Of a DNA stretch of 64,000 nt, positions 1 through 64,000 are shown piece after piece. The position numbers were made by a program, and so were the translations under genes. A model generated the notes under the pieces. That model saw only the letters and a program-made list of their open reading frames with translations. It ran no database searches and was not told where the DNA came from. The stretch's first letter is position 1; every line of letters starts with the position of its first letter. The DNA is taken from contig JAWNGF010000010.1 in assembly GCA_037039685.1 (NCBI GenBank), positions 1 through 64,000 on the forward strand. The letters are read 5' to 3'. Source of the DNA: Ceratobasidium sp. AG-K. Taxonomy: Eukaryota > Basidiomycota > Agaricomycetes > Cantharellales > Ceratobasidiaceae.

Positions 1-1014
1 CTTCAGGCAGGGAGTATGCAGACCGCAATCACCAGGTCACATACTCCAGGGCGTGCATATTCGTCAACTACTACTTATCTCAGATGGGACCGAGTGCGAC
101 CAAAAGGAACTCGAGCCGCCCTCAAAGCCCTACTTGATGGATCACAACTGTGTTTTGCAACAGCCTTTGGTGGAGACGGACCTGCACTTGGGTTCATCAA
201 CGATTGCTCAATTTGGGACGGGTTGTATGGACGACCAGCCACTGGAGGAGGACCAATGCAATCGAAATAGTTTCCAGTGAGTTTCGAATCTGGAAACCAC
301 ATCTTGAGATTTACCACGCATATAGACAGTGTTCTTCCTGCGCCTCTACAGATCCCAACCCAAAAGAACCGTGCTGAAGTCTTCCGTCTCCCTCGTTCGG
401 TTAGTTCTAAAACCCAACCAATGGTGGCGTTCAGGCTTGTTCGCGACCTGGCGAGCGAGGAATGCCCATTCCAAAATATGCGTTGCATCAGCTGTAGGAT
501 TACTTCGGCAACTTGTGGTCCGAGCCTTTAGCTCGACGCCTGTACGTGAGCCTTCTAATATTATTCTAGTAAATAGAAGGCTGAATTTACGTGTAGCCCT
601 TTGACAGATGATCCATTCGTCACTAGGCTACTACTCCAAGAGTACACTTCGATTGTATTCCGGAGTTCCATATTGAAAGAGAGGAATGGCAAATTGCTAG
701 CCCCAACCGACACCCAGGAATTGAACCGCATCATAGAAAGCACTAGGATTCTACCATGTTCTTCTTGGACGAGATCTTAACAACTTAGTACGTGTGTCCA
801 AGAACGTATGTCCCCTTTTCTAACCTACCTACAGACCGGAGTTCGTGACCCCGAGGTGATACGTGAGATGAGGAAATCGTTCCTCCTTCCATTACGAACT
901 TTGATCAACGAACCAGAGTCGACGCGGGAGGACCCCAGCACTCTCCTTGCACTTCGGAGCGCCGGAATTGCTCTAGAACGCGTCGAGGAAAGCCTGGCGG
1001 GACTACAGGACTAG
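1..1014 (+). CDS. 3' end of an unidentified spliced gene (partial, exon model incomplete)
   Basis: Only the last part of a gene appears to lie in the window. The best supported exons are about 746-787 (reading GFYHVLLGRDLNNL) and 835-1014, joined in phase across a 47-nt intron (788-834; GTACGT donor, CTAAC branch-like site, ACAG acceptor). The final exon encodes a 59-residue charged, helical-looking tail ending ESLAGLQD and stops at 1014. Further open coding-like blocks with plausible donors lie upstream, for example about 53-277 (followed by GTGAGT at 278) and about 577-740, but I could not join all of them in frame. Annotation errors or decay are both possible. I do not recognise the product. 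A fungal transcription-factor C-terminal region is one possibility, with no motif to prove it. Confidence 0.4.
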
Positions 1015-1088
1015 CTCAGGGGTAAACTCGCTCGTTGATATATCAGATACTACTATTATAGAACCATACAGGTGGAATACAATATATC

Positions 1089-3139
1089 TTAGTACGCGAA
1101 ATTCTCGCGGTGTACAGACTTGGGATCAATCCCCGCCTCTTTCACTCCTTGAAGTACCAATTCCTCCATTGCGAGTGGCCCGCAAACATATACATTCCGT
1201 CCTGTGATATCCAGCTCGCTGCTAGCCAGGTCGCCCTGAGACAATCTTTTGCTCTTGATATGAACGCCAACTGGTGACCCATCTGGTAAGGTACCGAAAT
1301 CGGAGTGATCGCTTCGCTGAAACCCGTAGAGTAGATCGTAATCTGGAGTGCGAGTGATAATGGGATGGCGCCAGGGCTGGGCTTTGAACCGAGAATCTCG
1401 GCCACGAGGCGGCCCAAGACCTCAACGTCTCCACGCCGTGCGGCTATAGCCAGAACGATATCCCACTTTCCACCTTCTCGCAGTGCCCCTCTCAACATGC
1501 TTAGGAACGGAGTAATTCCAACACCCCCTGCGACCCATAAAAGCCGACCCGGAGATTCGCCATCTACCACTTTTGGCAGAACAAATTCTCCGTCCACGCC
1601 CATTAGCTGCACCACCAGTCCGACCGGCCGAGCATCTTCGAGCAGTCCAGGCATCACCTGCCCCATCTTGCGCACCATTGAGAAAAGTCGCGAGGTCACG
1701 AACCCACCAGGTTTCTCTCGCATCGTGATCATAAGTGTTCCGGCCTCGGTCTGACCGGATACGGTCCAGGTGCGGATGCCATCATCGTTGAGCGAGGATT
1801 CGTCGCCGTTCTGAGCCATGTGCTGATACCCTCGAGCACCGACAAAGCTGTTCATGTCGATGATAGCGGCTTGACCTGGACGAATCGTAACGGAGGAAGA
1901 AGGGGAAAAGTAAAATGTAGCGAGGTCGGAAGAATGGAGTTGTATGCGTTCTAGAGTAAGCTTAGTATCGACCGTCGAGGAGGTGACAGGCTTCTCCTCG
2001 GTGAGGTATCGTACAGGAGGACTATATGGGCTGGGGTAGACCTTTGATCCAGGCAATTGGCGAACAGGCATGGCGTTTCGCACATAGCTGTAGCCCGTGG
2101 CCGTAATAAGAGTAACGACATTGGTGCGAGCCATGATGCTCTGTGCTTCGTCGCCAATGACATTCCTCGCTCGGCCAGTAACGTAAAGAACATCTCCAGT
2201 CTCAAAGTCGAGTATAGAGAGGGCGGCGAGTGGAGTCGCTTGAATGTTTCCGAGCGAGTTCATGAAGCGGTTTCCTACTTAGAGGTAAGAACTTATAACT
2301 AATCAGCGGAAGCCTGTTACCCACCTGAATAATCTGGCAAGACAAGCGTGAGTCCGTCATTACGAACGCGGACAAAACCCGATCGACCTCCTCGCTGATT
2401 TGTGCCAACGTGGGAGGGATACATTTCTTGTTGACTCGGCTCGGCGACATATGTTGACCCGATAAATATTGTATCCGCCTTGTGTATAAGTTCAATGACA
2501 TCGTTTGGGAGTCGTTCGTCCTTTTCCAAGTTGGGCCGTTCGAACACTGGCTGAGGAGATGTTGCGGCCGGTCCAACACTACGAACGTTGATATATTTCG
2601 GGCAGTTCCTAGGTTCGGCGTGCATTAATACTACGATCCTACGTCAAGCAGAGCGAGACCTACCCAAGAGTCTGTGTGATGTCCAACTCCAATTCGAGTC
2701 TTCCATTTTCCAAGGCAGCGTACTTGACTAGACCGGCAAACTTGTTTCTTCGTCGCGTCGCCCATTCGATACCGAGTCCCGCGATGAGTGCCTTACCCTT
2801 GCTTTTGTCGCCAAACTGCAGGTTGCTCGCGATCGGATCCCCTTTCCAAATGTCCGCCTCGATGACCAGTTCGACCTCGCTCGGAGAGCTCACGAAACCG
2901 GCCGTGCCTTTGTTCGACGCTACCAACGACACCCAAGGACGGCCGTCGGAATCGAGCGTAGTAAGGGGTAAGAACGCGATATTCGAAGTGTGAAACGTTC
3001 GGTGCTGGTCGGGGAGATGATCGCGGACCGCAGAATACCCAAACTGAACGTGCGACTTGTGACCCAAGAGGTCTTGGATGGAGATCTCTCCAGGGTGCCA
3101 GCCGTGAAGAGCAGTGGTTGCTGATTCAAACATGGCCAT
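1089..3139 (-). CDS. PNPOx-like FMN domain fused to ferredoxin-reductase-like FAD/NAD module, 4 exons
   Basis: Coding exons (minus strand) are 3139-2664, 2608-2325, 2274-1390 and 1342-1089, totalling 1,899 nt and 632 residues. All junctions keep phase. The N-terminal ~255 residues resemble the pyridoxamine-phosphate-oxidase-like split barrel: NCPKYI and DYSGNRFMNSLGN are typical FMN-site segments, the second formed across the intron at 2275-2324. The rest resembles a flavodoxin/ferredoxin reductase module: RPGQAAIIDM (FAD-side), WVAGGVGITPFLSMLR (NAD(P) glycine loop) and VYVCGPLAM near the C-terminus. No C-terminal 2Fe-2S cysteine cluster is seen; the protein ends ENFAY. The last intron (1343-1389, 47 nt) begins GTTCAAAG, a weak donor, but it is needed to reach the conserved C-terminus. 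A flavin-dependent oxidoreductase is the family expectation; the substrate is unknown. No signal peptide is visible, so it is probably cytosolic. Confidence 0.85.
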
Positions 3140-4935
3140 GGTTCAACGAGGGGGGTGGTGTGGACGTCGATCCTGCCCAGGTTATAAAACTAGTCGCTGC
3201 GAGCGTTTAATGGCGTGTTCATAAAATTGGACGGAAAACTCTCGCCGTGTCAGCTACAAGTATGGCTCAGTAAGTGACATCGACGGCGGGCAGAAACCCG
3301 CTATTCGTTACCCACGTGATGAGATTGATTGATGACTCTCATCGAAACTCACATGAGGCGACACGGCAAACAAGTTGCCTGGAACTCCTAGATAATGGGG
3401 AGAATGGCATACTCCGAAAAAATAATAATAATATCGACCCAGCGTACAGACTATAGCACAAGCAATGTTCAAAGCTCAAGATGAGCAAATCTTCATTTGG
3501 ATTTAAAGCCAACTCTTACAGTGACCACAACTTGGGTTAATTGCTATCCTCTTGGCAGCACTGATACAGCATGGCGATACGCAAAGAACTTCTCCGTGAT
3601 CACCGTGCCTCACTCCGCAACCGCTCGTTTTGGACGAATGGGTAAATGACTGATTCCCAATCAAGTGTGTAAAACCGGTCGAATGGGTTGTATGCGCATC
3701 GATCCGAGTGCGAGGACAAAGCAGAGAACCATCCCAGTTGGATGACAGAAAAGGGGTGATGTGAGCCTAGATGAATCAGCGAGTCAGCAAGTTTCGCTTA
3801 TAGGATGGGATGACGAACCTGGAACGGAATACAATTTCCCGCCTCTCCGTCAAACACACCAAGGCATTGCCTGGAATTGCGAGACTAGCCCAAGCGAGGA
3901 GTACGAATCGCAAACGTCGGTGACCTGTAATCCTAAATCCAGATGAGTCCACGCCAACGACAAAACATACCTGCCGAATCGAAGAGCCGGATAGATTATG
4001 CTGCTAATCGTTGAAAAGTGTGTCGACCCGCCTCGGCCGCTCGTATCCCAGGGACAGTCAACCCGACTTCTGTCCCGACGAGCGTAGGAGCATTGTACTA
4101 AAAGGGGTATAGTCGACGAACAAGCCCGACACATTCTCGGAGTATCTCTCGCACGACTCGACCCTAAGCAATAGCAGTTCAAAACCAGTCAAGTGCAAAG
4201 ATTAAGTTCCCTGCGTCATGATTTAGTGTTCTCCCAATTCACAGAAACCCAGACTCACGTTCGACCAGAATCAACCGAGACCAAGCCACCTCCACCCAAT
4301 CCAGCGACCCCATGCGTTTCCCGGAGCCCACATCCCAACCCGGCCGTTTCGAGACATGCTATGCGAGTCTCGCGATTGCGCCGCCGAATCTGCGCATCGG
4401 GCGCAACAGTGGAGACATGACGCCAATGATCAAGACCATACTTGCGCATGATCACGCTCCAAACAACCTGGACGCGCAGTGGCTTGCCGGCTCGGGTCGC
4501 ACAAGTCCGGAAGAGCTGCGATAGAACCCCCGAAACAGCACACGGTGATCCAGATGATCCGAAAGATCACAACCACAGATTCAAGGCATCGGCCGCTCGA
4601 GTTTCACGTGACCTCGCACACTCACAGTAATTCAATGTATATATCACCTCTCCCCGATCCTGCCTCGCCCTCCCCGCCCACTACACTACACCAAAATATG
4701 GAACCCAGGATGCATGGAGAATAGATAAAAGCCTAATGAAACGTCGCCATCGGAGATGTCGGTGAAATGAAGAATGTGCAATGGTTATGTAGAAAAAGTG
4801 CAATGGAAAATACGAGTTTGGCGTGGTTAGATATCGAGAAGCGAAGGAAAGTAAAGTGGTTTTATTATGGTGCGATCTGGAAGAGGGTTAGCCGATGCGC
4901 GCAGAGTTGGAAACGGACTCACATAAGGTACTTGA
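3140..4935. other. Intergenic region with no supported gene
   Basis: This stretch of about 1.8 kb separates the divergently placed flavoprotein start (3139) from the La-motif gene stop (4936). It has only short open frames in several phases, none with intron structure or recognisable motifs. One small acidic frame at 3761-3946 is noted without support. The right part should include the 3' UTR and terminator of the La-motif gene, and the left part the promoter of the flavoprotein gene. I cannot point to a convincing TATA element in either. Confidence 0.5.
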
Positions 4936-6570
4936 CTAGTTACCCTCGTCGGCATCGACGCCAACCAATCCCAGAGCGCTCTTCTCCTCGACGGCATCGG
5001 TGCTCGTGGCTGGGCTAGTTCCCTCTGCACCAGTCGCAGAGGAAGACGAGGCATCCTGCGCATCAGGGAGAACAAACGTGCTCCACATTCCACCGGCCAT
5101 GCGGGCCTTTTCGCCATCGGCAGACACTTCGACGAGCGAGGATAGGTGCATCATTTCACGCACGAGGTGGACGTCTTGGGTTAGCGCGCGCAACCGATTA
5201 AACGCGGCGACGGTCGAGACGGGGATCCAACCTTGGGTATCCATCTGCTACGGGTTAGCCCAGAACAGAACTAGTAGATGCAACTGACCTGCTGCTTGAG
5301 ATAGAGATCCTGGTACATGTTTTGCATGCTAAAGTAGTACTCGACCTGGCCGAGGACATAGTACCGCATGTGGTCGAGCATGTAGCCGACATTGGTGATG
5401 GGCACAGGCATCGGGGCCTGGCCGGGGTTGGGCATGGGTGGGGGAGTAGGCATGACGCCATAGGGATATGGTCCCCACATGGGCGGGACAGGGGCATAGC
5501 CCTGGTAATACGGGTTGTACCCATACGGATTGTACGGATCTATCGGCATGGGCGGGGGAAGGACGTATTCGGGGTCGACGGGGGAGCCTCGGTATCCGCC
5601 TCGGTATGCCCCGCGGTATCCCCTCATGCCTCGGCCGCGGCTGCCCCGTGCGCGGGGCGAGTGTATGATGGGCTGGGGCGACGGCAGACCTTGCTGACCG
5701 CGAAGGCCGACCCGGGGGTTGAATGTGCCGAGAATGCCAAAGCTCCAGCGGCCGTCGCCGGTCCAGTCGTCTTCAATGTCGTTGGCGGTGGTCGTCGGGC
5801 GTCGTGCGGCGGTGCGACGTGCATTCCGTTCGGCGAGTGGAACACCGACTGCGACGCCAAATCTGCCGTGTTGTTTAGGGTGTGGGTCGAGCGTGTGCCA
5901 TGCGTGGTCGGCGTCGGCAGGGGGCTCGGTGGGGACATCGATGGTGCCAAAGCGGGAAGTCGCGAGGGGAAGGGGGCGGGTGGCACTGACGGGGGCGCTT
6001 AGGCGGGGCGGCTTGCGCTCGAGGGGAGCAGTGGGCGGTGGAGGGCCGGGCGAGGGGTTTGCGGTGCTGGGTTTCGACGTAAAGGGCGGCGTAGTGAATC
6101 CCTTGCGCCGCAGAGTGTCGTCCGGAAGCCGCCTGTTCCGTCGCAGCTCGCCAGGGCTGTTGCGGCGCGACGATGCGCGCGAGTGGGAATGCGACCGCGG
6201 GGGATGTGCCTGGTCCAGCGCCGCCTGCATCTCGGCCGCAGGAATCGGAACCCACTCTGCACCCATTAGCACCGATTAATACACATTTATTAAACTCACT
6301 CTTTTTGCCAGATCCACTCGGGATCGCCGGCTCGCTGTCGTCTCTGCCGTTGACCGACGACGACCGCGTGTTTCCGCCGCTCTTGCCCGCCGCCTCTTGC
6401 AGCGCCGGGAACTCGCTTGTGCGTCCATTGAGGCGCGGTGCATCGGGTGCTGCCCACGCCGACGGAGAGTTGCTTTTCGAATTGAGCGTGCTGGCGCTCG
6501 TCATGGTCGAGGGCGTGCTCGGGGTCGACTCGCACGAGGATATGGCCGACGTGGCAGACAGAGAGAACAT
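4936..6570 (-). CDS. La-motif (LARP1/Sro9-like) RNA-binding protein, 3 coding exons
   Basis: Coding exons 6570-6300, 6256-5289 and 5244-4936 sum to 1,548 nt (515 residues) with phase kept at both 43-44-nt introns. A 40-nt intron (6571-6610, GTGAGT to TTAG) ends directly before the ATG, so the 5' UTR is probably spliced. The N-terminal ~240 residues are Ser/Pro-rich and disordered-looking, and include KKKWVPIPA formed over intron 1, like the KWVP stretch of LARP1-type proteins. An Arg/Gly-rich block (RGRGMRGYRG) is followed by a Pro/Tyr/Met-rich block. Residues about 379-470 form a La motif: VEYYFSMQNMYQD, then MDTQGWIPVSTVAAFNRL and LTQD, the last split by intron 2. The C-terminus is acidic and Ala/Ser-rich. 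Family role: binding mRNA or polysomes and tuning translation in the cytoplasm. The match to the La motif is strong; the exact orthologue (Sro9/Slf1 or LARP1) is not settled. Confidence 0.88.
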
Positions 6571-6797
6571 CTAACACTTAGCCCAGTTTACCCAAATCCA
6601 ATCCACTCACAAGATGGACAGTGTCCGGGTTGCTTGCTTTCACGGCACAAATGACCGAAGATGCAGAGCGAATTCGCTCGACAGCACTGGGCTGGTTGTG
6701 GTAGCTAACAAGCACACGCCCTGATCATAATCCGCAAATAATATATTCATCCGCCACTCCGGCTTTCCGCGGTAAACCATCAAATTTTACATCCATA

Positions 6798-8758
<1,961 letters not shown>

Positions 8759-10243
8759 CGTGATGGTTATTGCACTCGTCTCGGCGGGAGGTTATATAGC
8801 TCACCCCGGAGCGCGGAACTTTCCAATGAGGATCGCGAGCCCGGCCCCTGAGAGAATAAATGCACAGAAGGCGAGCGACCGTCGGCGCATGGTATTGGTT
8901 TTCGATGGAAGGAGAGGTGGGAGCGCGTGACGAAGGTGGGGTTAGGTAAGCTGGAGATTCGAGCACCCTGCATGAAGTTGCGGATGGATCAAATAGGCTG
9001 ATTTGGGCATGAGAAGCTGGGGGGAGGATAGGATTTGGGACGTGGTGGTTGTGTGCGAGTGCAAGTGCGTCACGGTTTCAAATGTGTATCGACAGCGGAA
9101 AGCGCCAAGCTGAAATTCATATGAATGCAGAGTTATGCGCGATCGACGGGTTCGTATGGATATTAGCTAGGGCACGTGTGAAAACGGGCGTCGGTGGTTC
9201 ATTTCGCAGGCTTCCAGAATCGAATGTTGGTCTAAATGGCCTGCTGCTGAATATTAGATTTTCTGATGCTGAAACAATCGACGCCTTGGTACTTCGATTC
9301 AAGAAACTGTGATTGTTCTGGGTAAGTATGAGCGCATACACGCAACATAGAATGTACCGGTAGCATTCTGGCCAGGAATTCGTAGATCTTAAGCAAAAAT
9401 ATTAGCCACGGGAGGAAACCCAAAAAAGACAACTGAGTGGACGAGGGACGGTTCGAACGTCCACTGATAGATTTGGTTAATGCCAGGCATTTAAATTGTG
9501 ATCCGAAGATCAAGGTTTGGGTGTCCGGTACACTACTCGCCCAGTTTTCAAACTTCCATGGCAGCTACATAGCATTCACCTCCACCATAACAGCACCAAA
9601 TAGTGCCACTTGTTCCGGGCTATGGATTGCCCGATGCTAATATTTTATCTTTCAGTCAAACATTCTACCTGCGGGCGTTGCGACTTCGGAGCCATAGTTA
9701 GGTCGAGACCTCGCATAGAGGGCTTGATGCCGTGCGGGGTCGGACGAGATATATGCTACTAATATACCAACTTGTATGCGAAGTGCTACAGCGTAGATGA
9801 TAAGCGAGCTTCCGAGTGGGTTAGTAAAGGGGCTAGCATAGTATTTTTCAGGTTGCTGGGAGGGGTCAGATAATACTTGGCATGTCGGTCACAGGAAGAT
9901 CGTGGTGTATGACGGAATGGTGCGTAATAGTAGGCTGGTGCGCTTGTTGTAAGCCTCAGGCTTACATGGGCACGTAACCCCTCCGTAAACAAGCAAACTG
10001 ATGCTATGAGAGCGCTAAAGTGATACAAAGTACGGGATGCACTCCTAACCCAGATCGTGACGATATTGCACATCTACCTTGATAGTCGGCCAAGTCCGAG
10101 AGCCCTTCGGCGCTTAAGTGGATCCACGATCATTACGTAACAGACCTCGACGTCATCTGCCACTGGACCGCAGCGAAGGTTCCCAACTCGAACCACAACC
10201 ACCAACCTCAACTTCACCACCCGAAACCAACCAAATTATCAAC
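8759..10243. other. Intergenic region, no gene supported
   Basis: About 1.5 kb lies between the glucoamylase start and the Pmp3 gene, so it holds the promoters of two divergently transcribed genes. Short open frames are scattered and unsupported. A T-arm-like hairpin near 9441-9460 on the minus strand resembles a tRNA end, but no full cloverleaf could be built. CT-rich and AC-rich leader sequence lies just before the Pmp3 ATG, as is common in fungal leaders. Confidence 0.5.
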
Positions 10244-10822
10244 ATGGTCAAGGGCTCTGATATCATCCTCATCCTCGTATGTATTTTCCCGTGGTCTCGC
10301 AATGGATGCTGAGATCGAGTCGATTCATAGGTGACGATCCTCTTCCCGCCCGCTGCGGTGGCGATCATGTCGGGATGCAGTTGTGACTTGTTGATTAACC
10401 TTGCTTTGGTATGTTTCATATACACACTGCCTTAGCTCATTTCATAAATTAATGAGATTTTATTTATTTATAGACGATGTAAGTCTAGTGACCGCTATTC
10501 AGTCCTCTCGGCCAAGAGCTAACCCGATGTGTGATAGACTTGGATATATCCCCGGACACATCCACGCTTTCTACTTGATCTGGCGCCGCATGGAGGCCGA
10601 AGAGAGATATGGTGCGGGAGGATTCCAATGTGAGTACTTCTTGGCTACGTTTTCCGCTGCTCCTTTTGTACGCTTGGCCGCGTGTCTTCTCCCTTCGTCC
10701 CTGTATCGTGCTGATCACCGCTCTCCTCGACAGACGTCGGAAATGGGCACTATGAGCCATTGTACGTCGCGACCCACCAACAGCCTCAGCAGGGCAACTA
10801 CGGGTCAACGAACTACCAGTAA
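10244..10822 (+). CDS. Pmp3/UPF0057 plasma-membrane proteolipid with a 5-nt micro-exon
   Basis: Exons 10244-10276, 10331-10408, 10474-10478, 10538-10629 and 10734-10822 sum to 297 nt (98 residues), all with GT..AG borders. The third exon is only 5 nt (ACGAT) and is required: it supplies T and two bases of I in the family sequence LALTILGYIPGHIHAFYL. The protein has two hydrophobic segments, about residues 4-25 (ILILVTILFPPAAVAIM) and 31-54 (LLINLALTILGYIPG), the Cys-rich CSCDLL turn between them, and a polar Gln/Tyr-rich C-terminal tail. Family knowledge: very small tetraspan-like or two-helix membrane proteins affecting membrane potential and cation tolerance. The assignment is strong because the spliced product matches the conserved core without gaps. 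Confidence 0.93.
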
Positions 10823-11793
10823 ATGAGGGATCCGCATGGCACGGCTGCGTGTGCCTTGAACAATTGATGGACTTGCCTATTTCTTGCGATAAGATTCCCG
10901 GCGTTGTACATAAATGATACGTTCCAATTAACCTGATTGACTATTTCAATGGTTCTGAATGGCGAGAGAGTGCAATGGTAGACCAGCGAAATGTCGCGGG
11001 CAGCCCGATTTAGACGTATGGATGGTAACGGGATCAAAGCTCAAGTCGAGTTCGCATCTTATGGAAAACAGTATATTTAGCCCGAAACCAAGACATGTTC
11101 ATAATCATGGCCTAACAAAACTGGCCGAGCTGCCACCCCGAGACCTCAGTCCATTTTCAACAGCAGCATCATGCACTCCTTTTAGCCAAGCAACGTCAGA
11201 GACACGCCTCTGTATCTCATTTGACCGAACACGTTGTTAGATAAGACCAGCGTTTGAGATAGAATTCTGGGGGACGGTCGTGGCTGTTGCGAGGCTCGTT
11301 GAGCAGCCCTGCAGTTGAAATGTTCCAGCCCAGACGAGCGTGATATTTGAGCTTCGAGCATGATTGCCGTGTGGTCCGGGTGAGCTCCAGCGGCCGGCTA
11401 CCGGACCGTCATCCCTATGTCCGTTCACCATCAGTTGCCGGAATTGGTCATACGACACGGAACGGCACGGAGTCGAAAGCGAGGTATTCTGAGTGGGGAC
11501 GTGCATGCGAGGCCTAAAGGCGACGGCTGAGAGAAGAGAAGCGTTTGACGAGACTTGGCGAGCATTACGAGTCTGGGCAATGAGTATTCTTGCCGTAGGA
11601 TACGTCTAAGTTCAGCCGAAAATATGACAGGGAAGCAGCCTCGAACGTGGGATGGTGGAGATTGACGCACTTGGCGGCCAAAGCTTGACAAACATTTCGA
11701 GGTTGAGAAGCACCCTGGCAGCTGACGAACGTGCCTCCTCTGATCAATAAATATAGTCTTTGCCCCACCACCGCACCCCCAGACCCGCCTGGG
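10823..11793. other. Intergenic region with a TATA-like element before the kinase-like gene
   Basis: This stretch of about 970 bp holds the Pmp3 3' UTR and the promoter of the next gene. A TATA-like AATAAATATA lies at about 11746-11755, some 40 bp before the ATG at 11794. No open frame here shows family motifs. Confidence 0.5.
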
Positions 11794-13650
11794 ATGCAAC
11801 GATCTGCCTTTGGTGCCCGACGATTTCCTACTCGCAAACAAGTTACTGTCGATCCATATGCAAACCCCTCGACACTCTTCTCGCATGTGCTTACGCTCCC
11901 CACAGTTGCACGTGCCCCTAAGCCCTCCCTCGAAGCCTGCCTAACTGCCCTCCCGGCCCCGCCTCCCGTCCCGCAATGGTCGGGCGCGACACCACACTCG
12001 GACTCTGTTCCTCCCTCGCCTACCCATGGTGGATTTCCGACCGATGAGGTTCCGATGCTCGCCCCGGGCTCGAGCAGCACCATCCACAAAACCGTACTCA
12101 AACGGCCGGCGATTGCGACTCTGCACGTCGACGGGACTCGTGTAACCAACGGCGCAGACGTCGCACGCCAGTTTGCGGCCGAGCTCCGAGTCCTGCGCAC
12201 CGTCTCTGCGGCGGGGGCTCATCCGAATATCGTCGGCTTTGTAGGAGCACTCGACGGATTGGGCATAGTCTTGGAGTGGATCGACGGTGCCACACTATTC
12301 GAGCGCATTACCCTCGGCCGAGCGGCCGAAGACCGACTTGCTCTCAGCGCAATGCTCGAAGGCGCAGCTCCAGGGGGTTCGGTGTCGACGTTTAGGACGG
12401 CCCGCGCGGTTGTGGCCGAGCAGGAGCGGCTCGTATGGTGCGACGAAGTCCTCTCTGCACTTTGTTTTGTCCATTCATTGGGCTTGACCCACGGCGACGT
12501 GAATACCCTCAACGTTCTCATTGTTCCGTCGCGCGCCCTCCATGGTCGCGCCTTTGGACGCGCCAAATTAATCGACTTTGGTCGCAGCACCGCCGTTGGC
12601 AAGCACGAATATGCCGCTCCCTGTGCTCGTCCATTCTGCGCGCCCGAGATCACTAGGGCGTGGGATCGGGCGATGCGCGGCGCATCCATAGTTCACGAGC
12701 GTCGCAGCAGGAGCAAAAGCCGCAGTCGCGGCCTAGCCAGTGGCGAGACCACCCCTCGAGCGAGCGTCGCGTCGCGATTCCCACCCTCGAATAGCCACAC
12801 CCCTTCATGCACCACACCCTGCACTCCAACGGCCTCGTCTGGAACCCTACCCTTGTGCCTTGATGCCGACCCACCGTCCCTGTCTTCGTCCTTATCGTCG
12901 GTATCGTCCCTATCAGACGAGCAGGGCCGGGGCCGGGATAGCTCTCCCGACTCGCCTACATCTCCAGACGAGCTAGCCTCGAACAATGCTCATTCAAAAT
13001 CTATCCCCATTCCCGTTCGCCGGCGTACCCGCCCCAAACTTCTTAAGCGGAAGACCCTTCCCCCTCCACCTCCCGAACAGATGATTCCGGATGGGCAACT
13101 CGCCGACGCGTACTCGTTTGGTATGCTGGTTCTATGCGTGGCCCTGGGTCGGGTAATCGAATTTGAACAGCCAGAGGGCTACTCGCATCCCACCGCGCGT
13201 CACCTGCCCTACTTCAATCCACCATTTGACACGACTGGCTCGCCTGCTCCGGCACACCTTCTACCTGCTGAGCTGTTTCTTCCTCAAAGCGACCCGTCTC
13301 ATCCCGATTCTATCCGTGTCAAGACAGTCGCGAGTCGCGTCAAGAAGTGGATGGCGCGGTGGGATCTGAGACGCGCGTTGGACGAGTCTTGGGCGTTTGG
13401 TGGATCAGATGGAGCTCCATGGCGTGTCCTGGAGGACCTGGACGAGGAACATGACGAGTCGAGCGGGGACGAGGATGAGGATGCGGATATTACGATGCGT
13501 GACGGGCCTTGCGAAAAAGGCCTGGACTCGGCGGAAGACTGCGACGAGGATGTTGAGCTAGGGCTTGGCCTTGAAGGCATGGTCGCGCCCGAGGTGGGAG
13601 ACGAAGGATATGATTCGGACGATGTCGAGATTCACATGGTATGGGGATGA
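11794..13650 (+). CDS. Protein-kinase-fold protein with altered catalytic loop, single exon
   Basis: The ATG at 11794 is the first in frame; an upstream GTG is not a likely start and the TATA-like element lies between them. The product has 618 residues. Kinase landmarks: HPNIVGFVG in the N-lobe, catalytic loop HGDVNTLNVL at residues 233-242 (Asp235 kept; the Lys of HRDLKxxN is Asn), IDFGRS with Asp261 of the DFG motif, CAPE ending at Glu285, and DAYSFGMLV (DVWSFG-like) in the C-lobe. Between APE and DAYSFG is an insertion of about 150 residues rich in Ser, Pro and Arg (RSRSKSRSR). The C-terminal ~60 residues are strongly acidic. The VAIK lysine is uncertain; TVLKRPA near residue 90 is a candidate. 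It could be an active but divergent Ser/Thr kinase or a pseudokinase. No intron, signal peptide or membrane segment is evident. Confidence 0.75.
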   Translation: MQRSAFGARRFPTRKQVTVDPYANPSTLFSHVLTLPTVARAPKPSLEACLTALPAPPPVPQWSGATPHSDSVPPSPTHGGFPTDEVPMLAPGSSSTIHKTVLKRPAIATLHVDGTRVTNGADVARQFAAELRVLRTVSAAGAHPNIVGFVGALDGLGIVLEWIDGATLFERITLGRAAEDRLALSAMLEGAAPGGSVSTFRTARAVVAEQERLVWCDEVLSALCFVHSLGLTHGDVNTLNVLIVPSRALHGRAFGRAKLIDFGRSTAVGKHEYAAPCARPFCAPEITRAWDRAMRGASIVHERRSRSKSRSRGLASGETTPRASVASRFPPSNSHTPSCTTPCTPTASSGTLPLCLDADPPSLSSSLSSVSSLSDEQGRGRDSSPDSPTSPDELASNNAHSKSIPIPVRRRTRPKLLKRKTLPPPPPEQMIPDGQLADAYSFGMLVLCVALGRVIEFEQPEGYSHPTARHLPYFNPPFDTTGSPAPAHLLPAELFLPQSDPSHPDSIRVKTVASRVKKWMARWDLRRALDESWAFGGSDGAPWRVLEDLDEEHDESSGDEDEDADITMRDGPCEKGLDSAEDCDEDVELGLGLEGMVAPEVGDEGYDSDDVEIHMVWG

Positions 13651-16600
13651 AGTACCTCATGAACCTTTTATGCATACCCCCTTGTACTGATGCTGTCTAT
13701 GCGCTGTTTCGTGTTTCACTTCTTGTTGTGGGTGTTAGTTGTGTTTGTGTTTATCTGGTAGCTACTATGAATGTATTATAACATGTTCCCACCAAAGAGT
13801 CGTTCGCACGGAGAGAAATTAGTAACTTGGACCGAGTGACGCCTCGAGGGATCGGTGACCAATGCCAATAATCTAAGCGCTGAGTACAGACGCTATGGCC
13901 TCCTGACTCGCACGACCACATCACTCAACCCTTCGAGCTTAGCCTCCGACGTCAAGCTCGTCTCGTAATTACACAAACCTACGCGGCTGAACTAGCATAT
14001 CATCCTCGTGTTGCCCCTCTTCCCCTTGCGCCGACGCTTGCGTGACGTCCGAATTGCCTATATACGATCTTGCGAGTCACCCCGGAACTTGCCCCTCTCC
14101 ACGATATAACCAGCGCCCCACAAATGCTGCGGTGCCTTCGTTCATAGGCAACCAAGCCGAGGCACTGTGAGCACCACCTGACTCGGCAGTGATCCTTTCG
14201 CGAGCTGAGGCTCCTTTCTCCAGGCCACTGCCACGTATGTCCTGGACCTTCCCACGACGATTGTCCCCGCTCCACTTCATTCACGTCTTATCCGCGGTAT
14301 TGCGGCCGACTCGACTTCCTCGCTCCTGCTGCTTGACATCGAGACGATGTTTGGAGTACTTTGCACATTCGGATTCTGGCGGGGGGCATTAAACCAGCAG
14401 TTGGAACCTCGTGGATAACAAAACCAAGGTATTCGTCGTTGCCACTAGTTCACCGCGGTCGTCCTTTCTGCCCCCGAGCACCATGTCTGCCGTGGCTATA
14501 TCACGGTCTGACGCCAACCCGACCAGACTCCTTAGATTATACCTTGCTTGGTCTTGACCCCAACCAACATCGGGAGGACTCGACACTCGTCATTCGTTGC
14601 GGCAGACTCCCAGATACCTGCATCGTGGGTGAATTCTCCCAACTACAAAGCATTGGTCAACTCGATCATTGACCGAGACGTGTGGACGCTTGCCGTACTC
14701 AGCGGGGGTTTCGACCGTGCTCCGCCGATCACGATTTCTCGAGGTACGATGTGGGCACGGGGAGATCCTTGTGCCAAGGCCGAGCCATAGCGGTGACGTG
14801 ACCATGGTGACCCCGGCCTTGATCCGATTGGCGGGTTATCTCGGCTGCAATCCAATGGGTCAGTTGGCACTGCCACGGTGAACAGATCAATTTTTTTTAC
14901 TTTGGTCTAAACACAAACTGGGAAATGCCCCTTTGTGTTCAATATGAGAAGGATCTGAATTGGGCCTGGGTTTTCTCATGAATGTCACGAGATCTGGAGC
15001 ATGTAACATAGTTTATGTGTAGTTGCTTGTATGGACCCCACCAATGCACCTGAAACTTGTGCCTCCAGCCTGCAAAACATGATCTGCAATTCCTGGTGGG
15101 GGCTTGAGGCCTTGGCAACTTGTGACAAATGGAGAAGCAACAATGTAATATGCCAAGAGATTAAAAATTGATTGATGAGTGTGAAATGGAGAAGGCAGAT
15201 CCAGTGCAACCCTGGGCTGTGAAAGGAGCAAATAAGATTAGGTGGAGAACCTAACCTAGGCCTTGGCTGTAAATGGTGGGATCTAGTTCCAGTGAGTTGG
15301 TAAGTTTGAGTTTGATATGTTTCAGCCTGAAATCAAACCTTGACAAAGCATGCTATGCTTCCTGATGCCAAGGCAATAAGGAACTCTGGCCTAGGAATGG
15401 AGCAGAAGTCTAAGAAGCTGATGGTTACCATGTGGATCAGACACATGCTGAGCCCACATCTCAGTTGCAGCTTGGCACAGGGTTGAATTTGACTGATTAT
15501 TGGTAAACCTGTGCCGATGGTTGAGTATATAAACCCCTGCCAGGGACCCACATTCCTCACCTCTACTCTACCACCAGAAAACACGGCAGGTGCCCCCAAG
15601 CCTGTTAACCCATTAAGGCAACCCAGGGAACTTCATGAATCTCAGACAAAAGGAACTTGTTGATGGTATATTCCAAACTGAGATTGCTGCAATAAACACT
15701 GATAAAAAAATACAGCAGCATTCATTGAAGCAGGGAGAATGGTTCCATTGGTGGAAGTGAGGAGGCATCTAGCTTGTGAGGTAGGTGTAGTCAGGATCAT
15801 CAAGGTTCCTTCTTTGGGCTATTGTATATGGGGGTCTCATTTGGTCATCATTCTGCCTGGGATCATGTTAGGTCACAAGACTTTGAGGCTGATATGGATG
15901 GAATTGGGAATTGGGCTGCTACTCAAAAAACTTGACTCCAATGTTGTGGAAGTTCTCAAGGCTTATGTGGTAGGGTGCAAATGAGGATTCCTGCACATAG
16001 ATAGGCCAGAGAACCTTATCCATAGCCAGAATCCTCTTGCCAGGTCTCCAAGTTCATTGTACTTTCTCCACAATTGCTAACTTTGTGCACAGCTAGGGCT
16101 ATCACTTGATCAAGTGACAAACAGATTAAAGTATCTGCGCCGCTGTGAAGCTGGTCATTCACGACACAGTCCAAGAGAGTGGATGAGGCATGACTGGCGA
16201 TCAGCATCATATCAATGGCAAAAGACAAATAGCACCCAAGAGGATTCCTCAGTCTCTCAAAGGGAAGAATCACAATCATCTCAGATGAGGTTTGTCCAAG
16301 GTATGTTTGAGCACTGGGAGGAGCAAGCAGGATCAAGACTCAAGATCAAATGTTTGTAGGGACACAGATTGACCCCAATGATGGCATCATCCAAGAAATG
16401 GAGAGATCATTCATTAACTTTGAGCCATACAATTAATCAGGTTTCACAAGTTGAACTGGTTGTAGGTATTTATTCAGACTTTACACCATTTCCCAGACAC
16501 TTTTCTTTTGTCAATGATTTGTCTTGCCTCTTCATATCTTGTCTCTATGTTTTGGTGCATGAATATAGATGATTCTGGAAGGATGAGTCCTATCAGGCCA

Positions 16601-16953
16601 GATCAGATTTTATCTCATGTGCAGAAATTCAAAGCAATGAGTTGTTGCCAGTGTAAGGAATATATAGATTTGACACTGCTGAATGTCATCATGTATGTGA
16701 GATTACCAGAAATGATTGCCATGACATAGCCACATTAGGAAGTTGTTATGGATATTGTAATAAGTTCTACAATGAATATTCTATCTTTTGGAGCACTTTC
16801 TATGCAGAAACTTGGAGAATAGGCATGTGAATAATGTAACTTGTGCTGTGAGTTGCTCAGAGCTTCCAAAAATGCATAAAAAGAGCCCTTGGGTTTGTCT
16901 CAACTCCCCAAGTTCCAATTCACTCTTGGTACACTCAGCTGTCTTGGTCCATA
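13651..16953. other. Intergenic region spanning the switch from GC-rich host DNA to AT-rich repeat DNA
   Basis: Bases 13651 to about 14885 remain GC-rich host-like sequence with overlapping open frames on both strands and no recognisable product. At about 14885-14900 composition drops abruptly, starting with a T-run, and the sequence to 16953 is AT-rich with many in-frame stops. A TATA box (GTATATAAACC) at about 15527-15537 has a CT/AC-rich leader after it but no good coding frame. This AT-rich part is probably decayed sequence of the E0 retroelement that ends at 18251. Confidence 0.45.
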
Positions 16954-17981
16954 ATGCCCAATGCCTCCTTCACTGAACCCATCACCCCTCAACAGGCTCA
17001 GGCTTTGTCACTCTATTACAGAGATGATGTGTTTGGGGGGCACTTAGGCCCTGCTACCAGTCTTGGCCCACCTATGCTGTCATTTCTCCTTCAATCCTCA
17101 AGTGGGATCCTAGAGATCCTGAATTCCATTATAGACACTCTGATCAGCGGTTTGCTCCTGGGACTATCCCCTCAGCAGATACTCCATACACTGAATACTT
17201 CAGGCTCAAGAGCAAATTTGTTTGCAGCCTTGTGGATGCTTGTAAGCAGGTCAGGAAACTTGTTGGCCCATATTGCAACACAAATCACTACCTTAGTGAA
17301 TATGGGCCATTCTCCTTGCTCTATACTCCCTTCTTTGAAGCAGCTAATTGTTATCCTAAGGAGCCTCACAACATCTTTGACATTGGTTATTTCCTTGGGC
17401 CTTACCCCTCACTTCAAGTGCTTGCTGACCATGTCCACTTAGCCCAACTCTGGGGCCTTGGAATGATTGTAGCTCTCCATTGTCTAGCCCTTCATGATGG
17501 TATTTCCTTTGATGAACTGCACATCCACTTGCCCAACTTTCCCATTCATCAAGTTGTACTTGGGTGCAAAGCTCTGAGGGAGAAGCAGAAAAAAGCGCAT
17601 GAATTTGCTCTGGATTGTGGTCTGTCTGGGGAGCCACTTGCACCTTGCTATTCCCTAGACAGCACTGATGCAATTTTATTAGTGCCTTTACCCTCTCCAG
17701 TCTGCTCTTTATCTCCTTCACCAGAACCTCTTCAGTATCCACCTAGCTCTCCTCCTGATTCACCCAAGTATTGCCCTACTTCTCCTTCCTGGATTGCCAG
17801 CAGTCCCCCAGCTCCTTCTGCGTCATCTGAGGAGTTTGTCTATTGTCCTACTACACCGTTTAGGATGGTTGATTATGAATCTTCCCATGAAGAAGATGGC
17901 TTTGAGATCAGGGTAGAGGAGGATGAGGAAGCTGCCCAAAGGCTATTGCACTCTCCAGCCTTATTCTTTATTACAGCTTAA
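16954..17981 (+). pseudogene. Frameshifted paralogue of the E1 290-aa accessory protein
   Basis: The ATG at 16954 opens a frame that is coding-like to about 17035, then the similarity continues in another frame to the stop at 17979-17981. The switch lies at a run of six G (about 17035-17040), consistent with loss of one base there. Segments shared with the E1 protein (19750-20622) include SPSIL, LVDAxxQxRxxVGxYCxT and LWxLGMIVALHCLAL in the same order. The C-terminal ~110 residues are Pro/Ser-rich and then acidic (EEDEEAAQ), again like the E1 protein. A TATA-like GCATAAAAAG lies about 80 bp upstream. No known domain was recognised. Confidence 0.65.
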
Positions 17982-18010
17982 ACAACAGTAAGTTTAGACT
18001 GGGGGAGCTA

Positions 18011-18251
18011 TGTTATGGATACTGACTTCCATTGGTATCTACACTTAGTCTAAACTCACTGTACTCAAGGATCAGAAAATGTACAAAATATGTCTTGTTT
18101 TGTATCACCTGTAACAAATGTGTTTCAACTGGCATTGTGTATAGGAGTATCTGAATTGATACTTCTGATGTTTCTCTATCAGTTGTGACCTTCAGCAACT
18201 TGAATGATCTGGAATTCATCAAGTTGAAAATTGTTTAACTTTAATCAATTT
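18011..18251 (+). repeat. Partial 3' LTR of E0
   Basis: It starts TGTTATGGATACTGAC immediately after a polypurine tract and runs 241 bp before being interrupted by LTR F, which starts TGTTGTGAGC at 18252. No second copy of this LTR is present in the window. Confidence 0.55.
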
Positions 18252-18533
18252 TGTTGTGAGCTAGGCTCACCATGGACTTGTCTTGCACCCTCTCCTGCGT
18301 TTAGTACAGTGTATGGATGATGGGTCACCCTTGGCCCATATGGCCTTGGCTGTTTCTTGGTTTCTTTGCTTCCCTTTGACCAGTGTTCCCTTTGTCTAGC
18401 CACAACCTTGTGGCTACCCTGTTACCATCATGTAACACTGGCTGCACTTTGAATAGAGTCATGTCTCTTGATAGAACATGACTCACAGACATTCCTGATT
18501 GGATAGACTGTATGACTTGTTTCTTGTAGCAGC
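18252..18533 (+). repeat. LTR F, left piece (split by E1 insertion)
   Basis: It starts TGTTGTGAGCTAG, like the LTR of element B. It shares with the B and D LTRs a middle part with TGTAACAC, GAGTCATGTCT and CATGACTCACA. It stops at the GCAGC duplicate at 18529-18533 where E1 inserted, and continues on the other side of E1 at 45969 with the TATATATA box and CCTGGTAACCCCAGCTTGTTT, which are conserved downstream elements of this LTR type. Confidence 0.7.
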
Positions 18534-19704
18534 TGTTATATATCTGAGAGTTGCAGCTACTTGTATGTACAAGTGATATAACTACAGAATACACACAGTG
18601 GAACAATATAAAGTAATGTCTCAGTAGTCTGAGATGCTCTCAGTAAGTAAGCAATCTAGTTGCACACTTAATGGAATTGATACTAAGCTTTCCTACTGTA
18701 GAGTGTATGTACACTAGTAATAGAAAGAGCAGGAGTACTGAGCTCAGGTTCCCTTAGCTATTAAATGTCACTGTTTCACACTCCTAGTTGCAATGAACTA
18801 AGTATGTACTAATCTTAGGCTATTCCCTAAATGCCTTCCTTGTTCTTACTTGTAAAAGCACTATAAGACGTCTGCAACCTTTCCTCTATAATAGGTACTC
18901 AGGAGATCCTTTTCTTTAGGCTAACAAATACTGTTTGAGGCACACAACAATAATGGGGGAAATCACACAGCCAAGCCAAAGCACAACAGATGTAGAGTGA
19001 GGTGAGGATGGAGGGCTCTTAGAGGGCATGTATTTATACCCTAGAGGCCTCAGAACACTAGTCATCTGGTTGTGGCTATCATTGGGGGCATCTACCAATG
19101 ATAGGAGGGGTGGATGAACACTGATGCCTTGATGACTAGCATTCATGGAGTCAGAGTGCTTTGGTTGGCTGGAACATATATTATGAGTCATCTAACTAAT
19201 TGCTCCAGTCAAGTAACTATACTAAATCACTATCTACAAGCTATGCAGCTCTCAAGATCTGGTGGCTGCTGAAATGAGTCATTTCAGCACCTTGACAAGC
19301 CACGAGACATATCGCGGGAAATAGCCGATCAATTCACATAAAACAAATGCGATCGGCTGAATTGGAAGCTTGCGAGTCAGTCGCAAGTTCAAGCTAAGCG
19401 AACAGATCAGTATTGGTGGAGATACAAGTATAACAATGTATCTCTCCCTAAGCGCCAAAGACAATAAACTTAGACATTTCATATCTTTATGAAATCCCCG
19501 CATATAGAGACGCAAAAGACAGTGAATTGAAGCTACTAGAGAGTAATACATTTCGACATAAAGAAGTAGCACAAAAGTAGCGTTCAAGAGGGAGTAAAGA
19601 CAGTTACAAAACTGCATACATGCAAACAAGCAGAAAAGTCGCCACAAGCATAGGTTTGGATTTCAGTATGTTATTCCTATGACAGAATGTCAGTATCCAT
19701 AACA
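18534..19704 (-). repeat. E1 3' LTR
   Basis: 1,171 bp with TGTTAT..ATAACA ends. It is nearly identical to the copy at 44793-45963; differences were noticed near 19335, 19403 and 19498. On the minus strand it follows a purine-rich tract (TTGGATTGGGAGGGCTA) that primes plus-strand synthesis in this class. A TATAAATA box lies at 19031-19038. Confidence 0.93.
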
Positions 19705-19749
19705 TAGCCCTCCCAATCCAAACATATGGTTGACTTACAAGCTAGCAAG

Positions 19750-20622
19750 CTAGGCAGAGACAGCAATGGCACCATTCTGACCAAAGAAAAAGTGGAACAG
19801 GGGAGAAGGCTCAAAAATGCGCCCAGTTTGCTCCTCAAATCCATTCAGGTCATTATGGTCCACCTCAATCTGATCCTCATCTTCTTCCTCCTGGATAACA
19901 GCCTCAGTACAACCAGAATCCTTGGAAGTATCAGAAGGCAGGAAGGTGGGTGAAGAGGGGAAGAAGGCAGGATCAGGGGAATGGGCAGAATGCTCCCTAG
20001 TCCATTCCAAGCAGTGCTCCCAATGAGCCCTAGCCAACTTCATGTGACCACAAGGCCAAGAAGGCAGGTCCATAGGAATACACTTAGCACATGCACCTTT
20101 GAACAGGGCAAGGCAGTGGAGAGCAACTATCATACCAAGGGCCCAAAGTTGACAGTGGGACACCCTGAAATCAAGTTCTTCCTTGGAGGAGAAACTAACC
20201 TCCCAAAATTCATTCTGGAAAGGTGTTCCAGGGCAAACATGGGGGTCTAGTAGACAAGGTTCAGCAGGGTAGCTTAGCCTAGCCTCCTTAAAAGCATTGT
20301 ACAAGGGAGAATCAGAGTTATAGTTGTCAATATGTTCCATAGTGTCACAATAATTGCCAACAATATCCCTAATCTGAAGCAAGGCATCTACAAGAGCAAG
20401 GACAGTAGCAGTGGATAAGTACCAAAGCTTTTTCCCATCCTGCTCAGTGCAGCAAACCTCAATTCCCTCCCTGAACTTGCGCTCAAGAATAGATGGTGAC
20501 ATGAAAAAGCCTGAGTCCTGCTCTACATAGTAGGGGCCATATGCTTGCAGGATATTGGCATATCTAGTAGCCAAGAACCTAACATGGTGCACAGGCATAG
20601 AACTAGTCTTGTTCAAGCACAT
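19750..20622 (-). CDS. E1 accessory gene 3: 290-aa protein of unknown family
   Basis: An uninterrupted 290-residue frame lies between the acidic-protein gene and the polypurine tract of E1. The ATG at 20622 is preceded by a TATA box about 115 bp upstream and a CT-rich leader, suggesting its own transcript. The core (residues about 35-200) contains SPSIL, LVDALLQIRDIVGNYCDT and LWALGMIVALHCLAL; the last looks like a buried helix. The tail has a run of acidic residues (EEEDEDQIEVDH). No signal peptide or known domain was recognised. A diverged, frameshifted paralogue sits at 16954-17981 at the same place in E0, so the gene has been carried by this lineage for some time. Function is unknown. Confidence 0.8.
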   Translation of the reverse strand: MCLNKTSSMPVHHVRFLATRYANILQAYGPYYVEQDSGFFMSPSILERKFREGIEVCCTEQDGKKLWYLSTATVLALVDALLQIRDIVGNYCDTMEHIDNYNSDSPLYNAFKEARLSYPAEPCLLDPHVCPGTPFQNEFWEVSFSSKEELDFRVSHCQLWALGMIVALHCLALFKGACAKCIPMDLPSWPCGHMKLARAHWEHCLEWTREHSAHSPDPAFFPSSPTFLPSDTSKDSGCTEAVIQEEEDEDQIEVDHNDLNGFEEQTGRIFEPSPLFHFFFGQNGAIAVSA

Positions 20623-20732
20623 CTTGGGGTAGGAAAGTGATAGGAAATGGAAAGTAAGAGTTAAGGCAAGAATGCAGAAGAGAGCTTGTCTGTAGAGACT
20701 GCTGCTGGTCTGTAGTTGCTTCAGAGAGCCTT

Positions 20733-20743
20733 GTTATATACCT
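20733..20743 (-). promoter_or_regulatory. TATA box for E1 accessory gene 3
   Basis: On the minus strand the sequence GGTATATAACAAGG is followed by a leader of about 100 nt rich in C and T that contains ACTACAGACC and ends before the ATG at 20622. This is a stronger core promoter than expected inside a retroelement and suggests transcription independent of the LTR. Confidence 0.5.
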
Positions 20744-20980
20744 TTCCATCTCTACCTGTATCCTCATGAGAATTTGGACTTAGACATTCCAGGTCTCTGT
20801 GGAATGGAGTCATACTCTCAAGAATTACTCAGAAAAAGTGCTCATGGAGTAGTTCTTTGTTCTGAGTCACACCAAAGATTAGCACAAGTACTTCTATTCC
20901 ATGTGGTACACCTTATCACTCAGCATTCCAAGGGAAAGGTGATTCATTCAGATACATTCAGAATAGGTAATTACATGCAA

Positions 20981-21682
20981 TCAATGGGATCCTTGGCTAA
21001 TTTCAGTCAAGATCTGGGCCACAAACCTTTCAAGGTCAGCAGGCTCCAAAGGAGGATCCTGATCATCTGGAATCTCCTCATTGTTAGGAACATTCCAGAG
21101 TGAGTCAGTAACCACTTCCATCAGAGGAGGCATGGAGGGGGAGACAGGCACCTCCTCAGCAGACTCTTCTGAGTCCCAATCTGAAAAATCGTCCCAGATC
21201 TGGTCCTCAGCAAGCCTAGAACTTCAAAGTAAAGTTAGCCTTGCATAGTGGAGCATCAGAATACTCACCTATCCCATGTACCAGCCCAAAGTGGTCCATC
21301 ATACCCATAATTGACAGGAGTATACCTGACAAAGTCATCCAGCCAGGTATCAGGAGCACTAGGTCCTTCCTCATCATCTGATAGGATAGATATTCAGCCT
21401 AAAGTATTAGGGGACACAGCCATACTCACCAGACTCTGAGTCATAGTCAGGATTGACATCACAATGCACTCCTGGTCCAGAAAGAACCCATTGGTACCTA
21501 GCCCATCCTTGGCTAGCCAAGATATCCAATATACCAGGAGGAGTAGGGGGTTGCTCTGGAGCAGCAGTTGAGTCTAGGGAGTTAGACATAGTAGACTGGA
21601 AGTGTGCAGATAAGGAGACTTGATGGAGACAATTCAGAGACTCTGAGCTTAATACATCATTAAGTTCCAAGAGTTTGTGCAT
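20981..21682 (-). CDS. E1 accessory gene 2: 198-aa acidic protein with two introns
   Basis: Exons 21682-21430, 21377-21269 and 21215-20981 (253, 109 and 235 nt) sum to 597 nt, giving 198 residues. Both introns (52 and 53 nt) have GTGAGTAT donors and CAG or TAG acceptors, and splicing converts a closed frame into a continuous one. The product is rich in Asp/Glu, Pro and Trp: for example PPTPPGILDIL, DYDSESDDEEGP, WLDDF, WDDFSDWDSEES. It has no membrane segment and no motif I recognise. It lies between the membrane-protein gene and the 290-aa gene. Introns on the sense strand of a retroelement are unusual because the genomic RNA must escape splicing there. Confidence 0.7.
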
Positions 21683-22046
21683 GGGGAAAACATCCAGATC
21701 TTTCTAAGATAGGTCAATACCCTCAAAATAAGCTCAAGAATGCGAAATCTAACATGTGAATTCAGTGGCTCTATGATGTCAGAGCTTCCTATCATAAGGC
21801 AGTTTAGAGTTTTGATTCCCTTTTTAGACCCAAACAGACAGAAATTCCGGCATTCAAGATCACCTTTGATCTGTTACAGTTCCTTATCATCTCACAGATT
21901 ACAAGGATCAAGTCAGGTAGCATTGTAACAGATCATGTGACTACATGTAAACCAAGCAACATGAACTTAAGTGAATGAAAGATAGGATTGGGAGACTCTG
22001 TACAGGCCAATCAGTACCTAGTAAAATAGCTTATAATGCAAAGTAC

Positions 22047-22415
22047 TTACTGAGGATGATAGGCAGGTTCAGGCCTTGTCAAATGGGTCATACTGTCAAG
22101 AGGAATGCCTATGGAAGCAAATTCCTCATCTCCAGTGATGACTGTAACCTTGCAAACATCATGGGGAGTGATATTTACAGGTTTATCTCTCCCATTTACT
22201 TTGAGAGAGAGCCTACCAGGGATGGAATACCTAACTATACCAATGTGATAGTCCAACCTGTAGGTGTGGGGGTCTAAGACTTTGACTTCAACATGGGCAC
22301 CCCATTTGACATGTTGATATCCATGTTGCCTATACCAATAGACTACTGCTGCTATGCCAAATATACTGGGAAGCAACAGAACAAACATGATAAGCAAAGG
22401 GAGGTCATTAACCAT
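22047..22415 (-). CDS. E1 accessory gene 1: 122-aa single-pass membrane protein
   Basis: ATG at 22415, stop at 22047. Residues about 5-28 form a strong hydrophobic helix (LPLLIMFVLLLPSIFGIAA) near the N-terminus, followed by about 95 mostly polar residues with VKVLDPHTYRLDYHIG and GDEEFASIGIPLDS. It is the first gene after pol, the position env occupies in some Ty3 elements, but it is far too short for an envelope protein and has no cysteine pattern or furin-like site. The stop overlaps a GTAAGTAC donor-like sequence, so a slightly different spliced end is possible. Function is unknown. Confidence 0.6.
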   Translation of the reverse strand: MVNDLPLLIMFVLLLPSIFGIAAVVYWYRQHGYQHVKWGAHVEVKVLDPHTYRLDYHIGIVRYSIPGRLSLKVNGRDKPVNITPHDVCKVTVITGDEEFASIGIPLDSMTHLTRPEPAYHPQ

Positions 22416-22564
22416 AGTGAAAAAGAGTATGTAGTGGTGGTATTAGAGCGCAGTGAGTTCAACAGCAATTTGTTATGTTTGACAGGCCTTAAGCGCTGGA
22501 CTGTCAAAAGTAGCAAACTGAGATCCAGAGAGTATAACCATGATGTCTGGAATATAATGGGGAG

Positions 22565-23123
22565 TTAATTCGCATTTTCAGCTATTTTTTTCTGTTCCCA
22601 TTCTCTCAGTATCTCAGGAGCATTGGTGAGTGCTCTCTTGTTAAGCCATAGATTATGAGTATCATCATAGCCTAAGAACTTAACTAAGTACTCTTTTTGC
22701 CGCCTATGTCTCTTCTTTACCCATTTCTCTTTCAGAATGGCTTCAACTTCATATTCAGGATGGTTCTTGAAGTCCTCTCTGCTCAGGTTCTTAGTAGGCC
22801 TCTCAATATCAGATTTATCCTTATTGTAAGACTCTAAATGTGCAATGTTGATTACTGGATGTATCTTATAGCTGGAAGGGATTTCTAGCCTATAAGAAAC
22901 ATCAGAGACTCTTTCTTTGACAGTGAAAGGTCCATCATAGCGCATTAGAAGCTTGGTTCCCTTTCCTTTTTGCTGCCTAAGCAGTCTAAGGGTATGAGGA
23001 TTAATAAGGACTTGGTCTCCTGGCTCAAAGGTAATAAAGCTCCTATCCTTGTTGTAATACTCCTTCTGCTTAGCTTGTCCAACAGTGAGAGCATTGGTAG
23101 CCTGTAAGCAAATGGAATTCATT
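22565..23123 (-). CDS. E1 pol, C-terminal part (integrase tail and chromodomain)
   Basis: This is the rest of the E1 pol gene after the insertion of element A. Joining it to 31015 with one copy of TCATT gives the continuous sequence EGMNSICLQATNAL in the same frame (the inserted length plus TSD is divisible by three). It encodes the GPY/F-type integrase tail (FEPGDQVLINPHTL, KLLMRYDGPFTVKE, YKIHPVINIAHL) and a chromodomain-like end (EYEVEAILKEKW, EYLVKFLGYDD, NLWLNKRAL). It ends at TAA 22565-22567, 150 nt before the membrane-protein gene. Chromodomains guide integration to particular chromatin. Confidence 0.9.
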
Positions 23124-23612
23124 TGTCATGACCTGTCCCGCCCTCTGTTTCTCCTTCTGCGGACTCATGGCTTGTATCGGCGCCTTATGCGCCTCTTCTG
23201 TATAGATGTGCCCTCTCCCTTGTTTAGTGAGGTGTATGGATGATGTGTCACCATGAGTCATATGACTCATGCTGTTTTCTATTGGCTGGCCTGCGCAGCC
23301 CCTTTATGACTTGGACCTTGACTCAGACAAGTGACTCATGTATATACTATGACTCACTTGTTCTCTGAGTATATATACTGGCATGCAAGCATGGTCATCC
23401 CCAGCTTGCTTCACCTCGTCAACTCTCCCTGCAGTGTGTGATCAGAGGCACTTGGCTACTTAGCCACTACAGTAGCCACTTGGGATTTGGAGCTAGGACT
23501 TCTACTTAGAAGCTAGTGATTTCCCTTAGCAATTTAGTCTACTTAGACTTATCGCTCACAGTCAACAAGGCGATTAGCAGTTGTCAACTCTACTACTTAG
23601 CAGGTTGCGACA
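23124..23612 (+). repeat. Element A 5' LTR
   Basis: 489 bp, TGTCATGACC start and GTTGCGACA end. A TATATATA box at about 23370-23377 precedes the expected transcript start near 23403. It differs from the 3' LTR at roughly fourteen positions, nearly all CpG versus TpG or CpA. Confidence 0.92.
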
Positions 23613-23626
23613 TTGCAAAGCAAGCT
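23613..23626 (+). promoter_or_regulatory. Element A primer-binding site of self-priming type
   Basis: Directly after the LTR, AAGCAAGCT at 23618-23626 is the reverse complement of AGCTTGCTT at 23403-23411, about 33 nt downstream of the TATA box, that is, at the likely 5' end of the RNA. There is no TGG start as expected for tRNA priming. Confidence 0.6.
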
Positions 23627-23775
23627 CTTTTCCGCTGAGCCACAAGAAAACAAGATCATGTGACCTCTCAACAATGTTCACAAGATCCTTGAGCACAGCG
23701 TCAAGCAGGCAGGCTACTGAGCCCGCGCCACAAATAGTCGAGCTACAATCAAACCCATCAAGAGGAGCAAGGGAT

Positions 23776-25878
23776 TGAGCTGGAGATTGGACGGCCCTGC
23801 TTAGAAGCAATAGCTGGGTATCAAGACCTCCATCTACTAGCGTCCCGGGAGGAATCGGAAATATTATCGAAATTTCAGGAACTCAAGGAGAAGCATCTAC
23901 CTCAAACAAACAAGGGTCCACTTCTCCAACTATCCAAAATGTTGAACAACCGTCCAACACTCCTCCTCCACCAGGGCCACAAATCAGTCAAAGGGACATA
24001 GTTAGCCCCAGAGCACATCGTATCATTAGGATACCGGCATCACCTAGGAACGCCACTCCGGGGCCATCAAACACCGCCCAAGCACTACCCCCACAAGCAC
24101 ACACCATGACAACCGGAAGGCAGCGGCCACTAGAAATGCCAAACTTTGACAACATTTTTCCTCCCGCAACGGGAACTCCAGTAGGGCCTATGGTACCCAC
24201 ACCGGCGTCAATGCCAGGAATGATAGTGACCACTAGGACACATAGCGCAGCCAGCGTACCTTCCACGTTCAAATCCCAACAAACTGTTGAAACCATCTCT
24301 CAGGATGAACGCCTGAGAAACAAATTACTGGTAGAAAACGTCAAAGGAAGAAGGGTCAAAACCCTAGAAAGAATTTTCAATACACTACAGGTCCAATACC
24401 AACAAGAAAATGCAGTTCAAGCCCTGAGAATCAAAGGCCTAGAACGCTGATGGGAAATCCAGGTGGCCGATACTACAAATATGATGCAGCAAATTGAACG
24501 CATTGCTTCAAGGACCGAAGATGGGGTCAACACCTTCTACAAACGTCTCTGAAATGTTGATCGCGCACAACAAAGGATCGAACAAACATTTGAGCAGATC
24601 AACCAACAATTAGTGGCTCAAAACCAATTGATCACCCAGAACCTACAAAACCAAGTAGGACGAATCAATAGAATGGAAGAAACCATGGGAAGAATGGCTG
24701 AAGGGATGAGGAACATCACAATCGCCCTAGGACGGATTGATGAAGAAGTTGCGGAAGGATTCCAAGAACAAGCCAATCGACTCAGGGAAATCCAAACAGG
24801 AGGACAAGAAACGTTTGACCTTCTTGAACAAATTGGGGCCAATGCCCAAGTAGAATTGGATCACTGACGCGAGGAGTCTAAACGCACTTCCATAGAAATC
24901 CCAAACCCTAGGGAACCTCCCCCACATAGGAGAAATATCTCACCTCAGGAAAGACAATCTCCCTCATTTGAAGTGCAAGGGCAATCAGGCTATCAAATTA
25001 GGGACAAAGGAAGAACTCTTATCATCCAAACAGGACAAGGAGGAAATGGGAATGGATCAGGTCCACACATCAAAATGCCCAAAGCATTCAAAGGAACAAG
25101 GGGAACGGCGGCTGAAACATTTCTTGCACAAATGAAAGCATTTTTCCGTCTGAACCCAAATCAATATGATACAGAAGAACGTCGGATTGTCGCCACCCTG
25201 ATGAATATGGCAGAAGGAGCAGCAGGAAACTGGGCACAACCCGCTCTCAATTGGTACAACGACAATGAGAACCACCCCTGGCTAGAATCTTGGGAAGCAT
25301 TCCAAAGTGCCTATGAGAAGCAATGGAGCGACCCCAGCAAGAAAATTCAAGCGGAACAAGGAATCCAATGCCTCTATCAAAACATATCCATAGGTGAATA
25401 CGTCTCTGAATTCCGACTTCTTGCACCAGAACTCGATTGGAACAATGCCGCCCTGATTGCGCGCTTCAGGCAGGGGCTGAGCAGACTCATCAAAGCAGAA
25501 CTCGTGCGCAAAGAACTCAGGGACAAAAGAACTGCCACACAAAGGAACCTAGAAGGATGGATTGACATTGCCCTCCAAGCCAAAGAAATTCAGAAACTCA
25601 CCAACCCACAGAACAAGGGAAAGAAAGAAGACAAGGGCGAGGGATCCAAACCTTCCAGCCAAGTGAAAGGAGATCTTGTTCCAAAGGCAGAGAAGACACG
25701 CTGAAAGGAGAACAACCTCTGCATCAAATGTGGAGAAGCGGGACATGCAATTGCTGATTGCAAAAAGGAATGGACCTACAAGGACAAAGGAAAGGCACCG
25801 ATGAGAGGGAAAGCCAGCAAAATGAAGGAAGGGGAAGGGGAGGAGACCAAGTCCACCAATTCGGAGTCGGAAAACTAG
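23776..25878 (+). pseudogene. Element A gag (nonsense-mutated)
   Basis: A single frame runs from about 23776 to a TAG at 25876-25878 but is broken by TGA codons at 24448-24450, 24550-24552, 24865-24867 and 25702-25704. The readable ATG at 24106 is internal; no clear initiator is left. The product has a Pro-rich N-terminus, a long Gln-rich coiled-coil-like region (24300-24860), the Ty3-type capsid region (FLAQMKAFF, WALPxLN-like, WESWEAFQSAY) and a CCHC knuckle CIKCGEAGHAIADC near 25730-25775. Each TGA fits an ancestral CGA (Arg). Confidence 0.85.
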
Positions 25879-28800
25879 ATGGGCGTCGCTCCACTGTGTG
25901 TGAAGACACCCCGATATCCTCTCTGCAAAATGTATATTACTGCAAAGCCACAAATGAATCACCCATGGTATATGCACAAGCAGAGGGAATCACAGAAAAC
26001 ATTCTCTACTCTCATTGACTCCGGATCCAGTAGAAACTTTATCGACCTGAACTTTGCAAAGAAAAACAAAATTCCTTTGATCTCCTTAAAAACCCCTAGG
26101 AACGTGGAAATGATTGACGGAAAAACTCAAAAGGATTTGATCCGTCACCGTTGCAAATTGAAATTCAATATAGAAGGAAGAACTTTCAAACAAAGATTCT
26201 ATGTCATGCCAACAGGAACCCAGCCTATGATCCTTGGCATGACATGGTTGAAGGAAACAAACCCTGAAATTTCTTGGGCCCCATTCTCTATCAAGTGGAG
26301 AAAGGAGCCTGACATCCAGGCAAAAGCAGGAATGTTACAAGAACTTCCAGAAGAACTCAAGGACTTTGCCGATGTCTTTGACAAAGAACGTTACGACAAG
26401 CTGCCGGAACACAGGGAATGGGACTGCAAAATTGACTTCTATGACAACAACAAACTCCCAAAACCAAAGAAAGCTTATCCCCTCTCACCAAGAGAAAGGG
26501 AGGCCACAAAGGAGTATGTGAAGTCGGAACTCAAGTCAGGAAGAATCAGACCCAGTAATTCCCCCATTGCTGCTAGCCTATTCTTTGTCACGAAGGCACT
26601 GAAACCAGGACAGACCGTACCAGACCTTAGACCAGTTGTTGACTACAGAGGGGCAAATGCGGAAACTATCCCAGACTGCTACCCCATACCTCTGATGGAT
26701 CAACTCCTGGAAATCTTCAAGAAGACTAGCGACAAATCAAACAAAGAACTGTTCATCACCTCTCTGGACCTGAAAAATGGTTTCTGGAATGTGAGAATCA
26801 GGGAAGGAGACGAATGGAAAACAGCATTTAGCACTTCCAAAGGCCTCTTCAAATATACCGTGATGGCCTTTGGACTGAAAAATGCACCTTCAACGTTCCA
26901 AAGAATGATGGACAATATCCTCAGAGACTTGATCAGAAAAAAGATAGTAGTCCACATCAACGATATCTTGATTATCTCTAGAGGAAGAAACCAACACACT
27001 TTGGACATCAGAGAAGTCCTTGAAAGGCTACGCAAGAACAATCTATATGGGAACCTCAAAAAGTGCACCTTTTACGGCAAAAAAGCCGATTGGGTAGGCT
27101 TTGTTGTGGACGAGAATGGTATCTCCATGAACAAAGACAAGATCAAGACTATCCAGGAATGGCCTGTCCCAAAAACTGTCAAGCAGCTACAAGCTTTTGT
27201 TGGCTTCTGCAACTTCTACAGGAGATTTGTAGTCTCTTTCTCCTCCATCGTCAAACCTTTGACTCAACTCACTCGAAAGGACCAAAAATGGGAATGGAAG
27301 GAGGCACATCAGGAGGCTTTTGAAAACCTGAAAAGGATGATCTCAGAAGAACCAGTACTGGCACATCCAGACGAATCAAAGCAATACTTCCTGGAAACGG
27401 ACGCCTCAGGAGTCGCTCTAGGAGCGATCCTTAGTCAACGACAAAACAATGGATACCTGCACCCGATTGGCTTCCTTTCCAAAAGCTTCAAGGATGCGGA
27501 ATTGAATTATGACACACACGACAAGGAGCTTTTTGCTATCATTGAGGCATTGAGACATTGGCGCATTCACCTTGAAGGGACAAAGGAACCAGTGATCATC
27601 TACACGGACCACAAAAACTTGACCTACTGGAAAGACTCTGTCAATTTCAACCGAAGACACCACAGATGGCTTCTGATGCTAGCAAGTTACAATTTTGAAA
27701 TACACTATTGGCCTGGGAAGATGTCAGAAAAGCCGGACATTCTCTCTAGAAGAAGTGACCATGGGGACATTGCATCAGCAGAGCAGACTATGATCTCCGC
27801 CAAAAGATTCAAGGGCTTTGCCGCCTTGATGGGATCAGACCTCATGAGTGAACTCAAAGAAGCACAGGAAGAGGACAAAGCCCTACAAACCTTGATTGTC
27901 ACCACAAGGGACAAGGAGTCCCTTCCGCCGTCCGTGACAAAGCAATTCAAAGACTACGAATGGGAGGAAAACCTCTTGTGGTATCAGGGAAGAATTATTG
28001 TCCCTGATGAAAAAGACATCAAACTGAAGCTGCTACAACTGCATCACGACACACCAATGGCTGGCCACCAAGGACAGGCTAGAACCCTGGAGCTTCTCTC
28101 AAGAAGATACTATTGGCCCGGCATGAAAAGCCAAGTGAATCGCTTCGTCGAAAGTTGCAAAATCTGCCAAAGAGGGAAGGGAAGCAAAGGACACTTACTG
28201 CTCAAACCCTTACCCATCCCGGAAAAACCTTGGGAAAACATTGCTTACAATTTTATTGTGAAACTACCAAAATCTGAAGGCTTCGACAGTGTCCTTGTTG
28301 TGGTGGATCGCTTTTCCAGAATGACACATTTCATTGCCTGCAACAAAGCGACCAACTCGGAACAACTTGCCGACATCTTCATCAAGGAAGTATGGCGACT
28401 CCATGGTTTCCCAAAAACCACGGTCTCCGACAGAGGAACCACTTTCAAATCCCACTTCCTGGAGGCTGAGTACAAAAGACTCAATATCCAACCCACCTTC
28501 AGCGCGGCCTTCCATCCTGAAACCAATGGTCTTGCGGAAAAAACACACCAGTGGCTAGAAGGCTGGTTGAGAATATTCTGCAACCATTGCCAGGACAACT
28601 GGGCCAAATGGCTACCTATTGCGGAATTCTGCCACAACAACCACAAAAATCGCATTACAAGCAAGTCACCCTTTGAGATTGTCTATGGAATGACTCCAAA
28701 ATGGTCCATTGAGGAATATATGACTCAATCTCCAGAAGCCGACAAGTGGACAAAGGATATGGAAGCTGTGTGGGAAGAAGCAAAAGCCATGATGGAATAC

Positions 28801-29414
28801 CACCAAACAAGGGAAGAACTTCCAAAAAAGCAATACAAGGAAGGGGACAACGTGTGGCTCCTGACTACCAATATCAAGACCAGGTGCCCAAGCAAGAAGC
28901 TTGATGACAAAAAAACTGGCCCCTTTATTGTCAAAAAACAAGTCTCTTCACACGCCTACCAACTTGATCTCCCCAAGTCCATGAAAATACATGACGTCTT
29001 CCATGGAAACATGTTGACTCACTACAAGGAAGATGTGGATTTCTATTGGAACCAACCCTGACCTCCGCCAATCATTACGGAAGAAGGAGAGGAGGAATAT
29101 GAGGTAGAAAAAATCATTGATTGGCATCAAGACCCTGATGGGCCAAAATACTGCATCAGATGGAAAGGTTACAGACCTCTAGAAGACACAGAAGAATGGG
29201 CGGAGAAATTTGCCGATATGACTCCAGTGATGAGGAAATTCCAGAGGGACTTTCCCACCAGCCCGCTTCCCCCAAATTTCAAACCACAGGAATTCAAAAG
29301 GATGCGAGGAAAGACAGCTGAAGTCCTCATCCCAGCTACTCAGCCAACTACTCACAGTCCGCTCTTAGCCCAACACTCTTCCATTCCCCCAAAAAACTAC
29401 TTTTTACTTTCACA
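25879..29414 (+). pseudogene. Element A pol (PR-RT-RNaseH-IN-chromodomain), inactivated
   Basis: The protease starts in the -1 frame relative to gag (NVYYCKATNE near 25930) and shifts frame near 26007 before LIDSGSSRNF, so there is an indel. From there a frame of about 1,000 residues is open to TGA 29059-29061. RT: the conserved YIDD box reads HIND at about 26950-26965, losing a catalytic Asp. RNase H: LETDASGVALG, YTDHKN. Integrase: HHCC zinc region (HHDTPMAGHQGQ, CKICQ), DDE residues in VVVDRFS, VSDRGTTF and GLAEKT. After the TGA (NQP-stop-PPP, from CGA) the chromodomain EEYEVEKIIDW..YCIRWKGY continues. The same frame then stays open to 30402, overlapping the next ORF. Confidence 0.88.
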
Positions 29415-30485
29415 ATGGCCCCCATCCGCTCCAACAACGCTAACGCTGCCGCCCGCCTCGCCTCCTACAGGCTTAGCAATGCGTACGGCAAAGCCATCAT
29501 GGCCGGAGGACCTGGCGAATTTGCCATCAACTGCAGAGCCACAGCACCCTGGTCCCTCAAGGAGGCCAGGAAACTGGCCAGCAACCTTGAGCCTGGGGTC
29601 CACCTTGGCTACATCCCCCTTGCCAAACGTGGCAACCTCAAATGGGATGAAGAACGCAAGTCCCTCATCCACCCCCAACTCGGCTCCCTACTCTGGGTTA
29701 GCCACCCCGACGCCCGGCCCTTGGACCCAACCAACATTGGCCGCAGCAAGTATTACCACTGCCGCGGCTGCATTGGACTCACGGTCCGCGATGTCGTCAC
29801 CAAGAGCGTCGATGCCTGGAATAGGGACACTGGCCACAAGTGGGAAGGAGACAAGTGGTTCAAATGAGAAACCGACCCCCGCCTTGCATTGGCCAATGGA
29901 GGGCATGTCGACAGCAACGGAATCTGGTGGAGTGATTGCTCCTGGGACTTCTACAGCGGTTGGCCTGCCCCTTCCGCCGACGGAAGCAGTCAAGACGACA
30001 TGGCCGACCAACCAATGGAGCCAGGCAAAATCAAGGAGGAGGCGGTCGACATCCCTCTCCCCCCTCATATCACCGACAAGGACGCCAAGCATGTCGAGCG
30101 GGAGTGGAACACAACATGGGACAAGGCCTGGGAAAACGTCTAGGCCCTCATCACCGATGTCAGGCAAGCAATTGCCAACCTCGAGCCCCACCCGCCCGCC
30201 AACTGCATGCCTTGCGACGCAAACGTCTTGGAGGCATACCGCCTCATCCAGTGCGGATCCTGGACGGTCGACCAACTCAACAAGTGGCTCGACCACCAAC
30301 AAGAGCAGTGGGCACTCCGGGAGCAGCAAGAGCTCGAGCGTCTCCAGCAACGACACCAGGAAGAGCTGGACCAGCTCTACCAGGAGAAGTGGGACCGCAT
30401 GAACGAGGTCCTTGAATCAGACATGCGCAACCTTGCGGAGCGGGCTGGCTGGCTGGAATTGAAGGAATGGGTCGCCCGCAGATAG
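29415..30485 (+). pseudogene. Element A accessory ORF between pol and 3' LTR (two nonsense codons)
   Basis: From ATG 29415 one frame of 357 codons is interrupted by TGA at 29865-29867 (from CGA) and TAG at 30141-30143 (from CAG). The N-terminal part is basic and contains YYHCRGCIGLTVRDVV, comparable to VCRGCAAFQVSEVV in the accessory protein of B. Later it has Trp-rich stretches (EWNTTWDKAWE) and a Gln/Glu-rich coiled-coil-like C-terminus (about 30290-30460). It lies in the -1 frame relative to pol, like those of B and C. Function unknown; not an envelope protein (no signal peptide or membrane segment). Confidence 0.7.
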
Positions 30486-30525
30486 GCCCAGGTGCTCCAC
30501 TACCTGGCCCTATGTGGGGGGGCAA

Positions 30526-31014
30526 TGTTGTGACCTGTCCCGCCCTCTGTTTCTCCTTCTGCAGACTCGTGGCTTGTATCAGCGCCTTATGCGCCTCTTC
30601 TGTAGAGATGTGCCCTCTCCCTTGTTTAGTGAGGTGTATGGATGATGTGTCACCATGAGTCATATGACTCATGCTGTTTTCTATTGGCTGGCCTGCGCAG
30701 CCCCTTTATGACTTGGACCTTGACTCAGACAAGTGACTCATGTATATACTATGACTCACTTGTTCTCTGAGTATATATACTGGCATGCAAGCATGGTCAT
30801 CCCCAGCTTGCTTCGCCTCGTCAACTCTCCCTGCAGTGTGTGATCAGAGGCACTTGGCTACTTAGCCACTACAGCAGCCACTTGGGATTTGGAGCTAGGA
30901 CTTCTACTTAGAAGCTAGTGATTTCCCTTAGTGATTTAGTCTACTTAGACTTATTGCTCACGGTCAACAAGGCAATTAGCAGTCGTCAACTCTACTACTT
31001 AGCAGGTTGCGACA
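30526..31014 (+). repeat. Element A 3' LTR
   Basis: 489 bp, TGTTGTGACC start and GTTGCGACA end, preceded by the polypurine tract GTGGGGGGGCAA and followed by the TCATT duplication. The pair with 23124-23612 includes positions where one copy has TG and the other CA, which implies an ancestral CG mutated independently on either strand. Confidence 0.92.
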
Positions 31015-34000
31015 TCATTCCTTCAGCAAAATTCTCAGCAGCAGGATCTTTCACATTAAGGCACTCCATAGCTTGGGCTGTTTGAGCCAACAAATCTGAG
31101 GTCTTGAGTGGTTGGTAACCTCTAAGAAGGTATGCAGGTGTAAAACCTGTGGCAGTATGCACAGTAGTGTTGTAGGCAAATGTGAAACCTGGTAATAGGT
31201 CACTCCAGTTATCCATTGATGGTTCCACAAAGCATCTCAGAGCTATTTCTAGTGTCTGATTCATAATCTCACTCTGGCCATCTGCCTGTGGGTGATAGGC
31301 AGTTGTTAGTGAGCACTGAATACCAACTAGAGCTGTAAGATGTTCCCAGAAGGCTCCAGTCCACCTAGTATCTCTATCAGTAATAACCTGGCGAGGCAGT
31401 CCATAGTGCATCCATATATGATCATGGAACAACTGGGCTGTCTCCTTCTCATTAATGGTAGTACTACAGGGTATGAAGAATGCATACTTGGTTAGTTTGT
31501 CAACTATAGTCAAGATAGCATTATAACTATTACTTATAGGTAAGTCCATAATGAAATCCATGGTTATAACTTCAAAAGGTTGAGTGGGGATTGGAATAGG
31601 TTGCAAGAAACCTCTTTGCCCATGCCTTTTGGGTTTTGCCTTCTGACAAATGTCACAAGTGGTTACATACTGTTTGATTGTCCTGGACATTGATGGCCAG
31701 TAGTATACTGAAGCAATGCTATTGTAGGTCTTGTGAAAGCCAGCATGAGCACTTTCAGCAAGTCCATTATGCACTTCAGATACTATACTCAGCTGTAGAT
31801 CTTTTGGGACACACAAAAGATAGCTGTCCTGCCTGCAGAAGTATATTAATCCATTGTCTCCAATCTTGTACTGTGACCAGGGTGGGTTCATAGGATCATG
31901 AGCTGCTCTAAGGCTTTGTAGGACCTTATTGAAGTGTTCATCCTTCTCATATCCTTGCATAAAGTGCTCTAATTCCTCTTTACTGATACTCACAGTTAAG
32001 TAGTGCCTTGAATTTGTCTGAAAAGCCAGTGCATTAGTACTGAAATCATTCTCAAGGGGTATTGTAACACCTCCAGGAATGGACAAGCACCTTTTTACAT
32101 TAGCTAGCAGTTTTTCTTCAAACCTCTCCCCAAGTTCCTTATAAAGGTTCTTTATGGGATCCTCATCTGTACTCAGTACAAGGGGTGTACTATCATCTGC
32201 AACAGGGCCATCTTGTAGTGGTATTCTGTGCCTTAGTCTGGACACAGGATCTACATTAGAGTGTACTCTTCCAGCTCTGTGAATGATTTTCATGCCTGGA
32301 TAGGCAGCAAAGGTAAGGCCCCATCTCAGAAGCCTAGTATTCACATTCTGGAAGGTTCTACTCCAAGTAAGGGCAGCATGATCTGTGATTGCTAGAAACT
32401 TAGTCCCTTCAATGTAAGGTTGGAACTTAATAAGTCCTTCCTTGAGGGCCAAAGCTTCTCTCTCAGTGGGTGAATAGTTCCTCTCTGCAGGGATAAGAAT
32501 TCTAGACCAGTAGGCAATGACTCTTTCTACATGGACTATGGTGTCTTCAAAGTTTTTAGCCCACTTATCATGGATTACAAAACTTTCAGAATCCTCATTC
32601 TCATCCCCCCCAGTCAGGTTGTCCTTTTGCTTGGAGTCAGGGATCACCAAAAGTGGTACATCCTTTCCTAAATCATAGTCTTTCCTCAGCCTTTCATATA
32701 GCTTGGTACCTTTGAGGTCCTTGATCAGCATGGGTTGTACTTGTTGCAAGATAGCACCTAAACCAAAGTCACAGGCATCTGTATATACTCTGTAGGGCAG
32801 TCCTGGTATAGGATAAGCCATTACAGGAGCTGAAACAAGAGCTGTTTTAGCTAGTTCAAATGCATTTTGCTTCAATTCATCCCATTTCCACTCAGCATCC
32901 TTCTTTAACAAGGGTAGTAGGGGTGCAATGATCCAAGCATAGAATGGAATATAACTGGAAAAATAACCAGTCATACCTAAGAATGTGCGCAAGGTAGCTT
33001 TGTCCTTAGGTGCTTCCAGTTGGATTATAGCATCCACTTTCTGTTTGTGAGTGGAGAGACCAAGTCTGGATACCTTTTGCCCCAGTAATATAAGTGACTG
33101 GTAGGCTATGAAGCATTTAATGGGTGACAAGGTGATTCCAGCAGCTGCTATGGCTCCAAACACTAAATCCAGATGTTTGTAATGATCTTCAAAAGTCTTG
33201 CTGAGTACTACAATGTCATCTATATAGACCAATGCAAAGATCCACAGAAATGGGGCTAGTACATCACTCATTACCCTTTGAAACACAGCAGGTCCATTTC
33301 TGAACCCAAAAGGTAGCCTAGTGAACTCAAATAGTCCATCATGTATTCTGAAGGCTGTTTTAGGTCTGTCTTCAGGTTTGATACTTAACTGAGTAAATCC
33401 AGCTAGAGCATCTAGTGTGGTAAGGTACTGAGATCCTTCCAGAGTATGGAGGATGTCAGTTTGCCTTGGCAAAGGGAATTGATCAGGTACAGCAATCTTA
33501 TTCAGTTCTCTGTAGTCAATGCAAAGCCTGGATTTACCATTCCTAAACACTATTAGTACTGGAAAACCCCAAGGACTCTTGGAAGGTTGGATTACTCCCA
33601 GCCTTAACCATTCCTTGACTTGCTTGTCAATGACTTCCCTTTTTGCAGGGGAGGCAGAATAAGGAGCTAAAGATATTTCCTTTGCACCTGGTACCAGCTT
33701 AATCTCTACTTCAGCAGGATAGGTTCCTAATCTCCCATCCAGACCAAATGCCATGAAGTGTTTCAGTACCAATTGCTCTAATTTCTTCTTTTGATCTAGA
33801 GTTAGATTTTCTCCAAAGTGTATTTCAGATAACAATTGGTCCTTCTTGATATGGTCTGGGTCAGGTAACTCACTAGTCTTTGGACCTCCTTCCACAGGTT
33901 GAGATAGCAATATCTCTTCCTCAGTAGGCTTGGGAAGTGGCATTTCAGACAAGTGGGCTTTGATTAGGTTGCACTTCACAATCCCTTTTGCTAGATCACT

Positions 34001-35098
34001 TTCAGAAAGGTTCTCAGAGTGATCTAGGTATTGGTTGGGATCATATAAGTGTCCTATTACATCTCCTTGAGTGAGATTGACTGCAGCTTTGGATAAATTC
34101 ATTATTTGAACATGTGTAGTATCTCTAGAAATGATGCAACTGGTGATACCACATTTCTGTCTATCTTCATTGCCATTCTTAGAGTATTCCAACTGTTCTA
34201 TGAATCCTTCATTCAAGTCTTGTATCCAATCCACTTGGATGGGTACCTTGGTCATGCTCTCAGGTTCCAGAATGACATTCTGAGCTAGGTGTACTAACTG
34301 AAAATCTGAAGAGTATGGTAATTCCTTGCTTGACCTCCTCCCTTTGGTTTTTGAAGCCTTGGAAGAGGAGTTGTCCTCAGATGTTGGTTCAACCTGCACA
34401 CTGAAGACATTGCCAGCATCATCAGTTCTTGGGTTGGTAACTGACTCTTGAGCTTCAATTTGCCTTCCAGAGTTTCCCAGCTTAAGGTAGGTTACCTTAG
34501 GGTCACTTCTATCAATAGACAACTTGAATTGAGCTGCAAAGTCATTACCTAGAAGGAATCTTGTGTTCATCTTAGGAACTACATAGGCTTCTACTGTCAT
34601 TTCTACAGGACCCTCAGGAGTCTCAAAGATTATTGGCATCACAATGTAACCATTAATCCTTGACTTTCCTGTTACTTGGATTAACTGGACATTCTGCCCC
34701 ACCTTGATCTTTGGTTGGACCTTTAGAGTGCTGAGGAAATCCTTATTGACTAGTGTGATATCAGAACCTGTATCCACAGTCAATGGTAATTCCTCTTCTT
34801 GAGGTCCACCTAGTCTTGCAAGGACAGTGGTAGCAGAAGCTCCTAGGAAAGATGTTCCAGGAGGTCTGGCCATAGTCTTTTGAAGGTCTATTTTGGACAA
34901 TTGGGAGCTAGCCTTGGTGGAGAATACCTTAGATTTGGGAGGCATCACTACTGTAGTATACTTTGATCTTAGAGATTCAGTATTAGCTGCAGCATTGAAG
35001 TTAGTTGCAGTCTCTGAGCCATTAGTAGTTGTCCCTAGGTTCTCTGCACTTGTTTCAGGGTTTGAAACAACCAGAGCTGCCTGGGACAGTTCTAAAAA
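31015..35098 (-). CDS. E1 pol, N-terminal part (PR-RT-RNaseH-IN)
   Basis: The frame is open from the T-run at 35094-35098 that overlaps the gag stop (GAT TTT TAG), so Pol is probably made by a -1 shift; the first in-frame ATG is at 34945. Protease: TVDTGSDITLV. RT: SPWGFPVLIV, CIDYRELNK, RLPFGFRNGPAVFQ, and the intact YIDDIVVLS. RNase H: YTDACDFGLGAIL, then an insertion of about 60-70 residues before VIAYWSRIL and ERNYSPTEREALAL. Integrase: zinc region (HNGLAESAHAGF, CDICQ) and DDE residues in MDFIMDLP, ITDRDTRW and GQSEIMNQ. All catalytic residues I could check are present. The gene continues at 23123 beyond element A. Confidence 0.92.
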
Positions 35099-35570
35099 TC
35101 CTCAGAGTCAGACTCATCATCCTCTTCTGATGATTCAGAACTGCTACTAAAACCTGCTTCAGCTGCTTCATACTCCTCTTGTTCTCTAAGCTCATCACCT
35201 TCAATACTAGCAAAGTGCACCCTAGCCTTAGTGGCATTCTTCCTGGCATATTTGCAGTGGTTATCCCAGTGATTACCACTACCACAGTGCCAGCAAGGGC
35301 GCTTTCCTTGGGAGGCAGGAGTGACTTTAGACACATTCTTGTCATCAGGAGGGTAGTTAGGCACATGAGGTTTCTTCCCAGAGCTGGGAGTATTCACAGC
35401 ATGTACTCTAGCTTTCTTTTTCTCCTTCTTCTTTTCTCTCCTTTCATGCCTCCAAGTCTCAAAAGCTTTGTTGAAGTCAGAACTCTTGTATGAGTCAGAT
35501 TTGGAGTGTTTGAAGTCCTGTAGCAGTTCTTCAATCTCCTTGACTTTGAACATGAAGTCCATCCATGTAG
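35092..35570 (-). CDS. E1 gag, C-terminal part with zinc knuckle
   Basis: This completes the gag gene interrupted by element B. Joined to 42084 with one TGTAG copy it reads ATLATWMDFMFKVKE in frame. It contains a Lys-rich segment (REKKKEKKKARVH), the CCHC knuckle CWHCGSGNHWDNHC for RNA binding, and an acidic Ser-rich end (SSSSESSEEDDESDSEDF). It stops at 35092-35094 inside TTTTTAG. Confidence 0.88.
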
Positions 35571-36026
35571 TGTCGTGAGCTAGCTCTCTCCATCGGACTC
35601 GCCCGTTGCTTTGCCCGCCTGTCTCCCGCTTTGTGTTGCATTCCCGTTTCCGTTTGCCGCGTTGCCACCTTCTTGTGGTTATTCTGTTACATTGTGTAAC
35701 GCAGCAGTGCTTTGTACGAGTCATGTCTGTTTATACAGCATGACTCACATGGACACTCCTGACTGGCTTTCTCGTTTGACTCGTGTGGCTGCGCTTTGTA
35801 TGACTCGGCCGTTTTGTGAATATATATAGAGGACCAACAAGCCTGGTAACCCCGGCTTGTTTTGTCTCGTCAAAACATCCCCTTTGAGTGACACTTTGAA
35901 CCACCCCTACCCTCAAGAGCCTACAGACACTTAAGTGTGTTGCGGTTCAAGAGGTCACTTAGGTCTTAGTGCCGTCCACTCCCCATCGCGGCTTGGCTCA
36001 TTGCCACCAAGAAGAAGCTTACAACA
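35571..36026 (+). repeat. Element B 5' LTR
   Basis: 456 bp, starts TGTCGTGAGC and ends CTTACAACA. A TATATATA box lies at about 35819-35826, with the likely RNA start near 35854. It differs from the 3' LTR at about ten positions, eight of them CpG transitions. Confidence 0.94.
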
Positions 36027-36040
36027 TTACAAAACAAGCT
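36027..36040 (+). promoter_or_regulatory. Element B primer-binding site of self-priming type
   Basis: ACAAAACAAGC at 36029-36039, two bases from the LTR, is the exact reverse complement of GCTTGTTTTGT at 35855-35865 in the LTR, about 30 nt after the TATA box. This is the arrangement of Tf1/sushi-type self-primed elements. Confidence 0.65.
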
Positions 36041-36047
36041 TAACAAC

Positions 36048-37340
36048 ATGTCTATTCAAGAAGATGGAGGATCACGTCCTTCATCCACTATATCAACAAG
36101 AAGAGGACCCTGTCGAGCTGCAAGGCCGACAGGATCACTAAACAAGCAAGATATTGCACAAGCTCAAGCGGGAGGGCCCGTCCGATCACGCTCCCAAAGT
36201 CAAACATCAATGCCGGGAGCCTTCGGCATTACCAACATGACAACAGTACAAGAAGAAGAACCCACTATCACAAATAGAGAACCGGGAGATCTTACAAATG
36301 ACCCCACTCCTGCTGTAATCTGCATTTCAACCGGAAGTCCAGGGCCATCACGTCCCTTGTGGCCACTAGGATCTAGGAGACAGTTTTTTTCTCCCCAACC
36401 CAAAGCTCATGGGGGTGTCTCGCTCGTTCCCATTAGACCTCCTCCTACACCACATCCAGATGCAGAATCTACCAGGATCGACAAATTAGAACTGAGAATC
36501 CAACGACTGATTGAGAACCCAAGCATCGGTAGTGGACCGCGTCGTCCCAAGGTCACTCGCCCGGAAGCCTTTGACGGAAAGAAAGGAGAGGGTGCTGAAA
36601 TGTTCATCACACAAATGGAGAGCTACTTTGTATGTCTAGGCGATCAGTACACTTCCGACGAAGAAAGGATCCGCAAAGCCCTAGCAAACTTCAAATCCGA
36701 GAACAAAGCCGCCACCCACTGGGCACAAGTACTCTTACGATCGCTTAACCAAGGGGGAAATAACCAAAATCTTGCCTCATGGGAAAGTTTCAAAGCACAC
36801 TTCATGGAACAGTTCAGCGACCCTAACAAAAAAGCTAAAGCCGAATCGGACATCCAAAAATGCAAACAAACCAATTCGGTAGCAAACTATGCTTCGGAAT
36901 TCCGATACCTTCTGGTAGACGTAAACAGGGGACAGGAAGCTCTGATCAACCAATTCAAGGAAGGGTTGAAGTCTGAAGTCAAAACCGAACTAGCTCGTTT
37001 TGAACTAACCCTGATCAATGAAGATGGGACAGAACGAGAACTTTCCCTTGACCGCTGGATCTCAATCGCAATCTCTATTGACCAGAAATTGCAACAAATC
37101 AAGGCCTCTACAGGGAAGAAGGCAGCCCAACCAACCGCTAGCAGACAATCCTCTACAAAGCGGCTACCCGACGAAGTATACAAAGCAAGGATAGCAACCA
37201 ACCGCTGCCTGAAGTGCGGACAGGAAGGACACCGTTCATTCAAATGCCCGTCCAAGGAATGGATAACGACGGAACCTAGCATTAAAGGAAGGGAGGCAAC
37301 AATAATGGAAGACTCGGGAAAAGAAGGGGTCTCCCTCTAA
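36048..37340 (+). CDS. Element B Gag
   Basis: 430 residues from ATG 36048 to TAA 37338-37340. It has a Ser/Pro-rich N-terminus, a short coiled-coil-like stretch (IDKLELRIQRL), the Ty3-type capsid region (MFITQMESYF, THWAQVLLRSLN, WESFKAHFMEQF) and one CCHC knuckle CLKCGQEGHRSFKC near the C-terminus. Near its end is the heptamer G GGA AAA (37316-37322) in the correct phase for a -1 shift into pol. Role: forms the particle and binds RNA. Confidence 0.92.
   Translation: MSIQEDGGSRPSSTISTRRGPCRAARPTGSLNKQDIAQAQAGGPVRSRSQSQTSMPGAFGITNMTTVQEEEPTITNREPGDLTNDPTPAVICISTGSPGPSRPLWPLGSRRQFFSPQPKAHGGVSLVPIRPPPTPHPDAESTRIDKLELRIQRLIENPSIGSGPRRPKVTRPEAFDGKKGEGAEMFITQMESYFVCLGDQYTSDEERIRKALANFKSENKAATHWAQVLLRSLNQGGNNQNLASWESFKAHFMEQFSDPNKKAKAESDIQKCKQTNSVANYASEFRYLLVDVNRGQEALINQFKEGLKSEVKTELARFELTLINEDGTERELSLDRWISIAISIDQKLQQIKASTGKKAAQPTASRQSSTKRLPDEVYKARIATNRCLKCGQEGHRSFKCPSKEWITTEPSIKGREATIMEDSGKEGVSL
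37316..37322 (+). promoter_or_regulatory. Element B gag/pol -1 frameshift site (GGGAAAA)
   Basis: In the gag frame the bases read G GGA AAA. Slipping one base back moves the ribosome into the pol frame, which is open from 37322 onwards. The same heptamer in the same phase is found in C (48603-48609) and H (63157-63163). A downstream stimulating structure was not established. Confidence 0.6.
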
Positions 37341-37342
37341 CT

Positions 37343-40300
37343 GTGTGTGGAGAGACCAAAAAACCGGCAACGGAAACAATGTACTTTAGAGCAACAAATG
37401 AGTCAACCATTGTTTACACAAACGTTGCCGGAATCACAGAACTTATCCCAACCCTTATCGATTCTGGAGCATCAAGAAACTTCTTGGACATCTCTTGGGC
37501 TCGATCCAACAATATTCCACTCATGGAACTTTCCACTCCAAGAAAAGTAATTGGTATCTGGGGGAAGGAACTCTCTCACCAAATACGTTTCAAAGCTAAG
37601 CTGGAACTAGACGTGGAGGGAAGAACCTTCAAACAAGTCTTCTTTGCTATGCCTACTGGAGAAACCAAACTTATCCTAGGACTGGAATGGTTAGAAGAAG
37701 CTAACCCGGTCATCAATTGGAAAACGAAGCACATATCATGGCGGCCAGAACCCATCCAAGCAAGAACGGCCTCAATAGACGACCTACCCAAGGAATTCAA
37801 AGAATTTGCCGATGTCTTCAGTGAAGAGAAATTCAAAAGAATCCCGGATCATCGTCCATACGACTGCGCAATCGACTTCAAGGAAGGAGCTGAACTTCCA
37901 AAACCGGCCAGACTGATCCCACTCTCTCCAGCAGAATCAATTGCACTAAGAGAATACTTGGATGAAGAAATCGCAGCGGGAAAGATCCGACCAAGTAAAT
38001 CACCCATTGCTTCACCTTGTTTCTTTGTCAAAAAACCGATCGATCAAAAAAATCCAGGGGCAGTACGCCAACTACGACTTGTTCAAGACCTCAGAGGAGT
38101 AAACGCCATTACAAAGGACGACAGATTCCCGATGCCCCTAATGGAAGACCTCCTGGATAAAATCAAAGACGCGAAAATTTTCTCCAAGATCAATCTACGC
38201 ATGGGTTTCAACAATATCAGAATTAGGGAGGGCAACGAATGGAAGACAGCTTTCAGAACAAAGGAAGGACTGTTTGAATACATCGTCATGCCTTTTGGAC
38301 TAAAAAACGCGCCCGCCATTTTCCAAAGATATATGAATCACATTTTTCATGATCTTATCAACGTATGTGTCATAGTATACATTGACGACATCCTAGTCTT
38401 CTCTAAGGACAGAAGTCAACATACCGTGGATGTCAGAAGAGTACTAAAGATCTTACTGGAGGAAAATCTTTTCGCAAAGCTTCCAAAATGCGAATTCTTT
38501 GTCACCAAATTGACATATACTGGACTTGGAATCAGCGATTCGGGCATCTCAATGGAGGAAGAAAAGGTCAAGGCAATAAAGGAATGGAAGGAACCAAGAA
38601 CGGTCAAGCAGGTCCAAGCATTCCTAGGATTCGCAAATTTCTACCGAAGATTTGTACTGAATTTCAGCCAATTAGCAAAACCCCTGACAACCTTGACAAG
38701 AAAGGAGAACAAGTGGGAATGGGGAAACGAGCAGCAGGAAGCATTTGAAGCCCTAAAAACGGAAATCAGCAAGGAACCCACTCTACGCCATCCGAACCCT
38801 GACAAACCCTTTTTTTTGGAAACAGACGCAAGTGGAGTAGCAATGGGAGCTATCCTGTTGCAAAGGCAGGAGGATGGCTACCTGCACCCTATTGCTTTCC
38901 TTTCAAAATCTTTCAACGAAGCTCAACTCAACTACAACGTCCATGATAAAGAACTTATGGCAATTATAGAATCTTTAACACACTGGAGGCTATACCTCGA
39001 AGGAACAAAGGAACCCATCACCATCTACACCGATCATAGGAACCTACAGTTCTGGAAGGAAGCAAGAACATTCAACCGTCAACACGCAAGATGGCACCAA
39101 TTACTTGCTTCCTATAACTTTGACATCATATACCGCCCTGGAATCCTGTCATCTAAACCGGACCTTTTGTCAAGACGATCAGACCATGAAGATACCCCCA
39201 CGCCTGAACAAGTTATGATAGCTGCCAAAAGGTTCAAGGGGTTTATGGGACAAGTAGACACAGACATCATAGAAACAATCAAGGAGGCACAGGAAACAGA
39301 CGAAGGGTTGACACAAATCAAAGAAATCTGCAAATCGAGGGAAACGTTACCAAAAACCCTACAACACAGTGCAAAGGATTATGATTTCAAGGAGGGACTA
39401 TTATGGTTCAAGGGAAGGATTTACATGCCAGAAGATAAGGAATCCAGGCTGGCCATCATGCGAGTTCACCACGACTCAAAAATTGCGGGTCATCAAGGAC
39501 AAGCTAGAACTTTGGAACTAATATCAAGAAGATACTTCTGGCCAGGAATGAAGCAAAGCGTAAACAGATACGTGGAATCCTGTGAGACTTGCCAACGGAC
39601 GAAGGGATCAAAATCGATAGTTCCGGTCAAGCCTCTAGAGATTCCAAAGGGACCATGGGAAGACATAGCGTTTGACTTCGTAGTGAAATTACCAAAATCG
39701 AAAGGAGCAGATAGCATCTTAGTAGTGGTGGACCGATTCTCAAGGATGGCGCATTTCATACCCTGCAAAGAATCTCACACGGCAAGCGACCTTGCAAACC
39801 TTTTTATCACAAATGTTTGGAAACTACACGGCTTTCCAAAAAGCACGATCTCAGACCAAGGGACTACTTTCAATTCCAAACTTATGAAAGCCATTTATGA
39901 GAAAATTGGAACTAGCCCAGGTTTCAGTACTGCCTACCACCCCCAAACAGATGGAATAACGGAGAGAATCAACCACTGGATGGAAGGCTGGCTACGATCA
40001 TTTGTTAACTACCGACAGGATGATTGGGCGGACCTGTTACCGATTGCGGAATTCAGCTATAATCTACAGAAGCACCGCGTAACGGGTAGTTCCCCTTTCG
40101 AAATTGTCTATGGCAGGGAACCACTGTGGAACATCTCAGCAGAAGAATCAGCGGTTCCGGAAGCAAACAACATCACGAAAAAATGGCGTAAAATCCGCGA
40201 CGAAGCTATTGCATCAATGGAAAGCCAAAGGCTCCCAGAAGAAGAGCCAAGAAACGAGTACAAGGAAGGAGATCTAGTATGGCTATTGGGAAAGAACATT

Positions 40301-41257
40301 CAAACAAAAAGACCCTCAAAAAAGCTGGATAACAAAAAACACGGGCCATTTGTTGTGAAGCGAAAGATAGGGTCACACGCTTATGAGCTCACTTTGCCAG
40401 CAACTATGAGGGTGCACCCTGCTTTCCACATTGATTTGCTCAGCCCTTACAAAGAAGACACAGAATTCAACCGAAACCAACCCCGACCACCGCCGATCAT
40501 AACAGAAGAAGGAGAAGAGGAATACAAAGTAGAAAAAATCATGGACTGGAAGGAAACAAAGGATGGGCTTTTCTACAGGGTCAGATGGAAGGGTTATGGA
40601 AACAAAGAAGACACGGAACAAAGGGCAGAAGACTTTGGCCACCTGTCCAAGATCATCAAGGACTTGCTACGGGGACACCCCGAGGCTCCAACACCTTCTA
40701 ACTATGATCCGAAAAAGATAAAAGGAAAGGGGAGCACAATGAGTAGCGACATCTGCAAGACTTGCGACTACTCCAAGCTTCACTCCTCACTCTACTCACT
40801 AAATCTTCTCTGTTGCCTGCAATGCCTGCCATCACCCGCTCCACCATCGCCAACAACCTCACCCGTGTCCTTGACGGACCAGCGTTTGCTACGGCGAGAA
40901 TCCTTGATGCAGGGGCCGCTCTCTACGTCTTCAAGAGGTCCCAGCAAGGCTCCGGAAGAATGCACTTTACGGCATCGGACGACATCTTGCACTCGGACTT
41001 GGGAGAATTCCAATGGGTCGGAAAAAAATGGCCGACATGCATGCAACTCCTACAAAAGGACATCTTTGTCTGTCGAGGATGCGCGGCGTTCCAAGTTTCG
41101 GAGGTTGTCCTCCTCTCCACCCATATGCTCGGGGTTGTGGAATGGGGACAAGAGGGGGCATACTCAAGTGAATGGGTACCAGGATACGATGGGAGACCAC
41201 CAACACTCCGGCCCAGGTGGAATGACGCTTGGGACACCAACTACAAAAAGGACCTGA
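37343..41257 (+). CDS. Element B Pol (PR-RT-RNaseH-IN-chromodomain)
   Basis: The frame is -1 relative to gag and open from the slip site; the first internal ATG is at 37379. Protease: PTLIDSGASRNFLD. RT: RLVQDLRGVNAI, MPFGLKNAPAIFQ, and YIDDILVFS (about 38378-38404). RNase H: LETDASGVAMGAIL and YTDHRNLQFW. Integrase: HHDSKIAGHQGQ with CETCQ for zinc, and DDE residues in VVVDRFS, ISDQGTTF and GITERIN. A chromodomain follows (EEYKVEKIMDWKE, YRVRWKGYG). The frame is not closed after the chromodomain; it continues to 41257 and overlaps the accessory ORF by 436 nt. One small oddity: the RT segment FSKINLRMGF has Asn where relatives have Asp. Confidence 0.93.
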   Translation: MCGETKKPATETMYFRATNESTIVYTNVAGITELIPTLIDSGASRNFLDISWARSNNIPLMELSTPRKVIGIWGKELSHQIRFKAKLELDVEGRTFKQVFFAMPTGETKLILGLEWLEEANPVINWKTKHISWRPEPIQARTASIDDLPKEFKEFADVFSEEKFKRIPDHRPYDCAIDFKEGAELPKPARLIPLSPAESIALREYLDEEIAAGKIRPSKSPIASPCFFVKKPIDQKNPGAVRQLRLVQDLRGVNAITKDDRFPMPLMEDLLDKIKDAKIFSKINLRMGFNNIRIREGNEWKTAFRTKEGLFEYIVMPFGLKNAPAIFQRYMNHIFHDLINVCVIVYIDDILVFSKDRSQHTVDVRRVLKILLEENLFAKLPKCEFFVTKLTYTGLGISDSGISMEEEKVKAIKEWKEPRTVKQVQAFLGFANFYRRFVLNFSQLAKPLTTLTRKENKWEWGNEQQEAFEALKTEISKEPTLRHPNPDKPFFLETDASGVAMGAILLQRQEDGYLHPIAFLSKSFNEAQLNYNVHDKELMAIIESLTHWRLYLEGTKEPITIYTDHRNLQFWKEARTFNRQHARWHQLLASYNFDIIYRPGILSSKPDLLSRRSDHEDTPTPEQVMIAAKRFKGFMGQVDTDIIETIKEAQETDEGLTQIKEICKSRETLPKTLQHSAKDYDFKEGLLWFKGRIYMPEDKESRLAIMRVHHDSKIAGHQGQARTLELISRRYFWPGMKQSVNRYVESCETCQRTKGSKSIVPVKPLEIPKGPWEDIAFDFVVKLPKSKGADSILVVVDRFSRMAHFIPCKESHTASDLANLFITNVWKLHGFPKSTISDQGTTFNSKLMKAIYEKIGTSPGFSTAYHPQTDGITERINHWMEGWLRSFVNYRQDDWADLLPIAEFSYNLQKHRVTGSSPFEIVYGREPLWNISAEESAVPEANNITKKWRKIRDEAIASMESQRLPEEEPRNEYKEGDLVWLLGKNIQTKRPSKKLDNKKHGPFVVKRKIGSHAYELTLPATMRVHPAFHIDLLSPYKEDTEFNRNQPRPPPIITEEGEEEYKVEKIMDWKETKDGLFYRVRWKGYGNKEDTEQRAEDFGHLSKIIKDLLRGHPEAPTPSNYDPKKIKGKGSTMSSDICKTCDYSKLHSSLYSLNLLCCLQCLPSPAPPSPTTSPVSLTDQRLLRRESLMQGPLSTSSRGPSKAPEECTLRHRTTSCTRTWENSNGSEKNGRHACNSYKRTSLSVEDARRSKFRRLSSSPPICSGLWNGDKRGHTQVNGYQDTMGDHQHSGPGGMTLGTPTTKRT

Positions 41258-41586
41258 GCGACTGGAGGATGGAGAGGGGCAGATATCAGAAGGAGAAAAT
41301 CGAATGGGAGCCCTACTGGTGGAAGAAGGAGGAGACTGACGTGTCGGCATGGAAGGAGGCAGAGCCCAATGTACGACAATGGGATGAGGAGTTTGTGGAG
41401 GCCCAGGAGAGGGTTTTGGACTGGTCCCAGGCGGACTGGACGAAGGAGGAGACTTGGGAAGAATGGGAGAAGTTCTTGGACGAACCGGGAAATACCGTCT
41501 TCAATCCCATCAACCTGACCTTGGAGGACAAAGAGGGGTTGGAGGAATATATGCTGAAGAAGGAAAAAGACTGCGCAGTGCAGTAG
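40822..41586 (+). CDS. Element B accessory protein (CxGC, Trp-rich) between pol and 3' LTR
   Basis: 254 residues from ATG 40822 to the TAG at 41584-41586, in the -1 frame relative to pol. The N-terminal half has AALYVFKRS, DLGEFQWVGKKW and the cysteine pair VCRGCAAFQVSEVVLLS. The C-terminal half is highly charged and Trp-rich (DLSDWRMERGRY, WEPYWWKKEE, TWEEWEKFLDEPG). No signal peptide, membrane segment or known fold was recognised. A close homologue with one nonsense codon is in D (56226-56960), and a possible distant one is in A. Persistence of the frame in separate families points to selection in active copies. Function unknown; a nucleic-acid or capsid partner is only a guess. Confidence 0.82.
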   Translation: MPAITRSTIANNLTRVLDGPAFATARILDAGAALYVFKRSQQGSGRMHFTASDDILHSDLGEFQWVGKKWPTCMQLLQKDIFVCRGCAAFQVSEVVLLSTHMLGVVEWGQEGAYSSEWVPGYDGRPPTLRPRWNDAWDTNYKKDLSDWRMERGRYQKEKIEWEPYWWKKEETDVSAWKEAEPNVRQWDEEFVEAQERVLDWSQADWTKEETWEEWEKFLDEPGNTVFNPINLTLEDKEGLEEYMLKKEKDCAVQ

Positions 41587-41627
41587 GTCCGTTCAGGTCC
41601 CCCAAACGGACTCCTAGGGGGGAGTAA

Positions 41628-42083
41628 TGTTGTGAGCTAGCTCTCTCCATCGGACTCGCCCGTTGCTTTGCCCGCCTGTCTCCCGCTTTGTGTTGCGTTC
41701 CCGTTTCCGTTTGCCGCGTTGCCACCTTCTTGTGGTTATTCTGTTACATTGTGTAACGCGGCAGTGCTTTGTACGAGTCATGTCTGTTTATACAGCATGA
41801 CTCACATGGACACTCCTGACTGGCTTTCTTGTTTGACTCATGTGGCTGCGCTTTGTATGACTCGGCCGTTTTGTGAATATATATAGAGGACCAACAAGCC
41901 TGGTAATCCCAGCTTGTTTTGTCTCGTCAAAACATCCCCTTTGAGTGACACTTTGAACCACCCCTACCCTCAAGAGCCTACAGACACTTAAGTGTGTTGC
42001 GGTTCAAGAGGTCACTTAGGTCTTAGTGCCGTCCACTCCCCATTGCGGCTTGTCTCATTGCCACCAAGAAGAAGCTTACGACA
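41628..42083 (+). repeat. Element B 3' LTR
   Basis: 456 bp, starts TGTTGTGAGC right after the polypurine tract and ends CTTACGACA before the TGTAG duplicate. It has the same length as the 5' copy. Confidence 0.94.
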
Positions 42084-44713
42084 TGTAGCAAGAGTTGCAG
42101 TGCTGAGCAGAGTTTTCCATTGCTGGGGAGCTCCTCTAAGCACTTCCTCAATAGCTTCTGGATCTGTGAAAGTATATGCTGCATCAAGAAGGTCTTTCTT
42201 GCGCATGATATACTGTGAAGGAGTTTCTGACTCAGTATCTTTACCTGGTTCCCTATACTTGGCCTGATGAGCTTTAGATCTCAACTTGTTGAGCCAATCG
42301 GGGTTCCAGAAGTATCTAGCCATATTTTCCTTCATAAGGCGCCAGTCCTGCATCATATATTGCTGCCAAGCAGGATCTAGTGCATTAAACCATATTTTGG
42401 CATCCTTCTCAAACCTTAGTGGTACTACATAACCCAGTTCTCCCAAGAGATCTGGGTGTCTCCTTACTACATGGTCCAATTGAGTGATCCATTCCATCAG
42501 CTCTTCTGCACCACCATAGTATTTGGGTACCACCTGTTCTATTTTGAGACGCGAATCAAAATGTGGTCTAGTAAGCCTGGGAGCTGTTCCTGCAGGTCCT
42601 GGAGGTCCAGGGGGACCAGGAGGACCTACTAGATAGTAGTAATTCCCACCACCAGGAGGACCAGGGGGACCAGGAGGACCACCACCTTGTCTACCCTGTG
42701 GAGGAATTGGAGGACCACCATTCCCATTAGGGGGACCACCACTGCCTCCAGGAGGACCACCATTACCTCCAGGGGGACCACCATTATCTCCAGGGGGACC
42801 ATATGGGTCACCATTGCCTCCAGGAGGATTAGGAGGATTCCCACCATTGCCTGAACCACCATTACCTGGGTTTCCTCCTTGATCAGAAGGACCAGCTCCA
42901 GGTGGTCCACCATGGTGCCAATAGGGTGGATTCCTAGGTTGATCAGGAGGAGTTCTCTGACTTCCTTCATGGTTACTTAGGTCTTTACCATCCTTAAGGT
43001 CTGGTTGTTTGGTGGCAATCATGCCAGTAGCATGTTGATTCAACCTTTCTATATGTCCATATTGATTGTACCTTATGGGAGATGGCTGAAGAATCTCAGC
43101 AGTTTCTCCTTCCTCCAAGGGAGCTCTGGACCTATGTCTAGGCCTTCTAAGAGTATCATTAGAGTAAGGATCAACTACAACAGGTGCAGCAGTTACTTCC
43201 ACAGGTGCAACACTAGGCTGAGTACTAGTAGGTTGTAGTATACTACTAACTTTGGGTCCTAATTGAGAAACTACTGCAGTAGGAGGTTGGGTTAAAGCAG
43301 GTGGAGGAGAAGACAGAGTACCTCCTATCATATTGGAGAGCCTTCTTCCCATCACTCTTCCTGATCCAACTTTAGGTCTACTAGGAGTCTCAGGTATTGT
43401 TTCTTCCTCAATAGGTTTCATGGAATCCTTATTGAAGAAGGAAAAGCTCAATGGTTGGGAAACCATTCCTGATTTTCTAGGACCTATTCCAGTAGTACTA
43501 TTTCCAGGTAGGCCAAATGCAGTATTAGTAGCAGGGCCTAGTACTGAAACTTGAGGATTAGAAGATTGACCAAGTTGTTGCATTAGCCCAGGTGTAAACT
43601 GAGCTCCTCCAACAAATGGAGTACTCCTGAGGGGAGTAACCATTGGTATGGGACTTTTTCTAATCACATTGTCTTCAGGACTATTAGACCTAGTCTTGAT
43701 AAAACCAAAAGCACCAGATTTGCACCTATGGTAATACCTTGGAACCAGAGAAGGTGTCATAGTAGTTACTGGATCTTCAGACTCTTGCCTGAGAGCAAGG
43801 GGGTTAGGATTAGTAACTACTGCTTCAGCAGCTTCTCTAGCTCTAGGAGCATATATGGGGAACTGGTCAAAGTCTGTGGAATTATGTGACAACACAGTTT
43901 CCATATGACCTTGAATAGCTTTGCTCTTACCTTTATCCTCATTCCTTCTTAATTCCCTGTAAATGTAAGCCAAAAAGCACTCCACTTCATCCCTATAAAC
44001 TACAGCAGCTTTTTCATGCTGAGCTTTATTGAATGTAGTGTAAGTCTCTGTTGCAGGGTAGGAAGGAACTTCAGGATGGTCCACTTCATCTTCTGGAATC
44101 TCCCTTTGACAGTGCTGCCTATACAGAACCTTCAGATCTCTTTTAAAAGATCCATGTAGTGTATGATTAAAATCCATAACTACATCTTGAGAAGGGTTGT
44201 GTATCCATTTAGGAGCAAATACACAAAAGGTATCCAGAGTCTGAAGATAAGAGGCTGCCCATTTTCTTCCTTGAATTGATAGATAGATGTTATGCTCATG
44301 AGGAATTGGACTTTTAGAATAAATCTTCCAGCCAATAGCCCTAGCTAGCTTCCTTCTATCATTGATATCACTATACTGGCGCACAGTATTAGTGAGTTGA
44401 GCAGTAGCAGGAGTATATATAAGTCTCCTTCTATCAGACTCAGATAGTGCAGTAAATGAGGTGGAGGCCATAGGCAGATAGGGCATTAATGAGTACATGT
44501 AGTCCTCATCAGCTTCAATCTCTTGCCAGTTAAGACACTCCAATCAGACTGAGCATCATGGGCTGACCACCTATTTCTTTGAGGAAGATAGGAGGGTCCA
44601 GCAGTAGGGGTTCTAGGTCCTTGTTGTGACACTGAGTCTAGAGGAGTAACCTCCTCTTCAGCAGCAACAGTCCTAGATTCATGTAAGGAGGTGCTAGAAT
44701 TAGAACTAGACAT
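42084..44713 (-). CDS. E1 gag, N-terminal part with collagen-like Gly-Pro region
   Basis: Starts at ATG 44713 (MSSSNSSTSL), 79 nt inside the LTR. Near 44530-44543 the coding frame changes without an intron, so a one-base frameshift is present here (mutation or assembly error). The rest is open down to the B insertion. Order: a Ser/Thr-rich start, a helical region (SESDRRRLIYTPA to about 43900), a long Pro/Ser-rich linker, a Gly/Pro/Asn-rich block with GGPPGGNGG and GPPGPPGPPG repeats (about 42590-42930), then a capsid-like retrotransposon-gag region (EELMEWITQLDHVVRR, WFNALDPAWQQYMMQDW). It is large for Gag: with the C-terminal piece over 1,000 residues. Confidence 0.85.
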
Positions 44714-44774
44714 CTCTTAAGCACAGTATAGGTGTTGGGTAGTAATCCAATATATGTAGCAACAAAGATTACTA

Positions 44775-44792
44775 CCTGGGTCGCTTCACCAA
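44775..44792 (-). promoter_or_regulatory. E1 primer-binding site of tRNA type
   Basis: One base inside the 5' LTR end the minus strand reads TGGTGAAGCGACCCAG. The TGG start is complementary to a tRNA CCA end, unlike the self-priming sites of A, B, C and H. The tRNA would end CTGGGTCGCTTCACCA; its identity was not determined. Confidence 0.5.
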
Positions 44793-45963
44793 TGTTATAT
44801 ATCTGAGAGTTGCAGCTACTTGTATGTACAAGTGATATAACTACAGAATACACACAGTGGAACAATATAAAGTAATGTCTCAGTAGTCTGAGATGCTCTC
44901 AGTAAGTAAGCAATCTAGTTGCACACTTAATGGAATTGATACTAAGCTTTCCTACTGTAGAGTGTATGTACACTAGTAATAGAAAGAGCAGGAGTACTGA
45001 GCTCAGGTTCCCTTAGCTATTAAATGTCACTGTTTCACACTCCTAGTTGCAATGAACTAAGTATGTACTAATCTTAGGCTATTCCCTAAATGCCTTCCTT
45101 GTTCTTACTTGTAAAAGCACTATAAGACGTCTGCAACCTTTCCTCTATAATAGGTACTCAGGAGATCCTTTTCTTTAGGCTAACAAATACTGTTTGAGGC
45201 ACACAACAATAATGGGGGAAATCACACAGCCAAGCCAAAGCACAACAGATGTAGAGTGAGGTGAGGATGGAGGGCTCTTAGAGGGCATGTATTTATACCC
45301 TAGAGGCCTCAGAACACTAGTCATCTGGTTGTGGCTATCATTGGGGGCATCTACCAATGATAGGAGGGGTGGATGAACACTGATGCCTTGATGACTAGCA
45401 TTCATGGAGTCAGAGTGCTTTGGTTGGCTGGAACATATATTATGAGTCATCTAACTAATTGCTCCAGTCAAGTAACTATACTAAATCACTATCTACAAGC
45501 TATGCAGCTCTCAAGATCTGGTGGCTGCTGAAATGAGTCATTTCAGCACCTTGACAAGCCACGAGACATATCGCGGGAAATAGCCGGTCAATTCACATAA
45601 AACAAATGCGATCGGCTGAATTGGAAGCTTGCGAGTCAGTCGCAAGTTCAAGCTAAGCGAACGGATCAGTATTGGTGGAGATACAAGTATAACAATGTAT
45701 CTCTCCCTAAGCGCCAAAGACAATAAACTTAGACATTTCATATCTTTATGAAATCCCTGCATATAGAGACGCAAAAGACAGTGAATTGAAGCTACTAGAG
45801 AGTAATACATTTCGACATAAAGAAGTAGCACAAAAGTAGCGTTCAAGAGGGAGTAAAGACAGTTACAAAACTGCATACATGCAAACAAGCAGAAAAGTCG
45901 CCACAAGCATAGGTTTGGATTTCAGTATGTTATTCCTATGACAGAATGTCAGTATCCATAACA
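44793..45963 (-). repeat. E1 5' LTR
   Basis: 1,171 bp, same length and almost the same sequence as 18534-19704. On the minus strand it starts TGTTATGGATACTGAC and ends ATATATAACA. A TATAAAT box lies at 45292-45298 on the minus strand. The GCAGC duplicate follows at 45964-45968. Confidence 0.93.
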
Positions 45964-46103
45964 GCAGCAGTGCTTAACACTGCCACGTTTGCCTATATAT
46001 ATGAGCCAAACCAAGCCTGGTAACCCCAGCTTGTTTGCCTTGTTGTTCACCCTCACAATGTCCCTCTACCTCTAAGTGTTAAGAGTGTGCTCAGTGCAGC
46101 ACT
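45964..46103 (+). repeat. LTR F, right piece
   Basis: Continuation of LTR F (18252-18533) beyond E1. After the GCAGC duplicate it has CTATATATATGAG, then CCTGGTAACCCCAGCTTGTTTG and a pyrimidine-rich stretch, as in the B and D LTRs. It is cut at 46103 by the start of element C. Confidence 0.65.
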
Positions 46104-46549
46104 TGTCACAACCTTTTGTTTTTCTCTCTTTGTTTGTCCTGTTTGTCTTGTGCTTGGTCTTGTTCTTCTCGCCTTGGCGCATTTAGTTGCCTTTATGTAA
46201 GCCATGACTACGGGACATGCCTGCCTGGCCTGTTCCCTTGTTCCCTTGGAGTCCATGGACTTAGCCTGCTTCCTTTGTGTGATGTCCTCTTCTCTTGGAC
46301 TCTTGTCTTTCCTTGTTTTGTGTTCCTTTGTCACATGCTCTCTATTGTACACAGCCACAGTAGTCAGTATATATACCAGCAACACAAGTCTTGTCTCCAC
46401 AAGACTTGTTCTCTTGTTGTTTTCCCCATTACTCATTGCGTGACTCACTTAGGCCTAAGCGCCACACATTTGACCTTCGTCATTGCCCCAACCCCCATCC
46501 TCACTGCCTGTGGAGTCTAGGCCTCCAAGGTTCAACTAGGGTTGTGACA
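46104..46549 (+). repeat. Element C 5' LTR
   Basis: 446 bp, TGTCACAACC start and GGTTGTGACA end. TATATATA box at 46368-46375, likely RNA start near 46399. Confidence 0.92.
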
Positions 46550-46566
46550 CTAGAACAAGTCTTGTC
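46550..46566 (+). promoter_or_regulatory. Element C primer-binding site of self-priming type
   Basis: AGAACAAGTCTTGT at 46552-46565 is the exact reverse complement (14 nt) of ACAAGACTTGTTCT at 46399-46412, about 30 nt after the LTR TATA box. It is the longest such match in the window. Confidence 0.7.
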
Positions 46567-46956
46567 GCCCTTGCCGTGGATACAGCCTTTGTCACTGTCA
46601 GAACCAGGTCTTTCATCACCAGGTCACCTCTGAGCAATTGCACACCCTTCACCGTTGTCAGCTAATACCCCCATCTCCCCCCTGCATCATTTACACGTTG
46701 AGGCACACTGCAGCTTGCACCCATTAGCCTGTCAACAACATCCCCTATCCTCTGATATCACTGAACCATGGCCACCTAATCAGGAAGCACCGTTCATATA
46801 TTCTATTGGAACAAGGACCTCTGAGACCATTGCACTGAACCTACCGTTGACTACATTCCCCCTATACATTCCATCTCTACCCAGGGGATATATTTTTCTA
46901 TAAGATACACTACTAGCCAATTTTGGTCAAAACGCACCAGGAAGCGCATTTTTTAG

Positions 46957-48621
46957 ATGTCCAACAGAAGCCGTGCAAATTCAGCAGATTCCTACCAAGC
47001 AACAATGTCTTCCATGATGCCCTCCTTCTCTAAGGGCAAAAGCCCCATTGCGATACCTCCACCAGAAACCCCCCTTCATCAAACTCACTTCTCAGAACCT
47101 CCCCCATCAAGGAAAGAAGGCGATGAGGAAGGATCAGTAGGGAATACAACCATTTGTTCCCAACCAGCCCCCTACAAAACCTTTGACGCAGAATCAAGAC
47201 CACCATCCCCTGCCATTAGGGAATACAAGGGCGAATCCTGGTGGGAAACCCATGAAGGCGATTTTCCAAAAGAAGTTCTCTTCATTCTCAGAGAATTATT
47301 GTTGTGCCATAGTCTCATGGCGGAGAGGTTCGAACATGTCGAACAATGGATCTTACATAATAGGGATGATGGAAATATCTGCATCAACCCACTGACGGAA
47401 ATTGTGGATCAGAATTGCAAACTATACAACAAAATGACAGATCAACACAGAATAACAAGGGATGCAGTTTGGGCACAAGGAATTGTATCAAGTGGAAGAC
47501 CAACAGGAGGAAGTGGAACAACTGCGGCTCAAACCAACACCCTAACAACCAGCCAACTAGGGTTGTTGCTAGGAGGAGGGACGGCAACCTGAGGACTAAG
47601 GGGCTCTATGATGCGATTTGCACCACCCTTGTCAGGAGCAACAACAGCCCTGGCATCTTTGATCTTTGGAAGTGGAAGAACGGAAAAATCAGCAGCGTCC
47701 AAACCAACTGAATTCCAAGGCGAGCAAGGAGCCAAGGCCAGGGATTTTACTTACTCCTGCGCAAATTACATTGCCAACTCCCACTACGCCACCACCTCGG
47801 ATGAAAAGAAAATCTGTCTTATCATTTCATACCTACGCGGCCCTGCAATTGACTGGATTCGCCCTTTCCAAGGCCTACACAATGCAGGCATACCCCAAGC
47901 CATTTTCACAAATCTAGATATCTTTCAGCAGGAGTGGGAATTAGCCTTTGGCAAAATAGAGCAAGTAGAGGTCTACAGACAGAAGTACAAGGCACTTTCC
48001 CAGACCAAAACAGTGGTTGAATACCTCACCCAATTTAGGATTCTGTTGGCACTGCTAGACTACAACAAGCAGACCCTGAAAGACGACTTCTATGCGGGGC
48101 TCAAGGACAACGTCAAGGATATGCTAACCTCCCAGGCCTATAATTGTCACAATGCAACACTACAGGAACTGTTTACTAGGACCCAGGAAATTGATGCCGC
48201 GCTCATTGCAAGAAACATGGAGAAGAAGGGAACCAACGTCCTGGAGAGGGCAACCTTGAGCGGCACCCAGAAGCAGGTAACCATGAGCGCAACAGCGCAT
48301 AGATACCAGAAAGGAGAGGCAATCTACACAGTTACTCCCCAGGGCAGCAAGAAGGGCACAATCGAGTCAATTAGCAAGAACAAACGTGGTTTCCTTACCC
48401 CCAAGGTCAAATGGACTGATGGAACAACATTGGAAATTCCCTTTAGCTTCATCAAACCAGATATTTGCCAGGCTAGGGTGGAAGTAGCAGCGGTCACAAG
48501 CAAAACCACCTGTTATTGCTGCCAGAAAAAGGGGCATATTGCTAAAGATTGTTGAACGCAAATAGCAGCCCTGGAAGAAGTTGTCACTAGCAATTCAGAG
48601 TCGGGAAAAGGCAGCAACTGA
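46957..48621 (+). pseudogene. Element C gag with nonsense codons
   Basis: ATG 46957. One frame throughout, interrupted by TGA at 47590-47592 and 48553-48555, then a final TGA at 48619-48621. A Pro-rich N-terminus, a helical region (FPKEVLFILRELLL), the capsid region (WELAFGKIEQVEVYRQKY, YLTQFRILLALLD) and the CCHC knuckle CYCCQKKGHIAKDC are readable. The slip heptamer GGGAAAA is at 48603-48609, in phase, after the knuckle. A basic SH3-like stretch precedes the knuckle (KGTIESISKNKRG), resembling one in H gag. Confidence 0.87.
48603..48609 (+). promoter_or_regulatory. Element C gag/pol -1 frameshift site (GGGAAAA)
   Basis: Reads G GGA AAA in the gag frame; the -1 frame joins pol, in which the next codons are open to the protease. 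Same position relative to the gag end as in B and H. Confidence 0.55.
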
Positions 48622-48644
48622 GGGGAGCATCAGGCACCCTAAAG

Positions 48645-51600
48645 TTGGAATTAGATCGTGTAATCTCAGGAAATCAGAAGCAGTCTGTAAACAAAATATA
48701 TCTTTGTTCCACCAAATATGCAGACCAGCTTTGCGTTCCCGTCACAATTGAAAGCTTGAAAAACCTTATTACTGTAGCCATGATTGACTCAGGGGCATTG
48801 GGAAACTTCATTAACTCCGAATATGTAAAGAAACACAAAATCCCAACAAAAAAGAAGACAGCAAGAAGGGTCCAGGTGATAGATGGCTGACCAATAGCGA
48901 ATGGTTTAATTGACAAGGAATGCACCTTCCAAGTCATTATGAACAATCATGTGGAAGAAATTACTTGCAATATTGCACCATTAGGCCGACACACTGTGGT
49001 TCTGGGTATTCCCTGGCTGAAAAAACATAACCCAAAAATCGATTGGGCAGCAGGAACATTAGAATTTGAATCAGATTACTGCAAGGAAGAATGTCTATAT
49101 GAGGACTGCAACACCATAGAAGGGGGAGTAGTTGGCCAACTTCCTGACAAATACATGGAATTCAAGGATGTTTTTGTTTCCAAAGAAGTGGACAAGCTAC
49201 CGCCACATCAACCATATGACCTCAAAATTGAATTGGAACTGGGCGCTAAACCCAAGATCAGTGTGGTATACTCCCTCACTAAGGAAGAAGATCAAATCTT
49301 GAGAAAATGGATTGACAAAAATCTGGACAAAGGATTCATTGTTCCCTCCACATCCCAATGGGCATCACCAGTAATGTTTGTCAAGTGGCACAATATAGAA
49401 GGCATTCCCCAACCCCCAAGATTGTGCATGGATTATTGATACCTCAACAGCCAAACCAAGAAAAACCGTTACCCACTGCCTAGAACTGACAATCTTATTG
49501 AATGGGTTAAAGGTGCCAAGATATTCACCAAACTTGATCTCAAATCTGGGTACAACCTGGTCAGGGTAGCAGAAGAGGACGTTCACAAAACAGCGTTCAG
49601 AACCAAATATGGACTGTTTGAAACAAAAGTCATGCCTTTTGGCCTCACTAATGCACCAGCCACCTTTCAAAACATGATGGACGCTGAGTTCAGGGACATC
49701 AAAGGGGTGTATGTGGAAATCTACATTGATGATATCCTAATCTTCTCCAAAAATCCCAAAGAGCATCCCATGCATGTGAAGGAGGTCCTGCGCCGTCTAC
49801 AACGCCTGGGTCTCTATTGCTCCCTCAAGAAATGCTCCTTTCATGTCTCTAAGGTAGGCTACCTAGGGCTAGTCATATCAGGAGAACTGGTCGAGATGCA
49901 AGAGGAAAAAATCTCAGCAATCAAAAAATGGCCAACACCCAAGAATGTTACAGATGTGCAGACGTTCCTGGGATTTGCGAATTTCTACTGGCGTTTTATC
50001 CGAAGTTATACCCACATAGTACAACCCCTGTATGATTTGACAATGAAAACAACACAATGGGAATGGGGAACAGAAGCAGAACGTGCCTTCCAGGGACTAA
50101 TCAAGGAATTCATCAAGGTGCCCATCCTTCTACAACCTGACCAAGACAAAGGGTTCATCATCGAATGTGATGCATTGGACAAAGCTACAGGAGCAGTCCT
50201 TAACCAATATGGCCCTGACAACAAACTCCACCCTGTCGCATTTATGTCCAAAAGCCTATCCCCAGCAGAACGTAACTATGACATCTTTGACAAGGAACTC
50301 TTGGCAATCATCAAAGCATTCAAAGAATGGCGTCATCTTTTGGAAGGAACAGAGATTCCAGTATTGCTTGTTACAGATCACAAAAACCTGGAATATTTCA
50401 TGACCTCTAAAGTGTTGACGAAAAGACAGAACAGATGGGCCGTCTTCCTCTCGGAGTTTAACTTCCAAATCAAGTACAGAGCTGGCAACCCTAATGGCAA
50501 AGCGGATGCACTCAGTTGACAAAGTGATCACAACCTAGAAGGGGGAGTAGTCCCTCAAAAACCCCTACTTTTGCCGCATCTCTTCATCAATTTGGCAGAA
50601 GAGGGATCTCAGGGTATGGCATCAACCACAGATATTTGGCAAGCAGTCAAGGATCAGACACAAAAAGATGAATACGTTAGATCAATCTGGAATTTCCTTA
50701 GCAACCACCCAGAAAAAGCGCCTGCCTCAGTACAAAAAGAATTCGAAGACTGGAAGATTAGGAATGACATGCTGTACCACAAAGGAAGGATCTACATCCC
50801 AAACAACAATGAGATCAAGCGCCAGGTCCTAGAACTCCACCACGAAAACAAAGCAGTTGGACACATGGGTCAAGCAAAAACACTGGAAATGATCAAACGG
50901 CAGTATTGGTGGCCACCCATGAAGGCCTATGTCAACAAATACGTGTCATCATGCAACTTATGCCAGTGGTCAAAACCCATTAATCAACGACCTCTGGGGG
51001 AATTACAACCACTTGAACTCCCCTCCAAACCCTGGCAACACATTTTGGTTGATATGATTGTCAAACTTCCCCTGTCCAAGGGTCTAGACTCAATATTGGT
51101 CATTGTTGACACCCTGACCAAGATGGCACACTTCATTCCATGCACTGAAAGAACCACGTCACCCAAGCTCACGGAACTGTTCATGGAACACTGCTGGAAG
51201 CTACATGGCACCCCAGAAACAGTTGTATCAGATTGTGGACCAACCTTTGCATCCAAATTCATGAAGGAGCTCTATCAGGCCCTGAACATCCGGCCTAGAC
51301 TTTCTACAGCTTACCACCCTGAAACTGACAGACAAACGGAGCGCATCAATCAAACGGTCAAGGCTTTCATGCGGACATACTGCGCCTTCAAGCAACACGA
51401 CTGGGCTTCACGTTTACCCTTTGCCAAATTTGCATACAACAACTTGTTCCATTCTAGCATTGGTATGACACCTTTCTTTGCCAACACGGCTCGCCACCCA
51501 TCAATCAAAGGTACACCAGTGGAAGATGGTTCCGTCCTGGAAGCTGCGGCACATGCGCAATGTATCCAAGACAACCTGGACAAAGCTAAGGCTAGTTTGG

Positions 51601-52613
51601 CCCTGAGCAAAGAACGGGACAAGGAATATGCAGACAAAAGATGGCAAGGAGATCCCTTTATCCTGGGCAATAAGGTTTGGCTAAGCCATGATCACATCAC
51701 GACCAATCGGCCATCCTTGAAATTATCACATAAACGACTCGGCCCCTTCACTATCCTGGAAGCAGTAGGGAGGAACGCGTACAAACTACAACTCCCACCT
51801 TCTATGACCATGCATTCAGTAATCAATGTATCTTGCCTAGCCAAATACGAGGAAGATGAAATTGAGGGCTGCCATGTGGATCCACCCCCACCAATCGAGA
51901 CACCAGAAGGCAAAGAAGAATATGAGGTAGAACACATCCAAAGTTCCAAGTTGGAGAAAGGAATCCTGAAATATTTTGTCAAATGGAAGGGCTACACTGC
52001 GGAACATGACTCTTGGGAACCCTTGGAGAACCTTGGCAATGCATCAGAACTCATTAATGAGTGCTACAAGGAACATCCAGACGCCATCAAAGAAGTCCCC
52101 AGAGTTACCAGGAAGTGTTGCCATGAGGAAACAAGGGATGACTTGGCAGCCGATAACAAGGAAGAACGGCCCATTAGGCGCTCTAAGCATATAAAAGAGG
52201 CTGCTGGGATCCAAGTCCCTCATCAAAAAACTTTTACCTGCTCCCGTCCTACGCTTAAACCCTCAACTCCCACCTTACTTGTTGCACCATGTCCTCCGAA
52301 TGCAAATCCACCAACTCAGTCATGGTCTGGGTCTACCACAACCTCTACACCTGCTTGGCTGCCTTCAAGCGGTCCCTCAAAGTTGTACCCCCCCAGGAAC
52401 AAGGCATGTACTGGCATCCCGGCATGCACCAACATTTCTACTTTATTGTATCTGCGCGCTACTGGTCAGGAGAGGCCCCCAGGTCGTTCATTGGCTGCCC
52501 CCTTGTCCGCTGGTGCAACTGGATACCTTATGCCGCTGACAACATCCACAACGCCCTTGAAATTATGGACAGGTCTTGCAAGGTCCAGCTTGGAGGCAAT
52601 CCATTCGAGATAA
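48645..52613 (+). pseudogene. Element C pol (PR-RT-RNaseH-IN-chromodomain) with three nonsense codons
   Basis: A single frame with TGA at 48888-48890 (within IDG-stop-PIANG), 49437-49439 (MDY-stop-YLN) and 50517-50519 (ALS-stop-QSD), each fitting CGA. Protease AMIDSGALGNF; RT MPFGLTNAPATFQ and intact YIDDILIFS; RNase H ECDALDKATGAVL and VTDHKNLEYF; integrase zinc region HHENKAVGHMGQ and CNLCQ, with DDE residues in VDMIVKLP, VSDCGPTF and QTERINQ; chromodomain EYEVEHIQSSKLEK..YFVKWKGYTAEHDSWEP. The frame stays open through 52613, overlapping the accessory ORF by 325 nt. Confidence 0.9.
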
Positions 52614-52762
52614 TTGACCTCACAGTTGACCTTGAGGTTAGGGAGGAGACCGTAATTGATTTGACGGATGACAAGGAGGATTATGGGGTGTGGAAGGGGA
52701 CAGGGTCAGCTGAGGACCCTTTTGTAATTGATGATTCTAAGGAGTTTGTGCTGGTGGAGTAA
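52289..52762 (+). CDS. Element C accessory protein with tandem SUMO-interaction-like motifs
   Basis: 157 residues, ATG 52289 to TAA 52760-52762, uninterrupted although gag and pol of the same copy carry stops. The first ~100 residues are Trp/Tyr/His-rich (VWVYHNLY, MYWHPGMHQHFYF, VRWCNWIPY) and look folded. The tail has FEIIDLTVDLE (residues 107-117), TVIDLTDDKED (121-131) and PFVIDDSKEF (144-153). The hydrophobic core followed by Asp-Leu-Thr and acidic residues is the classic form of a SUMO-interacting motif. No signal peptide or membrane segment. It is in the -1 frame relative to pol, as in A and B. A role in contacting SUMOylated chromatin or capsid partners is inference only. Confidence 0.78.
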   Translation: MSSECKSTNSVMVWVYHNLYTCLAAFKRSLKVVPPQEQGMYWHPGMHQHFYFIVSARYWSGEAPRSFIGCPLVRWCNWIPYAADNIHNALEIMDRSCKVQLGGNPFEIIDLTVDLEVREETVIDLTDDKEDYGVWKGTGSAEDPFVIDDSKEFVLVE

Positions 52763-52786
52763 GCCCCGGCCTAGAAGGGGGGGTAG

Positions 52787-53232
52787 TGTCACGACCTTTT
52801 GTTTCTCTCTCTTTGTTTGTCCTGTTTGTCTTGTGCTTGGTCTCGTTCTTCTCGCCTTGGCGCATTTAGTCGCCTTTATGTAAGCCATGACTGCGGGACA
52901 TGCCTGCCTGGCCTGTTCCCTTGTTCCCTTGGAGTCCATGGACTTAGCCTGCTTCCTTTGTGTGTTGTCCTCTTCTCTTGGACTCTTGTCTTTCCTTGTT
53001 TTGTGTTCCTTTGTTGCATGCTCTCTATTGTACATAGCCACAGTAGTCAGTATATATACCAGCAACACAAGTCTTGTCTCCACAAGACTTGTTCTCTTGT
53101 TGTTTTCCCCATTACTCATTGTGTGACTCACTTAGGCCTAAGCACCACACATTCGACCTTTGTCATCGCCCCAACCCCCATCCTCACTGCCTGTGGAGTC
53201 TAGGCCTCCAAGGTTCAACTAGGGTTGTGACA
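52787..53232 (+). repeat. Element C 3' LTR
   Basis: 446 bp, TGTCACGACC start and GGTTGTGACA end. Several differences from the 5' copy are CpG transitions (CACGACC versus CACAACC, CTCGTTC versus CTTGTTC, AGTCGCC versus AGTTGCC). Confidence 0.92.
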
Positions 53233-53266
53233 AGGCGAGTCCAATGGAGGGAGCTGGCTCATGACA
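53233..53266 (-). repeat. Inverted LTR tip (34 bp) at the C/D junction
   Basis: Read on the minus strand it is TGTCATGAGCCAGCTC followed by CCTCCATTGGACTCGCC, matching the first bases of the D-type and B-type LTRs. It lies between the C 3' LTR and truncated D pol, in the orientation opposite to D. It is a leftover of another LTR or of a rearrangement. Confidence 0.55.
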
Positions 53267-56211
53267 ATTCTGGATCACCGCCCTTATGATTGTGCTATTG
53301 ATTTCAAAGAAGGCGCCAAAGTCCCAAAACCAGCAAGACCTATACCTTTATCCCCAGCCAAATCCATTGCAATGAGAGAATACCTTGATAAAGAACTTGC
53401 TGCAGGAAAGATCAGGCCTAGCAAATCCCCAATAGCATTGGCATGTTTTTTTGTCAAAAAACCAGGCCCACTAGGGGGACTATGATTGGTACAAGACCTG
53501 CAACCCGTTAATGCCATCACAAAGGACAACAGATTTCCTATGCCCCTTATGGAAGATTTGCTTGACAAAATAAAAGATGCAAAAATCTTCTCAAAAATTG
53601 ACCTAAGGATGGGTTTCAATAACATCCACATCAGGGAAGGAGACAAATGGAAGGCCGTGTTCAGGACAAAGGAAGGACTATTTGAATACATTGTCATGCT
53701 GTTTGGACTAAAAAATGCACCAGCCACATTTCAATGGTATATGAATCACATCTTTCACAACAAAATTGATGTGTGTCATTATTTATATCAACAACATCCT
53801 TGTCTTTTCAACAACCTGCTCTCAACATGTAGTGGATCTACGAGAAGTACTTCAAATCCTGAAGGAGAACAACCTTTTTGCAAAACTACCAAAATGCAAG
53901 TTCTTTGTCTCAGAACGCATTTACATGGGACTGAAGATCAGCAAGGAAGGTATATCCATGGACAAAGAAGAAATCAAGGCCATAAAGGAATGGAAGGAAC
54001 CAAAGACGGTGAAGCAAGTGCAAGCATTTCTAGGCTTTGCAAATTTCTATAGGAGATTTGTACCCGGTTTCTTGACAATTGCTAAACCTCTCACTGGATT
54101 AACACAAAAGGATCTTCCATGGAAATGGGAAAACAAGGAACAAAATGCATTCAATGGTATCAAGGAATTGATTTGTAAAGATCCCATACTCCAACACCCC
54201 AATCTGGAGAAGCTGTTTTTCCTTGAAACCAATGCTAGTGGAGTAGCAATGGGGGCAATACTGTCCCAGAGACAAGAGGACGGAAGGCTACACCTGATTG
54301 TGTTCCTTTCCAAATCTTTCAACCTGGCACAGATGAACTACGACATACATGATAAGGAACTTATGGCTATCATCAAGGCACTTATGCATTGGAGACTCCA
54401 CCTGGAGGGAACAAAGGAAGAAATCACAGTATACACTGATCACAGGAACTTACAGTTCTGGAAAGATGCAAAAACATTCAACAGGAGCCATGCACATTGG
54501 CACCAAATACTGGCATCATACAATTTTGTGATTGTGTACAGACCCGGGATACTTTCCCAAAAGCCTGATCTATTGTCAAGAAGGGCCAACCAAGCAGAAA
54601 CTCCATTGGCAGAACAGATCATGATTGCCGACAAAAAATTCAAGGGCTTTGCAGGAGAACGCAAAGTCATCTCATTAACAATATCATCAAAGCACAACAT
54701 GAGGACCCAGGACTACAAGGAATGATGGAACTTTGCAAAAAAAAAAGAACTCTTTACCCAAGAGTATTCTTGCCAGCATAAAGGACTACGAAGTACGCAA
54801 AGAACTACTATGGTACAAAGGAAACATTGTGGTACCAGAGGACAAGGATTGCTGACTAGCAATCATGCAAATGCACCATGACTCTACAATTGCAGGGCAT
54901 CAAGGGCAAGCAAGAACCCTAGAACTAGTGTCAAGACGTTACTACTGGCCAGGGATGAAACAAAGTGTCAACAAATATGTGGATTCCTGTGAACAGTGCC
55001 AAAGAGCAAAGGGTACCAAAACGCAAGCCCTGTTAAAGCCCTTACAACTTGCAAATGAACCATGGGAAGACATAGCCTATGATTTCGTAGCCAAACTGCC
55101 TAAGTTGAAGGGGATGGATAGCATCCTGGTTGTAGTGGATAGGTTCTCCAGAATGGCTCATTTCATACCATGTAAGGAGGCGCACAAGGCAAGCGAGTTA
55201 GCAGAACATTTCCTATGCAACATCTGGAAACTCCATGGATTTCCCAGAAGCACTGTCTCCAACTGGGGAGGCACCTTTAACAGCAAGTTCCTGAAAGCAA
55301 TATATGAAAGGATTGGAGTCTCACCCTCCTTTAGCACCACCTACCACCCCCAAACCAATGAAATCACAGAACAAGTAAACCAGTGGCTAGAAGCATGGCT
55401 TTGCACTTTCATCAACCATCACCAAGATAATTGGGTGGAACTACTTCCTATTGCCAAATTCTGTTACAACATGCACAAACACAAAGTTACAGAAAAGAGC
55501 CCATTCAAACCCATTTACAGAAAGGAACCTTTATGGAACATTTCCAGTATAGTAACAGAAGTCCTGGAAGCAAACAAGGTTACTGCAAGATGGGAGGAAA
55601 CAAGAAAGGAAGCTATTGCCACCATGGAACTACACCAGGTTAGGGAAGAAGAGGTCAAGGAGGAATACAAAGAAGGAGACCTAGTGTGGCTATACGGACA
55701 AGACATCAAGTCAAACAGACCTTCAAAAAAACTTGACAACAGGAAGTTTGGACCCTTTCCAGTAAAAAAGAAAATCTCACCTCACCCTTACAAGCTTGAT
55801 CTGTCACCAACTATGCAGAAGTACCCCATTTTTCATATTGACCTCCTAAGTCAGTACAAGGTTGACAAGGAATTCAATTGGAACCAACCACGTCCTCTGC
55901 CAATCATCACCAAAGAAGGGAACAAAGAATATGAAGTGGAAAAAATTGTCAACTGGAAGATGACAAAGGAAGGGGTCTTCTATGGGATCAGATGGAAAGG
56001 ATATGGAGAAGAAGATGATACGGAACAACAAGTGGAGGATGTGGGCCACCTAACTGAGATAATACAGAAGTTTCTGAAGAAACACCCTGAAGCACCAACA
56101 CCAGCAAATTTCAAAGGAAAGATAAAAGGCGGAGGGGTGAGAGAGTGGGAAACCATCTGCAAAACTTGCAACTACTCTGAAATCCACTCATTGCTCAACT
56201 CTCTCAACCTT
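53267..56211 (+). pseudogene. Element D pol fragment (RT-RNaseH-IN-chromodomain)
   Basis: Breaks: TGA at 53484-53486 (PLGGL-stop-LVQDL; CGA expected), a frameshift near 53780, further damage near 54720 and TGA at 54853-54855. The RT box reads YINN instead of YIDD, RNase H has LETNASG instead of LETDASG, and the integrase second Asp is lost (VSNWGGTF instead of VSDxGTTF). These are mostly Asp to Asn, that is G to A changes. The integrase zinc region (HHDSTIAGHQGQ, CEQCQ) and chromodomain (EYEVEKIVNWK..YGIRWKGYG) are readable. Confidence 0.85.
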
Positions 56212-56225
56212 TTTTGTGCTTCACC

Positions 56226-56960
56226 ATGCCTGCTGTTTCCTGCTCCACCATTGCCAATAACCTCATCCGCATCCTCAACGGACTGGTGTTTGCTATGGCA
56301 ACAATCCTTGACGCTGGGGCTGCCCTCTATGTCTTCAAGAGGTCATGGCAAGGCCCAGGCAGAATGCAATTTCAGGTGTCAGACAACATACTCCACTCAG
56401 ACCTGGGGGTGTTCCAATGGGTCGGCAAAAAATGGCTGACAAGAATGCAACTTCAAAGGAAGGGCATATCTGTCTGCCAAGGATGCGCTGCGTTCCAGGT
56501 CTTGGAGGTTGTCCTCCTGTCCATGCATATGCTCGGAGTTTTGGAATGGGGAATGGAAGGAGCATACTTGAGTGAATGGGTACCAGGAGCCAAAGGAAGA
56601 CTGCCAACACTCTGACCCAGGTGGAATGACACCTGGGATGCCAACTTCGAAAAGGACCTGAGTGACTGGAGAATGGAGAGGGGTAGATACCAGAGGGAGA
56701 TTTTTGAGTGGTCACCATATTGGTGGAGGAAAGAGGAGACAGACATGCAACAATGGGATGAAGAGTTTGTGGAAACCCAGAAGAGGGTGTTAGACTGGTC
56801 CAAGGCTGACTGGACAAGGGAGGAAACCTGGGAAAAATGGGAGAAATTCTTGGACAAACCAGGTAACACTGTGTTCAATCCCATTGATCTGACCTTGGAG
56901 GAGGACAAGGGACTGGAGGATTATGTGCGGTGTAAGGAGAAGGACTGCACATTACAGTGA
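56226..56960 (+). pseudogene. Element D copy of the B accessory protein, one nonsense codon
   Basis: ATG 56226, TGA at 56613-56615 (TL-stop-PRWND, where B has Arg), then the same frame to TGA 56958-56960. It shares with B AALYVFKRS, CxGCAAFQV, DLSDWRMERGRYQ, and WEKFLDxPGNTVFNP. Slightly shorter than B because of a gap before QQWDEEFVE. It confirms that this accessory frame is an inherited part of the B/D lineage. Confidence 0.85.
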
Positions 56961-57001
56961 GTCCATTTGAGTCCCCCAAACAGACTCTTAGGGGGGAGTA
57001 A

Positions 57002-57465
57002 TGTCATGAGCCAGCTCTCCACTAGACTTGTCTTGTGTCTTGCCTTCTGCTCTTGCATGTGTTGTTCTGTTTGTGTGTTGTTTGTCCTTTCCTGTGCCAC
57101 ATTGCCATGTTCTTGTGGTTGTTCTATTACTTTGTGTAACGCAGCTGTGCTTTGTATGAGTCATGGCTGTTCATACAGCATGACTCACATGGACAGTCCT
57201 GACTGGCTTGACTGTATGACTCCTGTGGCTGCGCCTTGTATGACTTGGCCACTTTCTGAATATATATTGAGGACCAACAAGCCTGGTAACCCCAGCTTGT
57301 TTTGTCTTGTCAAACATCCCCTTTGAGTGACACTTTGAACCACCCCAACCCTTAAGAGTCTACAGCCACTTAAGTGTGGTGCAATTCAAGAGGTCTCTTA
57401 GGTCTTAGTGCTGTCCACTCTCCATTGCAGCGTGTCCCAGAGCCACCAAGAAGAAGCTTACAACA
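57002..57465 (+). repeat. Element D 3' LTR
   Basis: 464 bp, TGTCATGAGCC start after the tract TAGGGGGGAGTAA and CTTACAACA end. Clearly homologous to the B LTR, including GACCAACAAGCCTGGTAAC and the TATATATT box, but diverged. Confidence 0.85.
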
Positions 57466-60092
57466 CATCTCCTTTGCACAAACAAACAAGCTCCCACTCA
57501 TCAAACTCCCAAAGCCCAGAAAAGTCATTGGAATCCAAGGGGAAGAACTCAGCAAAACCATTTGGTTCAAAGTGACATTGGAATTTTCAGTACTAGGTCA
57601 AACTTTCAAGCAATGGTTCTATGCTATGCCTACTGGAGAAAACCCCTGGTTTTAGGAATGACATGGCTGGAAACGGCCAATCTGGCAATCAACTGGGAAA
57701 TGCAACAGGTAAAATGGAGGGAAGCAACAGGACAAAAAGTAACAATAGAGGAAATACTGGAGGACTTACCAAAAGAACTACAGGACTCCTACAATGTCTT
57801 CGCAGAAAAGAAGTTCAAGGCATTGCCACCCCACAGGGACTTTGACTGCAAAATCAACTTTGTTCCTGATGCACCACTGCCCAAACCAGCTAGACCATTT
57901 CCCCCATCCCCAGCCCAGAGCAAGGCCCTAGACAAGTACATTGAGGAAGAGCTCAGGCTAGGAAAGATACGACCTGGCAACTCACAGATTGCATTGGGAA
58001 GATTTTTTGTGCCAAAAGTGGATGGCTCATTGCGTTTTGTCATTGATCTCAGAGGAGTCAACGCAATCACAATAGCTGGTCAATTTCCAATGCCCCAACA
58101 GATTGACCTACTGGAAAAGCTAAAGGGTGCAAAAATCTTCACAAAGTTAGACCTATGCATGGGGTTCAACAACATCAGAATCAGGGAAGGAGACAAGTGG
58201 AAGACTGCTTTCAGGACAAAGAAGGGGCAAAATGAATACATTGTTATGCTGTTCAGTCTCAAGAATGCTCCGGCTACATTTCAACACATGATGAACCATA
58301 TCTTCAGCAACCTGATCAACGTCTGTGTTGTGATCTACATTGATGACATCCTCATGTACAGGAAGGAACAAGAACATCATATGGCCAATGTGAAGTACTC
58401 AAACAACTATAACTATGGCACCTGTTCTGCAAACTCAGGAAGTGCGACTTCTTTGTGAATAGAGTTGACTTCATTGGCATCACGGCATCCCCTGAAGGAT
58501 TCTCAATGGAAAAAGAAAAAGTACAAGCAATCATGGACTGGAGAACTCCCAAAACAGTGAAACAAGTACAGGTGTTCTTGGGATTTGCAAACTTCTACAG
58601 GTGGTTCCTTCAGGACTTCAGCACTATCGTGAAACCTTTTGATGCTGCTGACACAGAAGGAGACAAAATGGAAGTAGGAAGAAGGGGAAGAAGGGTTGTT
58701 CCAAGCGATCAAGAGGGCAGTAACAAAGGAACCCGTTCTTGCCCACCCAGATCCAGCGAAACCGCACTTCTTGGAAACAGATGCATCTGGAGTAGCAATG
58801 GGGTCAATCCTAAGCCAGAGGTAAGACAATGGGTACCTACACCCAATTGCGTTCATGTCAAAAAGTTTCAACCCTGTGGAACAAAACTACAACACGCACA
58901 ACAAGGAACTAGGGGCCATAATCCACACATTCAAGCACTGGCAATTGCATTTGGAAGGAACAACAAACCCAATCACAGTCTATACCAATCACAAAAACCT
59001 GGAGTATTGGAAAATGGCAAAACCCTTCAACTGCTGACAGGCACAATGGTACCAGGAAATTGCTAGTTTCAACTTTGTTATTGTCTATCATCCAGGGAAG
59101 CTCTCCACCAAACCAGACATTCTTTCAAGACAGTTCAAGCACAAAGATATCCCAAACAAAGAAGAAACAATGATTGGAGCGGAGAAATTCTTGGGATTTG
59201 CAGCAAGAACAACAGATGACATCTGGGAGGATATCAAGGAGGAGCAAGCCATAGATGCATCCCTGGACAAGCTGCTAAGTCAGTCAGAAGAAAAGAAGAT
59301 CTCCCAGTTTCTGTGAAGAAACAGTTCAAGGACAACTCAATTGAAGAAGATATACTGTGTAATCAAGGGAAGATCTACATACCTGGAGACAAGGGCCTGC
59401 GACTACGCATCCTGAAGGAACATCATGACTCTCCAATTGCAGGGCATCAGGGTCAAGCAAGGACATTAGAATTGATCTCAAGAAGCTACTATTGGCCATG
59501 AATGAAGGCAACAGTGAACCAATATGTAAACTCCTGCAAGACATGCCAGTGGGCAAAGGGGTAAAAGAACAGGTGCCGGCAAAACCACTACCCTTAGCAA
59601 CCAAGCCCTGGGAAGACATTGCTTACACCTTCATTGTAAAACTGCCCAAAGCAAAAGGATTGGACAGCATCCTGGTGGTGGTGGACTGGCATTCTAAGCA
59701 AGCACACTTCATTGCCTGCAAAGAAGCCACAAACATGGAAGGAGTAGCTGACTTGTTCATTGCCAACATATGGAAGCTACATGGGTTACCAAAGACAACA
59801 GTGTTGGACAGGGGTTCACCATTCAACAGCAACTTCCTACAAGCACTGTACAAGAAGCTTTCTATCAGCCCTACATTCTCCACAGCATACCACCCCCAGA
59901 CGGATGGGCAATCAGAATGCATCAATCAGTGGCTGGAAGCATGGTTGCAAACCTTCATCAATTACTGGCAGGACAGTTGGCCCGAACTATAACCCCTGGC
60001 AGAGTTCTGCTACAACAACCATGTGAACAGGGCAACTGGGAAATCCCTGTTTGAAGCCATGTAAGGCATAAACCCCAAATGGACAACAACGG
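57466..60092 (+). pseudogene. Element G: heavily decayed Ty3 pol fragment interrupted by D and H
   Basis: Starts inside the protease (FAQTNKLPLIKLPKPRKVIG) right after the D LTR and ends inside the integrase at 60092 where the H LTR starts. Readable in order, with several frameshifts and stops: protease tail, RT with VIYIDDILMY (about 58330-58360), RNase H (EQNYNTHNKELGAI, YTNHKNLEYW), integrase zinc region (EHHDSPIAGHQGQ, CKTCQ) and VVVDWHS, LDRGSPF, TDGQSECINQ. Frame changes occur near 57650, 58430, 58640, 58830 and 59320. Not functional. Confidence 0.85.
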
Positions 60093-60507
60093 TGTCATGA
60101 GCTGACTAAGCTCAGACATTTTATTCCGATTTTATATCTTTTTTTCCGAACACTTTCCTTTTTTGGTATAAATGTCCTCTGGCGCTTAAACTTGTATCAT
60201 GTGACGTATTTGTCTTTTCATTTGATATTGGTGATGCTTCCGGAACTTCCAGAATGTCGAGTCATGTCTCTTATCTCGCTTATCATCGGTTGTACTCGGC
60301 TTTCCCACACTGATATATGATGACGTGGCACGGTTCCCTCATGTATATAAACCCAGAGGTCAAGCCGGTTAACGACAGAGCTTGACCTCTTCTCCACTAG
60401 GACTTGCTAAATCAAATCCTCTTAACTATCACTACTCCTTGGGTTCTAAGACTTCTCCAAGTCGAACCCCTTAACTTTCATATACCTAATTAACCCAAGT
60501 CGGGACA
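60093..60507 (+). repeat. Element H 5' LTR (right end inferred)
   Basis: Starts TGTCATGAGCTGAC. The right end at GTCGGGACA (60507) is inferred from the GACA-type ends of the other LTRs and because the self-complementary PBS begins just after it. TATATAA box at 60344-60350. Confidence 0.65.
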
Positions 60508-60520
60508 TTAGGTCAAGCTC
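60508..60520 (+). promoter_or_regulatory. Element H primer-binding site of self-priming type
   Basis: AGGTCAAGCTC at 60510-60520 is the exact reverse complement of GAGCTTGACCT at 60378-60388, 28 nt after the TATA box. Confidence 0.62.
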
Positions 60521-60988
60521 CCTAAAAAGCATCAGCCTTAAAAAGCTCCTGCTTTTTCACCAAGTAGATAGAACGTACACGGGAAAACGGGCATAGTACA
60601 ACGGACGAAGAGCTATACTTGATATAGACCAGTAGTCCCACGTCGCTATACGCTGTCAGTGAACCCAACTGTTATCCTCTTTTGGGTCATAGCGGCTTTA
60701 GTCACCTAAATACACCCTTACCTGTTATACACTGTTGCTATCACGCCCGCCCAAGGCTGTTGATAACTAACAAGATCAGATAAGGAGTATATAAAGCAAA
60801 AGCTTAGCGCCTAGCACCCTTCACTTCCAAATCAACATCTTGAGGAAGCCAGATCCTCTCAAGCAAAAACTGGAAAGTGGTCGGAGCACCACCCAAGTTA
60901 ACACTCTTATCCATCAAGAACTACATCAACTCGTCGTTTCCATCAGTACGCACTAGAAAGGAACCAATTAGTAACTAACTAATTAACC
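60521..60988 (+). other. Element H leader
   Basis: About 470 nt of leader with no coding frame. A second TATA-like GTATATAAAG lies at about 60787-60796, followed by a C/A-rich stretch, so a separate start for downstream genes is possible. Confidence 0.4.
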
Positions 60989-61806
60989 TTGAAAGTGTTC
61001 CCCGCATTCTTTAGCCTCTGCGAAGCAGTCTTTAGACTAAAGGACTTCGTACTTGATCTAGACACCAAAGTCGACGAATTAAACAGTCGAATTGAAGTAC
61101 TAGAAGAAGATCAGGTCGAACAAGCAGAAGATTTAAGGGTCGAATGTACCAGAAACGACGAAAACCACAATCAACTTGAAGCCGATTATCAATCCCTCCA
61201 TTCAAGACTCGAGTTCATTGAAATTGACCTTGACAATACAAACAAGCAACAAGCCGATCAAGATCGTGTCCAAAGCATAAATCTAGCGGACACTAATATC
61301 GAAGTCGAGCGATTGCAAGAACAAACCCGTGTCTTGATTGAAAACTGCGACCAACTTATAAAAATCCAAGAAAAACACACTCGAAAGGTCGAAAATCTCA
61401 TCAGCAACAACAAACGTCAGTGGCGTACTATCGAAACCCTTAAAGACAAAATCAAGGGCAAATACTGTCATCTAGCAGCAGAAGTGCGTATTCCTATTAA
61501 TCAGGATTACCGCCTTCTAAATCACCTTAATACCATTGCACCCAACCCTTTTCAGTGGGACCAAGACCTCGACTCACACAGGAACAACACAGGGAACAAC
61601 TTAGACTAGAGTCCCTAAAACTCTTTCTTGAAGACGTTCATCGTAACTACATATATGAACAGTATGACGAACTAGGAGTAATCAACGCGTTGTTCTTGGA
61701 AGACAAAAATCTTGAATTGATATTTTTGAGAAGTCTGCGCATCATTAAAGACAGAAGGGTTCGAAGAAGAATCCGTGATATTTTGTACGGCCTGGGATCC
61801 CAATAA
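60989..61806 (+). CDS. Element H coiled-coil frame upstream of gag (start unclear)
   Basis: An open frame of about 206 codons ends at 61609 and has no ATG; a second frame (to 61806) overlaps its end and continues a similar helical, charged composition, so the two may be one gene with a one-base shift near 61560. The first part is strongly coiled-coil-like (LDTKVDELNSRIEVLEED, KIQEKHTRKVENL), the second is basic (IIKDRRVRRRIRDILYG). Gag begins 26 nt later. It could be the N-terminal part of Gag in another frame or a separate leader protein. Function unknown. Confidence 0.5.
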
Positions 61807-61831
61807 ATCTACCTGTTTTCCCCGCTCCAAT

Positions 61832-63184
61832 ATGTCAAGAGCCCCATCACCTAGTCAAGGGGGATTTACCCAAATTTCAGCGACATCCGGACCCGAGGTA
61901 GTTGCACATGCAATCAATGCCTTAATAGACGAAGTGCGAAAAATTAATGGTCATATTAATGCCTTAAATGGTATCACCTCTACCCTAGAACAGGGGATCG
62001 ATAATAACATTGCGGATATCCATGCAATTCAAAATCAAACTGCACAAATTGCACCCCTTCACCAATTAATGAATGCAGTGTCTCAGTCACTTGCAAACCT
62101 AGGGGCAACACCCTCCACCACCGCGTCAACAACCACCCCAGGATACAAACTCAAAATGCATCCCCCAGAAGAATTTTCTGGAGATGTAGATAAATTTGAT
62201 GAGTTTAAGTCGCAATGTACCTTGTACATAAATCATACGTCGCCACAAGCAACCACAGAACAAAAAATCACTTATATCATGGGTTATTGCAAGGGGCCTG
62301 CCTATGTATGGATGCAACCTGGAATTGATGTAGACACAGCAAGAAGGGGAGCAACAAATTGGCTACACGACATGGATGAATTCTGGAACGAAATGCAAGC
62401 TAGGTTTGGCGATGTTCACAAGATCGACCGATATAGACAATTATACAAGAAATTGATCCAGAAGAACTCTGTCCAAGATTATCTACGAGACTTCGTCACT
62501 TATTCATCGGTACTCGGGTACACTGATCGAGTACTTCGTGATGATTTCTATGACGGTCTTAAGGATGAAATCAAGATGGCCATGGTGTCACAGAACTTTA
62601 AACCCCACGAAGTGACAAGGACATTCAACCAAGTTCGCAAAAGAGCCCTGGAAATTGACTCCACAATGAATGCTATTAACGCACCAAAAAAGTTGCAAAG
62701 CCCACAAACCACCACTTCAAAACAAAGTACTTCCAAGACAACCACAAGTACTCCAAACGCCTCACTAGGTCAAAGATTCAATGTAAACGATCGAGTCTTT
62801 ATGTCAAAACCTACAGGGGGGGTGCAATACGGCAAAATCTCAAGCATTACCCGAAACGCCAAGGGCCGTCCAGTTCCACAGATCTCCTGGGATGATGGGA
62901 CAAAAGGAAATGTCCCTTTTGGAGCAATTCAAAGAGACACCCGAACCAGTAACCTCAACGCTCCTACCATCCAAACACCCAAACCGTCTACTCCTGCTAA
63001 AGACCCTAATGCAATGGATCTTGATGGAAAAGGAAAAGGACCAATGATTTGCTTCACCTGCGGAGGCAAGGGACACTCAGCAAGAGTCTGTCCTTCCAAG
63101 AACACAGCGTCAGGGTTTGAAGCTCAGATTGAAGAAATCTCTTCAGACATCGAATCGGGAAAAGAAGTCACCGAGGCTTATTAA
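61832..63184 (+). CDS. Element H Gag
   Basis: 450 residues from ATG 61832 to TAA 63182-63184. A coiled-coil-like N-terminus (INALIDEVRKINGHINAL), the capsid region (PEEFSGDVDKFDEFKSQC, YCKGPAYVWMQPG, FGDVHKIDRYRQLYKKL), a basic SH3-like segment (VNDRVFMSKP, PQISWDDGTKG) like that in C, and the CCHC knuckle CFTCGGKGHSARVC. The slip heptamer GGGAAAA (63157-63163) lies near the 3' end in phase. Confidence 0.9.
   Translation: MSRAPSPSQGGFTQISATSGPEVVAHAINALIDEVRKINGHINALNGITSTLEQGIDNNIADIHAIQNQTAQIAPLHQLMNAVSQSLANLGATPSTTASTTTPGYKLKMHPPEEFSGDVDKFDEFKSQCTLYINHTSPQATTEQKITYIMGYCKGPAYVWMQPGIDVDTARRGATNWLHDMDEFWNEMQARFGDVHKIDRYRQLYKKLIQKNSVQDYLRDFVTYSSVLGYTDRVLRDDFYDGLKDEIKMAMVSQNFKPHEVTRTFNQVRKRALEIDSTMNAINAPKKLQSPQTTTSKQSTSKTTTSTPNASLGQRFNVNDRVFMSKPTGGVQYGKISSITRNAKGRPVPQISWDDGTKGNVPFGAIQRDTRTSNLNAPTIQTPKPSTPAKDPNAMDLDGKGKGPMICFTCGGKGHSARVCPSKNTASGFEAQIEEISSDIESGKEVTEAY
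63157..63163 (+). promoter_or_regulatory. Element H gag/pol -1 frameshift site (GGGAAAA)
   Basis: Reads G GGA AAA in the gag frame; the -1 frame is open from here through the gag stop into pol (63220 onwards is in that frame). Confidence 0.58.
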
Positions 63185-64000
63185 GGAGCCAAGTACTCAG
63201 TGACATATTAGCTAGTAATATGGATGAACTAGAAATCATGTCAATATCAAATGAAAACCAATTATACCTTGATTTCACCGCTCACCCACTAGCTATGGCT
63301 CCTGGTTCTAAGTCAGTTAACAGATCAAAAAGATTCTCTGGACAAGCACTTCTTGACTGCGGCGCAACCTCCTGTTTCATCAACCCTTCCCTAGCAAAAG
63401 AGGCAAACCTTCCCCTTTTCCAACACGAAAAACCCAAGACTCTGCGAGTTATAGACGGACGAGAAGTCTCGTCTGGAAAAGTCACCCACTATACCAAATT
63501 TAAACTTGTCATGGGAACACATTCCAGCGAAATAGAATGTCATGTTACAAACATTGGAAGACACCCTATCGTACTCGGGATGTCATGGCTCAAGAAACAT
63601 AACCCACAAATTAATTGGAAAAATAGGACAATTGCATACACAAGCGAATTCTGCTCAAAAAACTGCCTAGAAGTCCCATCTACGCTCCAAATCGCAGCAG
63701 AAACTACATTACCAGAGGAATACAAAGAGTTCGCAGATGTGTTCGACGAGTCCAGATTAGAAGAACTCCCACCTCACAGGCCAACTGACATTACGCTCGA
63801 CCTCCTACCAGAAGCTAAACTAAAGCATGGCCCTATTTACAAAACATCTCCAGCTGAAGACAAAGAAATGAAAAAAGTACTAGAAACCCTTATCCGAAGG
63901 GGACACATTCAGATTTCTAAGTCTCCTTTGGCTTCCCCGGTTCTGTTTGTCAAAAAACCACATCCAGAAGATCCAAACAACCCAGAATTACGCTTTTGCG
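63164..64000 (+). CDS. Element H Pol, N-terminal part (protease to RT start), cut by window edge
   Basis: Open in the -1 frame from the slip site to the window end; the first ATG is at 63220. The protease active site reads LLDCGATSCF, with Cys where most relatives have Ser or Thr (DSG/DTG), followed by LRVIDGREVSSG and HPIVLGMSWLKKHNPQINW. The RT N-terminal linker EFADVFDESRLEELPPHRPTD and SPLASPVLFVKKP are present. No stop was seen. The rest lies outside the window. Confidence 0.88.

Follow-up and report, generated by a model that had tools for sequence, protein, structure and literature searches.

Full-length fungal Ty3 elements are mostly minimal, with gag and pol only. The stretch of 64,000 nucleotides analysed here, which we refer to as the window (C10:1-64000), contains a Ty3 element, E1, in which three further genes lie between pol and the 3' LTR. 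This raises the question of whether the three genes belong to the element and, if so, what they might do for it. All genome searches described below cover the window's own assembly (53.6 Mb).

Structure of E1 and its accessory genes

E1 is a Ty3/Gypsy chromovirus that lies on the minus strand and measures approximately 13.0 kb by coordinate arithmetic, once two Ty3 elements nested within it, A and B, are subtracted. Its LTRs (5' LTR, 44793..45963; 3' LTR, 18534..19704; both on the minus strand) are 1171 bp each, differ from one another at 3 positions, have the termini TGTT...AACA, and are flanked by a 5-bp target duplication. The LTR boundaries and the 13-kb size proposed in a preliminary description of the locus are in agreement with these results, and the copies on C3, C4 and C7 have the same size (13021-13024 bp). 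The duplication had been reported as GCAGC; the 5-bp repeat is indeed present, but it reads GCTGC on the element strand, of which GCAGC is the complement.

A putative primer-binding site that starts with TGGTGAAGCGACCC (44774..44791, minus strand) is located one base inward of the 5' LTR, and is followed by the first part of gag (42084..44498, minus strand), the open frame of which (828 aa) continues into element B. Element B (35571..42083, plus strand) is inserted in gag with the duplication TGTAG, and has an extra ORF (40822-41586) that overlaps the end of its own pol frame. The end of E1 gag and most of pol, comprising protease, RT, RNase H, and the zinc-binding and core domains of integrase, occupy positions 31015..35570 (minus strand), and element A (23124..31014, plus strand, duplication TCATT) separates them from the end of pol (22565..23122, minus strand, stop at 22565). 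There, Pfam detected an SH3-like domain (PF24626) and, at the end of integrase, a chromodomain (PF00385) that scored 37.4 bits against a cut-off of 25.1. RT, RNase H and the integrase zinc-binding domain were above the Pfam cut-off, and the integrase core (32.0 bits, cut-off 32.6) and protease (23.2 bits, cut-off 28.2) were both just under it. The domains follow the Ty3 order of protease, RT, RNase H and integrase, and this order, the TG...CA ends of the LTRs, the 5-bp duplication and the chromodomain are the features by which E1 was assigned to the chromoviruses. A probable polypurine tract, GGATTGGGAGGGCTA (19705..19719, minus strand), adjoins the 3' LTR.

Coordinates and gene models confirmed that three genes, all in the sense of the element, are placed between the chromodomain and the 3' LTR. 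The first (22047..22415, minus strand) encodes a 122-aa protein with one predicted N-terminal TM helix (about residues 5-31), beyond which the protein was modelled without confidence (pLDDT below 50 at 88 of 122 residues). The second encodes an acidic protein of 167 aa (pI 4.05) in three exons (21430..21589, 21269..21377 and 20981..21215, minus strand), which are separated by GT-AG introns of 52 nt (21378-21429) and 53 nt (21216-21268) with the signals GTGAGT...CAG/TAG. The intron-bearing acidic gene of the preliminary description was therefore upheld, and the splice signals and the open spliced frame suggest that its transcript is spliced. The third gene, p290 (19750..20622, minus strand, 290 aa), ends 45 bp from the 3' LTR, and a candidate TATA box, TATATAA (20734..20740, minus strand), is present approximately 110 nt upstream of its ATG and may correspond to the internal promoter proposed in the preliminary description.

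No Pfam family, including any RNA-binding domain, was detected above the cut-off in the three proteins. The predicted structure of p290 has a compact alpha-rich domain with a beta hairpin (residues about 10-211), followed by a disordered C-terminal tail of 78 residues with a pI of 4.05. In this model, which was built from five sequences and has a pTM of 0.64, 17 of the 20 ten-residue blocks covering residues 11-210 have a mean pLDDT of 72-88, and the other three 46-57. A hydrophobic helix of p290 is ambiguous between a membrane and a soluble helix, and no fold match was found.

Recurrence of the accessory genes in E1 copies

At least 11 copies of E1 were found in the assembly. The 122-aa gene is present in all 11 and stop-free in each, and p290 is also present in all 11, with an open frame in ten and a 1-nt deletion in one. 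The acidic gene was found in 10 of the 11 copies, always with both introns intact; in the copy at C2:3258007 a deletion of 746 bp, the junction of which shows a short repeated word, has removed it, so the gene is not strictly fixed. The supposition that the genes are always present and intact thus holds for the 122-aa gene, holds for p290 apart from one broken frame, and fails for the acidic gene. The boundaries of the cargo are the same across the copies, and a frame of 1538-1546 aa is found at the chromodomain in 8 of the 11. E1-type gag was detected at 12 places, namely the 11 copies, several of which have stops within gag, and a 5' fragment on C4. Because the C4 fragment stops inside pol, about 5.25 kb in, it does not represent a full-length element without the cargo. 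Since each of the three genes is shared by 10 or all 11 of the copies, they are not a host fragment unique to the copy in the window, and the view that the genes belong to the element is borne out.

Matches to the E1 LTR numbered at least 40 of 882 bp or longer, in addition to one 64-bp piece. Nineteen of the 40 are in the 11 elements and one is in the C4 fragment. The other 20 stand singly: 15 of them, the solo LTRs, are flanked by an exact 5-bp duplication, and 5 are not. These counts are lower bounds, with 40 of 49 candidates scored, and do not cover the 5' LTR of the C7 copy whose 3' LTR is at 591505 or the sequence around two 5' LTRs on C8. In all eight elements measured, of the 11, the LTRs of a pair differ by 0-3 substitutions, indicating that the E1 family is young. 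Six of these eight have matching 5-bp duplications, and the remaining two form a tandem array with one common LTR and GAGCG at both outer ends. We conclude that E1 is a recently active Ty3/chromovirus family. Since E1 moves via RNA and both introns are intact in ten of ten copies, the RNA that was reverse-transcribed had retained both of them, which implies that E1 needs spliced transcripts to express one gene and unspliced ones to serve as its genome.

Relatives of p290 and the selection acting on them

Matches to p290 were obtained at 14 loci of the assembly, all of which were inspected; they are the 11 E1 copies and three pieces of a second family, E2, with 38-39% identity, and none was found outside elements in this assembly. 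At the E2 locus L064 on C2, a chromodomain ORF (53% identical to that of E1) is followed by a 131-aa ORF, a 340-aa relative of p290 (p340) and an LTR-like start, TGTTATGGATCC; the sequence CATAAAAAG lies approximately 75 nt upstream of p340. A 3' fragment of E2 with a frameshifted p340 and an LTR start adjoins E1 in the window but is outside it (16757..18251, plus strand), and is 92% identical to the E2 copy on C2; the two 3' fragments (C10:16757-18251 and C2 near 4.093 Mb) lie in a segmental duplication. The E1 122-aa protein and the E2 131-aa ORF are weakly alike, with shuffled sequences scoring as well in 4 of 500 local and 0 of 500 global alignments. Relatives of the acidic gene were not detected in the E2 or E3 loci, and this gene was found only in E1.

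The third family, E3, is represented by a 271-aa ORF at L066 and a 416-aa ORF at L067, which are 53% alike and accompany E-type chromodomains with 53% and 47% identity, respectively, to that of E1. A p290-family profile matched the L066 protein with an E value of 1.2e-5 (20.2 bits), compared with 0.015 (10.0 bits) for the best of 16200 shuffled peptides; it missed the L067 protein, which is linked to the family only through L066. Comparison of the E3 and p290-family alignments with hhalign gave a P value of 1.6e-6 and a probability of 90, collinear over 119 columns. The E3 protein matched 6 loci, with the surroundings seen at L066 and L067; the others are C16:574823, C2:4497689 and two short pieces on C12. 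A possible relative in a fourth family, E4 (L068), was below significance (E 0.15), and the profile had no significant match in L069-L071, elements A and B, or the 46-64 kb stretch. In a 10-row tree of the integrase C terminus and chromodomain, E1-E4 formed one group with 100/100 support, to the exclusion of A, B, C, D and a D-like copy; the branching order among E1-E4 is not settled by this tree. The core of the p290 family has the motifs S-x-x-IL, LVDA-x-x-Q-x-R and Q-x-W-x-x-x-MI. When the core and a place after the chromodomain are taken together, E1 and E2 belong to the family by alignment, and E3 is a remote member with weaker motifs. Sequence comparison therefore places a p290-family gene after the chromodomain in two further families of the pol clade to which E1 belongs, clearly in E2 and remotely in E3.

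Relatives conserved in other Ceratobasidium sequences were found in protein databases, as judged from the protein sequences. P0001, a 293-aa protein from a JGI contig, is 58% identical to p290 over its full length; P0002 (Ceratobasidium sp. AG-Ba, 11 members) and P0004 (C. theobromae) are about 35% identical. P0003 matches the 122-aa protein with 98% identity. None of the four bears a functional name.

We examined whether the genes are under purifying selection. Within E1, where the 11 nearly identical copies make the test weak, the synonymous and nonsynonymous variants were 4:4 in the 122-aa gene (pN/pS 0.29), 2:3 in the acidic gene (0.42), 2:9 in p290 (1.23) and 2:2 in the chromodomain end (0.26), and fewer coding sites (24/1746) than noncoding sites (25/1116) were variable, although the difference was not significant (Fisher P 0.10). 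Among these near-identical copies, which provide no power, p290 shows no sign of constraint. Between diverged copies, the dN/dS of p290-like genes calculated by the Nei-Gojobori method was 0.24-0.59. The E1-E2 core gave 0.24, with dS saturated, and the E3 pair 0.33 (dN 0.43, dS 1.30); the E2 pairs gave 0.50-0.53, with the core alone (0.59) no tighter than the tail (0.49), and some of the differences in E2 will have arisen by decay once the copies had inserted. The chromodomain, used as a control, gave 0.10 and 0.14 (dS saturated in one case). The values between diverged copies point to purifying selection that keeps the p290 protein, less tightly than integrase. Constraint on p290 is thus suggested by the diverged members of its family, but not by the E1 copies.

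Possible roles of the accessory genes

The occurrence of 11 copies in the assembly and of homologues elsewhere argues that the E1 cargo is not due to chance, and we consider it very probable that the interval from pol to the 3' LTR is a replication-accessory module of the element. As a member of an unnamed protein family common to related jumping genes, p290 would seem to be a tool that the element has inherited rather than a passenger picked up by chance. The accessory genes would encode small regulatory proteins made from subgenomic mRNAs, with a TATA element before p290 and a spliced mRNA for the acidic gene; TATATAA before p290 and CATAAAAAG before E2 p340 would fit separate transcription. 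The proteins of the module would work in trans, with the RNA or particles of the element itself as their targets, and the 122-aa protein may tether either of these to a membrane. The likeliest function of the module would be to prevent splicing of the full-length, intron-bearing genomic RNA, to ensure its export and to spare it silencing, much as CERV serves the export of Cer1 RNA in C. elegans. RNA export would be the leading model for p290 or the whole module, and anti-silencing the next; by analogy, a role of this kind is a tentative proposal. The accessory-module explanation as a whole, including the proposed action in trans, is in our opinion somewhat favoured.

An artefact, in which nested insertions or misassembly placed unrelated ORFs within the LTRs, might be suspected from the heavy nesting of the window copy, but copies of 13021-13024 bp on C3, C4 and C7 with matching duplications and the same genes refute it, and we give it practically no credence. 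Capture of a host fragment, or cargo that serves the host, would be in keeping with the spliceosomal introns of the acidic gene and its restriction to E1, as would be expected of a recent capture. However, the 14 loci of p290 are the 11 E1 copies and three E2 pieces, the E3 protein is found at 6 loci, of which two were inspected, and each of the three genes is present in at least 10 of the 11 copies; host capture is very unlikely, and for p290 it is disfavoured.

Two further explanations also assign the genes to the element. The 122-aa TM protein and p290 could form an env-like or cell-to-cell module that aids membrane passage or spread via hyphal fusions. Of the signal peptide, ectodomain and TM anchor of an env protein, gene 1 has a TM helix, but its product is only 122 aa and mostly of low model confidence, and the p290 helix is ambiguous: the matching helix is less hydrophobic in E2, P0001 and P0004 (KD19 1.35-1.54), the maximum KD19 of P0002 (1.34) falls elsewhere, and the E3 helix contains an aspartate, as in a soluble core. 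With no Pfam family in the accessory proteins, we regard an env-like function as improbable. Slightly less credible still is copy-number control or exclusion, by which p290 or the acidic protein would restrain the element or shut out rivals. Small trans-acting proteins would suit this role, as would the modest number of at least 11 copies and at least 15 solo LTRs with exact duplications, yet a self-limiting gene would be expected to be lost, and the p290 family persisted as E1, E2 and E3 diverged.

The accessory module resembles known systems in part. The preliminary description held that LTR retrotransposons normally have nothing, or one env-like gene, after pol; this is too strong, given that extra ORFs are known in other LTR elements (PMC6431247, in part) and that A, B and D in the window have one at the end of pol or between pol and the 3' LTR. 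Fungal chromoviruses of 4.4 to over 13 kb share with E1 the LTRs, the order of RT, RNase H, integrase and chromodomain, and an extra ORF, labelled in a figure legend as an "add. ORF" of unknown function; the parts covered of that survey, which includes 25 species, none of them Ceratobasidium or Rhizoctonia, describe no p290-like family or three-gene module (PMC2864245). Complex elements with domains added by multiple insertions are mentioned elsewhere (PMC3248453, in part), and a Rhizoctonia solani transposon survey mentions, in the parts covered, only the usual domains (PMC7926851). Bdelloid rotifer LTR elements have a diverse ORF3 after pol, in some cases with TM segments only, which is reported to be expressed via spliced messages; ORF3 types include env, GDSL esterase and DEDDy exonuclease, whereas Pfam detected none of these above its cut-off in the E1 genes, which may nevertheless be remotely related to them (PMC5408684, in part). 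Plant aORF elements have a long region between pol and the 3' LTR with conserved ORFs, and an internal promoter was reported for maize Grande gene23; the Retand (mostly TRP28) and Grande ORFs are antisense, unlike the E1 genes, which are three in number and all on the element strand (PMC7264820, PMC11963269, both in part). Cer1 of C. elegans, like E1, is Ty3-related and retains splice sites in its genomic RNA, and its lineage-specific accessory protein, CERV, is needed for export of unspliced RNA; CERV, however, is made from gag-frame exons spliced to later ones, whereas the E1 genes are separate ORFs (PMC10309623, in part). In the literature searched (Repbase and subscription papers excluded), no p290-like family was recognised. 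The reading of the three genes as an accessory module is supported, and its novelty is narrower than proposed, since extra 3' ORFs are known, including fungal ones.

The observation is now better supported than it was from the sequence alone, in that the whole family carries the cargo, the last gene of which also occurs in at least two sister families. An orphan accessory gene has been retained while at least three families diverged, and in E1 it is joined by a gene for a membrane protein and an acidic gene with introns. It is a rather doubtful possibility that a Ty3 chromovirus clade of Ceratobasidium-like fungi evolved a retrovirus-like "complex" genome with separate regulatory genes, an internal promoter and introns, in which p290, similarly to Rev or CERV, would protect and export the intron-bearing genomic RNA or block RNA silencing. 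The E clade is a natural setting in which to study what extra genes bring to a retrotransposon that is thought to remain within the cell, and the presence of p290-bearing and p290-less families in one genome makes this question testable by comparison.

Duplication and rearrangement of E1 copies

A segmental duplication relates window positions 11503-18335 and 44793-47545 (contig C10) to positions 4088000-4105000 of contig C2 of the same assembly, with 99.4% identity across 6.8 kb on one side and 97.9% identity across 2.75 kb on the opposite side. The Ty3 chromovirus E1 occupies a target site shared by the two segments; the full-length element is present on C10, whereas C2 retains only a solo LTR, and the flanking words are identical. 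The two forms probably represent a single insertion that was reduced afterwards on C2. An insertion resembling B, one of the Ty3 elements nested in E1, also lies nearby on C2.

Elsewhere on C2 (6588538-6613347), two E1 copies stand in tandem with the middle LTR common to both, and their cargo regions show no substitutions, the differences being two indels, of 2 nt and 1 nt. On contig C9 (404010-405315), the E1 copy has at its left end a complete LTR with its own duplication, 72 bp, a 64-bp LTR tail and then the element interior; this copy has a rearranged 5' end.

Immediately inside the putative E1 primer-binding site (window 44700-44792, minus strand), we found a 10-base inverted repeat, GGTAGTAATC ... 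GATTACTACC, which is possibly a hairpin in the genomic RNA, close to its 5' end.

A Trp-rich gene in family E3

In the related family E3, a second, Trp-rich gene lies downstream of the p290 relative (L066:2799-3401 and L067:603-1260). Its reading frames suggest an intron, and a shuffle test found no relationship between this gene and the acidic gene of E1.

Extra ORFs in other Ty3 elements

Element D, whose LTRs begin at window positions 46104 and 52787, and its relatives carry an additional ORF that overlaps the 3' end of pol (window 52289-52762; L069:2027-2524; L070:761-1258). This ORF contains repeated V/I-I-D-L-T motifs, such as FEIIDLTVD and TVIDLTDDKED, which we take to be candidate SUMO-interaction motifs from their resemblance. 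Extra ORFs near the 3' LTR are also present in the nested elements A (29415-29867) and B (40822-41586, overlapping the end of pol), and have in common a CRGC-containing stretch, for which 3 of 500 shuffles scored equally well or better. Such 3' extra ORFs may be common among the Ty3 elements of this genome.
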